DNA from: a virus
Length of the DNA: 38,083 bases
Direction: 5' to 3' (one strand)
Virus record (IMG/VR): IMGVR_UViG_3300032333_000142
Coordinates: 1-38,083 of that record
Part shown: positions 1 through 38,083 of the stretch, piece after piece
Layout of the letters: every line of letters starts with the position of its first letter
How positions within the stretch are numbered: position 1 is the stretch's first letter
Notes under the pieces: model-generated
The model's input: the letters and a program-made list of their open reading frames with translations, nothing else
Told to the model about the DNA's origin: nothing
The model's database searches: none
Translations under genes and position numbers: made by a program

Positions 1-123
1 GTAAATCACTATGAATGGTATCCAGACAGAATGCTCCCTGATAGTCTTTTAGATGTATGCGACACTCTTCTATTCTTTGAGACTCCTCACGATTGGAAAA
101 TGATAGTAAAAGCGAGAGAAAAA
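1..123. repeat. Terminal direct repeat, left copy (circular join)
   Basis: Bases 1-123 are identical to 37961-38083. The open frame entering at base 1 continues in phase from the ATG at 37850, so joining the copies restores one gene. This is best read as assembly overlap of a circular or circularly permuted molecule. A physical 123-base terminal repeat cannot be excluded, but cutting inside a glycosyltransferase gene makes it less likely. Confidence 0.95.
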
Positions 124-816
124 GGGATAAAAACAATCCTGATTCCGATGTATGAATGCACTAGATTTCCTTTTCCTTACGAACCTGATGAAGTCTGGTC
201 TCCATCTGCACTGGACCATCAATTCTATGGCGATAAATCTACAAAACAGATCACTATTCCAGTAGATGTGAAGTGGAAATTGCGAGAAAAAGCCCTTGTT
301 TTTGTGCATAATGCAGGTAATGGTGGTTTAGGTGGTAGAAATGGCACTAAAGAGCTTATAGAAGCTTTAAAGTATGTAAAATCACCTATTAAGTTGATCA
401 TAAGAAGCCAGATTCCAATACAAGACATAGATGATCCGAGAGTAGAAGTTAGAGTAGGTACTTTTGACGATATTTGGAGCGAAGGGGATGTTTTTATATT
501 TCCTGAGAAGTTCAATGGACTCTCCTTACCTCTTCAAGAAGCCTTTGCGAGTGGAATGTTGGTGATGTGTGGCAATCGTTTTCCTAACACTGAATGGCTA
601 CCAAATGAACCAATGATACCTGTTTGGGATTATCATAAAGAAAGAATTGCAGTTTCATTTAATTGTGCAGAATTTCAACCTCAAGATATTGCACAGACTA
701 TTGACACTTGGTATAATAAAGACATTAAAAAGTTTTCATTATTAGGAAAGGAATTTAACAAAAAAAATTCGTGGAAAAATCTCAAAGAAAAATACAAAAC
801 ACTTCTGTCTGCGTAA
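1..816 (+). CDS. Glycosyltransferase, GT-B type (3' part of the gene split by the window edge)
   Basis: This is the C-terminal 271 residues of a protein that begins at 37850 on the other side of the circular join (308 aa in total). The frame is open from base 1; the ATG at 31 is internal. The C-terminal half carries the retaining GT-B signature, with FPEKFNGLSLPLQEAFASG at about residues 152-170 of this part. It holds an acidic residue, the GL.LP turn and a Glu 13 residues later, as in GT4-type enzymes that bind a nucleotide-sugar there. It is the last glycosyltransferase of the glycan cassette and is followed by sugar-nucleotide genes. Donor and acceptor cannot be told from the sequence. Confidence 0.85.
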   Translation, partial: VNHYEWYPDRMLPDSLLDVCDTLLFFETPHDWKMIVKAREKGIKTILIPMYECTRFPFPYEPDEVWSPSALDHQFYGDKSTKQITIPVDVKWKLREKALVFVHNAGNGGLGGRNGTKELIEALKYVKSPIKLIIRSQIPIQDIDDPRVEVRVGTFDDIWSEGDVFIFPEKFNGLSLPLQEAFASGMLVMCGNRFPNTEWLPNEPMIPVWDYHKERIAVSFNCAEFQPQDIAQTIDTWYNKDIKKFSLLGKEFNKKNSWKNLKEKYKTLLSA

Positions 817-1727
817 TAGGTGGGCTTGGCTTTCTCGGTTCTCACTTAGTAGATTATTTAATTGATGAAAGAAATTGCGAAGTTTTAGTTTTAGATAATC
901 TAATTACTGGTAAAGAAAAATTCAAGCATCCGAAAGCTAAATTTGTATGGTGCGATATAACTCACTCTGAAATGCAACTCATAAAACTATTTAAAGAACA
1001 TAAAGTGGAGTATGTATTCAATTATTCAGCAGAGCCTTACATTCCAGTGTCTTTTGAAAGACCTCTCCACGTCTTTGATATAAATGCGAGAGGTGCATTG
1101 ATGGCTATGAATGCCTCTCATAACGCTGGAGTGAAAGCATTTCTCCAAGTATCCAGTGCTGAGATTTATGGTGATGCTCCAGAGCATCCGATCAATGAAG
1201 AATATCCAGCGAGACCTCATTCAACTTATGGAGCTTCTAAACTTGCGATTGATAGTCTGGTCCAAGCGAGATGGAGAGAAGCAAAAGTTCCAGCGATTGC
1301 TCTCCGACAATTCAATTGTATTGGTGAACGTGAAACACATCCGTATGTTGTAACTACGATCATAGAACAGTTATCTAAATCAGATAGCATAAAACTTGGG
1401 AATAATTCATTTAGAGATTTTCAATATGCTGGTGATGCTGTGAGAATGGCTGTAGAACTTTTAGAGAAAGGAGAATTTGGAGAAGTTTATAATATGGGAA
1501 GTGAAGAAGGAGTAAAGATTTATGATTTGGCTAAAATGCTCGGAGCGGAGTCTATAGAAGTAGATGAATCTAGAGTTCGTGCTTGGGAGATCTGGCACTT
1601 ACAAAGTGATAATACAAAACTTTATTCAGTGATTGATTACAGACCAAAAACTACACTTAGAGAAGCTTTAAAAAAGACAGTAGATTATTATAAATCTAAC
1701 GAAGGATGGGATTTTAATGACAAATAA
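771..1727 (+). CDS. NAD-dependent nucleotide-sugar epimerase/dehydratase (extended SDR)
   Basis: A 318-residue extended short-chain dehydrogenase, full length for the family. The N-terminal Rossmann motif is GGLGFLG (residues 17-23). The catalytic pair is Y153 and K157 in STYGASK, and SSAEIYGD precedes it at about 128-135. Such enzymes epimerise or dehydrate UDP-, GDP- or dTDP-sugars through a transient keto intermediate. The start used is GTG at 771, overlapping the upstream glycosyltransferase by 46 bases. No ATG lies between it and the Rossmann motif, so the true start may be a few codons off. It overlaps the dehydrogenase-like gene by 11 bases, so the genes are probably translationally coupled. 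The exact sugar is unknown. Confidence 0.88.
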   Translation: MEKSQRKIQNTSVCVIGGLGFLGSHLVDYLIDERNCEVLVLDNLITGKEKFKHPKAKFVWCDITHSEMQLIKLFKEHKVEYVFNYSAEPYIPVSFERPLHVFDINARGALMAMNASHNAGVKAFLQVSSAEIYGDAPEHPINEEYPARPHSTYGASKLAIDSLVQARWREAKVPAIALRQFNCIGERETHPYVVTTIIEQLSKSDSIKLGNNSFRDFQYAGDAVRMAVELLEKGEFGEVYNMGSEEGVKIYDLAKMLGAESIEVDESRVRAWEIWHLQSDNTKLYSVIDYRPKTTLREALKKTVDYYKSNEGWDFNDK

Positions 1728-2415
1728 TACTAAACATTTAGTAATAGGGCTTGGGGAAGTAGGAATGGCTTTAGTAGAAGTCTTCAAATGTGATGGGGAA
1801 GATAAACATAAAGGAATTGAAGCTCCAGCGAAGGGTTATAAATTTCTTCATATCGCTTTTCCATATAAGGATAAAAATTTCATTGACGAAGTAAAGAAGT
1901 ATCAAGAAAAGTTTGATCCTAAATACACTATCATTCACAGCACTGTTCCGATTGGAACTTCGGATGCTTGTAATGCTCTGCACTCTCCTATTCGTGGAGT
2001 ACATCCTCACTTGGCTGATAGCATAAAAACATTTAAGAAATTTATCGGTGGAGCAGATTGTTTTGAGATAGCTTCCGAGTTTAAGCATTTTAGAATTGAT
2101 TGTGTATGTACTAGATATGCACGAAATACTGAGGCTCTGAAACTTTGGGATACAACTCAGTATGGAATGTTTATTATGCTCAATAAGGAAATAAATAAAT
2201 ACTGTGAAGAAAATAAATTAGATTTTAATATTGTTTACACAATAGCAAATGAAACTTATAATGAAGGCTACACAAAAATGTTGAGACCAGAAGTTATGAG
2301 ACCTTTTCTAGAATACAAAAATGAAAAGATTGGAGGACATTGTGTAATTCCAAATTGTAAACTTTTAGATAGTGAAACACCTAAAAAAATTTTAAAACAA
2401 AACGATCTTTTATGA
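1717..2415 (+). CDS. Short UDP-glucose/GDP-mannose dehydrogenase-like protein
   Basis: A 232-residue relative of nucleotide-sugar dehydrogenases, which are usually above 400 residues. Family motifs appear in order: Rossmann GLGEVG (11-16), HSTVPIGTS (74-82), TEALKLWDTT with the probable catalytic Lys K142, and IGGHCVIPN with the catalytic-type Cys C209. The protein ends soon after, so most of the usual C-terminal nucleotide-sugar domain is missing. It may be a minimal enzyme, work with a partner, or have taken on another oxidoreductase role. The stop overlaps the aminotransferase start (ATGA). Conservation of K142 and C209 argues against simple decay. Confidence 0.72.
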   Translation: MTNNTKHLVIGLGEVGMALVEVFKCDGEDKHKGIEAPAKGYKFLHIAFPYKDKNFIDEVKKYQEKFDPKYTIIHSTVPIGTSDACNALHSPIRGVHPHLADSIKTFKKFIGGADCFEIASEFKHFRIDCVCTRYARNTEALKLWDTTQYGMFIMLNKEINKYCEENKLDFNIVYTIANETYNEGYTKMLRPEVMRPFLEYKNEKIGGHCVIPNCKLLDSETPKKILKQNDLL

Positions 2416-3386
2416 ATAAACTTCCATATGAAATACTAGAAGAAGAATACGCAAAGTATGTTGGTACTAAATATGCAGTATCTACTAACACTGGAACTTC
2501 TGCTTTGCACTTAGCTTTAGCATCTATTGGAATTGGGAAAGGAGATGAAGTCATTATCCCTGATTTCACTATGATTGCCTGTGCTTGGGCTGTATCTTAC
2601 ACAGGAGCAAAACCTGTCTTTGTAGATTGTGGAGATGATCTTCTTATAGATGTCAGTAAAATAGAAAACAAAATAACAAAAAGAACTAAAGCAATTATGC
2701 CAGTTCATATTTACGGAAGAATCTGTGATATGGATAAAATAATGAAGTTGGCTAAAAAATATAAACTCCGAGTAATTGAAGACTGCTGTGAAGCTCAAGG
2801 AGGTATGTGGAAAGATAAAATGGTGGGAACTTTTGATATTGGAGTGTTCTCTTTCTTCTGGAACAAGATCATCCCTGCTGAAGAAGGCGGAATAATTACT
2901 ACAAATCACAAAAGGACTGCTGATCAAGCGAAATTTTTGAAGAATATGGCTTTCACTCCAGAGCATAATTACTTTCATCCTGAAATGGGATTTAATTATC
3001 GGATGCCTAATTTAGAAGCTCAAGTGGCTTTAAATTCTCTAACTATGATAAATGGAATCCAGCAGAAACGTTTCCAAATTGAGGGTTGGTATAATAAATA
3101 CCTTCATCCACAAATGCAAATGCCTAAAAGAAATGTAGTCTGGGTTTATGACTGCAAACATCCTTACGCTGAGAAAATCGTAAAAACCCTTAATTCACAA
3201 GGTTATAATGCCAGAATGAGTTTCAAGCCGATGTCTATGCAACCTATGTATCTTGGAAAGTATAAAAAAACTAACGCTTATAAACAATCTAAACAGATTT
3301 TTTATCTACCTGTATCCCCTTTAATGACAGAAGAAACAGTTATGGATATTTGCTCTAAAATTGACACCTATATAGGCGAGTTATAA
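2412..3386 (+). CDS. DegT/DnrJ/EryC1/StrS-family sugar aminotransferase
   Basis: A 324-residue PLP-dependent aminotransferase that converts a keto-sugar nucleotide to an amino-sugar, typically using glutamate. TNTGTSALHLAL (25-36) is the phosphate-binding segment, IED (122-124) holds the Asp contacting the PLP ring nitrogen, and FSFFWNK (146-152) holds the Schiff-base Lys K152 just before EEGG. The protein is slightly shorter than usual at the N-terminus. It overlaps the dehydrogenase-like gene by four bases, so the epimerase, dehydrogenase and aminotransferase form one co-expressed sugar-nucleotide block. The last codons also contain the -35 and -10 boxes of the next gene's promoter. Confidence 0.92.
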   Translation: MNKLPYEILEEEYAKYVGTKYAVSTNTGTSALHLALASIGIGKGDEVIIPDFTMIACAWAVSYTGAKPVFVDCGDDLLIDVSKIENKITKRTKAIMPVHIYGRICDMDKIMKLAKKYKLRVIEDCCEAQGGMWKDKMVGTFDIGVFSFFWNKIIPAEEGGIITTNHKRTADQAKFLKNMAFTPEHNYFHPEMGFNYRMPNLEAQVALNSLTMINGIQQKRFQIEGWYNKYLHPQMQMPKRNVVWVYDCKHPYAEKIVKTLNSQGYNARMSFKPMSMQPMYLGKYKKTNAYKQSKQIFYLPVSPLMTEETVMDICSKIDTYIGEL

Positions 3387-3393
3387 TGCAGTA
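3361..3393 (+). promoter_or_regulatory. Promoter, TTGACA-15-TATAAT, leaderless start at 3394
   Basis: TTGACA lies at 3361-3366 and TATAAT at 3382-3387, both perfect consensus, with a 15-base spacer. Six bases separate the -10 box from ATG 3394, so transcription should start at the start codon. The promoter is embedded in the last codons of the aminotransferase gene. Its spacer shares TATAGGCG-GTTAT with the portal promoter at 28419. Confidence 0.8.
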
Positions 3394-4110
3394 ATGCAAT
3401 ATAATTCACACGCAACTAACCAAGATCTAGTATCTCTTTTAAATGACCTCACAGGAATGGATGATAATATCTATTCTCTTCCTGCCAAAACAAGAGATAT
3501 GAATACAGCTAATCGTGCTATCTGGACTTGGATTCACGAAGCTTATGGTGGATGGCAATATGATGATGCGAACAATACTTCTGACTTTCCAACTGCTACA
3601 ACTTCTCTAGTCTCTAGTCAAAAAGATTATGGAATCCCTTCTGATGCAATGACAGTCCGAGCTGTGGAAGTAAAAAATACTTCTGGAGTCTGGAACAAAA
3701 TGCTTCCTTTAACTGAAGAACAGATCAGAGACTTTCAAGCTGAAAATGAATTCTACAAGACTGCATCACAGCCTCAATATTACACTGTAAAGGGTAACTC
3801 TATAAATCTATTCCCTGCTCCGAATTATTCTCAATCTGCATCTCTTAGAGTTTCTTATGATCGTGAGACTTCGGCTTTCGTAACTACAGATACAACTAAA
3901 ACTGCTGGATTTGCTTCAGTATTTCACGAAGCTATTGCCTATGGTGCAGGAGCTATTTTTTCTTCTTACAAATCTATTCCACAAATGGTCGCATTACAGC
4001 AAAGATGGCTTGATTACGAGCAAAGAATTAAGACATTTTATTCAAATCGTTATCACGAACTGTTTCCTCCACGAATTACTGTGAGAGATGCAGTTTCGGA
4101 ATATCAATAA
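3394..4110 (+). CDS. Head-tail adaptor (P22 gp4 / T7 gp11-like connector protein)
   Basis: A 238-residue protein resembling the adaptor that forms a ring under the portal of short-tailed phages. An alpha-helical N-terminus with W-rich segments (residues 45-60) is followed by a beta segment with the family-like run IPSDAMTVRAVEVKN. Further on are a SQPQYYTVKG strand and a P-rich turn (LFPAPNY), and then a helical C-terminus. Assignment rests on this pattern and on position as first gene of the tail module, not on a catalytic motif. It has its own consensus promoter and starts without a leader. The stop overlaps the next start (TAATG). Confidence 0.65.
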   Translation: MQYNSHATNQDLVSLLNDLTGMDDNIYSLPAKTRDMNTANRAIWTWIHEAYGGWQYDDANNTSDFPTATTSLVSSQKDYGIPSDAMTVRAVEVKNTSGVWNKMLPLTEEQIRDFQAENEFYKTASQPQYYTVKGNSINLFPAPNYSQSASLRVSYDRETSAFVTTDTTKTAGFASVFHEAIAYGAGAIFSSYKSIPQMVALQQRWLDYEQRIKTFYSNRYHELFPPRITVRDAVSEYQ

Positions 4111-4313
4111 TGCCTACAACATATACAAATGAACCAAAATATGCGAACCAAACATCAATTACTTACAACGAAGTGGGTGTAACTTATAATTCTTTAATAT
4201 ATAATTACAACGGAAAAATTCCTCCAACTTGGTCCACTGGAGCTAGGAATTCTAGTTCTTACTCAAATGAAAGTAAGAATTCGTCTTCCTATTCTAATGA
4301 AACGAGAAACTAA
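4110..4313 (+). CDS. Small Asn/Ser/Tyr-rich structural protein with tandem peptide repeat
   Basis: A 67-residue protein with no recognised family. The composition (Asn, Ser, Thr, Tyr) is typical of virion proteins. The C-terminus holds two near-identical copies of NSSSYSNE separated by two residues, and an earlier Y-N rich stretch (YNSLIYNYNG). It is joined by one-base stop/start overlaps to the adaptor upstream and the tail protein downstream, so it is almost certainly made with them and may be a minor tail component. Confidence 0.65.
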   Translation: MPTTYTNEPKYANQTSITYNEVGVTYNSLIYNYNGKIPPTWSTGARNSSSYSNESKNSSSYSNETRN

Positions 4314-6118
4314 TGAGCATAAACTTTCCCACAAATTTAGATACACTTTCAAACCCTACAGGTGGGGATTTACTTGAAAATGTAACTACAGCTTTAGACC
4401 ACGATCAGCAACATTCAAATGCCAATGATGCAATTGAAGCCCTTGAAGCAAAAGTTGGTAAAGACTCTTCTGCTGTAACTACTTCTCACGACTATAAACT
4501 TTCAGGAGTTACTGGAACTGATAAGGCAGTAAGTAAAACTGGTTCTGAAACTCTAACTAACAAAACTTTAACAAGTCCAGCTATAAATCTTTCATCTAAC
4601 GCTACTGGTGATATTTACTACCGAGATTCAGGTGGAACATTTCAACGTTTACCGATTGGAACAAGCACACAAATTTTAAGTGTATCTACAGGTGGTATTC
4701 CTGAATGGATTACAAACTCAAATGCTACAGCTCCAAATTATTTTACTGCTGTGGCTGATGAAAACCTGACAATAGGGCAACCAGTCGGTATTTCTAATTA
4801 TGTAACTGGGTTAAAAGTTGCCAGAGCACTAAGAAAAACTGGCACATCACTTACACTGGGATTCACTCAAAATGAAACACTTGATTCTTCTAGTAAATTT
4901 TGTCCTATCGGTGGAGATAAATTTGTATATGTAAATTCTCAAGCATCAGACGATTCGCTATACGCTACAGTATTCTCTGTAAATACATCTACTAAAACCA
5001 TAACTGCAGGAACTTCAAGTGCAGGAACTGCTGATATAACAGCTCCGATATATTGTGTTTCAAAACTAGACACCGATAAATTTGTAGTATTTTATGTAGA
5101 AGATGCATCAACTACAATAATTAAATATAGAGTAGGAACTGTATCAGGAACTACTATTACTTGGGGAACTGCGACTACATTTGTTACAGGAGCATCTGCA
5201 ATTTATACAGGTATGCCACTAACTTCAGATTTTATATCTACCGACAAAGGTATTATGGTTTATAAATGTGTAACGGAAACAAATGGTAGAGCAGTGGCAT
5301 TTACAGCATCAGGAACAGTGCTAACTGTAGGAACTGGAGTAGCTATGGGTACAAATACTGACACTGCCGACACAACCCTAGTAAAAACTATTGCTACTGA
5401 TAAATTTGTGATAGCGACTCCTGCTTATGTTCAAATTGGTACACTATCAGGAACTACAATTACACTAGGAACTGAAGTAGCTTATGGTGGTGCAACATCA
5501 ACAGCTTATGATTACTTTGATGTTAGGTCTCCAGCTTCAAATGTTATTGCAATTGTTTATAGAGGAGTATCATCTTTGCAAGATATGATAGTAGCCACAG
5601 TATCTGGAACTGTACCAACATTTGGAACTGCTGTATCATCAGGAGAAAGTATATCTGGAGCATCAGGAGGAATATACTGCGAAAGTTCTACTTCTATATT
5701 AACAAATACTTATGGGGGTGGTGGTACATCAAAAATTATGAAATATACATTGAGTGGAAATACCCTTACATTAGTTGGTGCTGTATGTTGGGGATATGGT
5801 GCTACTCCATATAAAATGATTTCTATGGATAATGGTTACTATGTGTCTCCTGATACTGTAGGTTCAACATCTTTTAATTATACTATACAAGGAATGAGTA
5901 ATAACTTTGTAGGTATAGCACAGGGAACAGTTTCAAAAGGTGCTTCGATTGTAGTTATTACAGGTGGAATTGATTCAAATCAGTCAGGATTAATTGCAGG
6001 TGGTCAGTATTTAGTATCTAGTTCAGGATTAACATTTTCATATAGTCTTGGAACAATGAATACTGTAGATGACAAATACTTATTAGCATTATCAGCGACA
6101 CAAGTATTGATACCATAA
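4313..6118 (+). CDS. Tail protein with adsorption-type N-terminus and repeated beta domain
   Basis: A 601-residue virion protein. The first ~110 residues follow the pattern common at the start of tail fibre or spike proteins (a DALDHDQQH-like helix, then SGVTGTDKAVSKTGSETLTNKTLTSP). Residues ~170-560 consist of repeating units of the type DKFVVFY...VGTVSGTTITWGT, spaced roughly 50 residues apart, which suggests a beta-propeller. Thr, Ser and Gly dominate. Such domains bind receptors or glycans, but no enzyme motif is visible. It lies between the adaptor block and a second propeller-like tail protein with one-base overlaps on both sides. Confidence 0.7.
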   Translation: MSINFPTNLDTLSNPTGGDLLENVTTALDHDQQHSNANDAIEALEAKVGKDSSAVTTSHDYKLSGVTGTDKAVSKTGSETLTNKTLTSPAINLSSNATGDIYYRDSGGTFQRLPIGTSTQILSVSTGGIPEWITNSNATAPNYFTAVADENLTIGQPVGISNYVTGLKVARALRKTGTSLTLGFTQNETLDSSSKFCPIGGDKFVYVNSQASDDSLYATVFSVNTSTKTITAGTSSAGTADITAPIYCVSKLDTDKFVVFYVEDASTTIIKYRVGTVSGTTITWGTATTFVTGASAIYTGMPLTSDFISTDKGIMVYKCVTETNGRAVAFTASGTVLTVGTGVAMGTNTDTADTTLVKTIATDKFVIATPAYVQIGTLSGTTITLGTEVAYGGATSTAYDYFDVRSPASNVIAIVYRGVSSLQDMIVATVSGTVPTFGTAVSSGESISGASGGIYCESSTSILTNTYGGGGTSKIMKYTLSGNTLTLVGAVCWGYGATPYKMISMDNGYYVSPDTVGSTSFNYTIQGMSNNFVGIAQGTVSKGASIVVITGGIDSNQSGLIAGGQYLVSSSGLTFSYSLGTMNTVDDKYLLALSATQVLIP

Positions 6119-7584
6119 TGAAAAAAGACGATACCTTAATAATTCAAGATTGGGATAAAGGACAAGCCGAAAGTAATTTGGTTGGTTTTCAAACTATGAA
6201 ATGTGTTGAAGTTTTTGATACTGCTGGAGTAGTAAAAATCGCAAATAGAAGTCTGGCTAAACTTTCTACACCTCCAACTGCTCTTCCTGTTTTCTATGTA
6301 GAAGATACACTTGGAAACTATTATTACGGACTTTCTTCAGGTAAAGTTTATAAAAATGACGGAACTTTAATTCAAGATGTAGCCGAGACAGTCTGGGATG
6401 CAGTAGTATATAAAGATTATCTTTTAGTTACTCACGGAACTTTCGTTTCTGCTTATGGTCCTCTATCTGGTGCTCCAGCTTGGAATGACGAATGGAAATC
6501 AGGACTTACTTCTGGAACTTATTCTAAAATTTTAGTGGGTCAAGACGATATAATTTACATAGCAAATGGAAACTCTGTTGCAACTATTACAAGCTTCACA
6601 GCAGGATCTCCTCCAACTGCAACTTTGACTTTAGTAGCTCTGGATTTACCAGAAGGAGTTTATATTGTAACCTTTGCAGAACTTGGAAAATTTCTTATGA
6701 TCGGAACTTGCGGTGCTTCAACTTGGGCTACTAGAAATAACTACAAAAAAGCATCTATATATCTTTGGGATAGAGTCTCAACTTCTTTTAACTTGCCGAT
6801 TCAAATCAACGAGAATTCAATTCAGCAAATGTTTTCAGATAATAATAAACTTTACGTAGTAGCTGGTATCAAAGGAAATCTATATGTTACTGACTCCACA
6901 AACTATTATCTTTTAAAGAAACTTTCTTGGAATGCAGATAGACCTCCTTCCGCTTTTTGTCAGTTTTATCCAAATGCAATCGGAATGAATAACAACGGAA
7001 ATCTTTTAATTGGTTCTTCAACTTATGCTGATCCTTACGCTGGTGGTGATACTGCATCAAAGCACGGAATCTATGAAGTAGAATTAAAAAGTGGTCAGTA
7101 TAATTCTGTTTTAAAAACAATTCCTAACAACGGAGATACTGGAGCTTCTTCAGCTTTATATATTGGATGTATAAATTCAGGAGCAAATGATACTACAGTT
7201 TTTGGATGGCAATCAGGTTCAACTTACGGACTAGATACAACAGATACCACAGTCTATACAAGTTATACAGCAGTAATTGAAAGTTCTTTATATCAAGTTG
7301 GTACACGTCTTAATAGACACTCTCCATACCAGAATTTAGAGTTTACACTTCAAAAACCTTTGATCACTGGTCAGGCTATTCGTATTTCTTACAGAGTAAA
7401 TGGTGCATCAAGCTATACTACAATCGGAACTTTTGACTATGCAACTTTAGGTGGAGTCATTTCTCATAATACGAAAGCTTTGATTGATGATGCTGAAACT
7501 CTTCAAATTAAAATAGAATTAACACAGCCTACTTCTGCCACAGTCGGACAGAATATAAACTTAATGAATATAAAAATATGGTAG
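6118..7584 (+). CDS. Beta-rich tail protein, possible nozzle or tail hub
   Basis: A 488-residue protein starting at the TAATG junction with the previous gene. It has recurring aromatic-rich strands (YYGLSSGKVYKNDG, YLLVTHGTFVSAYG, DDIIYIANGNSV), which suggest propeller blades, then a C-terminal jelly-roll-like segment of about 110 residues. No catalytic motif is seen. In short-tailed phages the gene after the adaptor often encodes the tail nozzle, and size and position allow that, but the match is not strong enough to assert. It overlaps the next gene by 7 bases. Confidence 0.6.
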   Translation: MKKDDTLIIQDWDKGQAESNLVGFQTMKCVEVFDTAGVVKIANRSLAKLSTPPTALPVFYVEDTLGNYYYGLSSGKVYKNDGTLIQDVAETVWDAVVYKDYLLVTHGTFVSAYGPLSGAPAWNDEWKSGLTSGTYSKILVGQDDIIYIANGNSVATITSFTAGSPPTATLTLVALDLPEGVYIVTFAELGKFLMIGTCGASTWATRNNYKKASIYLWDRVSTSFNLPIQINENSIQQMFSDNNKLYVVAGIKGNLYVTDSTNYYLLKKLSWNADRPPSAFCQFYPNAIGMNNNGNLLIGSSTYADPYAGGDTASKHGIYEVELKSGQYNSVLKTIPNNGDTGASSALYIGCINSGANDTTVFGWQSGSTYGLDTTDTTVYTSYTAVIESSLYQVGTRLNRHSPYQNLEFTLQKPLITGQAIRISYRVNGASSYTTIGTFDYATLGGVISHNTKALIDDAETLQIKIELTQPTSATVGQNINLMNIKIW

Positions 7585-7826
7585 AAAATAATAAAGATCC
7601 ATTCCCAAAAGTTCCGAGCCATACCCACAATGGTGTAGATAGTCCACAAATAGATGGTCGTAGTTTTGTCGGTACTCCTTTTCCAGCGATCACTGCTCAG
7701 TCAGGAAGTTTGAGTACAGGAGGGGGTGCAGTATTATCAACTAGCGATTCTGATACCATAGTAAACACAATAAATAGAGTTACAGAAATTGAAGATTTAT
7801 TGCGTACTTTAGGAATCATTATATAA
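7578..7826 (+). CDS. Small virion-associated hypothetical protein
   Basis: An 82-residue protein with a short motif, FPKVPSHTHNGVDSPQIDGRSF, common near the start of phage tail proteins. A low-complexity Ser/Gly stretch follows, then a C-terminal helix (IVNTINRVTEIEDLLRTLG) that could form a coiled coil. It is probably a minor tail protein or a fibre connector. It overlaps the upstream gene by 7 bases. The promoter of the next gene is embedded in its final codons. Confidence 0.6.
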   Translation: MVENNKDPFPKVPSHTHNGVDSPQIDGRSFVGTPFPAITAQSGSLSTGGGAVLSTSDSDTIVNTINRVTEIEDLLRTLGIII

Positions 7827-7833
7827 TTCACAT
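7800..7833 (+). promoter_or_regulatory. Promoter with TATAAT 6 bases before ATG (leaderless)
   Basis: TATAAT at 7822-7827 is separated from ATG 7834 by six bases. A weak -35 (TTGCGT, 7800-7805) sits 16 bases upstream. The placement predicts that the mRNA starts at the A of the start codon. The -10 box is strong; the -35 is uncertain. Confidence 0.6.
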
Positions 7834-9849
7834 ATGTCATTATTTTCTAAAGCAAAATCAGTAATCAGTAAAGTAGGAAGTGCGATTAAAAAAATCACCA
7901 CTATCCCTACTAAAATAGGTCCTCAACCTGCATCTGTTGGGTTATCTAAATCTACTCAACCTTTCAAGAGTGCATTACCAACACCTAAGCCATTGGGAGG
8001 TTTATCTTCAGGGAAAACACCAACATCTGGCTCTAGTACAAAATTCATAGGTCCATTACAACCAAAGCCGAAATTTCCTAATGGTCCAATAACACAAATT
8101 GGTTCAAATTGGTATCCTGCTGGGGGTGCTATAACACAAGTTGGAGACACCTTTGTTCCTGCAAAAAATATTTCCATAAAACCTAGTGGTGGAGGAGGAA
8201 GTTCTTCTAATAAATTAACTGCTACAAATACACCTAGTAATTTTGATGCTCTAAGTTTTGGATCAGAGACAAGTGCATTTTCTGTTCCAGCAAATACTCC
8301 AGCTTCTAGTGGAGCAAGTTATGGAGGTGATGGTGGTATAGGAGCTTATCTCGGAGCTAGTGCTGGAAGCACAGCGAACCCTGCCCTCAATCCAAATATG
8401 GGTGCATATAACCCTATGGCTTCTTATGAAGAAGAACAAAAGAAAAGACAAAAAGAAGCCGAAAAATCTCAAAGAGATCTTATTAAAATGATGAATGAAT
8501 TGGCTGGTAAACCTGCTGAAGCTGTTAGACTTGAAGGAGAGGCTGGAATACCACAAACTGAAGCAGAAATTCGTGATCTTCAAGCAAAACAAAGTGCGGA
8601 GACTGCTCAATATATTGCTCAGACTCAAGCAATTCAAAACAAACCAATTGCTATGGAATTTATCGCTGGTCAGCAAGGAGAAGTGCAAAGACGTTATGGT
8701 ATTGATGCTTTGATCACATCATCTCTGGTCCAAGCGAAATCTGGTCAATTAGAAACTGCAAAGGCTTCAGTTGATCGTGCCCTATCTTTAAAATATGATC
8801 CAATAGAAGCTAGAATAAAAACTCAAGAACAAATTCTACAATTTAACTACGATAATCTTGATCGTGCCGATAAGAAACTAGCTGATGCACGTTTAGAAGT
8901 CTTGAATTCTCAAAAAGAAGACTTACAACAATTTAAAGATATTCAAACTGAAACAGTGAAGACTGCTTTAGCAAATGGAGCATCTTCTGATGTAGTCTCT
9001 GCAATAATGAATGCAACTTCTGTTGCTGATATAGGTAAAATTGGAGGTCAATATGCTCCTGCTGGAACATTTATGGACTTCGGAACTTCAACTTCTGGAT
9101 TCACACCTACTCAACAATCTAACTTCAATAAGATTCCTGATAACTTAAAGACCAGTGTCCTTGAGCTTGTAAATGGTGATGTCCTTTTGTCTGACCTTGT
9201 AAAATCAAGAGGAATTCAAGGCACACAGCAAATCCAGCAACTTCTTTCTTACGCTCAAGCTATTGATCCAACATATAGTCCAAACACTGAGAAGATTAGA
9301 TACGAATTTAAGAAACAATGGAGTACAGATGCGGTAAAGGGTGCTGTAGGATCACAAACAGCTATCAACACTGCTCTCGGACACTTAGCAGACTTAGCTG
9401 AGGCTTCTAGGTCTCTTCCAGCGAATGTTCTAAAGAAAATGAACTCTGTAAAGAACATTTTATCTAAAGAATTTGGAGATCCATCAGTTACGAACTTCAG
9501 AATAGTTCTTAATGCTCTCGGAACAGAGTTAGCACGTGTTTATAAGGGTGGAGTACCAAATGAAGGTGAAATTAAAGAGTGGCAAGAATCACTTGCATCA
9601 AATTTCTCACAATCTCAGTTAAATGGAGCATTCAATACTACTTCCAAACTTCTATCCTCTAAACTTACAGCATTGAGATATAAATATACAACTACAATGG
9701 GCAGAGAGTATGATCAAAGTCTTATTGACCCTGATAAAAGAGAGGCACTTATTCAAGCTGGAATTAATCCTGATTATATAATTAAAGAAAACCTTCCTAC
9801 TTCAGTTGCAGGTTCAACTTTGGTAGATGGATTTTCAGAAACTTGGTAA
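7834..9849 (+). CDS. Large virion protein, possible internal/ejection protein
   Basis: A 671-residue protein without a recognised domain. Residues 1-170 are Pro/Gly/Ser/Lys-rich and look disordered. Residues ~190-370 are highly charged and helical (EEEQKKRQKEAEKSQRDL and later Ala/Gln-rich helices), suggesting coiled coils. The C-terminal third is mixed alpha, including an ETEK-like helical domain at about 480-640. The gene directly precedes a lysozyme-headed giant protein, and paired helical and lysozyme proteins are typical of the ejection-protein set of podoviruses (established for T7 and P22). This role is inferred from position and composition. It starts leaderless and ends in a TAATG overlap. 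Confidence 0.6.
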   Translation: MSLFSKAKSVISKVGSAIKKITTIPTKIGPQPASVGLSKSTQPFKSALPTPKPLGGLSSGKTPTSGSSTKFIGPLQPKPKFPNGPITQIGSNWYPAGGAITQVGDTFVPAKNISIKPSGGGGSSSNKLTATNTPSNFDALSFGSETSAFSVPANTPASSGASYGGDGGIGAYLGASAGSTANPALNPNMGAYNPMASYEEEQKKRQKEAEKSQRDLIKMMNELAGKPAEAVRLEGEAGIPQTEAEIRDLQAKQSAETAQYIAQTQAIQNKPIAMEFIAGQQGEVQRRYGIDALITSSLVQAKSGQLETAKASVDRALSLKYDPIEARIKTQEQILQFNYDNLDRADKKLADARLEVLNSQKEDLQQFKDIQTETVKTALANGASSDVVSAIMNATSVADIGKIGGQYAPAGTFMDFGTSTSGFTPTQQSNFNKIPDNLKTSVLELVNGDVLLSDLVKSRGIQGTQQIQQLLSYAQAIDPTYSPNTEKIRYEFKKQWSTDAVKGAVGSQTAINTALGHLADLAEASRSLPANVLKKMNSVKNILSKEFGDPSVTNFRIVLNALGTELARVYKGGVPNEGEIKEWQESLASNFSQSQLNGAFNTTSKLLSSKLTALRYKYTTTMGREYDQSLIDPDKREALIQAGINPDYIIKENLPTSVAGSTLVDGFSETW

Positions 9850-12632
9850 TGAGCACATTAGACCCTACAATTATAGCTCTCGCAAAAGCCATCAAGTACT
9901 CCGAGACTGGTGCTGGTGATACTTATAATCGCACAGGAGGAAGTGGAGAGTATGGTGCATATCAGTTTATGCCTTCTACTTACAGAAACTATGCTCAGAA
10001 ATATCTGGGCAATGCTAGTGCACAGCCGACTGTAGAAAATCAAAACAGAATTGCGTACTCATTTATTCAAGATAAAAAAACACAGGGGTATAATCCTGCT
10101 CAAATTGCTTCTATGTGGAATGCTGGAGAGGGAAGACCTGATGCCTATAAACAAAATTGGAAAGGGGTAAACTCTAAAGGTGTTTCATATGACACTCCTG
10201 CTTATGTTCGCAAGGTATCTCAGTACTATCAGCAATTTAAAGAGCCTCTAGCTTCTCAATCAAACTATGTAGAACCAGTTCAAGCCGAATCTCCTTTCAC
10301 AATGGATATGCCAGTTGTAGAAGAGAAGTCATTCCTAAGAAAAGTTGGAGATTTTTTCACTGGATCTACTCAAAAATTTGGTAAAACTATCGGAGAGGCT
10401 ATTGCTTCAGGTAAAAATGTAGAATTATATGCTGGAGCTCTTCAAAACTACACTAAATTAGTAAATGACCTTCAAATTCAGATAAATTCACGAATAAGAG
10501 ATGGTCAAGATACATCTAAACTAGCCTTTACACTCCAAAATCTTAAAGATAACCCTCCAGATCTAAAAGATTTTACAGGGGATGTGATAAATAAAACTAC
10601 AAAGCAGATTTTAGGAGAGGCTGGAGGTACTCTTTTAGAAATGACTTCTGGAGGTCTTTTATCTGGTGGAACTGGACTCGTAAAAGGTAGCGGAACTTTA
10701 TTAAAAGAAAGTGGTGCATTGCTCGGATCAGCTTCTATAGGACAAAAAGTACTACAAGGAGCAAAAATTGGAGCTACTTATGGAGCTATTGGAAGTGGAA
10801 CATATGCTATGCAAGAAAATAAATCTACAGGGAATATTCTCTTAGATTCTTTTGTTGGTGGTATTTTGGGTGCAGGACTAGGTGCTGTAACTGCTGGTGC
10901 AGGTGGATTGATAGGAAAAAGAATATCTGCCATTTCTCCAACTGAAAAAGCTTTCACTCAGGCTCAAACAAATGTTGCTAAAGCTTATGAAAAAGCTCTT
11001 AATCTTACACCTTCTCAAAGAGCAAAAGAACAGGCTTTATTAGAAAGAACTGGAGACAATGTATTTACTACTCTAGTGAAAAATCATATTAATCTTGGCT
11101 CAAATAAATCTTCACAGCAACTAGATGACGTGGCTTCACTGTATGAAAAAGCTATTCAAAATGCTCAAAAAAGTGAACACGCTTTGTTCAATCTAAATGA
11201 ATTAACTCAAAGTACTTTCAAGGAAATAGATGAAAGAGTTCCAAGTGCTACAGCACGTGAAGAAGCTAGAAAGAAAATTCTAACTGAAATAAGTTCACTG
11301 CTTAAAGAAGGCAAGGGCACAGTTATAAAAAATCCTAAGGGAGAGACTTTAGTGGACTCTTCTATTATGGAAAGACTACGAAAGACAGGTAATAGCTGGA
11401 CTCCATTCAATGCTTCTGATCCTGAAAGAATTGGAAGATCTACTGGCTATGCTCTAGCAAATGCGGTCCGAGACAATGTTGAAAAGTACGGAACATTTCC
11501 AGCTTATCGTGGAGCTATGCGAGAATGGGGTAAAATCATTCACGTTCAACAAGTACTCGGAAAACTAGAGAAGTCTGGAAAGCATAAGTTCAGAGTGCTC
11601 GGAGGACTCTCAGGAGCAATTTCTCGTAGAGTTCTGACGGGTGCTCTTGGTTATCATACTGGAGGGCTTGGAGGCTTAATTTTGGGCGAATTAGGAGGTG
11701 AATATGGTGCAATGGTAGTCTCAAATCCGAGACTTAAAACTTACTTAGACAGATTGATCATAAAGAATTTTGATAAAAAGGTAACTCCTGAGATTATTGC
11801 TACACTTTCAAATCAAGTAAAAAATGAAGCAGAGCGATTGATCAAGTTGAAACAAATCCCAGCTAGAACTCAAACAAAGGCTGGAGATTATCCTATAAAT
11901 CTTCCAAAAAGTGCCAGAGAAACAAATCTCGGATTAGATGAGGTAAAAAATACCAAATTTGGTCAGAGTTCTGTAGAAAGTGCTCCGATAACGAAGCAAA
12001 CTACGAATATTCCAAGTAATAAAAGCATACCTAATAATACCACACTTGTAGATTCTTTTGTAAGTAAAAGTGCCGAAAACAAACCAATCATTGATACGAT
12101 AGCAAAAACAGTAGCCGATAAATATGGGGTTACTTTTGTTGAAGCTCCGCTAAAAACATCAGAAAGAATCAATGCTAAGGTGATCAGAGACTATGGTGGT
12201 GATTATGAAAATATAAACACACTAATTAAAGACGGAGCAAGAAACACAATACTATCTACCAGTGAACAACTTGATAATAAAATCATTAGTGAACTTTTAA
12301 AAACAAATAAGGGTGCGACACATAAAATACAGTCTCCTGAAAACTTTAATGGATATAAAGGAAATATCGTGAGAGTTCCGATGAAGAATGGATTACTTGC
12401 AGAAATACAAGTTCACACACCTGAAATGCTAGTTGCTAAGTTTGATCCAGAGGTTGCATTGAAGATACTAGGAAAAGAAAAATTTGATGCTATTGTAAAA
12501 AAGAGCGGTGTAACAGCTGGGCTCGGACATAAACTATACGAGCTTGAACAAAAAGCCATCATAGAAGGAAACTTGAAAGACTTGAATAAATATGCTAAAA
12601 TGCAACAGGATTATTATCTTAACTTTAGATAA
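9849..12632 (+). CDS. Ejection-type virion protein: N-terminal lysozyme/transglycosylase, C-terminal RelA/SpoT-like domain
   Basis: A 927-residue multidomain protein; ATG 9849 overlaps the previous stop (TAATG). Residues ~8-130 are a lysozyme-like peptidoglycan hydrolase with probable catalytic E19 (AIKYSETG) and the SLT-type motif YGAYQFMPSTY (35-45), followed by MWNAGEGRPDAY. Residues ~250-355 are Gly-rich and hydrophobic, suited to membrane insertion. Residues ~360-640 are helical. A Thr/Ser/Lys linker leads to residues ~740-927, which resemble RelA/SpoT synthetases: a basic segment around R773/K777, DGARNT with D795 and R798, NGYKG (834-838), and AEIQVHT with E852. D795 and E852 correspond to the catalytic acidic residues of the family. 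Inferred role: wall penetration during DNA entry plus delivery of a nucleotide-modifying domain. The lysozyme call is firm; the RelA/SpoT call is moderate. Confidence 0.8.
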   Translation: MSTLDPTIIALAKAIKYSETGAGDTYNRTGGSGEYGAYQFMPSTYRNYAQKYLGNASAQPTVENQNRIAYSFIQDKKTQGYNPAQIASMWNAGEGRPDAYKQNWKGVNSKGVSYDTPAYVRKVSQYYQQFKEPLASQSNYVEPVQAESPFTMDMPVVEEKSFLRKVGDFFTGSTQKFGKTIGEAIASGKNVELYAGALQNYTKLVNDLQIQINSRIRDGQDTSKLAFTLQNLKDNPPDLKDFTGDVINKTTKQILGEAGGTLLEMTSGGLLSGGTGLVKGSGTLLKESGALLGSASIGQKVLQGAKIGATYGAIGSGTYAMQENKSTGNILLDSFVGGILGAGLGAVTAGAGGLIGKRISAISPTEKAFTQAQTNVAKAYEKALNLTPSQRAKEQALLERTGDNVFTTLVKNHINLGSNKSSQQLDDVASLYEKAIQNAQKSEHALFNLNELTQSTFKEIDERVPSATAREEARKKILTEISSLLKEGKGTVIKNPKGETLVDSSIMERLRKTGNSWTPFNASDPERIGRSTGYALANAVRDNVEKYGTFPAYRGAMREWGKIIHVQQVLGKLEKSGKHKFRVLGGLSGAISRRVLTGALGYHTGGLGGLILGELGGEYGAMVVSNPRLKTYLDRLIIKNFDKKVTPEIIATLSNQVKNEAERLIKLKQIPARTQTKAGDYPINLPKSARETNLGLDEVKNTKFGQSSVESAPITKQTTNIPSNKSIPNNTTLVDSFVSKSAENKPIIDTIAKTVADKYGVTFVEAPLKTSERINAKVIRDYGGDYENINTLIKDGARNTILSTSEQLDNKIISELLKTNKGATHKIQSPENFNGYKGNIVRVPMKNGLLAEIQVHTPEMLVAKFDPEVALKILGKEKFDAIVKKSGVTAGLGHKLYELEQKAIIEGNLKDLNKYAKMQQDYYLNFR

Positions 12633-12833
12633 ATGAAATCAACACAATTATTAAAAAGACCAGTTTATTTTTCAGACGGAGAAGATATGGGAAGAATAAC
12701 TGCTGATAAAAAAGCTTTTCTAAAACTTTCTGGTAAGCCAGAGATAGAAACAAAATTTGAAGTTGGAAACAACACACTATTTGACTTGATGCACAGTGGA
12801 AAAGAGATTACGGAGCAAGAATATAACGCTTAA
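12633..12833 (+). CDS. Small hypothetical protein
   Basis: A 66-residue protein starting immediately after the stop of the ejection-type gene (TAA then ATG, no gap). It is mixed alpha/beta and charged, with no recognised motif. It is the last gene before an intrinsic terminator at 12841, so it closes the tail/ejection transcription unit. Confidence 0.6.
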   Translation: MKSTQLLKRPVYFSDGEDMGRITADKKAFLKLSGKPEIETKFEVGNNTLFDLMHSGKEITEQEYNA

Positions 12834-12840
12834 TAGGAAT

Positions 12841-12869
12841 CCCCAGTTATCCACATCTGGGGTTTTTAT
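12841..12869 (+). terminator. Intrinsic terminator ending the tail/ejection operon
   Basis: A perfect 6-bp stem CCCCAG (12841-12846) / CTGGGG (12857-12862) has a 10-base loop and is followed by TTTTTATTT. It lies 8 bases past the preceding stop. The loop contains a perfect DnaA box. Confidence 0.9.
12847..12855 (+). other. DnaA-box consensus TTATCCACA (copy 1)
   Basis: A perfect match to the bacterial DnaA box, preceded by G, lying in the loop of the terminator at 12841. It is one of three intergenic copies in the same orientation (others at 20796 and 21574). Whether DnaA binds is inference. Confidence 0.5.
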
Positions 12870-12873
12870 TTGC

Positions 12874-12902
12874 TTGACTTATCAACCGCAAGTTGCTATA
12901 CT
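12874..12902 (+). promoter_or_regulatory. Promoter, TTGACT-17-TATACT with extended -10
   Basis: TTGACT (12874-12879) and TATACT (12897-12902) are 17 bases apart, with TG one base before the -10 box. Transcription should start near 12909, giving a leader of about 39 bases before ATG 12948. It directly follows a terminator and drives the small-gene block 12948-13997. Unlike most other promoters here it leaves a leader, but that leader has no Shine-Dalgarno sequence near the ATG. Confidence 0.85.
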
Positions 12903-12947
12903 ATATGAGGGAGTGAGGGTCGGTTCTCTCCTCCGATTATAAGTTAA

Positions 12948-13295
12948 ATGAATGACAAACTTATGAAAGACAAAATATTTTATACAAGTTGGGGATATGA
13001 TATGACTCACAATGACTATGTTTTAGTTTTGAGTGAGACAGACAAAAGTTGTATGGTCCAGATGATAGGAAATAAACGTTTGACTGGTGGAGGATATACT
13101 GGAGAGGAAGTTCCAGATCCAGAGAAGAAATTTGGTGTTCCGTTTAGACTTCTAAAAAGAAATTACAAATGGGGAGAAGGTGAGGCTTATTTGAAAGGTA
13201 GTTACCCATTCTGTCTTGGAGATATGAGTGCGAAGAGGTTAGATAGCTTTAGAGTTTGGAATGGTCGCCCAAATTATTATAATACTATGGATTAA
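12948..13295 (+). CDS. Small phage/plasmid protein of the SWGYD type
   Basis: A 115-residue protein. The N-terminal run YTSWGYDMTHNDYVLVLSET resembles a family of small hypothetical proteins found on phages and plasmids, which begin with a SWGY(D/E)QT-like motif and continue as a beta-rich domain. No enzymatic function is known to me for that family. It is the first gene after a strong promoter, ahead of a zinc-ribbon protein and an XRE regulator, which suggests early expression. Confidence 0.7.
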   Translation: MNDKLMKDKIFYTSWGYDMTHNDYVLVLSETDKSCMVQMIGNKRLTGGGYTGEEVPDPEKKFGVPFRLLKRNYKWGEGEAYLKGSYPFCLGDMSAKRLDSFRVWNGRPNYYNTMD

Positions 13296-13298
13296 ATT

Positions 13299-13466
13299 AT
13301 GATAAAAAAAATGTGCGTAGAATGTGTCAAAGAAAGAAAAGAGTACGGAGTAAAGTATTGCTCAAAATGTTACAAAACTTACGGAAAATATGAAGATGCT
13401 TTTGAAAGAATGAAAATTGATGAAGTTACAAATTGGCAACTTTATCCTGATTATTTAAAAGATTAA
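13299..13466 (+). CDS. Small zinc-ribbon protein
   Basis: A 55-residue protein with two CxxC pairs, CVEC (residues 6-9) and CSKC (21-24), spaced as in a zinc ribbon and followed by a charged helical tail. The start is ATG 13299, three bases after the previous stop; an in-frame ATG at 13311 is possible. No Shine-Dalgarno sequence is present. It could bind nucleic acid or protein; the specific role is unknown. Confidence 0.65.
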   Translation: MIKKMCVECVKERKEYGVKYCSKCYKTYGKYEDAFERMKIDEVTNWQLYPDYLKD

Positions 13467-13479
13467 ACGAAACAAAATT

Positions 13480-13665
13480 ATGGATTCACTATTAAATGAA
13501 ATGAAGTTGGATTTCAAACGAGGTCAAAAGATCAAATGGGTTGATTCTACTGTCAGAGAAGGAAGGTATGTGATGGCTTCAAGTGCAGAGGGTTATATTG
13601 TGGTTAGTCTTGGTGGTCGCTATGGAACTCCTAAAGTTATACCAATAGATAAAATAATAAACTAA
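13480..13665 (+). CDS. Small hypothetical protein, beta-rich
   Basis: A 61-residue basic protein with alternating strands (KIKWVDSTVREGRYVMAS, GYIVVSLGGRYGTPKVIPIDKI), suggestive of a small SH3-like barrel. No family is recognised. It lies in the early-type block with an AT-rich upstream gap and no Shine-Dalgarno sequence. Confidence 0.6.
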   Translation: MDSLLNEMKLDFKRGQKIKWVDSTVREGRYVMASSAEGYIVVSLGGRYGTPKVIPIDKIIN

Positions 13666-13667
13666 TT

Positions 13668-13829
13668 ATGACAAATACAATAACAAGAAAAGATTTAGAA
13701 GTTGATTTAAGGGAAATCAATGACATACTAAAAAATAGACCAAATATAATGGCAAGTGAGTATGTAGAGTTGAGTTTAGCCAAGAGAGAAATTATTAAGA
13801 GACTAATGAAGGGAGAATACCCTAAATAA
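13668..13829 (+). CDS. Small helical hypothetical protein
   Basis: A 53-residue charged, largely helical protein (KDLEVDLREINDILKNR, YVELSLAKREIIKRLMKG). The ATG at 13668 is two bases past the previous stop. No family is recognised. Its position directly before an XRE regulator suggests shared transcription. Confidence 0.6.
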   Translation: MTNTITRKDLEVDLREINDILKNRPNIMASEYVELSLAKREIIKRLMKGEYPK

Positions 13830-13832
13830 CTA

Positions 13833-13997
13833 ATGAAAATAGATAAATACGAACTAGCAAAAAAGCTAGGCATCTCTCACCAAGCTGTTTATAAATGGTT
13901 TGGTGGGAAGTGTCAGCCAAGCGTAAAAAACCTCATAAAAATCTCCAAAGTACTGGGTATTTCTACTGATAAGGTCCTTGAGATCATATCTAAATAG
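13833..13997 (+). CDS. Minimal XRE/Cro-type DNA-binding regulator
   Basis: A 54-residue protein that is almost only a helix-turn-helix. YELAKKLGISHQAVYKWFGG (6-25) forms helices 2 and 3, with Gln-18 and the Tyr/Lys positions on the recognition helix, followed by PSVKNLIKISKVLGISTDKVLEI. The size matches lambda Cro-like proteins; there is no dimerisation or cleavage domain like that of CI. It lies just before the fibre-gene promoter at 14007 and at the end of the block transcribed from 12874. The inferred role is switching between early and late expression. No integrase is present, so it need not signal lysogeny. Confidence 0.85.
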   Translation: MKIDKYELAKKLGISHQAVYKWFGGKCQPSVKNLIKISKVLGISTDKVLEIISK

Positions 13998-14006
13998 AAC
14001 AATTTT

Positions 14007-14033
14007 TTGACATATGCAATAGGGTGGTATTAT
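14007..14033 (+). promoter_or_regulatory. Promoter, TTGACA-15-TATTAT, leaderless start at 14041
   Basis: TTGACA (14007-14012) and TATTAT (14028-14033) are 15 bases apart, with TGG before the -10 box (extended -10). Seven bases separate the -10 box from ATG 14041, predicting a leaderless fibre mRNA. It belongs to the same 15-base-spacer class as the promoters at 3361 and 28419. Confidence 0.8.
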
Positions 14034-14040
14034 TAAGCCT

Positions 14041-17004
14041 ATGAACGAAAGGCTAAAAAAGAAAGCTCAAAAACTCATTGATAACAACGGAAACGAGTAT
14101 CTTGCACAATTGGATGCAACTATTGAAATTTCAGATAAGTTAGATGATCTCACAGAAGCAATAAAAGACTTTCAAACTCCAGAACCTCCAGAAGTGGAAG
14201 TAAATTTAGACAAAACTGATACGCTCTTACAAGACATACTTGCGGAGTTAAAAAAAAAAGACGAAGAAGAAATTACATATTCAATTAGTCCTGAAGACCA
14301 AGAAAAGCTTCGTGGAGAAGATGGCTACACTCCTGAAAAGGGAGTAGATTACTTTGATGGAAAAGACGGACAGAATGGAGAAAATGGGAAGGATGGATCT
14401 CCAGATACCAGAGAAGACATAATCAAGAAAATAAATGAAGGCGGAGTGCTTAAAATCAATGCTTCTGAAGTTACTGGTTTACCTGATTTCACTCGTGAAG
14501 TGGTCCGAGAAGTTGGAATGGGTTTTGTAGAGACTCCTATAAAAGCTGGTAGCAATATTTCTATTACAACTGATGCTAGTGGAGCAAGAGTTATTTCTTC
14601 AACTGCTTCAGGTGGTGGCTCTTTTGCCACTCTCACAGGCGACCCTTATGATAATGCAAACCTAACAACTGCTTTAGATGCAAAACAAGACGACATAACT
14701 TTAACTACCACAGGTTCTTCTGGAGCTTCAACATTAGTAGGGGCGACTTTAAACATACCAACTTACACTCTTGCAGGGCTTGGTGGTGCTAACACAGCAC
14801 TTTCAAACCTTTCTTCTGTGGCGATAAATACTTCACTTATCTCCGACACTACAAAAACAGATGACTTAGGAAGTTCAACTATTAAATGGCGAAATACATA
14901 TACTGAAAATCTTTATGCTGATACTATAGGCATAACTTCTTTGAAAGGAGTTTTCGGAGAAAGATTTTTATTCGTCAACGAATTTTCTGATGTGCTATGG
15001 AGAGCAGATAAAAGATTTACAGTTACTTCATCTTGGGGGGGTGGGATTTTAGCCAATCTATTTAAGGGTGGTTTTGAAAATACATATACAATCACACCGT
15101 CTGTAACTGATGTCATAAATATAAATTTAGCTAACCAATCTGGTGTTCCTGCTGGTGGAGTCACTTACCCTGAAGGTAAATTCTATGTTCACTTCTATTA
15201 CACCAATAATAACTATTCTGCAATTTCGGCTAGAGTTAAAGAAGGTGGAGTTTGGTATGCTTTAGCGACTCCAGTAAATATTTCAACAGTAGTAGGTGAT
15301 AAGGTTTTAGAGTTTTCTATTCCTGGAGCAAACTATCTCACAGATATAGAACTTACAATTACCACAAATGGTTCTGATAATGTTTTAGTAACTGCTTTAA
15401 ATTATGTATGCAATAGATGGACAGCAGAACTAGAACTTCCTTACTTTGATAAGTTTGCATTATCTAATAGCATTATGGGTAATACAGCTTTTAGAACAGT
15501 ATCTCAAACTACTTCTGCCAACATAAACGCTGACGGAGATTGGTATATGGGAGTTGGTGGAACAGGTGGAAAGTTTGGTATCGGAACTTCTAGCCCAGGA
15601 ACTTATCATTTAAATGTAGTAGGAAATATTTTAGGTAATAGTATTTATACTAACTCAGGGCAAATATTTGGAAGTCTTGGAATTGCATATTTAAGAGCTG
15701 GAAGCACTAACCCAACTCACATCAATGATACTGCTTCAGGAGATATTTGGTTAGCAGGTGGTGGTGGAGATGTAGGTGTAGGAGAACAATATCCAACTAA
15801 TAGACTTCACGTCAAAGCCCTTTCTGCAACTGCTTCTTATAACCTCTTAAACATTGATGGTGGAGCAACTGGCTTTTCAGGAGCAAACGACACAGGAGCT
15901 TATTCTATAATCTTTTCAGGTTGTGCTTACCAAACAAGTATAGTGCAAGTAATCGGAGCAAAGATACAATTTGAAAAGGCTAATACTTGGAACTATGCTG
16001 ATACACCAACAGGAACAAGGTCTATTGTTAATTTTTATGCTTCAGCAGGAACACCGGACTCGCCAACCCTAGTGAAATTCCTTTCCGGTTATTGGGATAA
16101 TACAGTTAGACTTCCTTCACTAGATACAGATGCAACTGCTCCAACAACTTCAGGCACAACTAAAATGGTTATCACAGATGCAAATGGGCAACTTTCATTC
16201 ACAACAATACCAACTTCAGGTAGTGCCACATTCATAGGACTTACTGATGTTCCAGCAAACTTTACAGGTAGTGCAAATAAATATGTGAGAGTAAATGCAG
16301 GGGAAACTGCTTTGGAGTTCGTTACTCTAGCTGGTGGTGGAGATGCACTTGTAGCAAACCCATTATCTCAATTCGCTTCTACAACTTCTTTACAACTAGC
16401 AGGTGTAATTTCTGATGAAACAGGTTCAGGTGCTTTAGTATTCGCTACTTCTCCAACTTTAGTAACTCCGATACTTGGAACTCCAACATCAGGAACACTT
16501 ACAAACTGCACAGGACTTCCACTTACAGGATTAGTTTCAGATACAACAACAGCTCTAGGCATAGGCTCAATCAATTTAGGACACGCTTCAGACACTACAA
16601 TAGCAAGAGTTTCAGCAGGAGTAATTTCAGTAGAAGGCGTTACTATCCCAACAATATCTTCAACAAGTACTCTAACTAATAAACGAATAACAAAACGAGT
16701 AGTAACCACTACAGATGATGCTACAGCAGTTATTGATGTTGATGCCACAGATGTATATGAACTTTCAGCAGTTGCTAACGCTACTACATTTTCAACCACA
16801 GGAACACCGACAGACGGGCAAACAATGCTGATACGATTTAAAGATGCAGGTGTAGCGAAGGGATTAACTTGGGATGCAATATTCGTTGCAATAGGAGTAA
16901 CTTTACCAACAACAACAGTAGTCAGTAAATGGCACTATGTCGGAGTGCAATATAATTCGTCAGCTACGAAATGGCACACAATAGCCGTTTCTGTAGAAGC
17001 ATAA
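14041..17004 (+). CDS. Tail fibre/spike with collagen-like segment
   Basis: A 987-residue fibre protein. The N-terminal ~85 residues are a charged helix, probably a coiled-coil trimer stem. Residues ~91-125 form a short collagen-like stretch (GEDGYTPEKG, FDGKDGQNGENGKDG) typical of trimeric fibres. Residues ~180-290 are Thr/Ser-rich with the LTTALDAKQD and TLAGLGGANTALSNL motifs common in phage fibres. Residues ~330-480 form a beta-sandwich-like segment. The C-terminal half contains repeated fibre motifs (SPTLVTPILGTPTSGTLTNCTGLPLTGLV). It likely carries host-receptor recognition. No hydrolase motif or obvious self-cleaving chaperone is visible. Confidence 0.88.
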   Translation: MNERLKKKAQKLIDNNGNEYLAQLDATIEISDKLDDLTEAIKDFQTPEPPEVEVNLDKTDTLLQDILAELKKKDEEEITYSISPEDQEKLRGEDGYTPEKGVDYFDGKDGQNGENGKDGSPDTREDIIKKINEGGVLKINASEVTGLPDFTREVVREVGMGFVETPIKAGSNISITTDASGARVISSTASGGGSFATLTGDPYDNANLTTALDAKQDDITLTTTGSSGASTLVGATLNIPTYTLAGLGGANTALSNLSSVAINTSLISDTTKTDDLGSSTIKWRNTYTENLYADTIGITSLKGVFGERFLFVNEFSDVLWRADKRFTVTSSWGGGILANLFKGGFENTYTITPSVTDVININLANQSGVPAGGVTYPEGKFYVHFYYTNNNYSAISARVKEGGVWYALATPVNISTVVGDKVLEFSIPGANYLTDIELTITTNGSDNVLVTALNYVCNRWTAELELPYFDKFALSNSIMGNTAFRTVSQTTSANINADGDWYMGVGGTGGKFGIGTSSPGTYHLNVVGNILGNSIYTNSGQIFGSLGIAYLRAGSTNPTHINDTASGDIWLAGGGGDVGVGEQYPTNRLHVKALSATASYNLLNIDGGATGFSGANDTGAYSIIFSGCAYQTSIVQVIGAKIQFEKANTWNYADTPTGTRSIVNFYASAGTPDSPTLVKFLSGYWDNTVRLPSLDTDATAPTTSGTTKMVITDANGQLSFTTIPTSGSATFIGLTDVPANFTGSANKYVRVNAGETALEFVTLAGGGDALVANPLSQFASTTSLQLAGVISDETGSGALVFATSPTLVTPILGTPTSGTLTNCTGLPLTGLVSDTTTALGIGSINLGHASDTTIARVSAGVISVEGVTIPTISSTSTLTNKRITKRVVTTTDDATAVIDVDATDVYELSAVANATTFSTTGTPTDGQTMLIRFKDAGVAKGLTWDAIFVAIGVTLPTTTVVSKWHYVGVQYNSSATKWHTIAVSVEA

Positions 17005-17008
17005 TTTT

Positions 17009-17710
17009 ATGGCAGTAGCTTGGGATTCACAATCAGAAAGTCATACAGGAACAACAGGTAGCGTATCTGAAGGTTCTTTCTCTTGGACTCATACTCCTTC
17101 AGGAACTCCTGCTGGTATCCTAGTTTTTACATTTACAAACTTTAGTATAGATATAATATCAGCAGTTGATTATGGTGGTGTAGCTATGACGGCAGTTACT
17201 GGTGGTTATGCGATAGATACAGCTACAGAGCCAGGAAATTGTAAAGCGTGGTATTTAGGTTCTAGTATTCCAACTGGTGCTCAAACAATAACTGTAACTA
17301 GAACAAATAATACAACTGTGGCTTATGCCGCTTGTCACGCAGTCACCGCTAGTACAAACACAGAAGTATATACTCCTGGAATAGTCTTGCTCCAAAATAA
17401 TGGAACTTTCGCTGAACAAAATGTAGATGATGGCTCTCCTGGAACGAATAGTCTTAGATTTGCAGGTGCAAACTCAGGTAACTCATCTCAGAGTATTGCA
17501 GGAGCAAACAGCACATTAAATGTCGCTTCTTGTATTGACTATGGAGTTCGTGTTTGCGTAACAGTTTATGAAACAGTAGCAGGACAGGGTTCACGACCAG
17601 TAGGATTTAGTTACGGAACATCAGATGACCGAGCCGCTGTTCACTTAGCAGTTAGAGAAATACCCAGTAGTTCACCAAATACAACGAACTTTTTTCAATT
17701 TATAAATTAA
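17009..17710 (+). CDS. Beta-sandwich virion protein, probably fibre-associated
   Basis: A 233-residue protein rich in Thr, Ser, Gly and Ala with regular beta strands. The pattern SGTPAGILVFTF, DYGGVAMTAV, AWYLGSSIPTGAQTITVT, FSYGTSDDRAAVHLAVREI is a widespread phage surface beta-sandwich type. The start four bases after the fibre gene suggests co-transcription from 14007. It may be a fibre accessory or head decoration protein; position favours the former. Confidence 0.65.
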   Translation: MAVAWDSQSESHTGTTGSVSEGSFSWTHTPSGTPAGILVFTFTNFSIDIISAVDYGGVAMTAVTGGYAIDTATEPGNCKAWYLGSSIPTGAQTITVTRTNNTTVAYAACHAVTASTNTEVYTPGIVLLQNNGTFAEQNVDDGSPGTNSLRFAGANSGNSSQSIAGANSTLNVASCIDYGVRVCVTVYETVAGQGSRPVGFSYGTSDDRAAVHLAVREIPSSSPNTTNFFQFIN

Positions 17711-17720
17711 CAAAAATAAT

Positions 17721-17933
17721 ATGGAAACATTTGAAAAACGAGGAGAAAAATTGAGTAGAAAAGAGCAAGTAGAAGTTGAGGTCGAGTACTCTATGGGAGA
17801 AATCGATAACAAGATTTTAGAGTTAGAAACAGAATTAACTAAGTGGAAAAAACTTCGCAGAGAAGGAGAGAAACTTGGTTTAAGAGAGGTATTTAACATA
17901 CCACCATTACAAGAAGATATAACAACAGAGTAA
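17721..17933 (+). CDS. Small coiled-coil hypothetical protein
   Basis: A 70-residue, highly charged protein with a predicted coiled coil over residues ~15-50 (EVEYSMGEIDNKILELETEL) and a Pro-containing acidic tail. No family is recognised. The stop overlaps the next start (TAATG), linking it to the membrane protein that opens the lysis block. Confidence 0.6.
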   Translation: METFEKRGEKLSRKEQVEVEVEYSMGEIDNKILELETELTKWKKLRREGEKLGLREVFNIPPLQEDITTE

Positions 17934-18271
17934 TGGAACAAGAAGACATACAAAAAATAGTAGATGGAATAGCCCCTCAACTTAAAGACCAATTAGTAAT
18001 TACTGTGAATGGCAAGATAGATGCTATACATAAAATACTAGAAAGACAAAACGAAACAATGGAATCATTCCATTCTAAGGTGGAAACTCATATAGACAAA
18101 GATACAATAGATAAAGAAAAGATATTTGCTTGGCAAGATAAAGCACAACCTGTAGTAACTATGGGAGAGAATGTGCAAGGCTTCGGTAAGGTCTCACTTT
18201 ATTTATTAGGTTTTGTTTCAGCATTAATTGGAGCTATAGTTTTGATTATTAATTTATTTAAAAAGAATTAA
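17933..18271 (+). CDS. Coiled-coil protein with C-terminal membrane anchor (XhlA/holin-accessory-like)
   Basis: A 112-residue protein with a long helical, soluble N-terminus (1-85) and one C-terminal membrane segment (VSLYLLGFVSALIGAIVLIINLF, ~87-109) ending in KKN. This layout matches XhlA-type or fibre-linked membrane proteins placed before endolysins. It is followed three bases later by the peptidase endolysin. The role in lysis is inferred from neighbours; membrane anchoring is directly visible. Confidence 0.65.
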   Translation: MEQEDIQKIVDGIAPQLKDQLVITVNGKIDAIHKILERQNETMESFHSKVETHIDKDTIDKEKIFAWQDKAQPVVTMGENVQGFGKVSLYLLGFVSALIGAIVLIINLFKKN

Positions 18272-18274
18272 TTT

Positions 18275-19252
18275 ATGGAAGAACAATTAGGAACAGGTGC
18301 AAATATAAGTGAGGTAGATCCAAGAACTGTGAGACTTGGAGATATGGCAACTGGAGAGGTTTTAATAAAGGGAGGAGTTGAGTATTTACCAGAAGAAATA
18401 GAACATCAACATAGAGTAGGAATATGCACTGCAATTTCAAGAGTGCAACTTAGACAAAAACAAACAGGAAAAAAGTATAGTCCTGATTTTCAATATTTAT
18501 GCCAAAAGAAGTTTTATGATCAAGCGTGGTTTGAAGGATCTTCAATTTTAAATGCAAATAAAGTAGCAAAGAGTATCGGATTTTTACCAGCAGAACTATG
18601 GACCTATACAACAGAAGACGATAGGTATTTAAATTACTTTCAATACATAGAAAAATTACAATCCATTCCAGACTCTGAAATTGAGAGATTAAAAGCACTT
18701 TGCGTGGATAAGATAGTTGGATATGCAACTGTGAATGTAAACGATGCTCAAGCTATTGCAAAGGCTGTGGTAGAGTCTCCTAAACAGGCAGGGATACTTT
18801 GTAGATATGGATGTCAAAAGAACTGGTGGACTCCAAGCTGGTTAGCAAAAGATATAGATCCGTTACGATATGCTCCTGAGACTTCAGGACACGCTATAAT
18901 ACTTTCGTCTTTTGATTATTCAACAGACTTTATTCAAAAACTTGCAAACACTTGGGGGAAAACTTGGTGTCTAAATGGATCAGCACATATAAACTGGAGC
19001 AACTATTCTATGAATGAAGCTTGGGTAGATCTACCAACTGAACCGACAATTCCTGTATATGTATTTACTAAACTTCTAAAGTACGGAATGAGAGGTTTTG
19101 ATGTAAAAATGCTCCAGAGGAAATTAGGAATATCAGCAGACGGAGTATTCGGTAAACAAACACTTCAAGCAGTTAAAACGTTTCAAACATTGCATCATTT
19201 ACAGCCTGACGGAATAGTAGGATCTAAAACCAACTTAGAATTGAATAAATAG
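18275..19252 (+). CDS. Endolysin: papain-like cysteine peptidase plus peptidoglycan-binding domain
   Basis: A 325-residue two-domain lysin. Residues ~20-255 match a papain-fold (C1) peptidase: oxyanion Q45 six residues before nucleophile C51 (HRVGICTAIS), catalytic H206 (ETSGHAI) and N225 (LANTWGKTWCLNG). Residues ~265-323 form a PG_binding_1 domain (YGMRGFDVKMLQRKLGISADGVFG). It would cleave peptide cross-links in the wall. There is no signal peptide, so it needs a holin, and a holin-like gene follows. A virion-borne role is possible because it lies close to fibre genes. Papain-fold endolysins are less common than amidases or CHAP enzymes. Confidence 0.85.
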   Translation: MEEQLGTGANISEVDPRTVRLGDMATGEVLIKGGVEYLPEEIEHQHRVGICTAISRVQLRQKQTGKKYSPDFQYLCQKKFYDQAWFEGSSILNANKVAKSIGFLPAELWTYTTEDDRYLNYFQYIEKLQSIPDSEIERLKALCVDKIVGYATVNVNDAQAIAKAVVESPKQAGILCRYGCQKNWWTPSWLAKDIDPLRYAPETSGHAIILSSFDYSTDFIQKLANTWGKTWCLNGSAHINWSNYSMNEAWVDLPTEPTIPVYVFTKLLKYGMRGFDVKMLQRKLGISADGVFGKQTLQAVKTFQTLHHLQPDGIVGSKTNLELNK

Positions 19253-19268
19253 GTGTGCATAACTTTAC

Positions 19269-19296
19269 TAGACAGGTGATAAGCAAGGTTTATAAT
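19269..19296 (+). promoter_or_regulatory. Promoter, TAGACA-16-TATAAT, ahead of holin gene
   Basis: TAGACA (19269-19274) and TATAAT (19291-19296) are 16 bases apart. The predicted start near 19303 leaves about 32 bases of leader before ATG 19335. The leader holds a 5-bp AACCC-TAT-GGGTT inverted repeat (19303-19315) that could be a small hairpin or an operator. The same box pair and spacing occur at 26126. Confidence 0.75.
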
Positions 19297-19334
19297 TAAT
19301 TTAACCCTATGGGTTTTAACATTAACTTTAATTT

Positions 19335-19568
19335 ATGTTCAAAAAGATTTTTCAATGGTTTATTTATTCATCAGCTAATCCACAAAATGTTGCTCTTACT
19401 GTAAAGATGGGAGTAGCGTTTTTAGTCCTTCTAGGAGTTGATAAAACTCTTTTAGATGGTGCTGAGGAAACAATAGTAGGAGTAATAGTAGCATTCTGTA
19501 TCTTACTTACTAAGATGGGTACACTACTTGCATTTCTACGCAAAGTTTTACTTTCTTTTAAAAAGTAA
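19335..19568 (+). CDS. Holin-like protein, two membrane segments
   Basis: A 77-residue protein with two hydrophobic stretches, ~22-37 (TVKMGVAFLVLLGV) and ~46-66 (TIVGVIVAFCILLTK), a short acidic connector (DGAEE) and a basic C-terminus (LLSFKK). Size, topology and position between two wall hydrolases fit a class II-type holin. It has its own promoter at 19269, separating its timing from the peptidase upstream. No family-specific motif was identified. Confidence 0.7.
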   Translation: MFKKIFQWFIYSSANPQNVALTVKMGVAFLVLLGVDKTLLDGAEETIVGVIVAFCILLTKMGTLLAFLRKVLLSFKK

Positions 19569-19595
19569 GCTCCCCGGTGCTAAAACAGGGAAACT

Positions 19596-20021
19596 ATGAC
19601 AACCTTAATAAAAGTGGCTATTGCTATAGCTCTTATTCTCTTAGGGCTTTTGCTAACACCTTCAGTTCAATCTTACGAGCCAGTAGTAGTAGTGAAACCG
19701 AATATTAAAACTTATGCTTCTCAAAGAGTACTTAATATTTTCGGTGAAAATCAATGGGAATCGTTTGATAAGATAATCTCTAAGGAGAGCCTAAATTGGT
19801 CCGTAACAGGTGCACACTACAAAACAGGTTATACCTCAAAAGGTGTAAAATCTTCTGCCTATGGGCTCTGTGGCTTCTTAGACAGCACGTGGAAGACTAC
19901 AGTGTATATGAAGACTTCTGATCCTTATGATCAGGTGGATGCCTGTATTGAGTACATTCAGGAACGTTACGAAACTCCAAATAAGGCTTGGAGCTTCCAT
20001 ACTAGACAGAATTGGTTTTAG
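19596..20021 (+). CDS. Membrane-anchored lysozyme-like muramidase/transglycosylase (SAR-type or secreted)
   Basis: A 141-residue protein. Residues ~4-21 (LIKVAIAIALILLGLLL) form an N-terminal signal or signal-arrest segment. The rest is a small lysozyme-like domain: WESFDKIISKESLNW with catalytic E64, then SSAYGLCGFLDSTWK (86-100), DQVDACIEYIQERY, and the C-terminal W residues typical of this compact family. It would cut the glycan strands. Self-export by the N-terminal segment would allow holin-independent wall attack, known for SAR endolysins. It is 27 bases after the holin-like gene. Whether the segment is cleaved or released is unknown. Confidence 0.82.
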   Translation: MTTLIKVAIAIALILLGLLLTPSVQSYEPVVVVKPNIKTYASQRVLNIFGENQWESFDKIISKESLNWSVTGAHYKTGYTSKGVKSSAYGLCGFLDSTWKTTVYMKTSDPYDQVDACIEYIQERYETPNKAWSFHTRQNWF

Positions 20022-20070
20022 ACTTATACTTAGTGAGGATTAAATTATTTCACATATAAATCTTTGTGTT

Positions 20071-20340
20071 ATGCACGACAGACAATTCACCAACTCTAAG
20101 GTGAAAAAAAACCACGCAGATAAACACCATTACGCACACAGCGAACTTAATTCCAAAGTTGGAAAAACAGTTCCAGTAACGAACAAGCATCACGTCATAC
20201 CGAAACATCCTGACAAACATCCACGCACTATTAAAGTAGATGAGGAATTGCACAAGTGCTTTCACAAAATCTTTGGAAATCCCAAAAATCTGGAAGATGC
20301 GATCTGCATCTTAAAAAGGGATTGGTATCCAAGTAAGTAA
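20071..20340 (+). CDS. HNH-like nuclease domain protein, His/Lys-rich
   Basis: An 89-residue, very basic and His-rich protein. The core NKHHVIPKH (38-46) followed by VDEELHKCFHKIFGN (56-70) matches a compact HNH pattern: H40-H41 at the first strand, H61 and H65 on the metal-binding helix. The middle Asn of classical HNH is not evident, so activity is uncertain. It is adjacent to a second HNH-related protein (NinG-like) downstream. It could be a nicking or packaging-associated endonuclease, or a nucleic-acid-binding remnant. Confidence 0.65.
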   Translation: MHDRQFTNSKVKKNHADKHHYAHSELNSKVGKTVPVTNKHHVIPKHPDKHPRTIKVDEELHKCFHKIFGNPKNLEDAICILKRDWYPSK

Positions 20341-20345
20341 TGCAC

Positions 20346-20375
20346 AGGGGGAGCTTTATGTTCCCTCTATTTTAT
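20346..20375 (+). terminator. Weak intrinsic terminator fused to the next promoter
   Basis: AGGGGG (20346-20351 region) pairs with TTCCCT (~20361-20366), including two G-U pairs, across a 9-base loop, and is followed by the U-rich CTATTTTATT. The TATAAT of the following gene begins at 20378. The stem is short, so confidence is moderate. Confidence 0.5.
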
Positions 20376-20377
20376 TG

Positions 20378-20389
20378 TATAATTTATCT
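20378..20389 (+). promoter_or_regulatory. TATAAT 6 bases before ATG 20390 (leaderless)
   Basis: A perfect -10 box at 20378-20383 with six bases to ATG 20390. No good -35 is seen at 16-18 bases upstream. Placement predicts a leaderless mRNA and decides the start of the NinG-like gene, since an upstream TTG (20375) would lie upstream of the predicted transcript start. Confidence 0.65.
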
Positions 20390-20794
20390 ATGAAGTTAGA
20401 AAACAAACTAGAAAAATGGAATCTTAACAAATGGAAAAAAGAGTTTGATAAAGTTTTCGCTGTTTATATAAAGGATAGAGATAAGTGGACCTGTTTTACT
20501 TGCGGAAAATATGCTACTGGACTTGGAATGAATAACGGACACTATATACCACGTGGAGCTTGTGGACTTGAATTATATTTCTCAGAAGATAATTGCCACG
20601 CACAGTGTTTTGAATGCAATTTAAAGCTTGAAGGAAATAGGCACGTTTACAAAGAAAAATTAGGAGAAGAAGTTCATAATAAACTTTACGAAATTTTCTA
20701 TAAACGAAACGGATCTATGAAATGGGATAAAATTGACTATGCAAATAAGATAGAAGAGTATCTAAAAAAGACTGAAGAATTAAGGGTTAATTGA
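20390..20794 (+). CDS. NinG-like recombination-associated zinc protein
   Basis: A 134-residue protein resembling lambda NinG (Rap). It has a zinc pair CFTC (35-38), GHYIPRG (50-56), a short segment corresponding to the R-F-x-E-x-N region (LYFSEDNCHAQC), a second pair CFEC (73-76), then N77 and GN with a helical tail. NinG/Rap proteins act as structure-specific nucleases in phage recombination; the fold is HNH-related. The ERF annealase and YqaJ exonuclease about 1.2 kb downstream make a recombination role plausible. The start is set by the TATAAT at 20378. Confidence 0.8.
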   Translation: MKLENKLEKWNLNKWKKEFDKVFAVYIKDRDKWTCFTCGKYATGLGMNNGHYIPRGACGLELYFSEDNCHAQCFECNLKLEGNRHVYKEKLGEEVHNKLYEIFYKRNGSMKWDKIDYANKIEEYLKKTEELRVN

Positions 20795-20795
20795 G

Positions 20796-20804
20796 TTATC
20801 CACA
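20796..20804 (+). other. DnaA-box consensus TTATCCACA (copy 2)
   Basis: A perfect DnaA box preceded by G, one base after the NinG-like stop. Its ATCCAC also forms the 5' arm of the terminator stem at 20798. Same orientation as the copies at 12847 and 21574. Confidence 0.5.
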
Positions 20805-20831
20805 ATTTGGTTTGCAGTGGATTTTTTATTT
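20798..20831 (+). terminator. Intrinsic terminator after the NinG-like gene
   Basis: Stem ATCCAC (20798-20803) / GTGGAT (20817-20822), perfect 6 bp with a 13-base loop, followed by TTTTTATTT. The next promoter's -35 and spacer lie inside this terminator. Confidence 0.85.
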
Positions 20832-20839
20832 AGTATAAT
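20812..20839 (+). promoter_or_regulatory. Promoter of the structured non-coding region
   Basis: TATAAT (20834-20839) with TTGCAG (20812-20817) 16 bases upstream. The start is predicted near 20846, directly before the inverted repeats of the gene-free region. The -35 overlaps the terminator hairpin, the same fused arrangement as at 32213. Confidence 0.65.
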
Positions 20840-20845
20840 TTATGT

Positions 20846-21020
20846 ATTCCTTGCGGTAAAAGAGAGATTGGTAACTAACTCGCAAGGAAGGTTATCTATC
20901 TCTCTTTTATTTTGGGAATGATGTCGTGGGGGTAAACTAGGCGACACTAAACCAAGCTAGTAAGCGTTGGGGGTCATCCTCTAAATTGTCAATCGGAAGG
21001 ACATATAAAACGCTTTCCTA
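20846..21020 (+). ncRNA. Candidate structured RNA (interlocked stems) in a 292-base gene-free stretch
   Basis: Between the NinG-like gene and the ORF at 21087 there is no convincing gene but strong pairing. Stem A is 9 bp, perfect: 20847-20855 with 20881-20889. Stem B is 12 bp, perfect: 20857-20868 with 20898-20909. The order A5-B5-A3-B3 makes them interlocked: either a pseudoknot or alternative folds. Stem B runs into a U-rich tract (20905-20913), like an attenuator. Stem C is 7 bp: 20962-20968 with 21009-21015. A promoter (TATAAT 20834) would start RNA one base before stem A. I do not recognise a known RNA family and see no tRNA. It could be a regulatory leader for 21087 or an independent small RNA. 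Confidence 0.55.
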
Positions 21021-21086
21021 CTCAACATTTTCTTTTTATAAAGTAATGGGGGGTAGGGGGGTCGTAACAAATCAAAAAAACATAAA

Positions 21087-21260
21087 ATGAAAAAAATACA
21101 AGAAATAGGATTTGGAAGTATCTGTAAGAAATGTAAGGAAAAGACTATAATCAGAACAAAAAAAGGAAAAATAAAACCAAAAAATTATTATAAAAAATGG
21201 GAGTATTGTCCTAGATGCACAGCAGTATATTTTAATAAAGAAGATAAAGTTGCAGGATAA
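21087..21260 (+). CDS. Small zinc-ribbon protein
   Basis: A 57-residue basic protein with two CxxC pairs, CKKC (residues 13-16) and CPRC (43-46), the typical zinc-ribbon spacing, separated by a Lys-rich loop. It is the first gene downstream of the structured non-coding region and begins the recombination/early block. No function is assigned. Confidence 0.65.
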   Translation: MKKIQEIGFGSICKKCKEKTIIRTKKGKIKPKNYYKKWEYCPRCTAVYFNKEDKVAG

Positions 21261-21261
21261 A

Positions 21262-21573
21262 ATGCAAATATCAATACAAGAAGTTTTACAAAAAAGAATA
21301 GAAGCATCAAACAATGGAACTCTTCCAGAGCAATTGATTTTAGATAGAAAAGAATATAATAAAAAATACGCAAAAGCTGTTGATTTTTTTAGAGAGAAAA
21401 TAAACAAAGAAATGGGGAAAAACTACTCTTTTATAGTAATCAGACAAAAACTAGCTGGAATTGAAAATATAGAAGATCTAAGGTGGTTTTATTATCAATG
21501 TCTAAAATATAAAGCAAAAAAGAAAGGAAACACGTTTTCTAAGTGTTTTTTTGGAGCTTTAAAGATAAAATAG
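21262..21573 (+). CDS. Hypothetical helical protein
   Basis: A 103-residue basic protein, mostly helical, with a C-terminal segment (ENIEDLRWFYYQCLKYKAKKKGNTFSKCFFGALK). ATG 21262 is chosen over the upstream TTG 21250, which would overlap the previous gene. No family is recognised. The stop is followed directly by a DnaA-box copy and the promoter at 21592. Confidence 0.6.
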   Translation: MQISIQEVLQKRIEASNNGTLPEQLILDRKEYNKKYAKAVDFFREKINKEMGKNYSFIVIRQKLAGIENIEDLRWFYYQCLKYKAKKKGNTFSKCFFGALKIK

Positions 21574-21582
21574 TTATCCACA
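21574..21582 (+). other. DnaA-box consensus TTATCCACA (copy 3)
   Basis: A perfect DnaA box preceded by G, one base after the stop at 21573 and 10 bases before the next promoter's -35. Unlike the other two copies it is not in an obvious terminator. Confidence 0.5.
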
Positions 21583-21591
21583 GTTTAGGGC

Positions 21592-21620
21592 TTGTGCTAG
21601 GACTTGTCCTATGTTATATT
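21592..21620 (+). promoter_or_regulatory. Promoter with 14-base palindromic operator in its spacer, leaderless start at 21627
   Basis: Extended -10 TGT-TATATT (-10 at 21615-21620), weak -35 TTGTGC (21592-21597), spacer 17. The spacer contains the near-perfect palindrome TAGGAC-TT-GTCCTA (21598-21611). A repressor there would block polymerase. Six bases separate the -10 box from ATG 21627, so the transcript is leaderless. It heads the ERF/YqaJ block. Confidence 0.7.
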
Positions 21621-21626
21621 TAACTT

Positions 21627-21770
21627 ATGAAAAAAGAAAACAAGGTTTTATTAAAAGTGTTAGTAGAGAAGGATCAGAAGAAGTACATTTCTCAAACTGC
21701 TAAGAAGCAAGGAGTTTCTGAAGCAGAAGTCGTAAGAGTGATACTACATTATTATATAACAAAAAAATAA
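21627..21770 (+). CDS. Small putative DNA-binding protein
   Basis: A 47-residue basic protein. KYISQTAKKQGVSEAEVVRVILHYY resembles a helix-turn-helix or ribbon-helix-helix segment (residues 19-43), with the SEAEVVR turn typical of small regulators. It starts leaderless from an operator-bearing promoter and could be autoregulatory; this is inference. The next gene follows after one base. Confidence 0.6.
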   Translation: MKKENKVLLKVLVEKDQKKYISQTAKKQGVSEAEVVRVILHYYITKK

Positions 21771-21771
21771 G

Positions 21772-21912
21772 ATGATTGATCTATCTTATGAGGGAAGTCC
21801 AAAAGGACTTATGGAGTATCTAAAAGAAGCGGAGTACGAATTATCAATGAAGGAGACAGATTCTTGGTCCGACAGACCAGAATATGACTCAAATGGAGAA
21901 CCTAACGAATAA
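21772..21912 (+). CDS. Small acidic hypothetical protein
   Basis: A 46-residue very acidic protein (GLMEYLKEAEYELSMKETDS, DRPEYDSNGEPNE). No family is recognised. Its position one base after the small DNA-binding protein and just before ERF suggests co-transcription. Acidic composition would suit a DNA mimic or a partner of a DNA-binding protein, but nothing proves this. Confidence 0.55.
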   Translation: MIDLSYEGSPKGLMEYLKEAEYELSMKETDSWSDRPEYDSNGEPNE

Positions 21913-21925
21913 TAAAAATAAACAT

Positions 21926-22663
21926 ATGGAAACAAAAACAAAAAAAGTAATAGTTAAAGATCAAGGAGTAGATGGTTTTATATCTCAAGCAATAGCTCAA
22001 AGTTTACCAGTAGAAACTATGGAAAAGCTATTTGCTCTAAGAGAAAAAGTTAAAGCTGAGAAAGCTAGAGAAATGTTTGTTGAATCATTATCAAAATTTC
22101 AAGAAGAGTGCCCTAAGATTGAGAAGAAAAAGAAAGTAATGAATAAAGACGGACAGACTGTTCGTTACCAATACGCTCCTCTAGATGTGATCATTGAGCA
22201 AATTAAAAAGCCTCTAGCAAAGTATGGATTTTCATATACTTGGAATGTAAAAAATGAAACTGGATTTATTACTGCCATTGCTACAATAACTCACGCTTTA
22301 GGACATTTCCAAACCAGTGAATTCCAAATTCCAATAGATATGGAAGGCTATATGACTGCTCCCCAGAAGTATGCTTCAGCTCTAACTTTCGCTAAGAGAT
22401 ACTCACTTTGTAATGCTCTTGGAATTGCAACAGCCGATGAAGACACTGATGCAGTAGATGTAAACAAAGAAAAGAATCCAAAGTCTATTAAGTCTAAGAT
22501 TGTATTTGCTCTCAAAGCTCTCGGAGAAGATACAAGTTCTAAATTGAGTTGCGATACAGCAATACTAAAACTAACCCAGCTAAGAATATCTGATGAAAAT
22601 TTAGATGAGATCTTGGGTCGTTTAAATGTAATAATTGATGAACAAAACAATGAAAATTCTTAA
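21926..22663 (+). CDS. erf: ERF-family single-strand annealing protein
   Basis: A 245-residue ERF superfamily recombinase, which anneals complementary single strands during phage recombination and genome circularisation. Diagnostic segments are RYQYAPLDVIIEQIKKPLAKYGFSY (~80-104) and YASALTFAKRYSLCNALGIATADEDTDA (~150-177). ATG 21926 is chosen because the upstream in-frame ATG at 21884 lies in the previous gene. It overlaps the YqaJ exonuclease by 14 bases; exonuclease plus annealase is the classic Red-type pair. Confidence 0.93.
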   Translation: METKTKKVIVKDQGVDGFISQAIAQSLPVETMEKLFALREKVKAEKAREMFVESLSKFQEECPKIEKKKKVMNKDGQTVRYQYAPLDVIIEQIKKPLAKYGFSYTWNVKNETGFITAIATITHALGHFQTSEFQIPIDMEGYMTAPQKYASALTFAKRYSLCNALGIATADEDTDAVDVNKEKNPKSIKSKIVFALKALGEDTSSKLSCDTAILKLTQLRISDENLDEILGRLNVIIDEQNNENS

Positions 22664-23249
22664 ATTTGAAAATCAAGAGGAGTGGCTAGAAGCTAGAAAA
22701 GGAAGAATAACTGGTACTAGACTCAAGGACCTCATCCTAAAACGCTCTACGAAGCCTAAAATTGGCTTTTATGAGCTTATTGCAGAGAGAATAGCCATTC
22801 CTGCCAACGAAGAGAATGTAATGGATAGAGGGCACAGATTAGAGATAGATGGTATTGAAAGATTTGAAAAAGAAACTGGTAAAAAAGTGAATAAGGATCT
22901 AGTAATGATTTGCAGAGATGATAATGAAAATATAGCTTACTCCCCAGATGGTTTTATAGGAAAAACTGAAGACGTTGAAGTAAAATGCTTATCTTCTGCC
23001 AGACATATTGAAGCTTGGCTTACTAAAGAAATTCCGAGTGAATATGTAGAACAAATCATTCAAGGATTTATTGTGAACGATAATCTAAAAACTAGATACT
23101 TAGTATTCTATGATCCACGTATGCCTAAAGATTTCTTTTTTCTTACTGCTAATAGATCAGATTACGAAGAACAAATTAAGGAATATTTAGAATTAGAAAA
23201 GCAAGTGCTATTACAAATTGAAGAGATAGAGAAAGAATTAACATTTTAA
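22650..23249 (+). CDS. YqaJ-family (lambda Exo-like) recombination exonuclease
   Basis: A 199-residue PD-(D/E)XK exonuclease that resects 5' strands to expose 3' tails for ERF. Motifs: EEWLEARKGRITGTRL (~9-24) for DNA contact, GHRLEIDGIERF with its conserved Glu, YSPDGFIG with the catalytic Asp, DVEVKCLS with the catalytic E-x-K, and EQIIQGF with the conserved Gln. Length fits the family. ATG 22650 overlaps ERF by 14 bases; 22638 is an alternative start. Confidence 0.93.
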   Translation: MKILKFENQEEWLEARKGRITGTRLKDLILKRSTKPKIGFYELIAERIAIPANEENVMDRGHRLEIDGIERFEKETGKKVNKDLVMICRDDNENIAYSPDGFIGKTEDVEVKCLSSARHIEAWLTKEIPSEYVEQIIQGFIVNDNLKTRYLVFYDPRMPKDFFFLTANRSDYEEQIKEYLELEKQVLLQIEEIEKELTF

Positions 23250-23253
23250 ATTT

Positions 23254-23553
23254 ATGACATTACCAGAATTATTCTTAGCAGTTAAAGAAAAACAACTTCC
23301 AAAAGATAAGTTGGAAGCTTATAGAGATGAAATGAGCCAGTTGTTTGCTGATATGCAGATAGAGATGGCAGATCTTGAGAAAGAAGAAGCCTTGTTTATG
23401 GATAAGAAAACTCCAGAAGACTCAGTGGCTCAAATGAAGGTTTATTGGAAAGCAACACCAAGCGGACAGAGGTTGATAGTGCTAAAACGCTACTGTCTCG
23501 CAACGAAAGAATTATTAAATAGTTTAAAGAGTCGTTTGTACTCAGTATATTAA
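23254..23553 (+). CDS. Hypothetical helical protein following the exonuclease
   Basis: A 99-residue mostly helical protein with a charged coiled-coil N-terminal half (KLEAYRDEMSQLFADMQIEMADLEKEEA) and a basic C-terminus (GQRLIVLKRYCLATKELLNSLKSRLYSVY). The C-terminal basic helix could bind DNA. Similar small helical proteins often follow YqaJ nucleases in phages, but no function is assigned. Confidence 0.65.
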   Translation: MTLPELFLAVKEKQLPKDKLEAYRDEMSQLFADMQIEMADLEKEEALFMDKKTPEDSVAQMKVYWKATPSGQRLIVLKRYCLATKELLNSLKSRLYSVY

Positions 23554-23557
23554 ATTT

Positions 23558-23722
23558 ATGGATACATTTATTTTAGGAGTAATCGTTATATATTCAATAG
23601 CTCACTTGTTTGCTTTGCAAACAAAAGCCTATAAAGATAGAAGTCTATACGAGAAAATTGTGAGTTGGGTCGGTTTTGTTTCAATTATTCTCCTTATTTT
23701 AGGACCAATAATCAATGGCTAG
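23558..23722 (+). CDS. Small two-segment membrane protein
   Basis: A 54-residue protein with two hydrophobic segments (IVIYSIAHLFAL at ~8-20 and VGFVSIILLILGPII at ~38-53) and a basic loop (KAYKDRSLYEK). The frame ends eight bases inside the next gene. No family is recognised; a membrane-active early protein is possible. Confidence 0.6.
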   Translation: MDTFILGVIVIYSIAHLFALQTKAYKDRSLYEKIVSWVGFVSIILLILGPIING

Positions 23723-24044
23723 AAACGAATTAAAAAATCAAATAATAAAGATCCTTACTGATTTTCCTCAGTCCAGAGATTCGGATCAGTATTTGACCAT
23801 CAAGCTCTGGTGTATTTTTTATCCAAGTAGAATCCACGAAGATAAAGAGAATCAATTAAAGAAATTTGTTTATCTATTAGATATAATGGAATTACCCAGA
23901 GAAGATAACGTGAAACGTATTCGTGCTATTATTCAAAATGAAGAGCATAGGTTTCTTCCTACAAGTTTAGAAGTCGCTAAACAGAGGAAGATAAATGAGG
24001 AAGAGTGGAGAGCTTATGTTCAAAATCAACAAAAATTATTATGA
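23715..24044 (+). CDS. Conserved-type phage hypothetical protein
   Basis: A 109-residue protein. The pattern NVKRIRAIIQNEEHRFLPTSLEVAKQRKINEEEWRAYV resembles a motif seen in small phage proteins of replication or recombination blocks (R-x-x-x-Q-N-...-LPT, VAK-x-R-x-I-x-E-x-W). Their biochemical function is not established to my knowledge. It overlaps genes on both sides (8 bases and ATGA). Confidence 0.65.
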   Translation: MARNELKNQIIKILTDFPQSRDSDQYLTIKLWCIFYPSRIHEDKENQLKKFVYLLDIMELPREDNVKRIRAIIQNEEHRFLPTSLEVAKQRKINEEEWRAYVQNQQKLL

Positions 24045-24241
24045 GAAACACAAATTTAGTATTTATCGTTCTGATCGTAGTATTTTTCCTGACTATGTTA
24101 GCCTCAATTATCTTTGATAAGCCAGTTGCAGATCCAAAATGGGATAGATGTCTGGATAGAGTAAATCAAGTTGCTCCTGATCCAAATGATACGGAAGAAA
24201 GGTCGCTTATTATGAAGCAATGTTACGAAAACAATGAGTGA
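24041..24241 (+). CDS. Small single-pass membrane protein
   Basis: A 66-residue protein starting at the ATGA overlap. An N-terminal membrane segment (LVFIVLIVVFFLTMLASIIF) is followed by an outside-facing acidic domain with two Cys (CLDRVN, QCYENNE). It could be a lipid-anchored or superinfection-type protein. The length and topology are visible; the function is not. Confidence 0.6.
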   Translation: MRNTNLVFIVLIVVFFLTMLASIIFDKPVADPKWDRCLDRVNQVAPDPNDTEERSLIMKQCYENNE

Positions 24242-24419
24242 TCTAGAAAAAATGTTGAATGATTTTCCTAACCCCTATATAAAAGAAATAAAGATGACTG
24301 ACATAGAAAAAGCACTAGAATTATGGAAAGAGTCAATAATTTTCGCCACAGAAAACACTAAAAAGATTTTAGAGAAATTAGATGAAGCATTAAAAAAGAT
24401 AGAAGAAAGTAAGAAGTAA
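24234..24419 (+). CDS. Small helical hypothetical protein
   Basis: A 61-residue charged helical protein (IEKALELWKESIIFATENTKKILEKLDEALKKIEESKK) suited to coiled-coil formation. An internal ATG at 24294 is a possible alternative start. It overlaps the previous gene by 8 bases. No family is recognised. Confidence 0.55.
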   Translation: MSDLEKMLNDFPNPYIKEIKMTDIEKALELWKESIIFATENTKKILEKLDEALKKIEESKK

Positions 24420-24424
24420 CCTTT

Positions 24425-24739
24425 ATGACGAAAACTAACCTAGAGATAGAAGAAGCAATATGGGAAGTTGCCCAAATCGCACGAGAAAGAGTGAAAGATG
24501 AGGCTTTTGAAAAGACAGAAAATGGCGGACATTCACTAAACTTAACCCAAACAAGGCAAATAATTTACGATGCAATTAAACAAATACTCCAACAGAGGAT
24601 GGATGAGATAGGTTCAAGAGTGGGAATTTTACGCCAGTTACTAAACGAAGACCACATAGACGACCCAAAGAAAATGATAGATAACGAATACATACTAGGA
24701 GTCCTAAACATTATTAAGTCAGTAGATAAAAACAAATGA
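24425..24739 (+). CDS. Hypothetical helical protein
   Basis: A 104-residue, mostly helical charged protein without recognised motifs. ATGA overlap with the downstream methyltransferase-like gene indicates coupled translation, so it may work with it. Confidence 0.55.
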   Translation: MTKTNLEIEEAIWEVAQIARERVKDEAFEKTENGGHSLNLTQTRQIIYDAIKQILQQRMDEIGSRVGILRQLLNEDHIDDPKKMIDNEYILGVLNIIKSVDKNK

Positions 24740-25236
24740 AACGAACAATAGCAAAAAATACATTAAGTTTTTCAACCTCTAAGGTAATGAAATTTTTAAG
24801 AACTCCTGAAGATATTTGGAGAGATTTATCTGCCGAGTTTAAATTTACCCTTGACGCTTGTGCTTCCGACTTAAATCACTTATTACCTAAATATTACACT
24901 CAAGACAATTCTTGTTTAGACAAAGACTGGACTGGAGAAGTAGTTTACTGCCATCCAATGTTTGATATGCATATAGGAAACTTTGTAAAAAAATGTTCCG
25001 AAAGTAAATGTCTATCAGTTATGTTAATTCCTGCTTCAACCCACACTAGATATTTTCATACATATATTTGGGACAAAGAAAAAAACAAACCTAGAAAAAA
25101 TGTGCAAGTTAGATTTTTAGAGAAACCAAATAAAGGATTTAACTTTGGACACGATGACGGAACAATAGCAGAAATACCTAAAGGAAAGGTCGGATATATT
25201 AAACCTTTAATGATAGTGATATTTAGTAATGAGTAA
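24736..25236 (+). CDS. Dam-family (phage N6-adenine) methyltransferase-like protein with altered catalytic motif
   Basis: A 166-residue protein with the layout of the phage Dam family: TPEDIWRDLSAEFKFTLDACAS (23-44), KYYTQDNSCLDKDW (52-65), GEVVYCHPMFDMHIGNFVKK (67-86), and the VMLIPASTHTRYFHTYIW strand (95-112). Family enzymes carry NPPY or DPPY at the position of HPMF here (73-76), so the catalytic Asn/Asp and the second Pro are replaced by His and Met. It may be inactive on adenine, altered in substrate, or DNA-binding only. The surrounding fold appears intact, arguing against recent decay. Confidence 0.75.
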   Translation: MKRTIAKNTLSFSTSKVMKFLRTPEDIWRDLSAEFKFTLDACASDLNHLLPKYYTQDNSCLDKDWTGEVVYCHPMFDMHIGNFVKKCSESKCLSVMLIPASTHTRYFHTYIWDKEKNKPRKNVQVRFLEKPNKGFNFGHDDGTIAEIPKGKVGYIKPLMIVIFSNE

Positions 25237-25275
25237 GAAAATATTATCAACTCAGTCAGTAGATAAGAAATAGAT

Positions 25276-25833
25276 ATGTTCAACTTTAACAAAAAAAGAA
25301 CAGACGATATATTAAAAGGTTTAAGAGAGCCAACTTGGAAAGTACCAATGAACCAAGAACCAACTAGAGAGTGCTGTGAGAAGTGTAGAGCTTACGCAAG
25401 AACCAACGAAGACCTTACGAGTTATGTTGTGCCAACTTGTATTGATAAACAATGTCCTTTCTGCCACTCTATAAAACCCCCTGTAGAAGAACTATCCCCT
25501 GAATTGAGTTGGGGTGATGAACTAGTTGAAAAGAGTTTTTTATCAAACATCCTTGACGGAATAGATATAGCTGACAAGCAAATGGGAAATAAAGGAGGTG
25601 GCACAAAAGCGATAAGATTTGCCTTACAAAGTAGAATTGGAATAGATTTAGCTAAAGAAAGAGAACAAGCCTTTAACTCTGGCAGAGCAAGTATGGTGGT
25701 AGAAGTGAGAGAATGGATGGAGAAAAACATAGCAAATATAGAAAAATTAAGCGATAAAAACTCAATGAAAGAATGTACATTGTTAGTATTTAATGAACTT
25801 TTACAAGCATTAAAGAATAAAGAAAATGAGTAA
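25276..25833 (+). CDS. Cys-rich zinc-binding-like hypothetical protein
   Basis: A 185-residue protein. The N-terminal third has CCEKCRAYA (33-41) and CIDKQCPFCH (55-64), a zinc-binding-like Cys/His array. The rest is helical, including REQAFNSGRASMVVEVREWMEKNIANIEKL. No family is recognised. It overlaps the next gene by 8 bases. Confidence 0.6.
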   Translation: MFNFNKKRTDDILKGLREPTWKVPMNQEPTRECCEKCRAYARTNEDLTSYVVPTCIDKQCPFCHSIKPPVEELSPELSWGDELVEKSFLSNILDGIDIADKQMGNKGGGTKAIRFALQSRIGIDLAKEREQAFNSGRASMVVEVREWMEKNIANIEKLSDKNSMKECTLLVFNELLQALKNKENE

Positions 25834-26128
25834 AAAAGAAACAAAAACAGAACTTATGAATAATTTGATTGATACTTGTTTGGTGAGATTTAATAATTTG
25901 TGCCACTCAGAGTTATTACCAATAGCATTTAAAAAGTCAGTAGGCGAACTTGTAGATACTTTAGATAAATCTACCAGCGAAAAAATTGATAGAGAAGAAA
26001 TAATAAAAAAACTAGGCGAGTATCATAGAGAGCAAGGTGTATCATTTATGTCCGAAGAAGATGCAGTAAATTATTTTCGTGGGTTAGTAGATTTAATAGA
26101 GAGTTTTACAAGTTTAACCAAAGAATAG
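25826..26128 (+). CDS. Hypothetical helical protein
   Basis: A 100-residue charged, mostly helical protein with a single CLVRFNNLCH segment. No family is recognised. Its last codons contain part of the promoter at 26126. It is the last gene before the packaging block. Confidence 0.55.
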   Translation: MSKKETKTELMNNLIDTCLVRFNNLCHSELLPIAFKKSVGELVDTLDKSTSEKIDREEIIKKLGEYHREQGVSFMSEEDAVNYFRGLVDLIESFTSLTKE

Positions 26129-26153
26129 ACATTATAAATTAAGGTAGTATAAT
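26126..26153 (+). promoter_or_regulatory. Promoter, TAGACA-16-TATAAT, leaderless start at 26160
   Basis: TAGACA (26126-26131) and TATAAT (26148-26153) are 16 bases apart, and six bases separate the -10 box from ATG 26160. Same box pair and spacing as at 19269, with AAGGT before the -10 in both. Confidence 0.78.
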
Positions 26154-26159
26154 TAAGTT

Positions 26160-26369
26160 ATGCAAGAAATAAAACTAGATGACGTTCCAACAGTTCAATT
26201 AAAAGCTATGGTGTACGACATTATGGCTACGATAGAAAAAAATCAACACGATATAAAACTTCTAAATCAAGTAATAGAAGAAAGAAGGAATCAAAAACCA
26301 GTTATTCCTGAAGTAGTAAAAACTCCTGAAGAACCTATTAAGGAAGATCCAAAGGATGAAGTGTCCTAA
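26160..26369 (+). CDS. Small coiled-coil hypothetical protein
   Basis: A 69-residue protein with an N-terminal helix (TVQLKAMVYDIMATIEKNQHDIKLLNQVIEE) and a Pro/Glu/Lys-rich tail. It resembles small helical phage proteins but no family is assigned. It starts leaderless and overlaps the next gene by 14 bases. Confidence 0.62.
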   Translation: MQEIKLDDVPTVQLKAMVYDIMATIEKNQHDIKLLNQVIEERRNQKPVIPEVVKTPEEPIKEDPKDEVS

Positions 26370-26679
26370 GGGCTGGGAAAATTGTGCAATTTGTAATAAG
26401 AAAGAAGGTCTTTGGGAATATATGAGTGGAGAAACATTCATAGACTTCGTGAAAGGCTGGAAGTGGAATGAGATCATATTTATTTTAATAGCCTTAGCCA
26501 TTGGATATATTTTATTAGGCTGGATCGGTGTCATTCTCTTATTTTTTTATTGTAAGATATTAGCAAATACACAAGGTGGACCAAATTTATATACAGCAGG
26601 AATTCCCAAGATAGAATATAGAGATTGCCCTTTAGGACATAAGAACTGCCAATTCACAGCTAGAAAAGTTTGGAAATAA
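26356..26679 (+). CDS. Membrane protein with Cys-rich ends
   Basis: A 107-residue protein with an N-terminal Cys/His-rich part (CPKGWENCAICNKKEG), a long central hydrophobic segment (IIFILIALAIGYILLGWIGVILLFFY, ~34-59), and a C-terminal DCPLGHKNCQF. The two Cys clusters could form one metal site across the hairpin. No family is recognised. Confidence 0.6.
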   Translation: MKCPKGWENCAICNKKEGLWEYMSGETFIDFVKGWKWNEIIFILIALAIGYILLGWIGVILLFFYCKILANTQGGPNLYTAGIPKIEYRDCPLGHKNCQFTARKVWK

Positions 26680-26680
26680 C

Positions 26681-26708
26681 TTTACTTGCAATAAATAAGT
26701 TGTATAAT
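26681..26708 (+). promoter_or_regulatory. Promoter with TATAAT 7 bases before ATG 26716 (leaderless)
   Basis: TATAAT (26703-26708), weak -35 TTTACT (26681-26686), spacer 16, seven bases to ATG 26716. It drives the terminase genes. Confidence 0.68.
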
Positions 26709-26715
26709 TAGTTTA

Positions 26716-27159
26716 ATGAAAAACAAAGTAGGAAGACCAACAGAATATAATAAAGACATACTCACTAAAGCAAAGAAATATATTCTAGAATCTGAAGATG
26801 AAGAGGTTCAGCAATTAGTAGGATTATCTGCTAAAGGTACTGAACTATTTAAAAATAAATTGAATGTAAAAATTCCAACTATTGAAGGATTAGCTTTATA
26901 TTTAAAAATAAACAGAGACACAATTTATGATTGGGAAGAAAAGTATAAACCATTTTCCGACATTATTGGAGAATTACGAGCAAAACAAGCAAATGCTCTA
27001 GTATCTAAAGGACTTTCTGGAGACTACAATCCAACTATCGCAAAAGTTTTATTAGCAAAGCACGGATATAGAGATGGAATAGAACATATGGGTAAAGATG
27101 GAGAGAAGTTAGAATTAAGTGTAGTTAGATATGAAACTGATAATACCACACCAATATAA
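26716..27159 (+). CDS. terS: Terminase small subunit
   Basis: A 147-residue protein. The N-terminal VGRPTEYNKDIL is the characteristic start of P22/gp3-like small terminases. The helix-turn-helix (PTIEGLALYLKINRDTIYDWEEKY) and the C-terminal region follow (AKVLLAKHGYRDG, a segment common to this family). It recognises phage DNA for packaging. It overlaps TerL by 29 bases, so both are translated together. Confidence 0.88.
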   Translation: MKNKVGRPTEYNKDILTKAKKYILESEDEEVQQLVGLSAKGTELFKNKLNVKIPTIEGLALYLKINRDTIYDWEEKYKPFSDIIGELRAKQANALVSKGLSGDYNPTIAKVLLAKHGYRDGIEHMGKDGEKLELSVVRYETDNTTPI

Positions 27160-28417
27160 ACCTAGATCCTATCAATTAGGACTTCTTAAAGCTTTAGACT
27201 CTGGAATAAATAGAGCTATCATAGTTTGGAATCGTAGATCTGGAAAAGATAAAACTTGCTGGAACTATATGATTCGTAGAGCAATAGAAAAAATTGGAAC
27301 GTATTATTACTTTCTTCCGACTTATGCTCAGGCTAAAAAAGTCATCTGGGATAACATAGACAATGATGGATTTAGAATGTTGGACCATATACCAGAGCAA
27401 TTAGTAAAATCAACTAATAGTCAGGAATTAAAAATAGAATTGATCAATGGAAGTATCATTCAACTTATCTCAGCCGATGAATTTAAAAAGTCTGGAGTTG
27501 GAGCTAATCCTATCGGTGTAGTTTTCTCCGAGTATTCAATTACAAATCCTGATGCTTGGAAATATGTTGCTCCTATTTTAGCTGTGAATAAAGGCTGGGC
27601 TATATTTAACTTTACTCCTAGAGGAATGAACCACGCTCACACGCTATTGCAACAGTATAAAGAAAATCATAGATGGTTTACAGAGATTTTAACAAATGAA
27701 GAGACTCAAGTTCTAACTGGTGATGCATTAGAAGAAGAACGAGCAAACAATCCGCAAGATATATTTGAACAAGAATACTACTGTAAATTTATAGAAGGTG
27801 CTGGAGCATTCTTTAGAGGAATTAGTAATATTTTAATAGAAGAAACTGAAAAGCTAGAACCAAATCATAAATACCAAATGGGAGTGGACTTAGCAAAGTA
27901 TCAAGATTATACAGTTATAACTTTGATTGATCTAAATACCTTCCACGTTTTAAAACAAGAAAGATTTAACCAGATTGATTGGAGCTTACAGAAAGCAAAG
28001 ATAGAAGCTCTGTATCATAAATTTGGAAAGCCATTAATTTATCTGGACTCTACTGGTGTTGGAGATCCTATCTATGAAGATCTATTTAAAGCTGGACTCC
28101 GAGTAGAAGGCTATAAGTTTACAGAGCAGTCAAGGAAGGATTTACTTACCAACTTAGCCATCAAAATAGAGCAAAATAAGATAAGAATACCTGATAATGA
28201 TACTTTAAAGAGTGAGCTACAGTCATTTCACTATGAATTACAAGGAGATAAGGGAAGAATACGTATTTGTGCTCCTGAGGGCTTACACGATGACACAGTA
28301 ATGAGCTTGGCTTTAGCTTGTTTTAACTTGCCAGAGAATCCGTTGCCTTTAGCTGGATCTGTTAGATTTTTAAATAGAACTATTGAAGATAAACAAGAAC
28401 AAACTTCTTACGAATAA
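27131..28417 (+). CDS. terL: Terminase large subunit
   Basis: A 428-residue packaging motor. Walker A is WNRRSGKDKT (33-42), the phage-type form of the P-loop. Walker B is IGVVFSE with E134, and coupling motif FNFTPRG (159-165) follows. The C-terminal nuclease has GVDLAKYQDYT with D253, YLDSTGVGDP with D306, and HDDTVMSLALA. Length is typical. The start overlaps TerS by 29 bases. The portal promoter follows two bases after the stop. Confidence 0.95.
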   Translation: MKLIIPHQYKPRSYQLGLLKALDSGINRAIIVWNRRSGKDKTCWNYMIRRAIEKIGTYYYFLPTYAQAKKVIWDNIDNDGFRMLDHIPEQLVKSTNSQELKIELINGSIIQLISADEFKKSGVGANPIGVVFSEYSITNPDAWKYVAPILAVNKGWAIFNFTPRGMNHAHTLLQQYKENHRWFTEILTNEETQVLTGDALEEERANNPQDIFEQEYYCKFIEGAGAFFRGISNILIEETEKLEPNHKYQMGVDLAKYQDYTVITLIDLNTFHVLKQERFNQIDWSLQKAKIEALYHKFGKPLIYLDSTGVGDPIYEDLFKAGLRVEGYKFTEQSRKDLLTNLAIKIEQNKIRIPDNDTLKSELQSFHYELQGDKGRIRICAPEGLHDDTVMSLALACFNLPENPLPLAGSVRFLNRTIEDKQEQTSYE

Positions 28418-28418
28418 T

Positions 28419-28445
28419 TTGACAAGGGTATAGGCGTGTTATGCT
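28419..28445 (+). promoter_or_regulatory. Promoter, TTGACA-15-TATGCT with extended -10, ahead of portal gene
   Basis: TTGACA (28419-28424), TATGCT (28440-28445), spacer 15, TGT before the -10. Nine bases to ATG 28455, so a leader of 0-3 bases is predicted. The spacer shares TATAGGCG-GTTAT with the promoter at 3361. Confidence 0.75.
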
Positions 28446-28454
28446 TATCTCATA

Positions 28455-30257
28455 ATGAATGATTTTGATATATTTGGTCAAATAAATAAAGAACTAATTG
28501 ACTTCAAACAAAATAAGATTTTTATCGCTGGAACTCAGCAAGATACTGGGAGATATTTGGGTAAAGAACAAAAAGGATATTACTTTGGTCAATCAGAAAC
28601 TCTTAACTTAATAGATTTATATTACAATTCTAAGTTTGAAACAGGAATAAAAGATTCTGAAGGTCAAAGAAAATTATTCTTGAATATTTGTGCTTTCCGT
28701 TCTGATGTAGCAAGTAAGATGATAGATCTTGATACAAAGGATTTTATATTTATTCCTGATGAATCTAGTTCTAAATGGGGAGCTTGGTTTATCGGAAGAG
28801 AATTCAAAGATTGGGCTCGTAAGAATTACTTCGGTGAATTCATAAATGAATTGGTAGAAAACTTTCCTAAGTATGGAACTATAGTTGTAAAAAAGATTGG
28901 TAAAAGAGTAGAGCGTGTTCCTCTGAGGAATCTAGTGAACAAACAAGACGTGAAAACTCTTGAAGATAGTCCAGCAGTTATTGAAATCCACGAAGATATG
29001 AGTCTAGAAGATATGAGTAAATTTCCTGACTGGAATACTGACGGAATAGATCTAGAATTTGGCAAGACTACAACTGTGTATGAGAGATATGGTTTAGTGC
29101 CTGAGCCTTACTACAATAAACTCAAGGGATTACCTATAGATAATAAAAGCAAAAAGAATGTTCGCTGTGTAATCATTTCAACCTGTACTGAAAAAGCTGG
29201 TCAAAAAGATAGTTTTACTGGATCAGTTTTATTCTGTGAAAAGATAAAGAAACTTCCTTATGAAGAAGTTCACTGGAAGAAACAAGATGGAAGATGGCTT
29301 GGTATTGGTGAAGTAGAAAATCAATTTGAAAATCAGATTGCTAGAAATATGCTTACTAATTTACGAAGACGTGCATTACTCTGGTCTTCTAAAAAGATAT
29401 TCCAATCTCCTGATGATAATATTGCAAAGAATCTTATTCGTGATGTGAAAGATGGAGATGTATTGAAGATCCTTCCAAATGGAAACATAACTCAAGTAGA
29501 TATGGCTTCCAGACAAACTGGTGAATTCGGAACTGCTGAACAAGTATGGGAAACAAACTCTGATCAGAAATCATTTACTTACGAAGTTGCAACTGGTGAA
29601 TCATTGCCTTCTGGTACTCCATTTAGACTCGGAGTTGTTATGACTAACGCTGTGAATTCACATTTCAAACTAAAGAAACAAAAACTTGGTTTATTCTTGA
29701 AACGTTTAACTGTAGAGCAAGTCTTTGAAATATTTAAAGAGGAAAATAATAAAGAACACGTTATAACTTTGTTCGGAAACGAAGAAGGTATCCAGAATCT
29801 AAAGAAAGTTGCTTCAGTTATTGAGTTCAATAAGAGAATATTTGAGTGGTCTTTGACTGATGGAGATGATTTACCTGATTTTACTTTAGTAAAGAGCTTA
29901 ATTGAGGATCAATTCAAGAAAAAGTCTCACTTATTCATAACTATACCTGATAAATACTACGATTTCATAAAACATCACGTAGAATTGACCCTAACTGGAG
30001 AAGAAATAGATATACAGAGCAAAATTGAGACTTATAAGACACTATATCAATCAATGGTACAAACTGGAGACCCTAGAGCAGAACAGGTCTTAGATCTTAT
30101 ATTTGGACTTACTGGAGACACCCTAGAAGCTATTCTCGGACCGAAACCACAGCCTCAGCTTCCTCAAGGAGCTCCACAGGGGGCACAGCCTAGTCCTATG
30201 GGAATGAATCAATTAGCAATGAATAACGCACCTCAAGGTGCAGGACAACCAATGTAA
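28455..30257 (+). CDS. Portal protein
   Basis: A 600-residue protein directly after TerL, the usual portal position. The mixed alpha/beta body includes the wing-like DRLY-type segment (LPYEEVHWKKQDGRWLGIGEVENQFENQIARNMLTNLRRRALLW), which matches the stem/wing region of podovirus portals. The C-terminus is a Pro/Gln/Gly-rich tail (PQPQLPQGAPQGAQPSPMG). It forms the dodecameric DNA channel at one capsid vertex. The assignment rests on size, position and this segment. Confidence 0.85.
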   Translation: MNDFDIFGQINKELIDFKQNKIFIAGTQQDTGRYLGKEQKGYYFGQSETLNLIDLYYNSKFETGIKDSEGQRKLFLNICAFRSDVASKMIDLDTKDFIFIPDESSSKWGAWFIGREFKDWARKNYFGEFINELVENFPKYGTIVVKKIGKRVERVPLRNLVNKQDVKTLEDSPAVIEIHEDMSLEDMSKFPDWNTDGIDLEFGKTTTVYERYGLVPEPYYNKLKGLPIDNKSKKNVRCVIISTCTEKAGQKDSFTGSVLFCEKIKKLPYEEVHWKKQDGRWLGIGEVENQFENQIARNMLTNLRRRALLWSSKKIFQSPDDNIAKNLIRDVKDGDVLKILPNGNITQVDMASRQTGEFGTAEQVWETNSDQKSFTYEVATGESLPSGTPFRLGVVMTNAVNSHFKLKKQKLGLFLKRLTVEQVFEIFKEENNKEHVITLFGNEEGIQNLKKVASVIEFNKRIFEWSLTDGDDLPDFTLVKSLIEDQFKKKSHLFITIPDKYYDFIKHHVELTLTGEEIDIQSKIETYKTLYQSMVQTGDPRAEQVLDLIFGLTGDTLEAILGPKPQPQLPQGAPQGAQPSPMGMNQLAMNNAPQGAGQPM

Positions 30258-30487
30258 TGGATAAATACGGAGCATTTTTAGAACAATTAGCAAAGACAGA
30301 CACAGGTTCAACGCTTATAAGTTATTTGAAAGCTGTAGAAATACATTATGCTGACATAAGAAACTTAAATGGAGTTCCAGCAGATGTACGTATTGATGCC
30401 TTAAAGATTTTTAGGGAAACATTATTAGATAAGTTGTTATTGCTGTCAGGAGAAATAGATCCTCCAGATGGTGATGAATATCATTAA
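30257..30487 (+). CDS. Small helical protein after portal
   Basis: A 76-residue mostly helical protein (FLEQLAKTDTGSTLISYLKAVEIHYADI) with an acidic C-terminus. TAATG overlap with the portal gene. It may be a head-assembly accessory; no family is recognised. Confidence 0.62.
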   Translation: MDKYGAFLEQLAKTDTGSTLISYLKAVEIHYADIRNLNGVPADVRIDALKIFRETLLDKLLLLSGEIDPPDGDEYH

Positions 30488-30488
30488 G

Positions 30489-30527
30489 ATGAAAAAAGGA
30501 GGAAAAAAGGGTGGAAAAAAGTGTTAG
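30489..30527 (+). CDS. Possible 12-residue Lys/Gly microprotein
   Basis: A tiny ORF one base after the previous stop encodes MKKGGKKGGKKC. The strict KKGG repetition and terminal Cys are visible, and the reading frame is free of overlap. Similar very short Lys/Gly peptides have been seen between phage head genes, but this one is unproven. It may instead be a leader or a non-coding purine-rich tract. Confidence 0.35.
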   Translation: MKKGGKKGGKKC

Positions 30528-30538
30528 GTTAGTATCTT

Positions 30539-30586
30539 CTTGCTTCTTATCCATATGGGAAGCAAGGTGATGCCCATCATAGCATC
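30539..30586 (+). other. Two tandem hairpins between the portal and scaffold genes
   Basis: First hairpin: CTTGCTTC (30539-30546) with GAAGCAAG (30559-30566), 8 bp perfect, loop carrying the palindrome CCATATGG (30551-30558). Second: GATGC (30569-30573) with GCATC (30582-30586). There is no U-tract, so they are not simple terminators. The remaining 53 bases to ATG 30640 show nothing I can name. Confidence 0.5.
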
Positions 30587-30639
30587 AATTATTAAGAGTA
30601 TCGTTACTCACCATTAACGTTTAACCCAATTATCATTTT

Positions 30640-31179
30640 ATGGATAATCAAAATGAAGAAGACTCTATCATTGATGTAGGAGGAGAGGAAGAAAATACAT
30701 CCGAGTCCGCAGAGGACACAGGTTTTGAGGAGGAAGAGGAGTTGCCTGAAGAGGAAACTATAACTCTTCCAAAGAAGAAGTTCACTTCTATGCAACGCAA
30801 AGCTATGGGCTACGATGCATTAAAGAGCAAAAAATTACCAACTAAAGGAGGTTCTTATGATGAGGAAGTCGTTCAAACTGTGAGAAAGCTTGAAGTAGCG
30901 GAGCAGAAGCGACAGTTCGGATTTGAAAACAACTTATCACCTCAAGAAACCGATATGATTTTCAAGTTTACCAATGGTAAACCAACAAAAGAAGTATTGG
31001 ATAATCCATTCGTTAAGAGTGGACTTGAAGGACTAAGAGCAACAAAGCGAATTGAAAGCAATACTCCGTCATCCAATTCTAGGTCTCCAATCTTTCAGGG
31101 AAAGAAATTTGAAGATTTAGATCCTTCGGAATTAAAAAAATCTTACGAGGAAGCTGGTAAGAAATTCCAAGTAATCTAA
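30640..31179 (+). CDS. Putative scaffolding/capsid assembly protein
   Basis: A 179-residue protein with a very acidic N-terminus (residues 1-44, Glu-rich), a basic middle (LPKKKFTSMQRK), then charged helices to the C-terminus (ELKKSYEEAGKKF). Acidic helical proteins between portal and capsid genes are usually scaffolds, needed for assembly and absent from mature heads. There is no protease gene, so scaffold release would be by exit, as in P22. Function is inferred from position and composition. Confidence 0.72.
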   Translation: MDNQNEEDSIIDVGGEEENTSESAEDTGFEEEEELPEEETITLPKKKFTSMQRKAMGYDALKSKKLPTKGGSYDEEVVQTVRKLEVAEQKRQFGFENNLSPQETDMIFKFTNGKPTKEVLDNPFVKSGLEGLRATKRIESNTPSSNSRSPIFQGKKFEDLDPSELKKSYEEAGKKFQVI

Positions 31180-31213
31180 ACTTAGAAAAATTGTTCCTTG
31201 AAAACTTACTAAC

Positions 31214-32179
31214 GTGAAATCATTATTCAAATTACTAAAGTTTAACTTTGCTGTTACAACTGATCCATTTACAGCTACAGACCTTGCTGGGTTTATTAGC
31301 GAGTACTGGACTCCTATTGTAAACAACAAAACCTTTGATGATACTGTTCTAGCGAACTTCATCACTGACTTGTCTATGTTTGCTACTGCTGGAAGTGATA
31401 TATTCCACGTACCGAATCTCTACACCAACGCTTTGACTGTTTCAACACAATCAACTCAAGGTGCAGAAATCACAACTGCTGGTCCTGCTCAAACTGATAC
31501 AACTTTGACTATCAATACTCACAAATATGTTTCATACATTATTGGTGATAAGGATATGGTTCAAATTGCATCTAAGTATGACGTTTCAGCAGAGTACGCT
31601 AAACAAGCACGTGGCTTGTTAGCAGACGCATTAGAAGCTGACATCGCTGGTTTATGGTCATCTTTGACTACAAACGCAATCGGAGACACTGCAACAGTTC
31701 TATCTGATGCAGAAATCCGAGCAGGATTGTATGCTATGGAAAATGGTAAGTACAAACTTTCAGAATGTGCTTTCTTCTTCCATCCGTATATCTTCTGGGA
31801 GCAATTACACGCTATCACTAAGTACTACCAGCAATATTCTGTTGGTCCAGCTACTTCTGGTGGTCCAGTACGAACTGGTAACTTCTCTTCAGATGGTTAC
31901 GTTCTAAACCAAAAGGGATTCCTTTACGGAGTACCTGTTTACACTACTACTAACATCGTTTCTGGACTTCAAACATACCGAAACTTGCTCCTTCACAAGA
32001 GTGCTTTCGGATTTGCTGTTCAAACAATGGGTGGTGGAAATAAGGTTCGTGCAACTGTAACTCACGAAAATAGAAACATTGGCTGGTTAGCTGTTGTTGA
32101 TATTATCTACGGAGTTGGAGTTCTACGTGAACCTGCTGGTGTTCTTCTAAACGGATCTAGTGCCTTTATCGGTTCATAG
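31214..32179 (+). CDS. Major capsid protein (HK97-like fold)
   Basis: A 321-residue protein. The N-arm, the central beta segment with GDKDMVQIASKYDVSAEYAKQARGLLADALEADIAGLW (~116-153), and the C-terminal beta segment (GWLAVVDIIYGVGVLREPAGVLL) form the pattern of HK97-fold coats of podoviruses. It is followed by a strong terminator, as expected for a highly expressed gene. The start is GTG 31214; no ATG fits upstream. The assignment rests on position, length and pattern, not a catalytic motif. Confidence 0.85.
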   Translation: MKSLFKLLKFNFAVTTDPFTATDLAGFISEYWTPIVNNKTFDDTVLANFITDLSMFATAGSDIFHVPNLYTNALTVSTQSTQGAEITTAGPAQTDTTLTINTHKYVSYIIGDKDMVQIASKYDVSAEYAKQARGLLADALEADIAGLWSSLTTNAIGDTATVLSDAEIRAGLYAMENGKYKLSECAFFFHPYIFWEQLHAITKYYQQYSVGPATSGGPVRTGNFSSDGYVLNQKGFLYGVPVYTTTNIVSGLQTYRNLLLHKSAFGFAVQTMGGGNKVRATVTHENRNIGWLAVVDIIYGVGVLREPAGVLLNGSSAFIGS

Positions 32180-32197
32180 TTCTAGTTTTCAACAGAG

Positions 32198-32230
32198 AGA
32201 CCTTGCATTTACTTGCAGGGTCTTTTTGTT
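32198..32230 (+). terminator. Strong intrinsic terminator after the capsid gene
   Basis: A 10-bp stem (32198-32207 with 32214-32223, one G-U pair) with a 6-base loop, followed by TTTTGTTTGTTTT. It lies 18 bases past the capsid stop. The -35 box and spacer of the next promoter lie within it. Confidence 0.92.
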
Positions 32231-32241
32231 TGTTTTATAAT
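32213..32241 (+). promoter_or_regulatory. Promoter fused to the capsid terminator, leaderless start at 32248
   Basis: TATAAT (32236-32241) has TTGCAG (32213-32218) 17 bases upstream, the latter inside the terminator's 3' arm. Six bases to ATG 32248 predict a leaderless mRNA. This rules out an earlier in-frame TTG at 32203 as start. Confidence 0.72.
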
Positions 32242-32247
32242 GTATGT

Positions 32248-32616
32248 ATGCAATTTCCAACACCAGATCCTAAGCCATTAATTGCTGGGATGTCTGAAAA
32301 ACCTCCAGAACAAGCAGAGCGAATTTACTTCTTTCAAAGAAGTGATAATTCTGTCATTGCAGTTAAGGAAGCTGAGGCTTGGAATTTATATACTAAAAAA
32401 CAACAGATACTTGGGAAACATAAAAGGAATGATTTTGAATTAATTGGAACAGGTGATGGAGTGATATTCCAGAAATCAGTCTGGGATGCTAAAGAAGCTG
32501 GTAAGACTGATATTAAATTGGCTCAAGATATTATACGCAAAGGACAGAATGACGAATTAGAATCTTGTAGAGGTAGGATAATCCCTCCTCGTAATATGGA
32601 TACAATATCAATGTAA
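32248..32616 (+). CDS. Hypothetical protein after the capsid gene
   Basis: A 122-residue protein with a beta-rich middle (RIYFFQRSDNSVIAVKEAEAWNLYTKKQQILGK), a basic helix and a C-terminus with PPRNMDTISM. TAATG overlap with the next gene. No family is recognised. Position suggests a head or DNA-related accessory protein. Confidence 0.65.
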   Translation: MQFPTPDPKPLIAGMSEKPPEQAERIYFFQRSDNSVIAVKEAEAWNLYTKKQQILGKHKRNDFELIGTGDGVIFQKSVWDAKEAGKTDIKLAQDIIRKGQNDELESCRGRIIPPRNMDTISM

Positions 32617-33050
32617 TGTTTACACGTGAATCAATTTCAAAAGAATTAAAACGTATTCAAGACTCTGTGCCTAAGATGCTCAGGGAGAATACTTTGAGTG
32701 AAGTTAAAAAAACTCCTGAGATGGAAATGGTTTTTCAAAGAGCTTTAGAGTCTCCAGATATTACAACTGAAAAGAAAGATCAGATAAGAAACCTTTTAGC
32801 GAGTGGAAGATTCTCAAAGACTAAGATCATAGAGAATTACAAAGTGGCTAAGATGAGAGATGAGTATGTGCAAAGAGAAATAAGTAAATCGGTGAAAGCT
32901 GGTCGGTTGCCGACAAAAAAGAAATTAAAAGAATTAAAAATATTTGAATTAGATGGAAAAGATAACATATCTAAAGAAGTGGAGAGACAAATTACAGGAG
33001 ACAATCTGGGAAAGGGAAGTGTTTCTAGCGATGAAACGAGCAGATCCTGA
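32616..33050 (+). CDS. Hypothetical basic helical protein
   Basis: A 144-residue basic, helical protein (MLRENTLSEVKKTPEMEMVFQRALESP, YVQREISKSVKAGRLPTKKKLKEL). It has one-base overlap with the gene upstream, and its last 98 bases overlap the gene at 32953 in another frame. No family is recognised. Confidence 0.6.
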   Translation: MFTRESISKELKRIQDSVPKMLRENTLSEVKKTPEMEMVFQRALESPDITTEKKDQIRNLLASGRFSKTKIIENYKVAKMRDEYVQREISKSVKAGRLPTKKKLKELKIFELDGKDNISKEVERQITGDNLGKGSVSSDETSRS

Positions 33051-33147
33051 AGCTAAGAAGGATTCTATTGATGCCCTTATATTTAATAACAATCAAGATA
33101 TAAAATTGAGAGATTTCATTGATGAACAAATTCAAGATAGTAACTAA
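32953..33147 (+). CDS. Small hypothetical protein with long overlap
   Basis: A 64-residue charged helical protein (WRDKLQETIWEREVFLAMKRADPEAKKDSIDALIF). Its first 98 bases overlap 32616-33050 in another frame and its last 26 overlap the HExxH gene. Protein-like composition after 33050 supports coding. A stop (TAG 32950) directly before ATG rules out a longer N-terminus. Confidence 0.5.
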   Translation: MEKITYLKKWRDKLQETIWEREVFLAMKRADPEAKKDSIDALIFNNNQDIKLRDFIDEQIQDSN

Positions 33148-33403
33148 AGAACCTTTCTGGTGGTCTATCACAGGTAAAAAATGGGGAGATGTCGCTATGA
33201 CATTCGGTAATGTTATTTATTGCAGGGCTGACAAACTTACACCTGATGTTTTAGCACACGAAATGGTTCATTTGAAACAGCATAAGTATTCTAAACTATA
33301 TGCTTTTTATATCTTAATAAGGTCTTCCTTGAATCATAAGTTTCACGATAAACTTGAGTTAGAAGCAACTACGGAGCAGTTTAAAGTCAAAAACAATATA
33401 TGA
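33122..33403 (+). CDS. Small zincin-like metallopeptidase candidate (HExxH)
   Basis: A 93-residue protein. LAHEMVHLKQHKYSKLYAFYILIRSSLNHKFHDKLELEAT carries HExxH (HEMVH) and a downstream Glu in ELEAT as the possible third metal ligand, the layout of small zincins. No signal peptide. It may process a virion protein or act on host protein. It overlaps the first glycosyltransferase by four bases (ATGA), tying it to the glycan cassette transcript. Catalysis is inferred. Confidence 0.75.
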   Translation: MNKFKIVTKEPFWWSITGKKWGDVAMTFGNVIYCRADKLTPDVLAHEMVHLKQHKYSKLYAFYILIRSSLNHKFHDKLELEATTEQFKVKNNI

Positions 33404-34143
33404 AAATCGTAGGAACTATGGTTTGCGGACCAAATGAGAAATATTTAGAGAAATCTCTGCAAGAATTTGCTAGATTGTGCGATACCGCTATAATTGCTAC
33501 AAACAATGCAGACGAAATTACCAAAAAACTTATTGAGAGCTTTGGATTCACACATTATGAAGATGACAGAGAATGGGGAATCTATCAGCCTGACATTAAA
33601 ACTGACTTACTTAAAAGAGCAGGAGAATTCCAGCCAGACTGGATCGTTGCATTGGATTCTGACGAGGTCTTTGCTCCAGAATTCACTAGGTCAGAAGCAG
33701 AACATCTCGCAAGTGGAGAAGAAATAGCTTATTACTTCTTAGTAGTTAATTTATACAATGATGAAGATCATTTTGCTCACTCAACTGGTATTCAACGCTT
33801 TTGGAACATTCGTTTTTATAAATATTTACCGCAATATGGATTGCAGTTTCAAAGAAAAAGTTTGCATTGTGGTCTCGCTCCTCCTATTGCTTATAAGTAC
33901 GGCTGGAATGCTCCTTATTATCTCATCCATTATGGATTGATGCTTCCAGAAGATAGAGAAAGGAAGCGACTAAGGTATCAGAAGTATGATCCTAATAAGA
34001 AATTTAAAGCTGGAACTTACTACGATGAATTAGGTCAAGAATTACCTATGAGGAAATTAGATAGAGAAGGTCTTTTACTAAAACTTAAAGAGAGTAAAGA
34101 AACTCAAATTAGAAAAACTCCAAAATTACCTGACAATATATGA
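33400..34143 (+). CDS. Glycosyltransferase, GT-A type (family 2-like)
   Basis: A 247-residue protein. N-terminal strand MKIVGTMVCGPNEKYLEKSL, then WIVALDSDEVFAPEF with a DxD metal-binding motif D86-S-D88. HYGLMLPEDRERKRLRYQKYDP is a C-terminal motif recurring in this group of phage and bacterial GTs. It transfers a sugar from a nucleotide donor to an unknown acceptor. First GT of the cassette; overlaps HExxH gene and next GT by four bases each. Confidence 0.88.
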   Translation: MKIVGTMVCGPNEKYLEKSLQEFARLCDTAIIATNNADEITKKLIESFGFTHYEDDREWGIYQPDIKTDLLKRAGEFQPDWIVALDSDEVFAPEFTRSEAEHLASGEEIAYYFLVVNLYNDEDHFAHSTGIQRFWNIRFYKYLPQYGLQFQRKSLHCGLAPPIAYKYGWNAPYYLIHYGLMLPEDRERKRLRYQKYDPNKKFKAGTYYDELGQELPMRKLDREGLLLKLKESKETQIRKTPKLPDNI

Positions 34144-35006
34144 AACTTTTAATCATTGGAAAATTTATTAAACTACACGATGAGGAATACATTGCTCGTT
34201 CATTTGAAATGCTTGGAGTGGAAGTCAGGAGAGTCAGTGAAAAATTATCAACTTTTGAGACTATAGAAAATATAGAGTACTTCCAGCCTGACTATATTCT
34301 CTGGACTAAACTTAAGGTAGGTGAACCAGCTAAATTGAGAGATTATTGCAGAAAGTATAAAACTATTTGCTGGGTTTTTGATTTATATTTTGATTATCAC
34401 AGAGAATTGAAGCTAAATTCACCAGCTTTTACTGCTGACTATGTATTTACAACTGATGGAGGACACGATACAGAGTTCAAGGCTAAGGGAATCAATCATA
34501 ACTGTGTTAGACAGGGTATTTATGCTCCTGAATGTCAGTATTCTATAGATAACCCAGTGTATGATGTGGTTTTTATAGGCTCAGAGAACCCTTATTACCC
34601 TGAACGGACCAGATTTATGGATAAACTATCTCTAGATTATAACTTTAAGTGGTTTGGAAGATATAGCACAAATGAGATACGAGGCTTACCTTTAAATGAA
34701 TTATATTCTCAGACTAAAATAGTAGTTGGGGATAGTGTTTATTCTCCTCATTACTGGAGCAATAGAGTTGTGGAGACTTTAGGGCGTGGTGGATTTTTAA
34801 TACATAGAGAAGTAGAAGGACTGAAAGAAGTCTATCCTGATTTGGTTACTTACGATGGAACTTATGATGATCTGATGAAAAAGATTGATTACTATCTAGC
34901 TCACGAAGATGAGAGAAGAGAAATTATTAAAAAGAATTTTGAAAGAGTACGAGATTATTATACAATGGATAAACAATGTCAAAAACTATTAAATTACATT
35001 TCATAG
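34140..35006 (+). CDS. Glycosyltransferase, GT-B type (CgeB-like)
   Basis: A 288-residue protein with two Rossmann-like halves. The first contains DYILWTKLKVGEPAKLRDYCRKYKTICWVFD, the second VYDVVFIGSENPYYPERTRFMDKL and then SNRVVETLGRGGFLIHREVEGLKEVYPDLVTY, the nucleotide-sugar site of CgeB/GT4-like enzymes with its conserved E and GG turn. It is part of the cassette, with a 31-base overlap with the next GT. Confidence 0.86.
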   Translation: MKLLIIGKFIKLHDEEYIARSFEMLGVEVRRVSEKLSTFETIENIEYFQPDYILWTKLKVGEPAKLRDYCRKYKTICWVFDLYFDYHRELKLNSPAFTADYVFTTDGGHDTEFKAKGINHNCVRQGIYAPECQYSIDNPVYDVVFIGSENPYYPERTRFMDKLSLDYNFKWFGRYSTNEIRGLPLNELYSQTKIVVGDSVYSPHYWSNRVVETLGRGGFLIHREVEGLKEVYPDLVTYDGTYDDLMKKIDYYLAHEDERREIIKKNFERVRDYYTMDKQCQKLLNYIS

Positions 35007-35836
35007 AAAACTTTAGCGAAGGTGCTACTCAAAACCAATTTGAAGCTATCAATAAAATCTTTGAGCTGACTTCTCCAGAAGAATGCGATGTAATTTTTCT
35101 CGGATCAGTTGCCAAGCTTTCTTCAGCATTAGAACTCAAAAAACAATTTCCTGATAAGCCGATGGTAACTTATTGCTGGGATTATTATAAATGGGCTCAC
35201 GAAGGAAAGAACAGATCTTACTCTTGGGGAAAGTATGCTGACTTCTTAAAAGAGTGTGCTTTAGTTTTAGTGCCTTCAGATGGTCAGAAACTTAGACTAA
35301 AAGAATTACTGGGAATTAATGCTGTGGTCTGTGAATGCTCTGTAGATTTCTATGATCATAAATATAAAGTTATGGATAAAGGATATGTGCTAGATCCAGT
35401 CCGAGATTATCCAGAAGAGAATTTAGGCTGGGTGCAAAGAGCTTGTGAAGAGTTGGGAATTCACTATATCCACAGTGAGCACGGATTTACAGAAGAGCAA
35501 TTTAGAAAGTTGGTAGATGAGTGTACTTTTATGACTTGCGGTTACAGAGAAGCTTCAACTGGTGGATTATCTTTAATGGAAGGATTGTATAATGGGAAAA
35601 TATCTCTGGTATCAAACTCTCCATATATGGGAGCAAAGAATTATTTACAAGGCTTGGGTTTCTACTTTCAATATGATGATTTTAAAGATTTAAAAGAAAA
35701 GATAAAGGATCTTTGGGATAATAGATATAAGTTAGGTTTAAAAACAGCCAGAGGACATTGTGCGTATTTTACACACGAAGCTTTTGCTGATAGACTATAT
35801 AAAAACATCTTATGCGTACTAAACAAGAATTACTAG
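34976..35836 (+). CDS. Glycosyltransferase-like protein, GT-B type
   Basis: A 286-residue protein. LVLVPSDGQKLRLKELLGINAVVCECSVD marks the end of the first domain, and TCGYREASTGGLSLMEGLYNGKISLVSNSPYMGAKNYLQ carries the donor-site E...GL...EG...G pattern. It is short for GT4 but has both halves. It overlaps CgeB-like GT by 31 bases and the GNAT gene by 25. Confidence 0.82.
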   Translation: MSKTIKLHFIENFSEGATQNQFEAINKIFELTSPEECDVIFLGSVAKLSSALELKKQFPDKPMVTYCWDYYKWAHEGKNRSYSWGKYADFLKECALVLVPSDGQKLRLKELLGINAVVCECSVDFYDHKYKVMDKGYVLDPVRDYPEENLGWVQRACEELGIHYIHSEHGFTEEQFRKLVDECTFMTCGYREASTGGLSLMEGLYNGKISLVSNSPYMGAKNYLQGLGFYFQYDDFKDLKEKIKDLWDNRYKLGLKTARGHCAYFTHEAFADRLYKNILCVLNKNY

Positions 35837-36174
35837 ACCGACTTCGTACCTATAAGGGTGCTGAGTACATTTACACGAACAATGGTTATATTGCTTGGCA
35901 ATATTCCACAGGTGAAAACATTGAAATCATTTTTATTGAGTCTAAAGAAAAAGGGCTAGGTTATGGTAGAGAACTTGTAAAAGAAATGTGTAAGGTCATC
36001 AATCCATATTACAGTGTATTTGTTATGAGGTTAGCCTCAAACGAAGATGCTGGAAAATTCTACAGAGCTTTGGGGTTCAGAGAATATATTATTAGGGAAC
36101 TTTATAAAGGAGATGATACAATAATAGGTGTTATCCCTTTTGCAAAACTATGTCAAAACCTGTTGATAAAATAG
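35812..36174 (+). CDS. GNAT-family N-acetyltransferase
   Basis: A 120-residue acetyl-CoA-dependent acetyltransferase. Motif A is KGLGYGRELVKEM (~48-60), the CoA pyrophosphate loop, and NEDAGKFYRALGFRE is the family's C-terminal Y-x-x-x-G-F motif. Inside a glycan cassette with an aminotransferase it could N-acetylate the amino-sugar, though sugar acetyltransferases are more often of other folds. It overlaps neighbours by about 25 bases on both sides. Confidence 0.87.
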   Translation: MRTKQELLDRLRTYKGAEYIYTNNGYIAWQYSTGENIEIIFIESKEKGLGYGRELVKEMCKVINPYYSVFVMRLASNEDAGKFYRALGFREYIIRELYKGDDTIIGVIPFAKLCQNLLIK

Positions 36175-36659
36175 AATTCTGGAAACAACGAATAGACACT
36201 GCTGTCAGTGAGCATTATGCTGTTTATGTTGCCAACGAACCATTGTGGAATCGGATCAATCAGGTCCACGAGAAAATAATCAAGCAATTGATTAACGACA
36301 CAGATAAAGTATTAGATGCTGGGTGTGCCTATGGGCGTTCCAGCATCTTTTTTAATAAAGAACAATACATAGGGATAGATTTCAGTCCTGATTTTATAGA
36401 AATAGCAAAGAAAAAGTATCCAGACAAAGATTTTAGAGTGATGAATTTAAAGAATATATATCTTCCTGACCAAAAGTTTGATTGGGCTTTCTGTATCTCT
36501 ATGAAGAAGATGATTGTAGATAATTGTGGAGAGGAAGAATGGGCTAAAATGGAGAAGGAGCTTAAGCGAGTAGCAAAGAAAGTATTAATATTAGAGTATG
36601 GTGAAGCTGAAGATTCTTCAGACACCGAAGAGAAAATTGGAAAGTATGAAATCCTATAG
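36150..36659 (+). CDS. SAM-dependent methyltransferase (class I)
   Basis: A 169-residue protein. Motif I is VLDAGCAYGRSS (54-65), motif II GIDFSPDFIEIAKKKYP with D77. Probably methylates a sugar hydroxyl or amino group, given the neighbours. Slightly shorter than typical. It overlaps the GT-D gene by 14 bases. Confidence 0.87.
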   Translation: MSKPVDKIEFWKQRIDTAVSEHYAVYVANEPLWNRINQVHEKIIKQLINDTDKVLDAGCAYGRSSIFFNKEQYIGIDFSPDFIEIAKKKYPDKDFRVMNLKNIYLPDQKFDWAFCISMKKMIVDNCGEEEWAKMEKELKRVAKKVLILEYGEAEDSSDTEEKIGKYEIL

Positions 36660-37293
36660 CATAGATTGGTATGTAGATAAATTTAACAAAGGAGAAACCT
36701 TCAGTGTTGCTCGTTATGGCGATGGGGAATTGCTTTGTATGGAAGGAAGGCAAGGTGGCAACTCTCAAGGCTGTCAGTACACTCCAGAGCTCCGAGAAGA
36801 CTTATTGAAAGCTCTTGAACCAAAGGCAGGATTGATTCATCTAGTATCCAGCACTATGCTGATTGAAGACCAGAAGACTTTTGAGAAATACAAGAATGGA
36901 GAATGGGGAGACACTGAAGTGTTTCCTGAAGCTGTAAAATCTGGGGAGCTGAAGAAGTATTTTGATGCTATAAGAAAACATAAAATTGTAATCATTTCTA
37001 GTAAAGAAAAGAGAGCTGTACCATTACCTTATGATCATTTTATTGAGACTCCTTACTGCAATACTTACTTTGAAAAAGATCGTATAATAAAAGAAGTTCT
37101 GGATTACGGAAAACCAGCAGTCTATTTATTCTCCTGTGGAATTTCTGCTGGTGTTATAGTAAATGAGTTGCACGGAAAAATTGAAGGAGCGTGGTTTATT
37201 GATTTCGGACACATCGTAGATGCTTTTATCGGTGTGATGTCTAGAGGTTATTTAGAAGAGCTAACTCACGAAGAAATATTTAGAAACATATGA
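36646..37293 (+). CDS. GT-D fold glycosyltransferase (SP_1767-type)
   Basis: A 215-residue protein. FSVARYGDGELLCMEG (19-34) is the signature of GT-D enzymes (first defined in streptococcal DUF1792), with RYGDGE for donor binding. The C-terminal WFIDFGHIVDAFIG matches the family's D-x-G-x-x-x-D segment. GT-D enzymes add glucose in streptococcal glycoprotein chains; the sugar here is unknown. ATG 36646 is chosen; an earlier in-frame start at 36598 would overlap the methyltransferase by 62 bases. Confidence 0.88.
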   Translation: MKSYSIDWYVDKFNKGETFSVARYGDGELLCMEGRQGGNSQGCQYTPELREDLLKALEPKAGLIHLVSSTMLIEDQKTFEKYKNGEWGDTEVFPEAVKSGELKKYFDAIRKHKIVIISSKEKRAVPLPYDHFIETPYCNTYFEKDRIIKEVLDYGKPAVYLFSCGISAGVIVNELHGKIEGAWFIDFGHIVDAFIGVMSRGYLEELTHEEIFRNI

Positions 37294-37853
37294 AAAGATT
37301 AACAGGAGAAATAAACGAACCAGAGTTTTTTAATCAAGATAGATATATTGGTAATTTGGCGTGTTGGGATGTAGAAAAGGAAAACAAAATGAATAAGTAT
37401 TTCAAAGGAGGACACTATCTATCTATTGGATGTTTGAACTCTGTTGTACCAGTATTGTTAGCGGAACAAGGGCACAAAGTTACTGGGATTGATTTTGCTG
37501 ATAAAGTGTTAGACTTTCTGAGAAGTAGATTTCCTAAAGTACATTATATTGCAAGTGATATTAGAAATGGAATTGAATTCCCTTCAATGACTGTTGATTA
37601 CATTTCAGCTAGTGAATTAGTTGAACACCTAGAAGATCCAAAGAAATTTATAGACGAATGTATGAGAGTTTTAAAAAAGGGTGGAGTATTATCTATCTCT
37701 ACTCCATATGAAGAAGGAGTGAAACAAGGAGCAGTAGATAAACACGCTCACATCTGGTCCTTTTCAGAAGAAGATTTTAAAGAATGGGGATTTGAGACAG
37801 AATTATTAAAAGAAGGAATTCAAACTTCTATATTAGCTTGGAAGAAAAAATGA
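37290..37853 (+). CDS. SAM-dependent methyltransferase (class I, type 11-like)
   Basis: A 187-residue protein. Motif I is YLSIGCLNSVVP (43-54), lacking the usual second Gly, then GIDFADKVLDFLRSRFP with D68, DYISASELVEHLEDPKKFIDECMRVLKKGGVLSISTP as motif post II-III. A second methyltransferase in the cassette; substrate unknown. Joined to both neighbours by ATGA overlaps. Confidence 0.87.
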   Translation: MKRLTGEINEPEFFNQDRYIGNLACWDVEKENKMNKYFKGGHYLSIGCLNSVVPVLLAEQGHKVTGIDFADKVLDFLRSRFPKVHYIASDIRNGIEFPSMTVDYISASELVEHLEDPKKFIDECMRVLKKGGVLSISTPYEEGVKQGAVDKHAHIWSFSEEDFKEWGFETELLKEGIQTSILAWKKK

Positions 37854-38083
37854 CAGGATCTATAGTATTTGCAACTGAACAAGGGCTTGGTTATCTAGCG
37901 AAATCATTTTATGATAATGGAATAATTGATTATATTGCAGTGCAACCTCACTCTTCTAGAGTAAATCACTATGAATGGTATCCAGACAGAATGCTCCCTG
38001 ATAGTCTTTTAGATGTATGCGACACTCTTCTATTCTTTGAGACTCCTCACGATTGGAAAATGATAGTAAAAGCGAGAGAAAAA
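37850..38083 (+). CDS. Glycosyltransferase, GT-B type (5' part; continues at base 124 of the window)
   Basis: The start of the gene whose 3' part is at 1-816. ATG 37850 overlaps the upstream stop (ATGA). The N-terminus MTGSIVFATEQGLGYLAKSF is a typical GT-B start with a first strand and Gly-rich turn. Joined across the circle it gives 308 residues. Bases 37961-38083 duplicate 1-123. Confidence 0.88.
   Translation, partial: MTGSIVFATEQGLGYLAKSFYDNGIIDYIAVQPHSSRVNHYEWYPDRMLPDSLLDVCDTLLFFETPHDWKMIVKAREK
37961..38083. repeat. Terminal direct repeat, right copy (circular join)
   Basis: Identical to 1-123. See the left copy. Confidence 0.95.

Follow-up and report, generated by a model that had tools for sequence, protein, structure and literature searches.

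Start-codon-adjacent -10 boxes and genes without Shine-Dalgarno sequences in a tailed phage whose probable hosts are Patescibacteria

How are start codons chosen in a phage whose genes lack Shine-Dalgarno (SD) sequences? The question is raised by IMG/VR record IMGVR_UViG_3300032333_000142, the whole of which (38,083 bases, 35% GC) is the window analysed here, and for which an earlier note had proposed leaderless transcription across the genome. Because it carries a direct terminal repeat of 123 bases (1-123 and 37961-38083), the record probably represents a whole tailed-phage genome, circularly closed. It encodes the small and large terminase subunits, a major head protein, ERF and YqaJ recombination proteins, NinG and Dam, and the plus strand carries all genes used in the analysis. 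TGA serves as a normal stop in 10 of 58 genes, which rules out a recoded phage (codes 4 or 25). Two regions (771-3386 and 33400-37853) form a cassette resembling nucleotide-sugar/glycosyltransferase genes, with NAD-dependent epimerase-like, methyltransferase-like and DegT/DnrJ/EryC1/StrS aminotransferase members, the last with tblastn matches to phage homologues; the cassette may alter sugars of the virion or of the host surface. At 12838-12950 and 20795-21086, hairpins resembling terminators precede promoter-like elements and G-rich DNA in which there is no long ORF. These are possible small RNAs or structured leaders, and an Rfam search of the whole record, including both regions, gave no match.

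We define the gap as the number of bases between the end of the -10 hexamer and the start codon. The earlier note had listed eight genes with a hexamer 6-7 bases before the start, and all eight are borne out, six by an exact TATAAT and two (ATG 14041 and 21627) by a box with one mismatch (Table 1). A ninth candidate, ATG 23558, absent from that list, also has a one-mismatch box and lies 4 nt past the stop of the preceding gene. The gap of nine given for the portal gene was likewise recovered, behind a perfect TTGACA, and a leader of 0 to about 3 nt is expected for its mRNA. At 3394 and 7834 the promoter reaches back into the end of the preceding gene, and that of 32248 lies directly 3' of a hairpin and T-run behind the major capsid gene. 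Among the 16 genes preceded by an intergenic gap longer than 15 nt, six have a -10 box with at most one mismatch at gap 6-7, and the portal has its weaker box at gap 9. The exceptions include 12948 and 19335, with boxes about 45 and about 38 nt upstream, and 30640 and 31214, which have no close -10 box upstream. Thus, the phrase 'across the genome' is right for about nine promoters and not for every transcription unit. At 31214 the GTG is the sole start of the major capsid ORF (31214-32179), and most homologues align from residue 12 on; GTG 31214 is a tentative assignment, and the true start or leader needs checking. The 152-nt gap preceding gene 30640 contains a tiny ORF (30489-30527) that reads MKKGGKKGGKKC, which is either a lysine/glycine peptide or chance.

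Table 1. Promoter, start-codon and gene features of the phage window
Feature	Coordinates	Strand	Elements
Promoter/start ATG 3394 (tail or virion structural gene)	3361..3396	+	TTGACA 3361-3366, 15-nt spacer, TATAAT 3382-3387, gap 6
Promoter/start ATG 7834	7822..7836	+	TATAAT 7822-7827, gap 6
Counter-example ATG 12948	12874..12950	+	TTGACT, 17-nt spacer, TATACT, leader about 40 nt, possible hairpin
Promoter/start ATG 14041	14007..14043	+	TTGACA 14007-14012, 15-nt spacer, TATTAT 14028-14033, gap 7
Promoter/start ATG 20390 (NinG homologue)	20378..20392	+	TATAAT 20378-20383, gap 6
Promoter/start ATG 21627	21615..21629	+	TATATT 21615-21620, gap 6
Candidate promoter/start ATG 23558	23546..23560	+	TATATT 23546-23551, gap 6
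Promoter/start ATG 26160	26126..26162	+	TAGACA, 16-nt spacer, TATAAT 26148-26153, gap 6
Promoter/start ATG 26716 (terminase small subunit)	26681..26718	+	TTTACT, 16-nt spacer, TATAAT 26703-26708, gap 7
Terminase large subunit (TerL)	27131..28417	+	Operon-internal, without SD; query for relatives
Promoter/start ATG 28455 (portal, as called in the earlier note)	28419..28457	+	TTGACA, 15-nt spacer, TATGCT 28440-28445, gap 9
Major capsid protein	31214..32179	+	GTG start, neither close -10 box nor SD: exception
Promoter/start ATG 32248	32236..32250	+	TATAAT 32236-32241, gap 6

The position of the boxes was far from random. Exact TATAAT stood at gap 5-8 before 6 of 59 curated starts; dinucleotide shuffles of the upstream regions gave a mean of 0.30 (maximum 3 in 2000) and thus no equal enrichment, and only 1 of 192 in-frame internal ATGs had such a box. 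The plus strand holds 34 exact TATAAT hexamers, of which only six sit 5-8 nt before a start. A start-agnostic test against permutations of TATAAT counted five at gap 6 and one at gap 7, where about 0.2-0.3 would be expected per gap, and there was no exact TATAAT at gaps 8-14 before phage starts, leaving a sharp peak at 6. The -10 box of a sigma-70 promoter occupies positions -12 to -7, and so a gap of 6 would put +1 on the A of ATG.

SD sequences were, indeed, absent. GGAG or GAGG at -18 to -4 occurred at none of the 59 phage starts, as against 2.9 expected by shuffling and 16 of 192 in-frame internal ATGs. The search included operon-internal genes and found none there either, as the earlier note had maintained. 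In 41 of 57 phage genes the start codon lies between -35 and +15 nt relative to the stop of the gene before, with TAATG and ATGA as frequent junctions, and T at -1 was found at 56% of phage starts and 65% of the relatives' operonic genes. The proximity of stop and start, together with T at -1, suggests reinitiation after termination, with help from a U(-1) contact.

The same signals recurred in relatives, which we collected by TerL searches of viral contigs and divided into a close set (50-66% identity; 29 contigs, 560 genes) and a distant set (35-47%). In the close set, exact TATAAT was counted 12 times at gap 6, where permuted hexamers gave 1.5, and a shoulder followed at gaps 7-10; the same test found no gap peak in the distant set. 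SD sequences were used by 42.5% of genes in the distant set (background 5.7%) versus 4.7% in the close set (background 8.1%). Counted by contig, the SD fraction had a median of 0 among 28 close relatives and of 0.38 among the distant ones (p=1e-7), and the fraction of starts with T at -1 was 0.60 and 0.29 per contig, respectively (p=5e-7). In the nearest relatives we found no gene-by-gene conservation of the -10 boxes; it is the -10/ATG rule, not the individual boxes, that the relatives have in common. TATAAT of their portal genes lies at gaps 6, 6, 7, 8, 8, 9, 10 and beyond, to 20, and some leaders may therefore be very short rather than absent. A named-phage record found via the portal gene, MW202577 (Manatee Spring), is SD-less with a weak excess at gaps 6-10. 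The AT-rich control phages T4 and pelagiphage HTVC010P have SD sequences and no excess at gap 6-7.

When we scanned genomes with TerL, the sole close homologue within a genome bin, 59% identical, was in the metagenome-assembled genome (MAG) G001; weaker matches came from four other genomes of its class, and none was found in 48 other genomes of its family. The genomes of this class are small (0.5-1.2 Mb, G001 excepted). G001 is CPR-like, and its class is probably the patescibacterial class Paceibacteria. Phage contigs in bins are weak evidence of a host, and the link to G001 is weak by itself because the bin is mixed, with two 16S types and some contigs that use SD. The phage contig in it is, moreover, short, so Patescibacteria are no more than the probable host. 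Tetranucleotide correlation ranked the unrelated HTVC010P and T4 beside the candidate hosts and was not used, because it did not separate the two. The phage and the candidate host class do have initiation signals in common (the -10 gap, SD poverty and T at -1), and these signals split sharply across the TerL divide, which strengthens the earlier proposal that the phage follows the rules of its host.

An initial comparison of -10 boxes and SD sequences, limited to 20-40 kb of each genome and to crudely called starts, gave too much noise; the comparisons given here use start-agnostic permutation controls and longer contigs. The signature was clearest in genome G045, whose 16S on the analysed contig lacks CCTCC. 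There, TATAAT-like boxes at gaps 6 and 7 preceded 71 of 304 genes versus 15.4 expected (p=7e-25), exact TATAAT occurred 15 times at gap 6 and 9 times at gap 7 (1.7 and 1.2 expected), and no excess of SD was found on the same contig. Operon-first genes of G045 had T-12 in 49%, A-11 in 59%, T-7 in 50%, G-14 in 32% and, in about 75%, a pyrimidine at -1; a promoter with its +1 on the A of ATG predicts these base columns. Where a Pfam match allows a judgement the starts are sound, with the domain beginning at residue 4 in DnaJ and in the 2-hydroxyacid dehydrogenase and at residue 7 in Ddl. On G045 contig C2, a second TANNNT register was seen at gap 11 beside the gap-6 peak, in 36 genes versus 13 for the control pattern. 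The leaderless signal varies across the class. Four genomes of G001's family (G553, G460, G546 and G563) had smaller yet significant excesses, with the peak of G460 at gap 9. In G041 (33% GC), where CCTCC is intact, the gap-6 signal is weaker and AAGGAG is present as well; leaderless genes thus also occur in members that keep the anti-SD. G031 is an exception: SD-like motifs (AGGAG) are enriched on its contig C6 although this contig carries a 16S without CCTCC. G051, in whose regions some stretches were withheld, was left out of the evidence.

Loss of the anti-SD is common in the class. Of its 28 readable 16S 3' ends, 11 keep CCTCC, 6 have a degraded form and 11 have none, so that 17 are without CCTCC. 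Both 16S genes of G001 lack CCUCC and end in GGATTAATTC(C)AATTG in place of the expected GGATCACCTCCTT. The GGATTAATTCCAAT tail is present in all 19 readable other members of the family and is thus not an assembly error. The family-conserved 3' tail, GGATTAATTCCAATTGG, is unlike the anti-SD and contains the palindrome CCAATTGG. Among enriched 5-mers we saw no alternative SD complementary to the new tails. Era binds GAUCACCUCC (PMC10582724), and both Era and Der were below cut-off in all 55 class genomes. A contrast within the class, in which anti-SD loss would track Era, fails, as the two proteins score below cut-off everywhere. Earlier loss of Era may have permitted loss of the anti-SD.

We propose that these are ordinary sigma-70-type promoters with the -10 box fused to the start codon, from which RNA polymerase would begin on the A of AUG or no more than 1-3 nt away from it, giving a leaderless mRNA. 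The ribosome would then bind the 5'-terminal AUG directly, without SD pairing. Operon-internal genes, whose starts lie on or close to the preceding stop codon with a preference for U at -1, would most likely be translated by termination-reinitiation plus contact of UAUG with the initiator tRNA. Such a scheme, SD-free in both modes, would match SD-poor Patescibacteria, some with the anti-SD lost from 16S, as the likely hosts. The position of the boxes, the absence of SD and T at -1 are directly observed in the phage, they recur in its relatives, and the candidate hosts have the same signature together with loss of CCUCC. Since the spacing fits +1 at the A of ATG, we infer the exact 5' ends from it; the leaderless reading of the earlier note is supported in this sense. 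Leaderless operon-first genes with SD-free, coupled or UAUG-dependent internal genes, matched to SD-poor Patescibacteria, are accordingly the reading that we favour and regard as likely, while its 5' ends, ribosome mechanism, coupling and host are the parts reached by inference. A wider reading, for which we think the chances only somewhat better than even, is that a large part of the Patescibacteria and their phages gave up SD initiation, with leaderless operon-first genes, internal coupling plus U at -1, and an anti-SD lost repeatedly and in one family replaced by GGAUUAAUUCCAAU.

A rival reading has promoters close to the genes and leaders of 1-15 nt, on which the start codon would be set by low structure and U at -1 and not by a 5'-terminal AUG. 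The relatives' portal promoters at gaps 8-20, the shoulder in their pooled profile and the G460 peak speak for such leaders, and we give this SD-independent alternative a small though real chance. The phage peak is sharp at 6 and empty at 8-14, however, G045 peaks at 6 and then 7, and the T or C at -1 of its operon-first genes is what one would expect of transcription that starts at the A of ATG on a pyrimidine-purine step. Chance in AT-rich DNA, where base composition and stop/start overlaps would place boxes near ATGs, might be suspected at 35% GC, in which A+T-rich hexamers are common; it is refuted, as the pattern did not arise in dinucleotide shuffles, permuted hexamers, internal ATGs or the AT-rich phages T4 and HTVC010P.

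The leaderless, SD-free scheme matched to Patescibacteria has also to be weighed against two other hosts. The promoter box of Bacteroidetes is TAnnTTTG, and an AT-rich host of this type would combine it with leadered mRNAs and SD-free initiation. Flavobacterium phage 11b is, like our phage, without SD and prefers T at -1, but TAnnTTTG precedes 7 of 56 genes in 11b and only 1 of 58 in the phage (0 of the 16 with an intergenic gap), the phage box is TATAAT with TTGACA-like -35 elements, and the gap 6-7 excess in 11b is not significant (p=0.14); we hold a Bacteroidetes-type host to be very improbable. A textbook leaderless host fares equally badly. Actinobacteria and Deinococcus-Thermus keep SD sequences for many genes, and operon-internal SD is usual in the classic leaderless bacteria; the operon-internal phage genes are without SD, unlike the mixed use in those hosts. 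Thermus and Meiothermus phages do appear among the TerL matches, but at a low 26-28% identity, and no named phage record holds a relative with at least 50% TerL identity. So, although both groups are known for -10-adjacent leaderless genes (PMC3160421, PMC12340547), there is little reason to expect the host among them, and the host clue leads beyond the textbook cases, Actinobacteria and Deinococcus, that the earlier note named.

If the favoured reading holds, the signature offers a clue, from sequence only, to the hosts of phages of uncultured Patescibacteria. In such genomes, gene finders built on SD or long leaders will put starts in the wrong place; the genomes are also a natural system for studying start-codon choice, on leaderless as well as polycistronic mRNAs, by ribosomes that lack an anti-SD.

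The system has partial counterparts. The TA-led genes of bacteria (Zheng 2011, PMC3160421) and the promoters of Deinococcus-Thermus (PMC12340547) likewise have TANNNT or TATAAT a few bases before the start, a leaderless reading and an optional -35; the phage differs from them in lacking SD at operon-internal genes too, in being AT-rich and in its other likely host group. Bacteroidetes and Flavobacteria (PMC6847099) also initiate without SD, with composition near the start that matters and, in 11b as well, T at -1, but their ribosomes keep the anti-SD and their promoter box is the one named above where the phage has TATAAT. Searches, with preprints and most subscription journals outside their reach, found no literature joining leaderless promoters with Patescibacteria or their phages. 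Bacteria without CCUCC are described in Lim 2012 (PMC3522020) and Amin 2018 (PMC6107228), and PMC10783764 lists Campbellbacteria, Wolfebacteria, Absconditabacteria and Peregrinibacteria as non-anti-SD; as far as the accessible portions of these three sources go, they have in common with our candidate hosts a 16S without CCUCC, genes without SD and some CPR lineages, whereas the phages, the leaderless -10/ATG signature and the replacement tail found throughout one family are features of the present system only. Leaderless genes and anti-SD loss are thus each known, and what we claim as new is the combination in which first genes are leaderless and internal genes do without SD, seen both in phages and in candidate hosts, whether these keep the anti-SD or not.

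Follow-up and report, generated by a model that had tools for sequence, protein, structure and literature searches.

Enzymes of the Tas1/Apk type make (p)ppApp, and one of them, Apk2, is known as a prophage toxin carried on MuF proteins, with IapK/Aph1 immunity (PMC12226406, PMC11699363); IapK and Aph1 neutralise these MuF-Apk2 toxins, whose product is (p)ppApp (PMC12226406). A 2012 study predicted that RelA/SpoT domains on MuF proteins are toxins (PMC3482391); they are counted among the MuF toxins (PMC5576092) and also appear among the domains of phage polyvalent proteins (PMC5512222). A MuF family of the Bacteroidales swaps Apk, ADP-ribosyltransferase (ART) and deaminase domains (PMC11699363).

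Here we describe a gene pair (9849-12833) in an IMG/VR virus contig of 38,083 bases, the whole of which was analysed and is called the window below. We read the pair, with a probability of roughly 0.65 for the entire mechanism including delivery, (p)ppApp and purpose, as a polymorphic toxin-immunity module mounted on a phage ejection protein. In the open-access literature we found no report of a (p)ppApp-type toxin on an ejection protein with a soluble-lytic-transglycosylase-type (SLT) head, and the parts of PMC5512222 used here contain no report of a lysozyme-RelA/SpoT fusion.

The synthetase domain and the gene behind it

The first gene of the pair (9849..12632, + strand; open reading frame and translation) encodes a 927-residue protein of the ejection type, whose residues 738-927 (12060..12629, +) are assigned as a Tas1/Apk-type small alarmone synthetase, or toxin, domain from sequence, model and conservation. 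When this domain was compared by phmmer with all of the PDB, the sole significant match was Tas1 (6ox6_A, E 8.9e-22 over 157 residues), with KDGARNT, GYKG and EIQVHT of the window aligned to KDLARNT, GYSG and EIQVNS of Tas1. The AlphaFold2 model of the domain, built on a 37-sequence alignment, reached pLDDT 94 and pTM 0.87; Foldseek ranked Tas1 first for it (E 1.6e-13, TM 0.75/0.80), and VIA-align gave Z 21.8 against Tas1 over 191 residues (rmsd 2.8), with small alarmone synthetase 1 (SAS1) next best at Z 13.8 and CapRel and FaRel2 lower at 11.9 and 7.9. The model places residues 738-927 with the Tas1/Apk toxins, not with housekeeping RelA or the tRNA-modifying toxSAS enzymes. Housekeeping RelA/SpoT and the tRNA-pyrophosphokinase toxSAS enzymes (CapRel, FaRel2), tried as identities, rank structurally below Tas1.

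An earlier note on this DNA had proposed a RelA/SpoT-type synthetase with both catalytic acids kept, leaving a tRNA or nucleotide pyrophosphokinase as another option, and had suggested a structure model of the region from residue 740 to 927 as a check. That model matches the RelA/SpoT SYNTH fold, with Tas1 best, and the landmarks of the note (E19, YGAYQFMPSTY, the Gly-rich hydrophobic middle, D795, R798, NGYKG at 834-838, E852 within AEIQVHT, and a His where E-x-Q-x-R-T normally has Arg) all stand in the translation where it had put them. The synthetase thus held up, but the enzyme class had been drawn too generally, since the tRNA-type and housekeeping enzymes fall below the Tas1/Apk type.

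Pfam RelA_SpoT does not reach the window domain, though it reaches the relatives L046 and L108, and neither the domain nor the full-length protein, used as a single query sequence, found anything in viral contigs; an alignment query recovered relatives at 69 loci in viral contigs. PHROG 7625, annotated "head morphogenesis", was rejected as an identity: it matches the synthetase domain and not a head-morphogenesis part, because that family consists of MuF fused to such a domain.

Across 37 viral sequences D795 (codon 12231-12233, +), G835, Y836, E852 (codon 12402-12404, +) and Q854 never vary, and R798 hardly does. When cellular sequences are added, for a total of 87, the invariant set is K769, K777, G835, Y836, E852, Q854 and K864; 86 sequences retain D795 and the remaining one has a gap, while R798 is retained by 85, the exceptions being a gap and the Ser of L093. 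The Tas1 equivalents of D795, R798, E852 and Q854 are D327, R330, E382 and Q384, and the spacing of D795 three residues before R798 recurs in SaEAS (D121 and R124). By alignment with the active-site residues of Tas1, D795 and E852 would share one pocket.

Behind the domain lies a gene for a 66-residue Tis1/IapK-like immunity protein (12633..12833, +), assigned by HMM, Pfam, PDB profile and model, the start codon of which directly abuts the toxin stop (TAAATG). An ORF of 55-88 residues follows the domain within about 220 bases in 60 of 67 viral loci, and an HMM of this small-gene family, built from 29 sequences with the window's own left out, found a unique match among the 326 ORFs of the window, at 12633-12833 (E 7.8e-8; the next had E 0.21). 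Scanned alone, the 66-residue ORF matched a single Pfam family, Tis1_ImmP, at an E of 0.0046 that is below the cut-off. The family profile had one significant match in the PDB, Tis1 (6ox6_B, E 4.9e-6), and the AlphaFold2 model of the protein (pLDDT 78) matched 6ox6_B at Z 8.4 (rmsd 2.0, 62 residues; next entry 4.8). The toxin domain and the gene behind it therefore match both partner chains of one crystal complex, 6ox6, and the window has the adjacent cognate Tis1/IapK immunity gene by which Tas1/Apk-type systems are recognised; that the two form a toxin-immunity pair is, in our view, highly probable.

An HD-hydrolase ORF resembling Aph1, which hydrolyses (p)ppApp, comes after the small gene in several viral relatives. 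Bordetella phage PHB04 (L003), with its separate hydrolase, gave the idea of such a partner in the window, and none was found: HD_4 matches nothing in the whole record, whereas it does match the positive controls. Directly 3' of the immunity gene is a terminator-like hairpin (12834..12868, +; CCCCAG/CTGGGG followed by a T run, z -2.16), which the consensus scan did not pick up on account of its 10-base loop. Beyond it, a sigma-70-like promoter with 10 of 12 consensus positions (TTGACT-17-TATACT; 12874..12902, +) may begin the next transcription unit, but it is a weak candidate, since such sites occur in the region at about the chance number.

As for the substrate, the ATP-binding residues of Tas1 include R330, E382, N370 and K353 (PMC12691689). 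The window has I840 at the place of N370. Viral groups of the XkdF, MuF, ejection-type and solo kinds also have Ile or Leu at this site, and 13 of the 23 cellular sequences have Asn. T824 is the counterpart of K353, give or take one residue in the alignment, and most relatives have Arg or Lys there. Both positions vary within the family, and since I840 and T824 bear on substrate choice, we regard specificity for adenine nucleotides as probable and no firmer than that. The same two residues, an unusual H856, and the ability of exported relatives to make both (p)ppApp and (p)ppGpp (PMC12691689) are what would speak for a domain that makes (p)ppGpp or pyrophosphorylates tRNA in place of (p)ppApp synthesis. 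We consider this unlikely, with Tas1 ahead of the best (p)ppGpp synthetase by 8 Z units and of CapRel and FaRel2 by more, with a Tis1-like immunity gene in place, and with the Arg of GTP-type E-x-Q-x-R-T motifs missing. The lack of this Arg is no defect, since Asn takes its place in Apk-type relatives, namely in each of the 23 cellular and in the majority of viral sequences; His, as in the window, is also found in the divergent PHB04-like group.

Elsewhere, XkdF-type prohead-protease proteins (about 39 viral contigs) and MuF proteins end in the same domain, and so do other ejection-type proteins (L052 and L054, 827-943 residues, with a small gene and an HD hydrolase behind). Two viral copies are stand-alone proteins, BFVD holds large uncultured-phage proteins that also have the synthetase fold, and at 27 cellular loci the domain sits on several kinds of protein, the MuF type included, with a small gene behind in most. 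The XkdF fusions (L046-L087 and L089-L090; for example L046:1004-2308 and L049:5308-6579) join PF14550 to an Apk-type synthetase and have a Tis1-like gene behind; the literature consulted here contains no description of such an XkdF-protease/Apk-synthetase fusion, and synthetase ORFs related to this group occur in Chitinophagaceae contigs L131, L138 and L140. One MuF-synthetase fusion of 1020 residues (L065:3487-6549) has an apparent intein-like insertion in its MuF part. Another MuF protein (L093:4945-8115) carries the synthetase in mid-protein, with Ser at the equivalent of R798 and a further large C-terminal region, and is possibly an inactivated copy to which a second domain was added. A divergent group (L003:7092-9357, of phage PHB04, and L095-L113) has GYRD replacing GYxG; in PHB04 the synthetase is on a protein adjoining the portal, with another kind of small gene and an HD hydrolase behind it. 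The window domain itself stands in the tree on a long branch (1.18) and in no well-supported set, so that the tree is compatible with one as with several transfers into ejection proteins.

The carrier protein and its variable C-terminus

An exact direct repeat of 123 bases at both ends of the record (1-123 and 37961-38083) makes the assembly look circular and complete at about 37,960 bases, which it probably is, despite the lack of an end-repeat class in its entry. The gene order is P22/T7-like, running from a gp3-type packaging protein (itself P22-like) through terminase, an SU10-type adaptor and ejection-type genes to a tail-fibre-like gene (14041..17004, +; phrog_3030) that closes the virion gene block. 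Neither a tyrosine nor a serine integrase was found anywhere in the record, and PADLOC gave no match. Sugar and glycan genes (an NAD-dependent epimerase, a DegT-type aminotransferase, glycosyltransferases) lie within the structural block, at 1-3386 and 33400-35006 of the window, several of them common to the phage relatives G001 and G007. The start of the toxin-bearing gene overlaps the stop of the preceding one (TAATG), which encodes another ejection-type protein (7834..9849, +; 671 residues) with counterparts in the same two relatives.

In P22 (gp7, gp16 and gp20) and T7 (gp14-gp16), the ejection proteins are encoded before the tail fibre or spike, with a peptidoglycan-cutting activity in the set and membrane-passing segments; to our knowledge, none of them carries a toxin domain. 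The window protein likewise has a head of the peptidoglycan-cutting kind, and its gene lies just 5' of the tail fibre. Residues 1-130 (9849..10238, +), with E19 as candidate catalytic Glu, match Pfam SLT_2 and Transglycosylas below cut-off in the window, while the SLT head passes the cut-off in the homologues L116, L149 and L150 (for L116, PF06737 and PF01464), and E19 and GAYQFMP are invariant in an alignment of four homologues; on this likeness the head is classed as an SLT-type lytic transglycosylase. Searches of the 927-residue protein with Pfam and PHROG found no N-terminal MuF domain, the SLT head standing in its place, and no N-terminal PAAR/Rhs delivery domain. There follow a helical, Gly-rich middle (residues 131-671; 10239..11861, +), common to the orthologue L154 and containing a hydrophobic stretch at residues 330-348 by hydropathy, and a linker ahead of the toxin domain (residues 672-737; 11862..12059, +), with weak likeness (E 0.007) to the linker of the ART-bearing protein L174. 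Because of the SLT head and the P22/T7-like gene surroundings, we infer presence in the virion, and we think it quite probable that the protein is packaged and ejected.

The C-terminus differs among related carriers. The orthologue L154, encoded by a different phage contig, matches residues 4-671 of the window protein with 45.6% identity (46% over 686 residues) and stops 38 residues past the aligned part, without the synthetase domain; L115 and L116 have the same head and also lack the synthetase. In G001, whose terminase is 64% identical to that of the window, the corresponding position is taken by a protein that resembles L116 in its middle part (E 1e-46) and probably ends in an ADP-ribosyltransferase; this ART match does not reach the Pfam cut-off and finds only weak similarity in the PDB. 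We base the claim for ART on L174 (5761-9480; 1239 residues), since it passes the cut-off and G001 does not: it combines an SLT head with a C-terminal ART-PolyVal domain above the curated cut-off, and the tail-fibre gene directly after it is related to the tail-fibre-like gene of the window. The ejection-slot proteins L031:4000-6741 (-) and L153:5986-9021 also have C-termini that are probably ART-like, with matches that stay under the Pfam thresholds or carry no assignment; in L153 a further unassigned region comes before it.

Here, then, is the pattern of polymorphic toxins, a conserved carrier, toxin-free in L154, L115 and L116 and ART-bearing in L174 and probably G001, with an exchangeable C-terminus that looks like a swappable slot. 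Together with the Tis1-like gene, the variable C-terminus leads us to a toxin-immunity module. The earlier note had recognised a lysozyme-type head on a protein of the ejected kind, which the homologues and the gene position bear out, and had thought of an injected effector. The note left out both the variable C-terminus and the immunity gene, which lies beyond the single gene that it covered.

Proposed mechanism and alternatives

We suggest that the N-terminal lytic transglycosylase would cut open the cell wall and the Gly-rich hydrophobic middle would aid passage through the envelope, so that the C-terminal synthetase would reach the cytoplasm of the newly infected cell. There it would move pyrophosphate from ATP onto the 3'-OH of an adenine nucleotide, yielding (p)ppApp and draining ATP. 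During assembly of new virions the Tis1-like protein would plug the synthetase, and hence the producing cell could finish assembly. The purpose may be a fast shut-down of host functions, or of rival-phage or prophage functions, at entry; set against the alternatives, we put this forward tentatively, at somewhat less than even odds. A broader proposal falls just short of an even chance, namely that virulent podovirus-like phages have, as a general feature of their ejection proteins, a slot for interchangeable warheads, through which this phage would deliver a (p)ppApp synthetase into every infected cell at DNA entry, an antidote shielding assembly.

Two features count against the module as we read it: I840 and T824 differ from the substrate contacts of Tas1, and Aph1 is absent from the record. 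Moreover, Apk1-class enzymes are very fast (PMC12691689), so that even a small number of ejected molecules could spoil the cell for the infecting phage; and with the immunity gene in the virion block, the antidote would come too late in a new cell unless it travelled with the toxin. Why a phage would poison the cell it has entered might be answered by a low dose, by rapid host shut-off, by exclusion of rivals, by a co-packaged antidote, or by action in the producer cell only.

The last of these would be a role confined to the virion-making cell, such as timed shut-off, an aid to lysis or exclusion of a second phage, with the C-terminal domain left undelivered, for example by cleavage before packaging. 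The direct adjacency of toxin and immunity genes within the virion block fits such a role, as do the two stand-alone viral copies and the dozens of viral contigs in which similar domains sit on head-assembly proteins (the XkdF-type protease and MuF), some of which act before packaging. In the window, however, the domain is on an SLT-headed protein of the ejected kind, a fusion that an intracellular role does not need, and we give this alternative perhaps a one-in-five standing, beside that of the (p)ppGpp or tRNA reading.

Virions might instead serve as weapons in failed infections, killing immune, lysogenic or non-permissive neighbours while immunity protects the carriers, as has been proposed for the MuF polymorphic toxins of temperate phages, and the toxin-immunity arrangement is indeed that of prophage MuF-Apk2 (PMC12226406, PMC5576092). 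Yet the record looks complete and has no tyrosine or serine integrase that we could find, and immunity has hardly anything to protect where no carrier lysogen exists, which makes a lysogen-protecting role less likely here than for MuF toxins; we hold it to be improbable. Finally, an inactive remnant or a purely structural domain would suit the long branch and the two replaced contact residues, but is very improbable given that the core catalytic residues are all kept, the fold is confident and an immunity gene is maintained.

Relation to known systems

An Apk-type toxin on an SLT-headed ejection protein, in a phage without detectable integrase, is new as far as the open-access literature shows; the MuF-Apk2 toxins of prophages were already known. 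Its presence suggests that exchangeable toxins are mounted on the injection proteins of some phages, and would extend polymorphic toxin-immunity systems from prophage MuF head proteins to the DNA-ejection apparatus. What a host-killing toxin does for the phage that injects it becomes testable, (p)ppApp use by phages in host takeover can be given a clear test, and an SLT-headed ejection protein with a variable C-terminus and a small adjacent gene provides a searchable pattern for other injected effectors.

Among the systems compared, the ejection proteins of P22 and T7 resemble the window protein in gene position, peptidoglycan cutting and membrane-passing segments. The phage polyvalent proteins of PMC5512222, which bear RelA/SpoT, ART or lysozyme domains, resemble it in placing effectors on large virion-type proteins, and their ART-PolyVal domain is also found in its sister proteins; unlike them, it has one toxin domain and a cognate immunity gene. 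Apk2/IapK/Aph1 systems share with it a C-terminal synthetase on a phage structural protein, an adjacent gene for a protein-binding immunity factor and swapped C-termini, but they have a MuF carrier and Aph1, whereas the window has an SLT-headed carrier and neither Aph1 nor integrase was found in it; with an SLT head in place of MuF, the window protein is not an Apk2. The Tas1 (Apk1)/Tis1 pair of the Pseudomonas aeruginosa type VI system (6ox6) has a PAAR/T6SS carrier where the window has a phage SLT-headed protein, and N370 and K353 where the window has I840 and T824, and is like it in synthetase fold, in catalytic residues and in an adjacent small immunity gene of the same fold.
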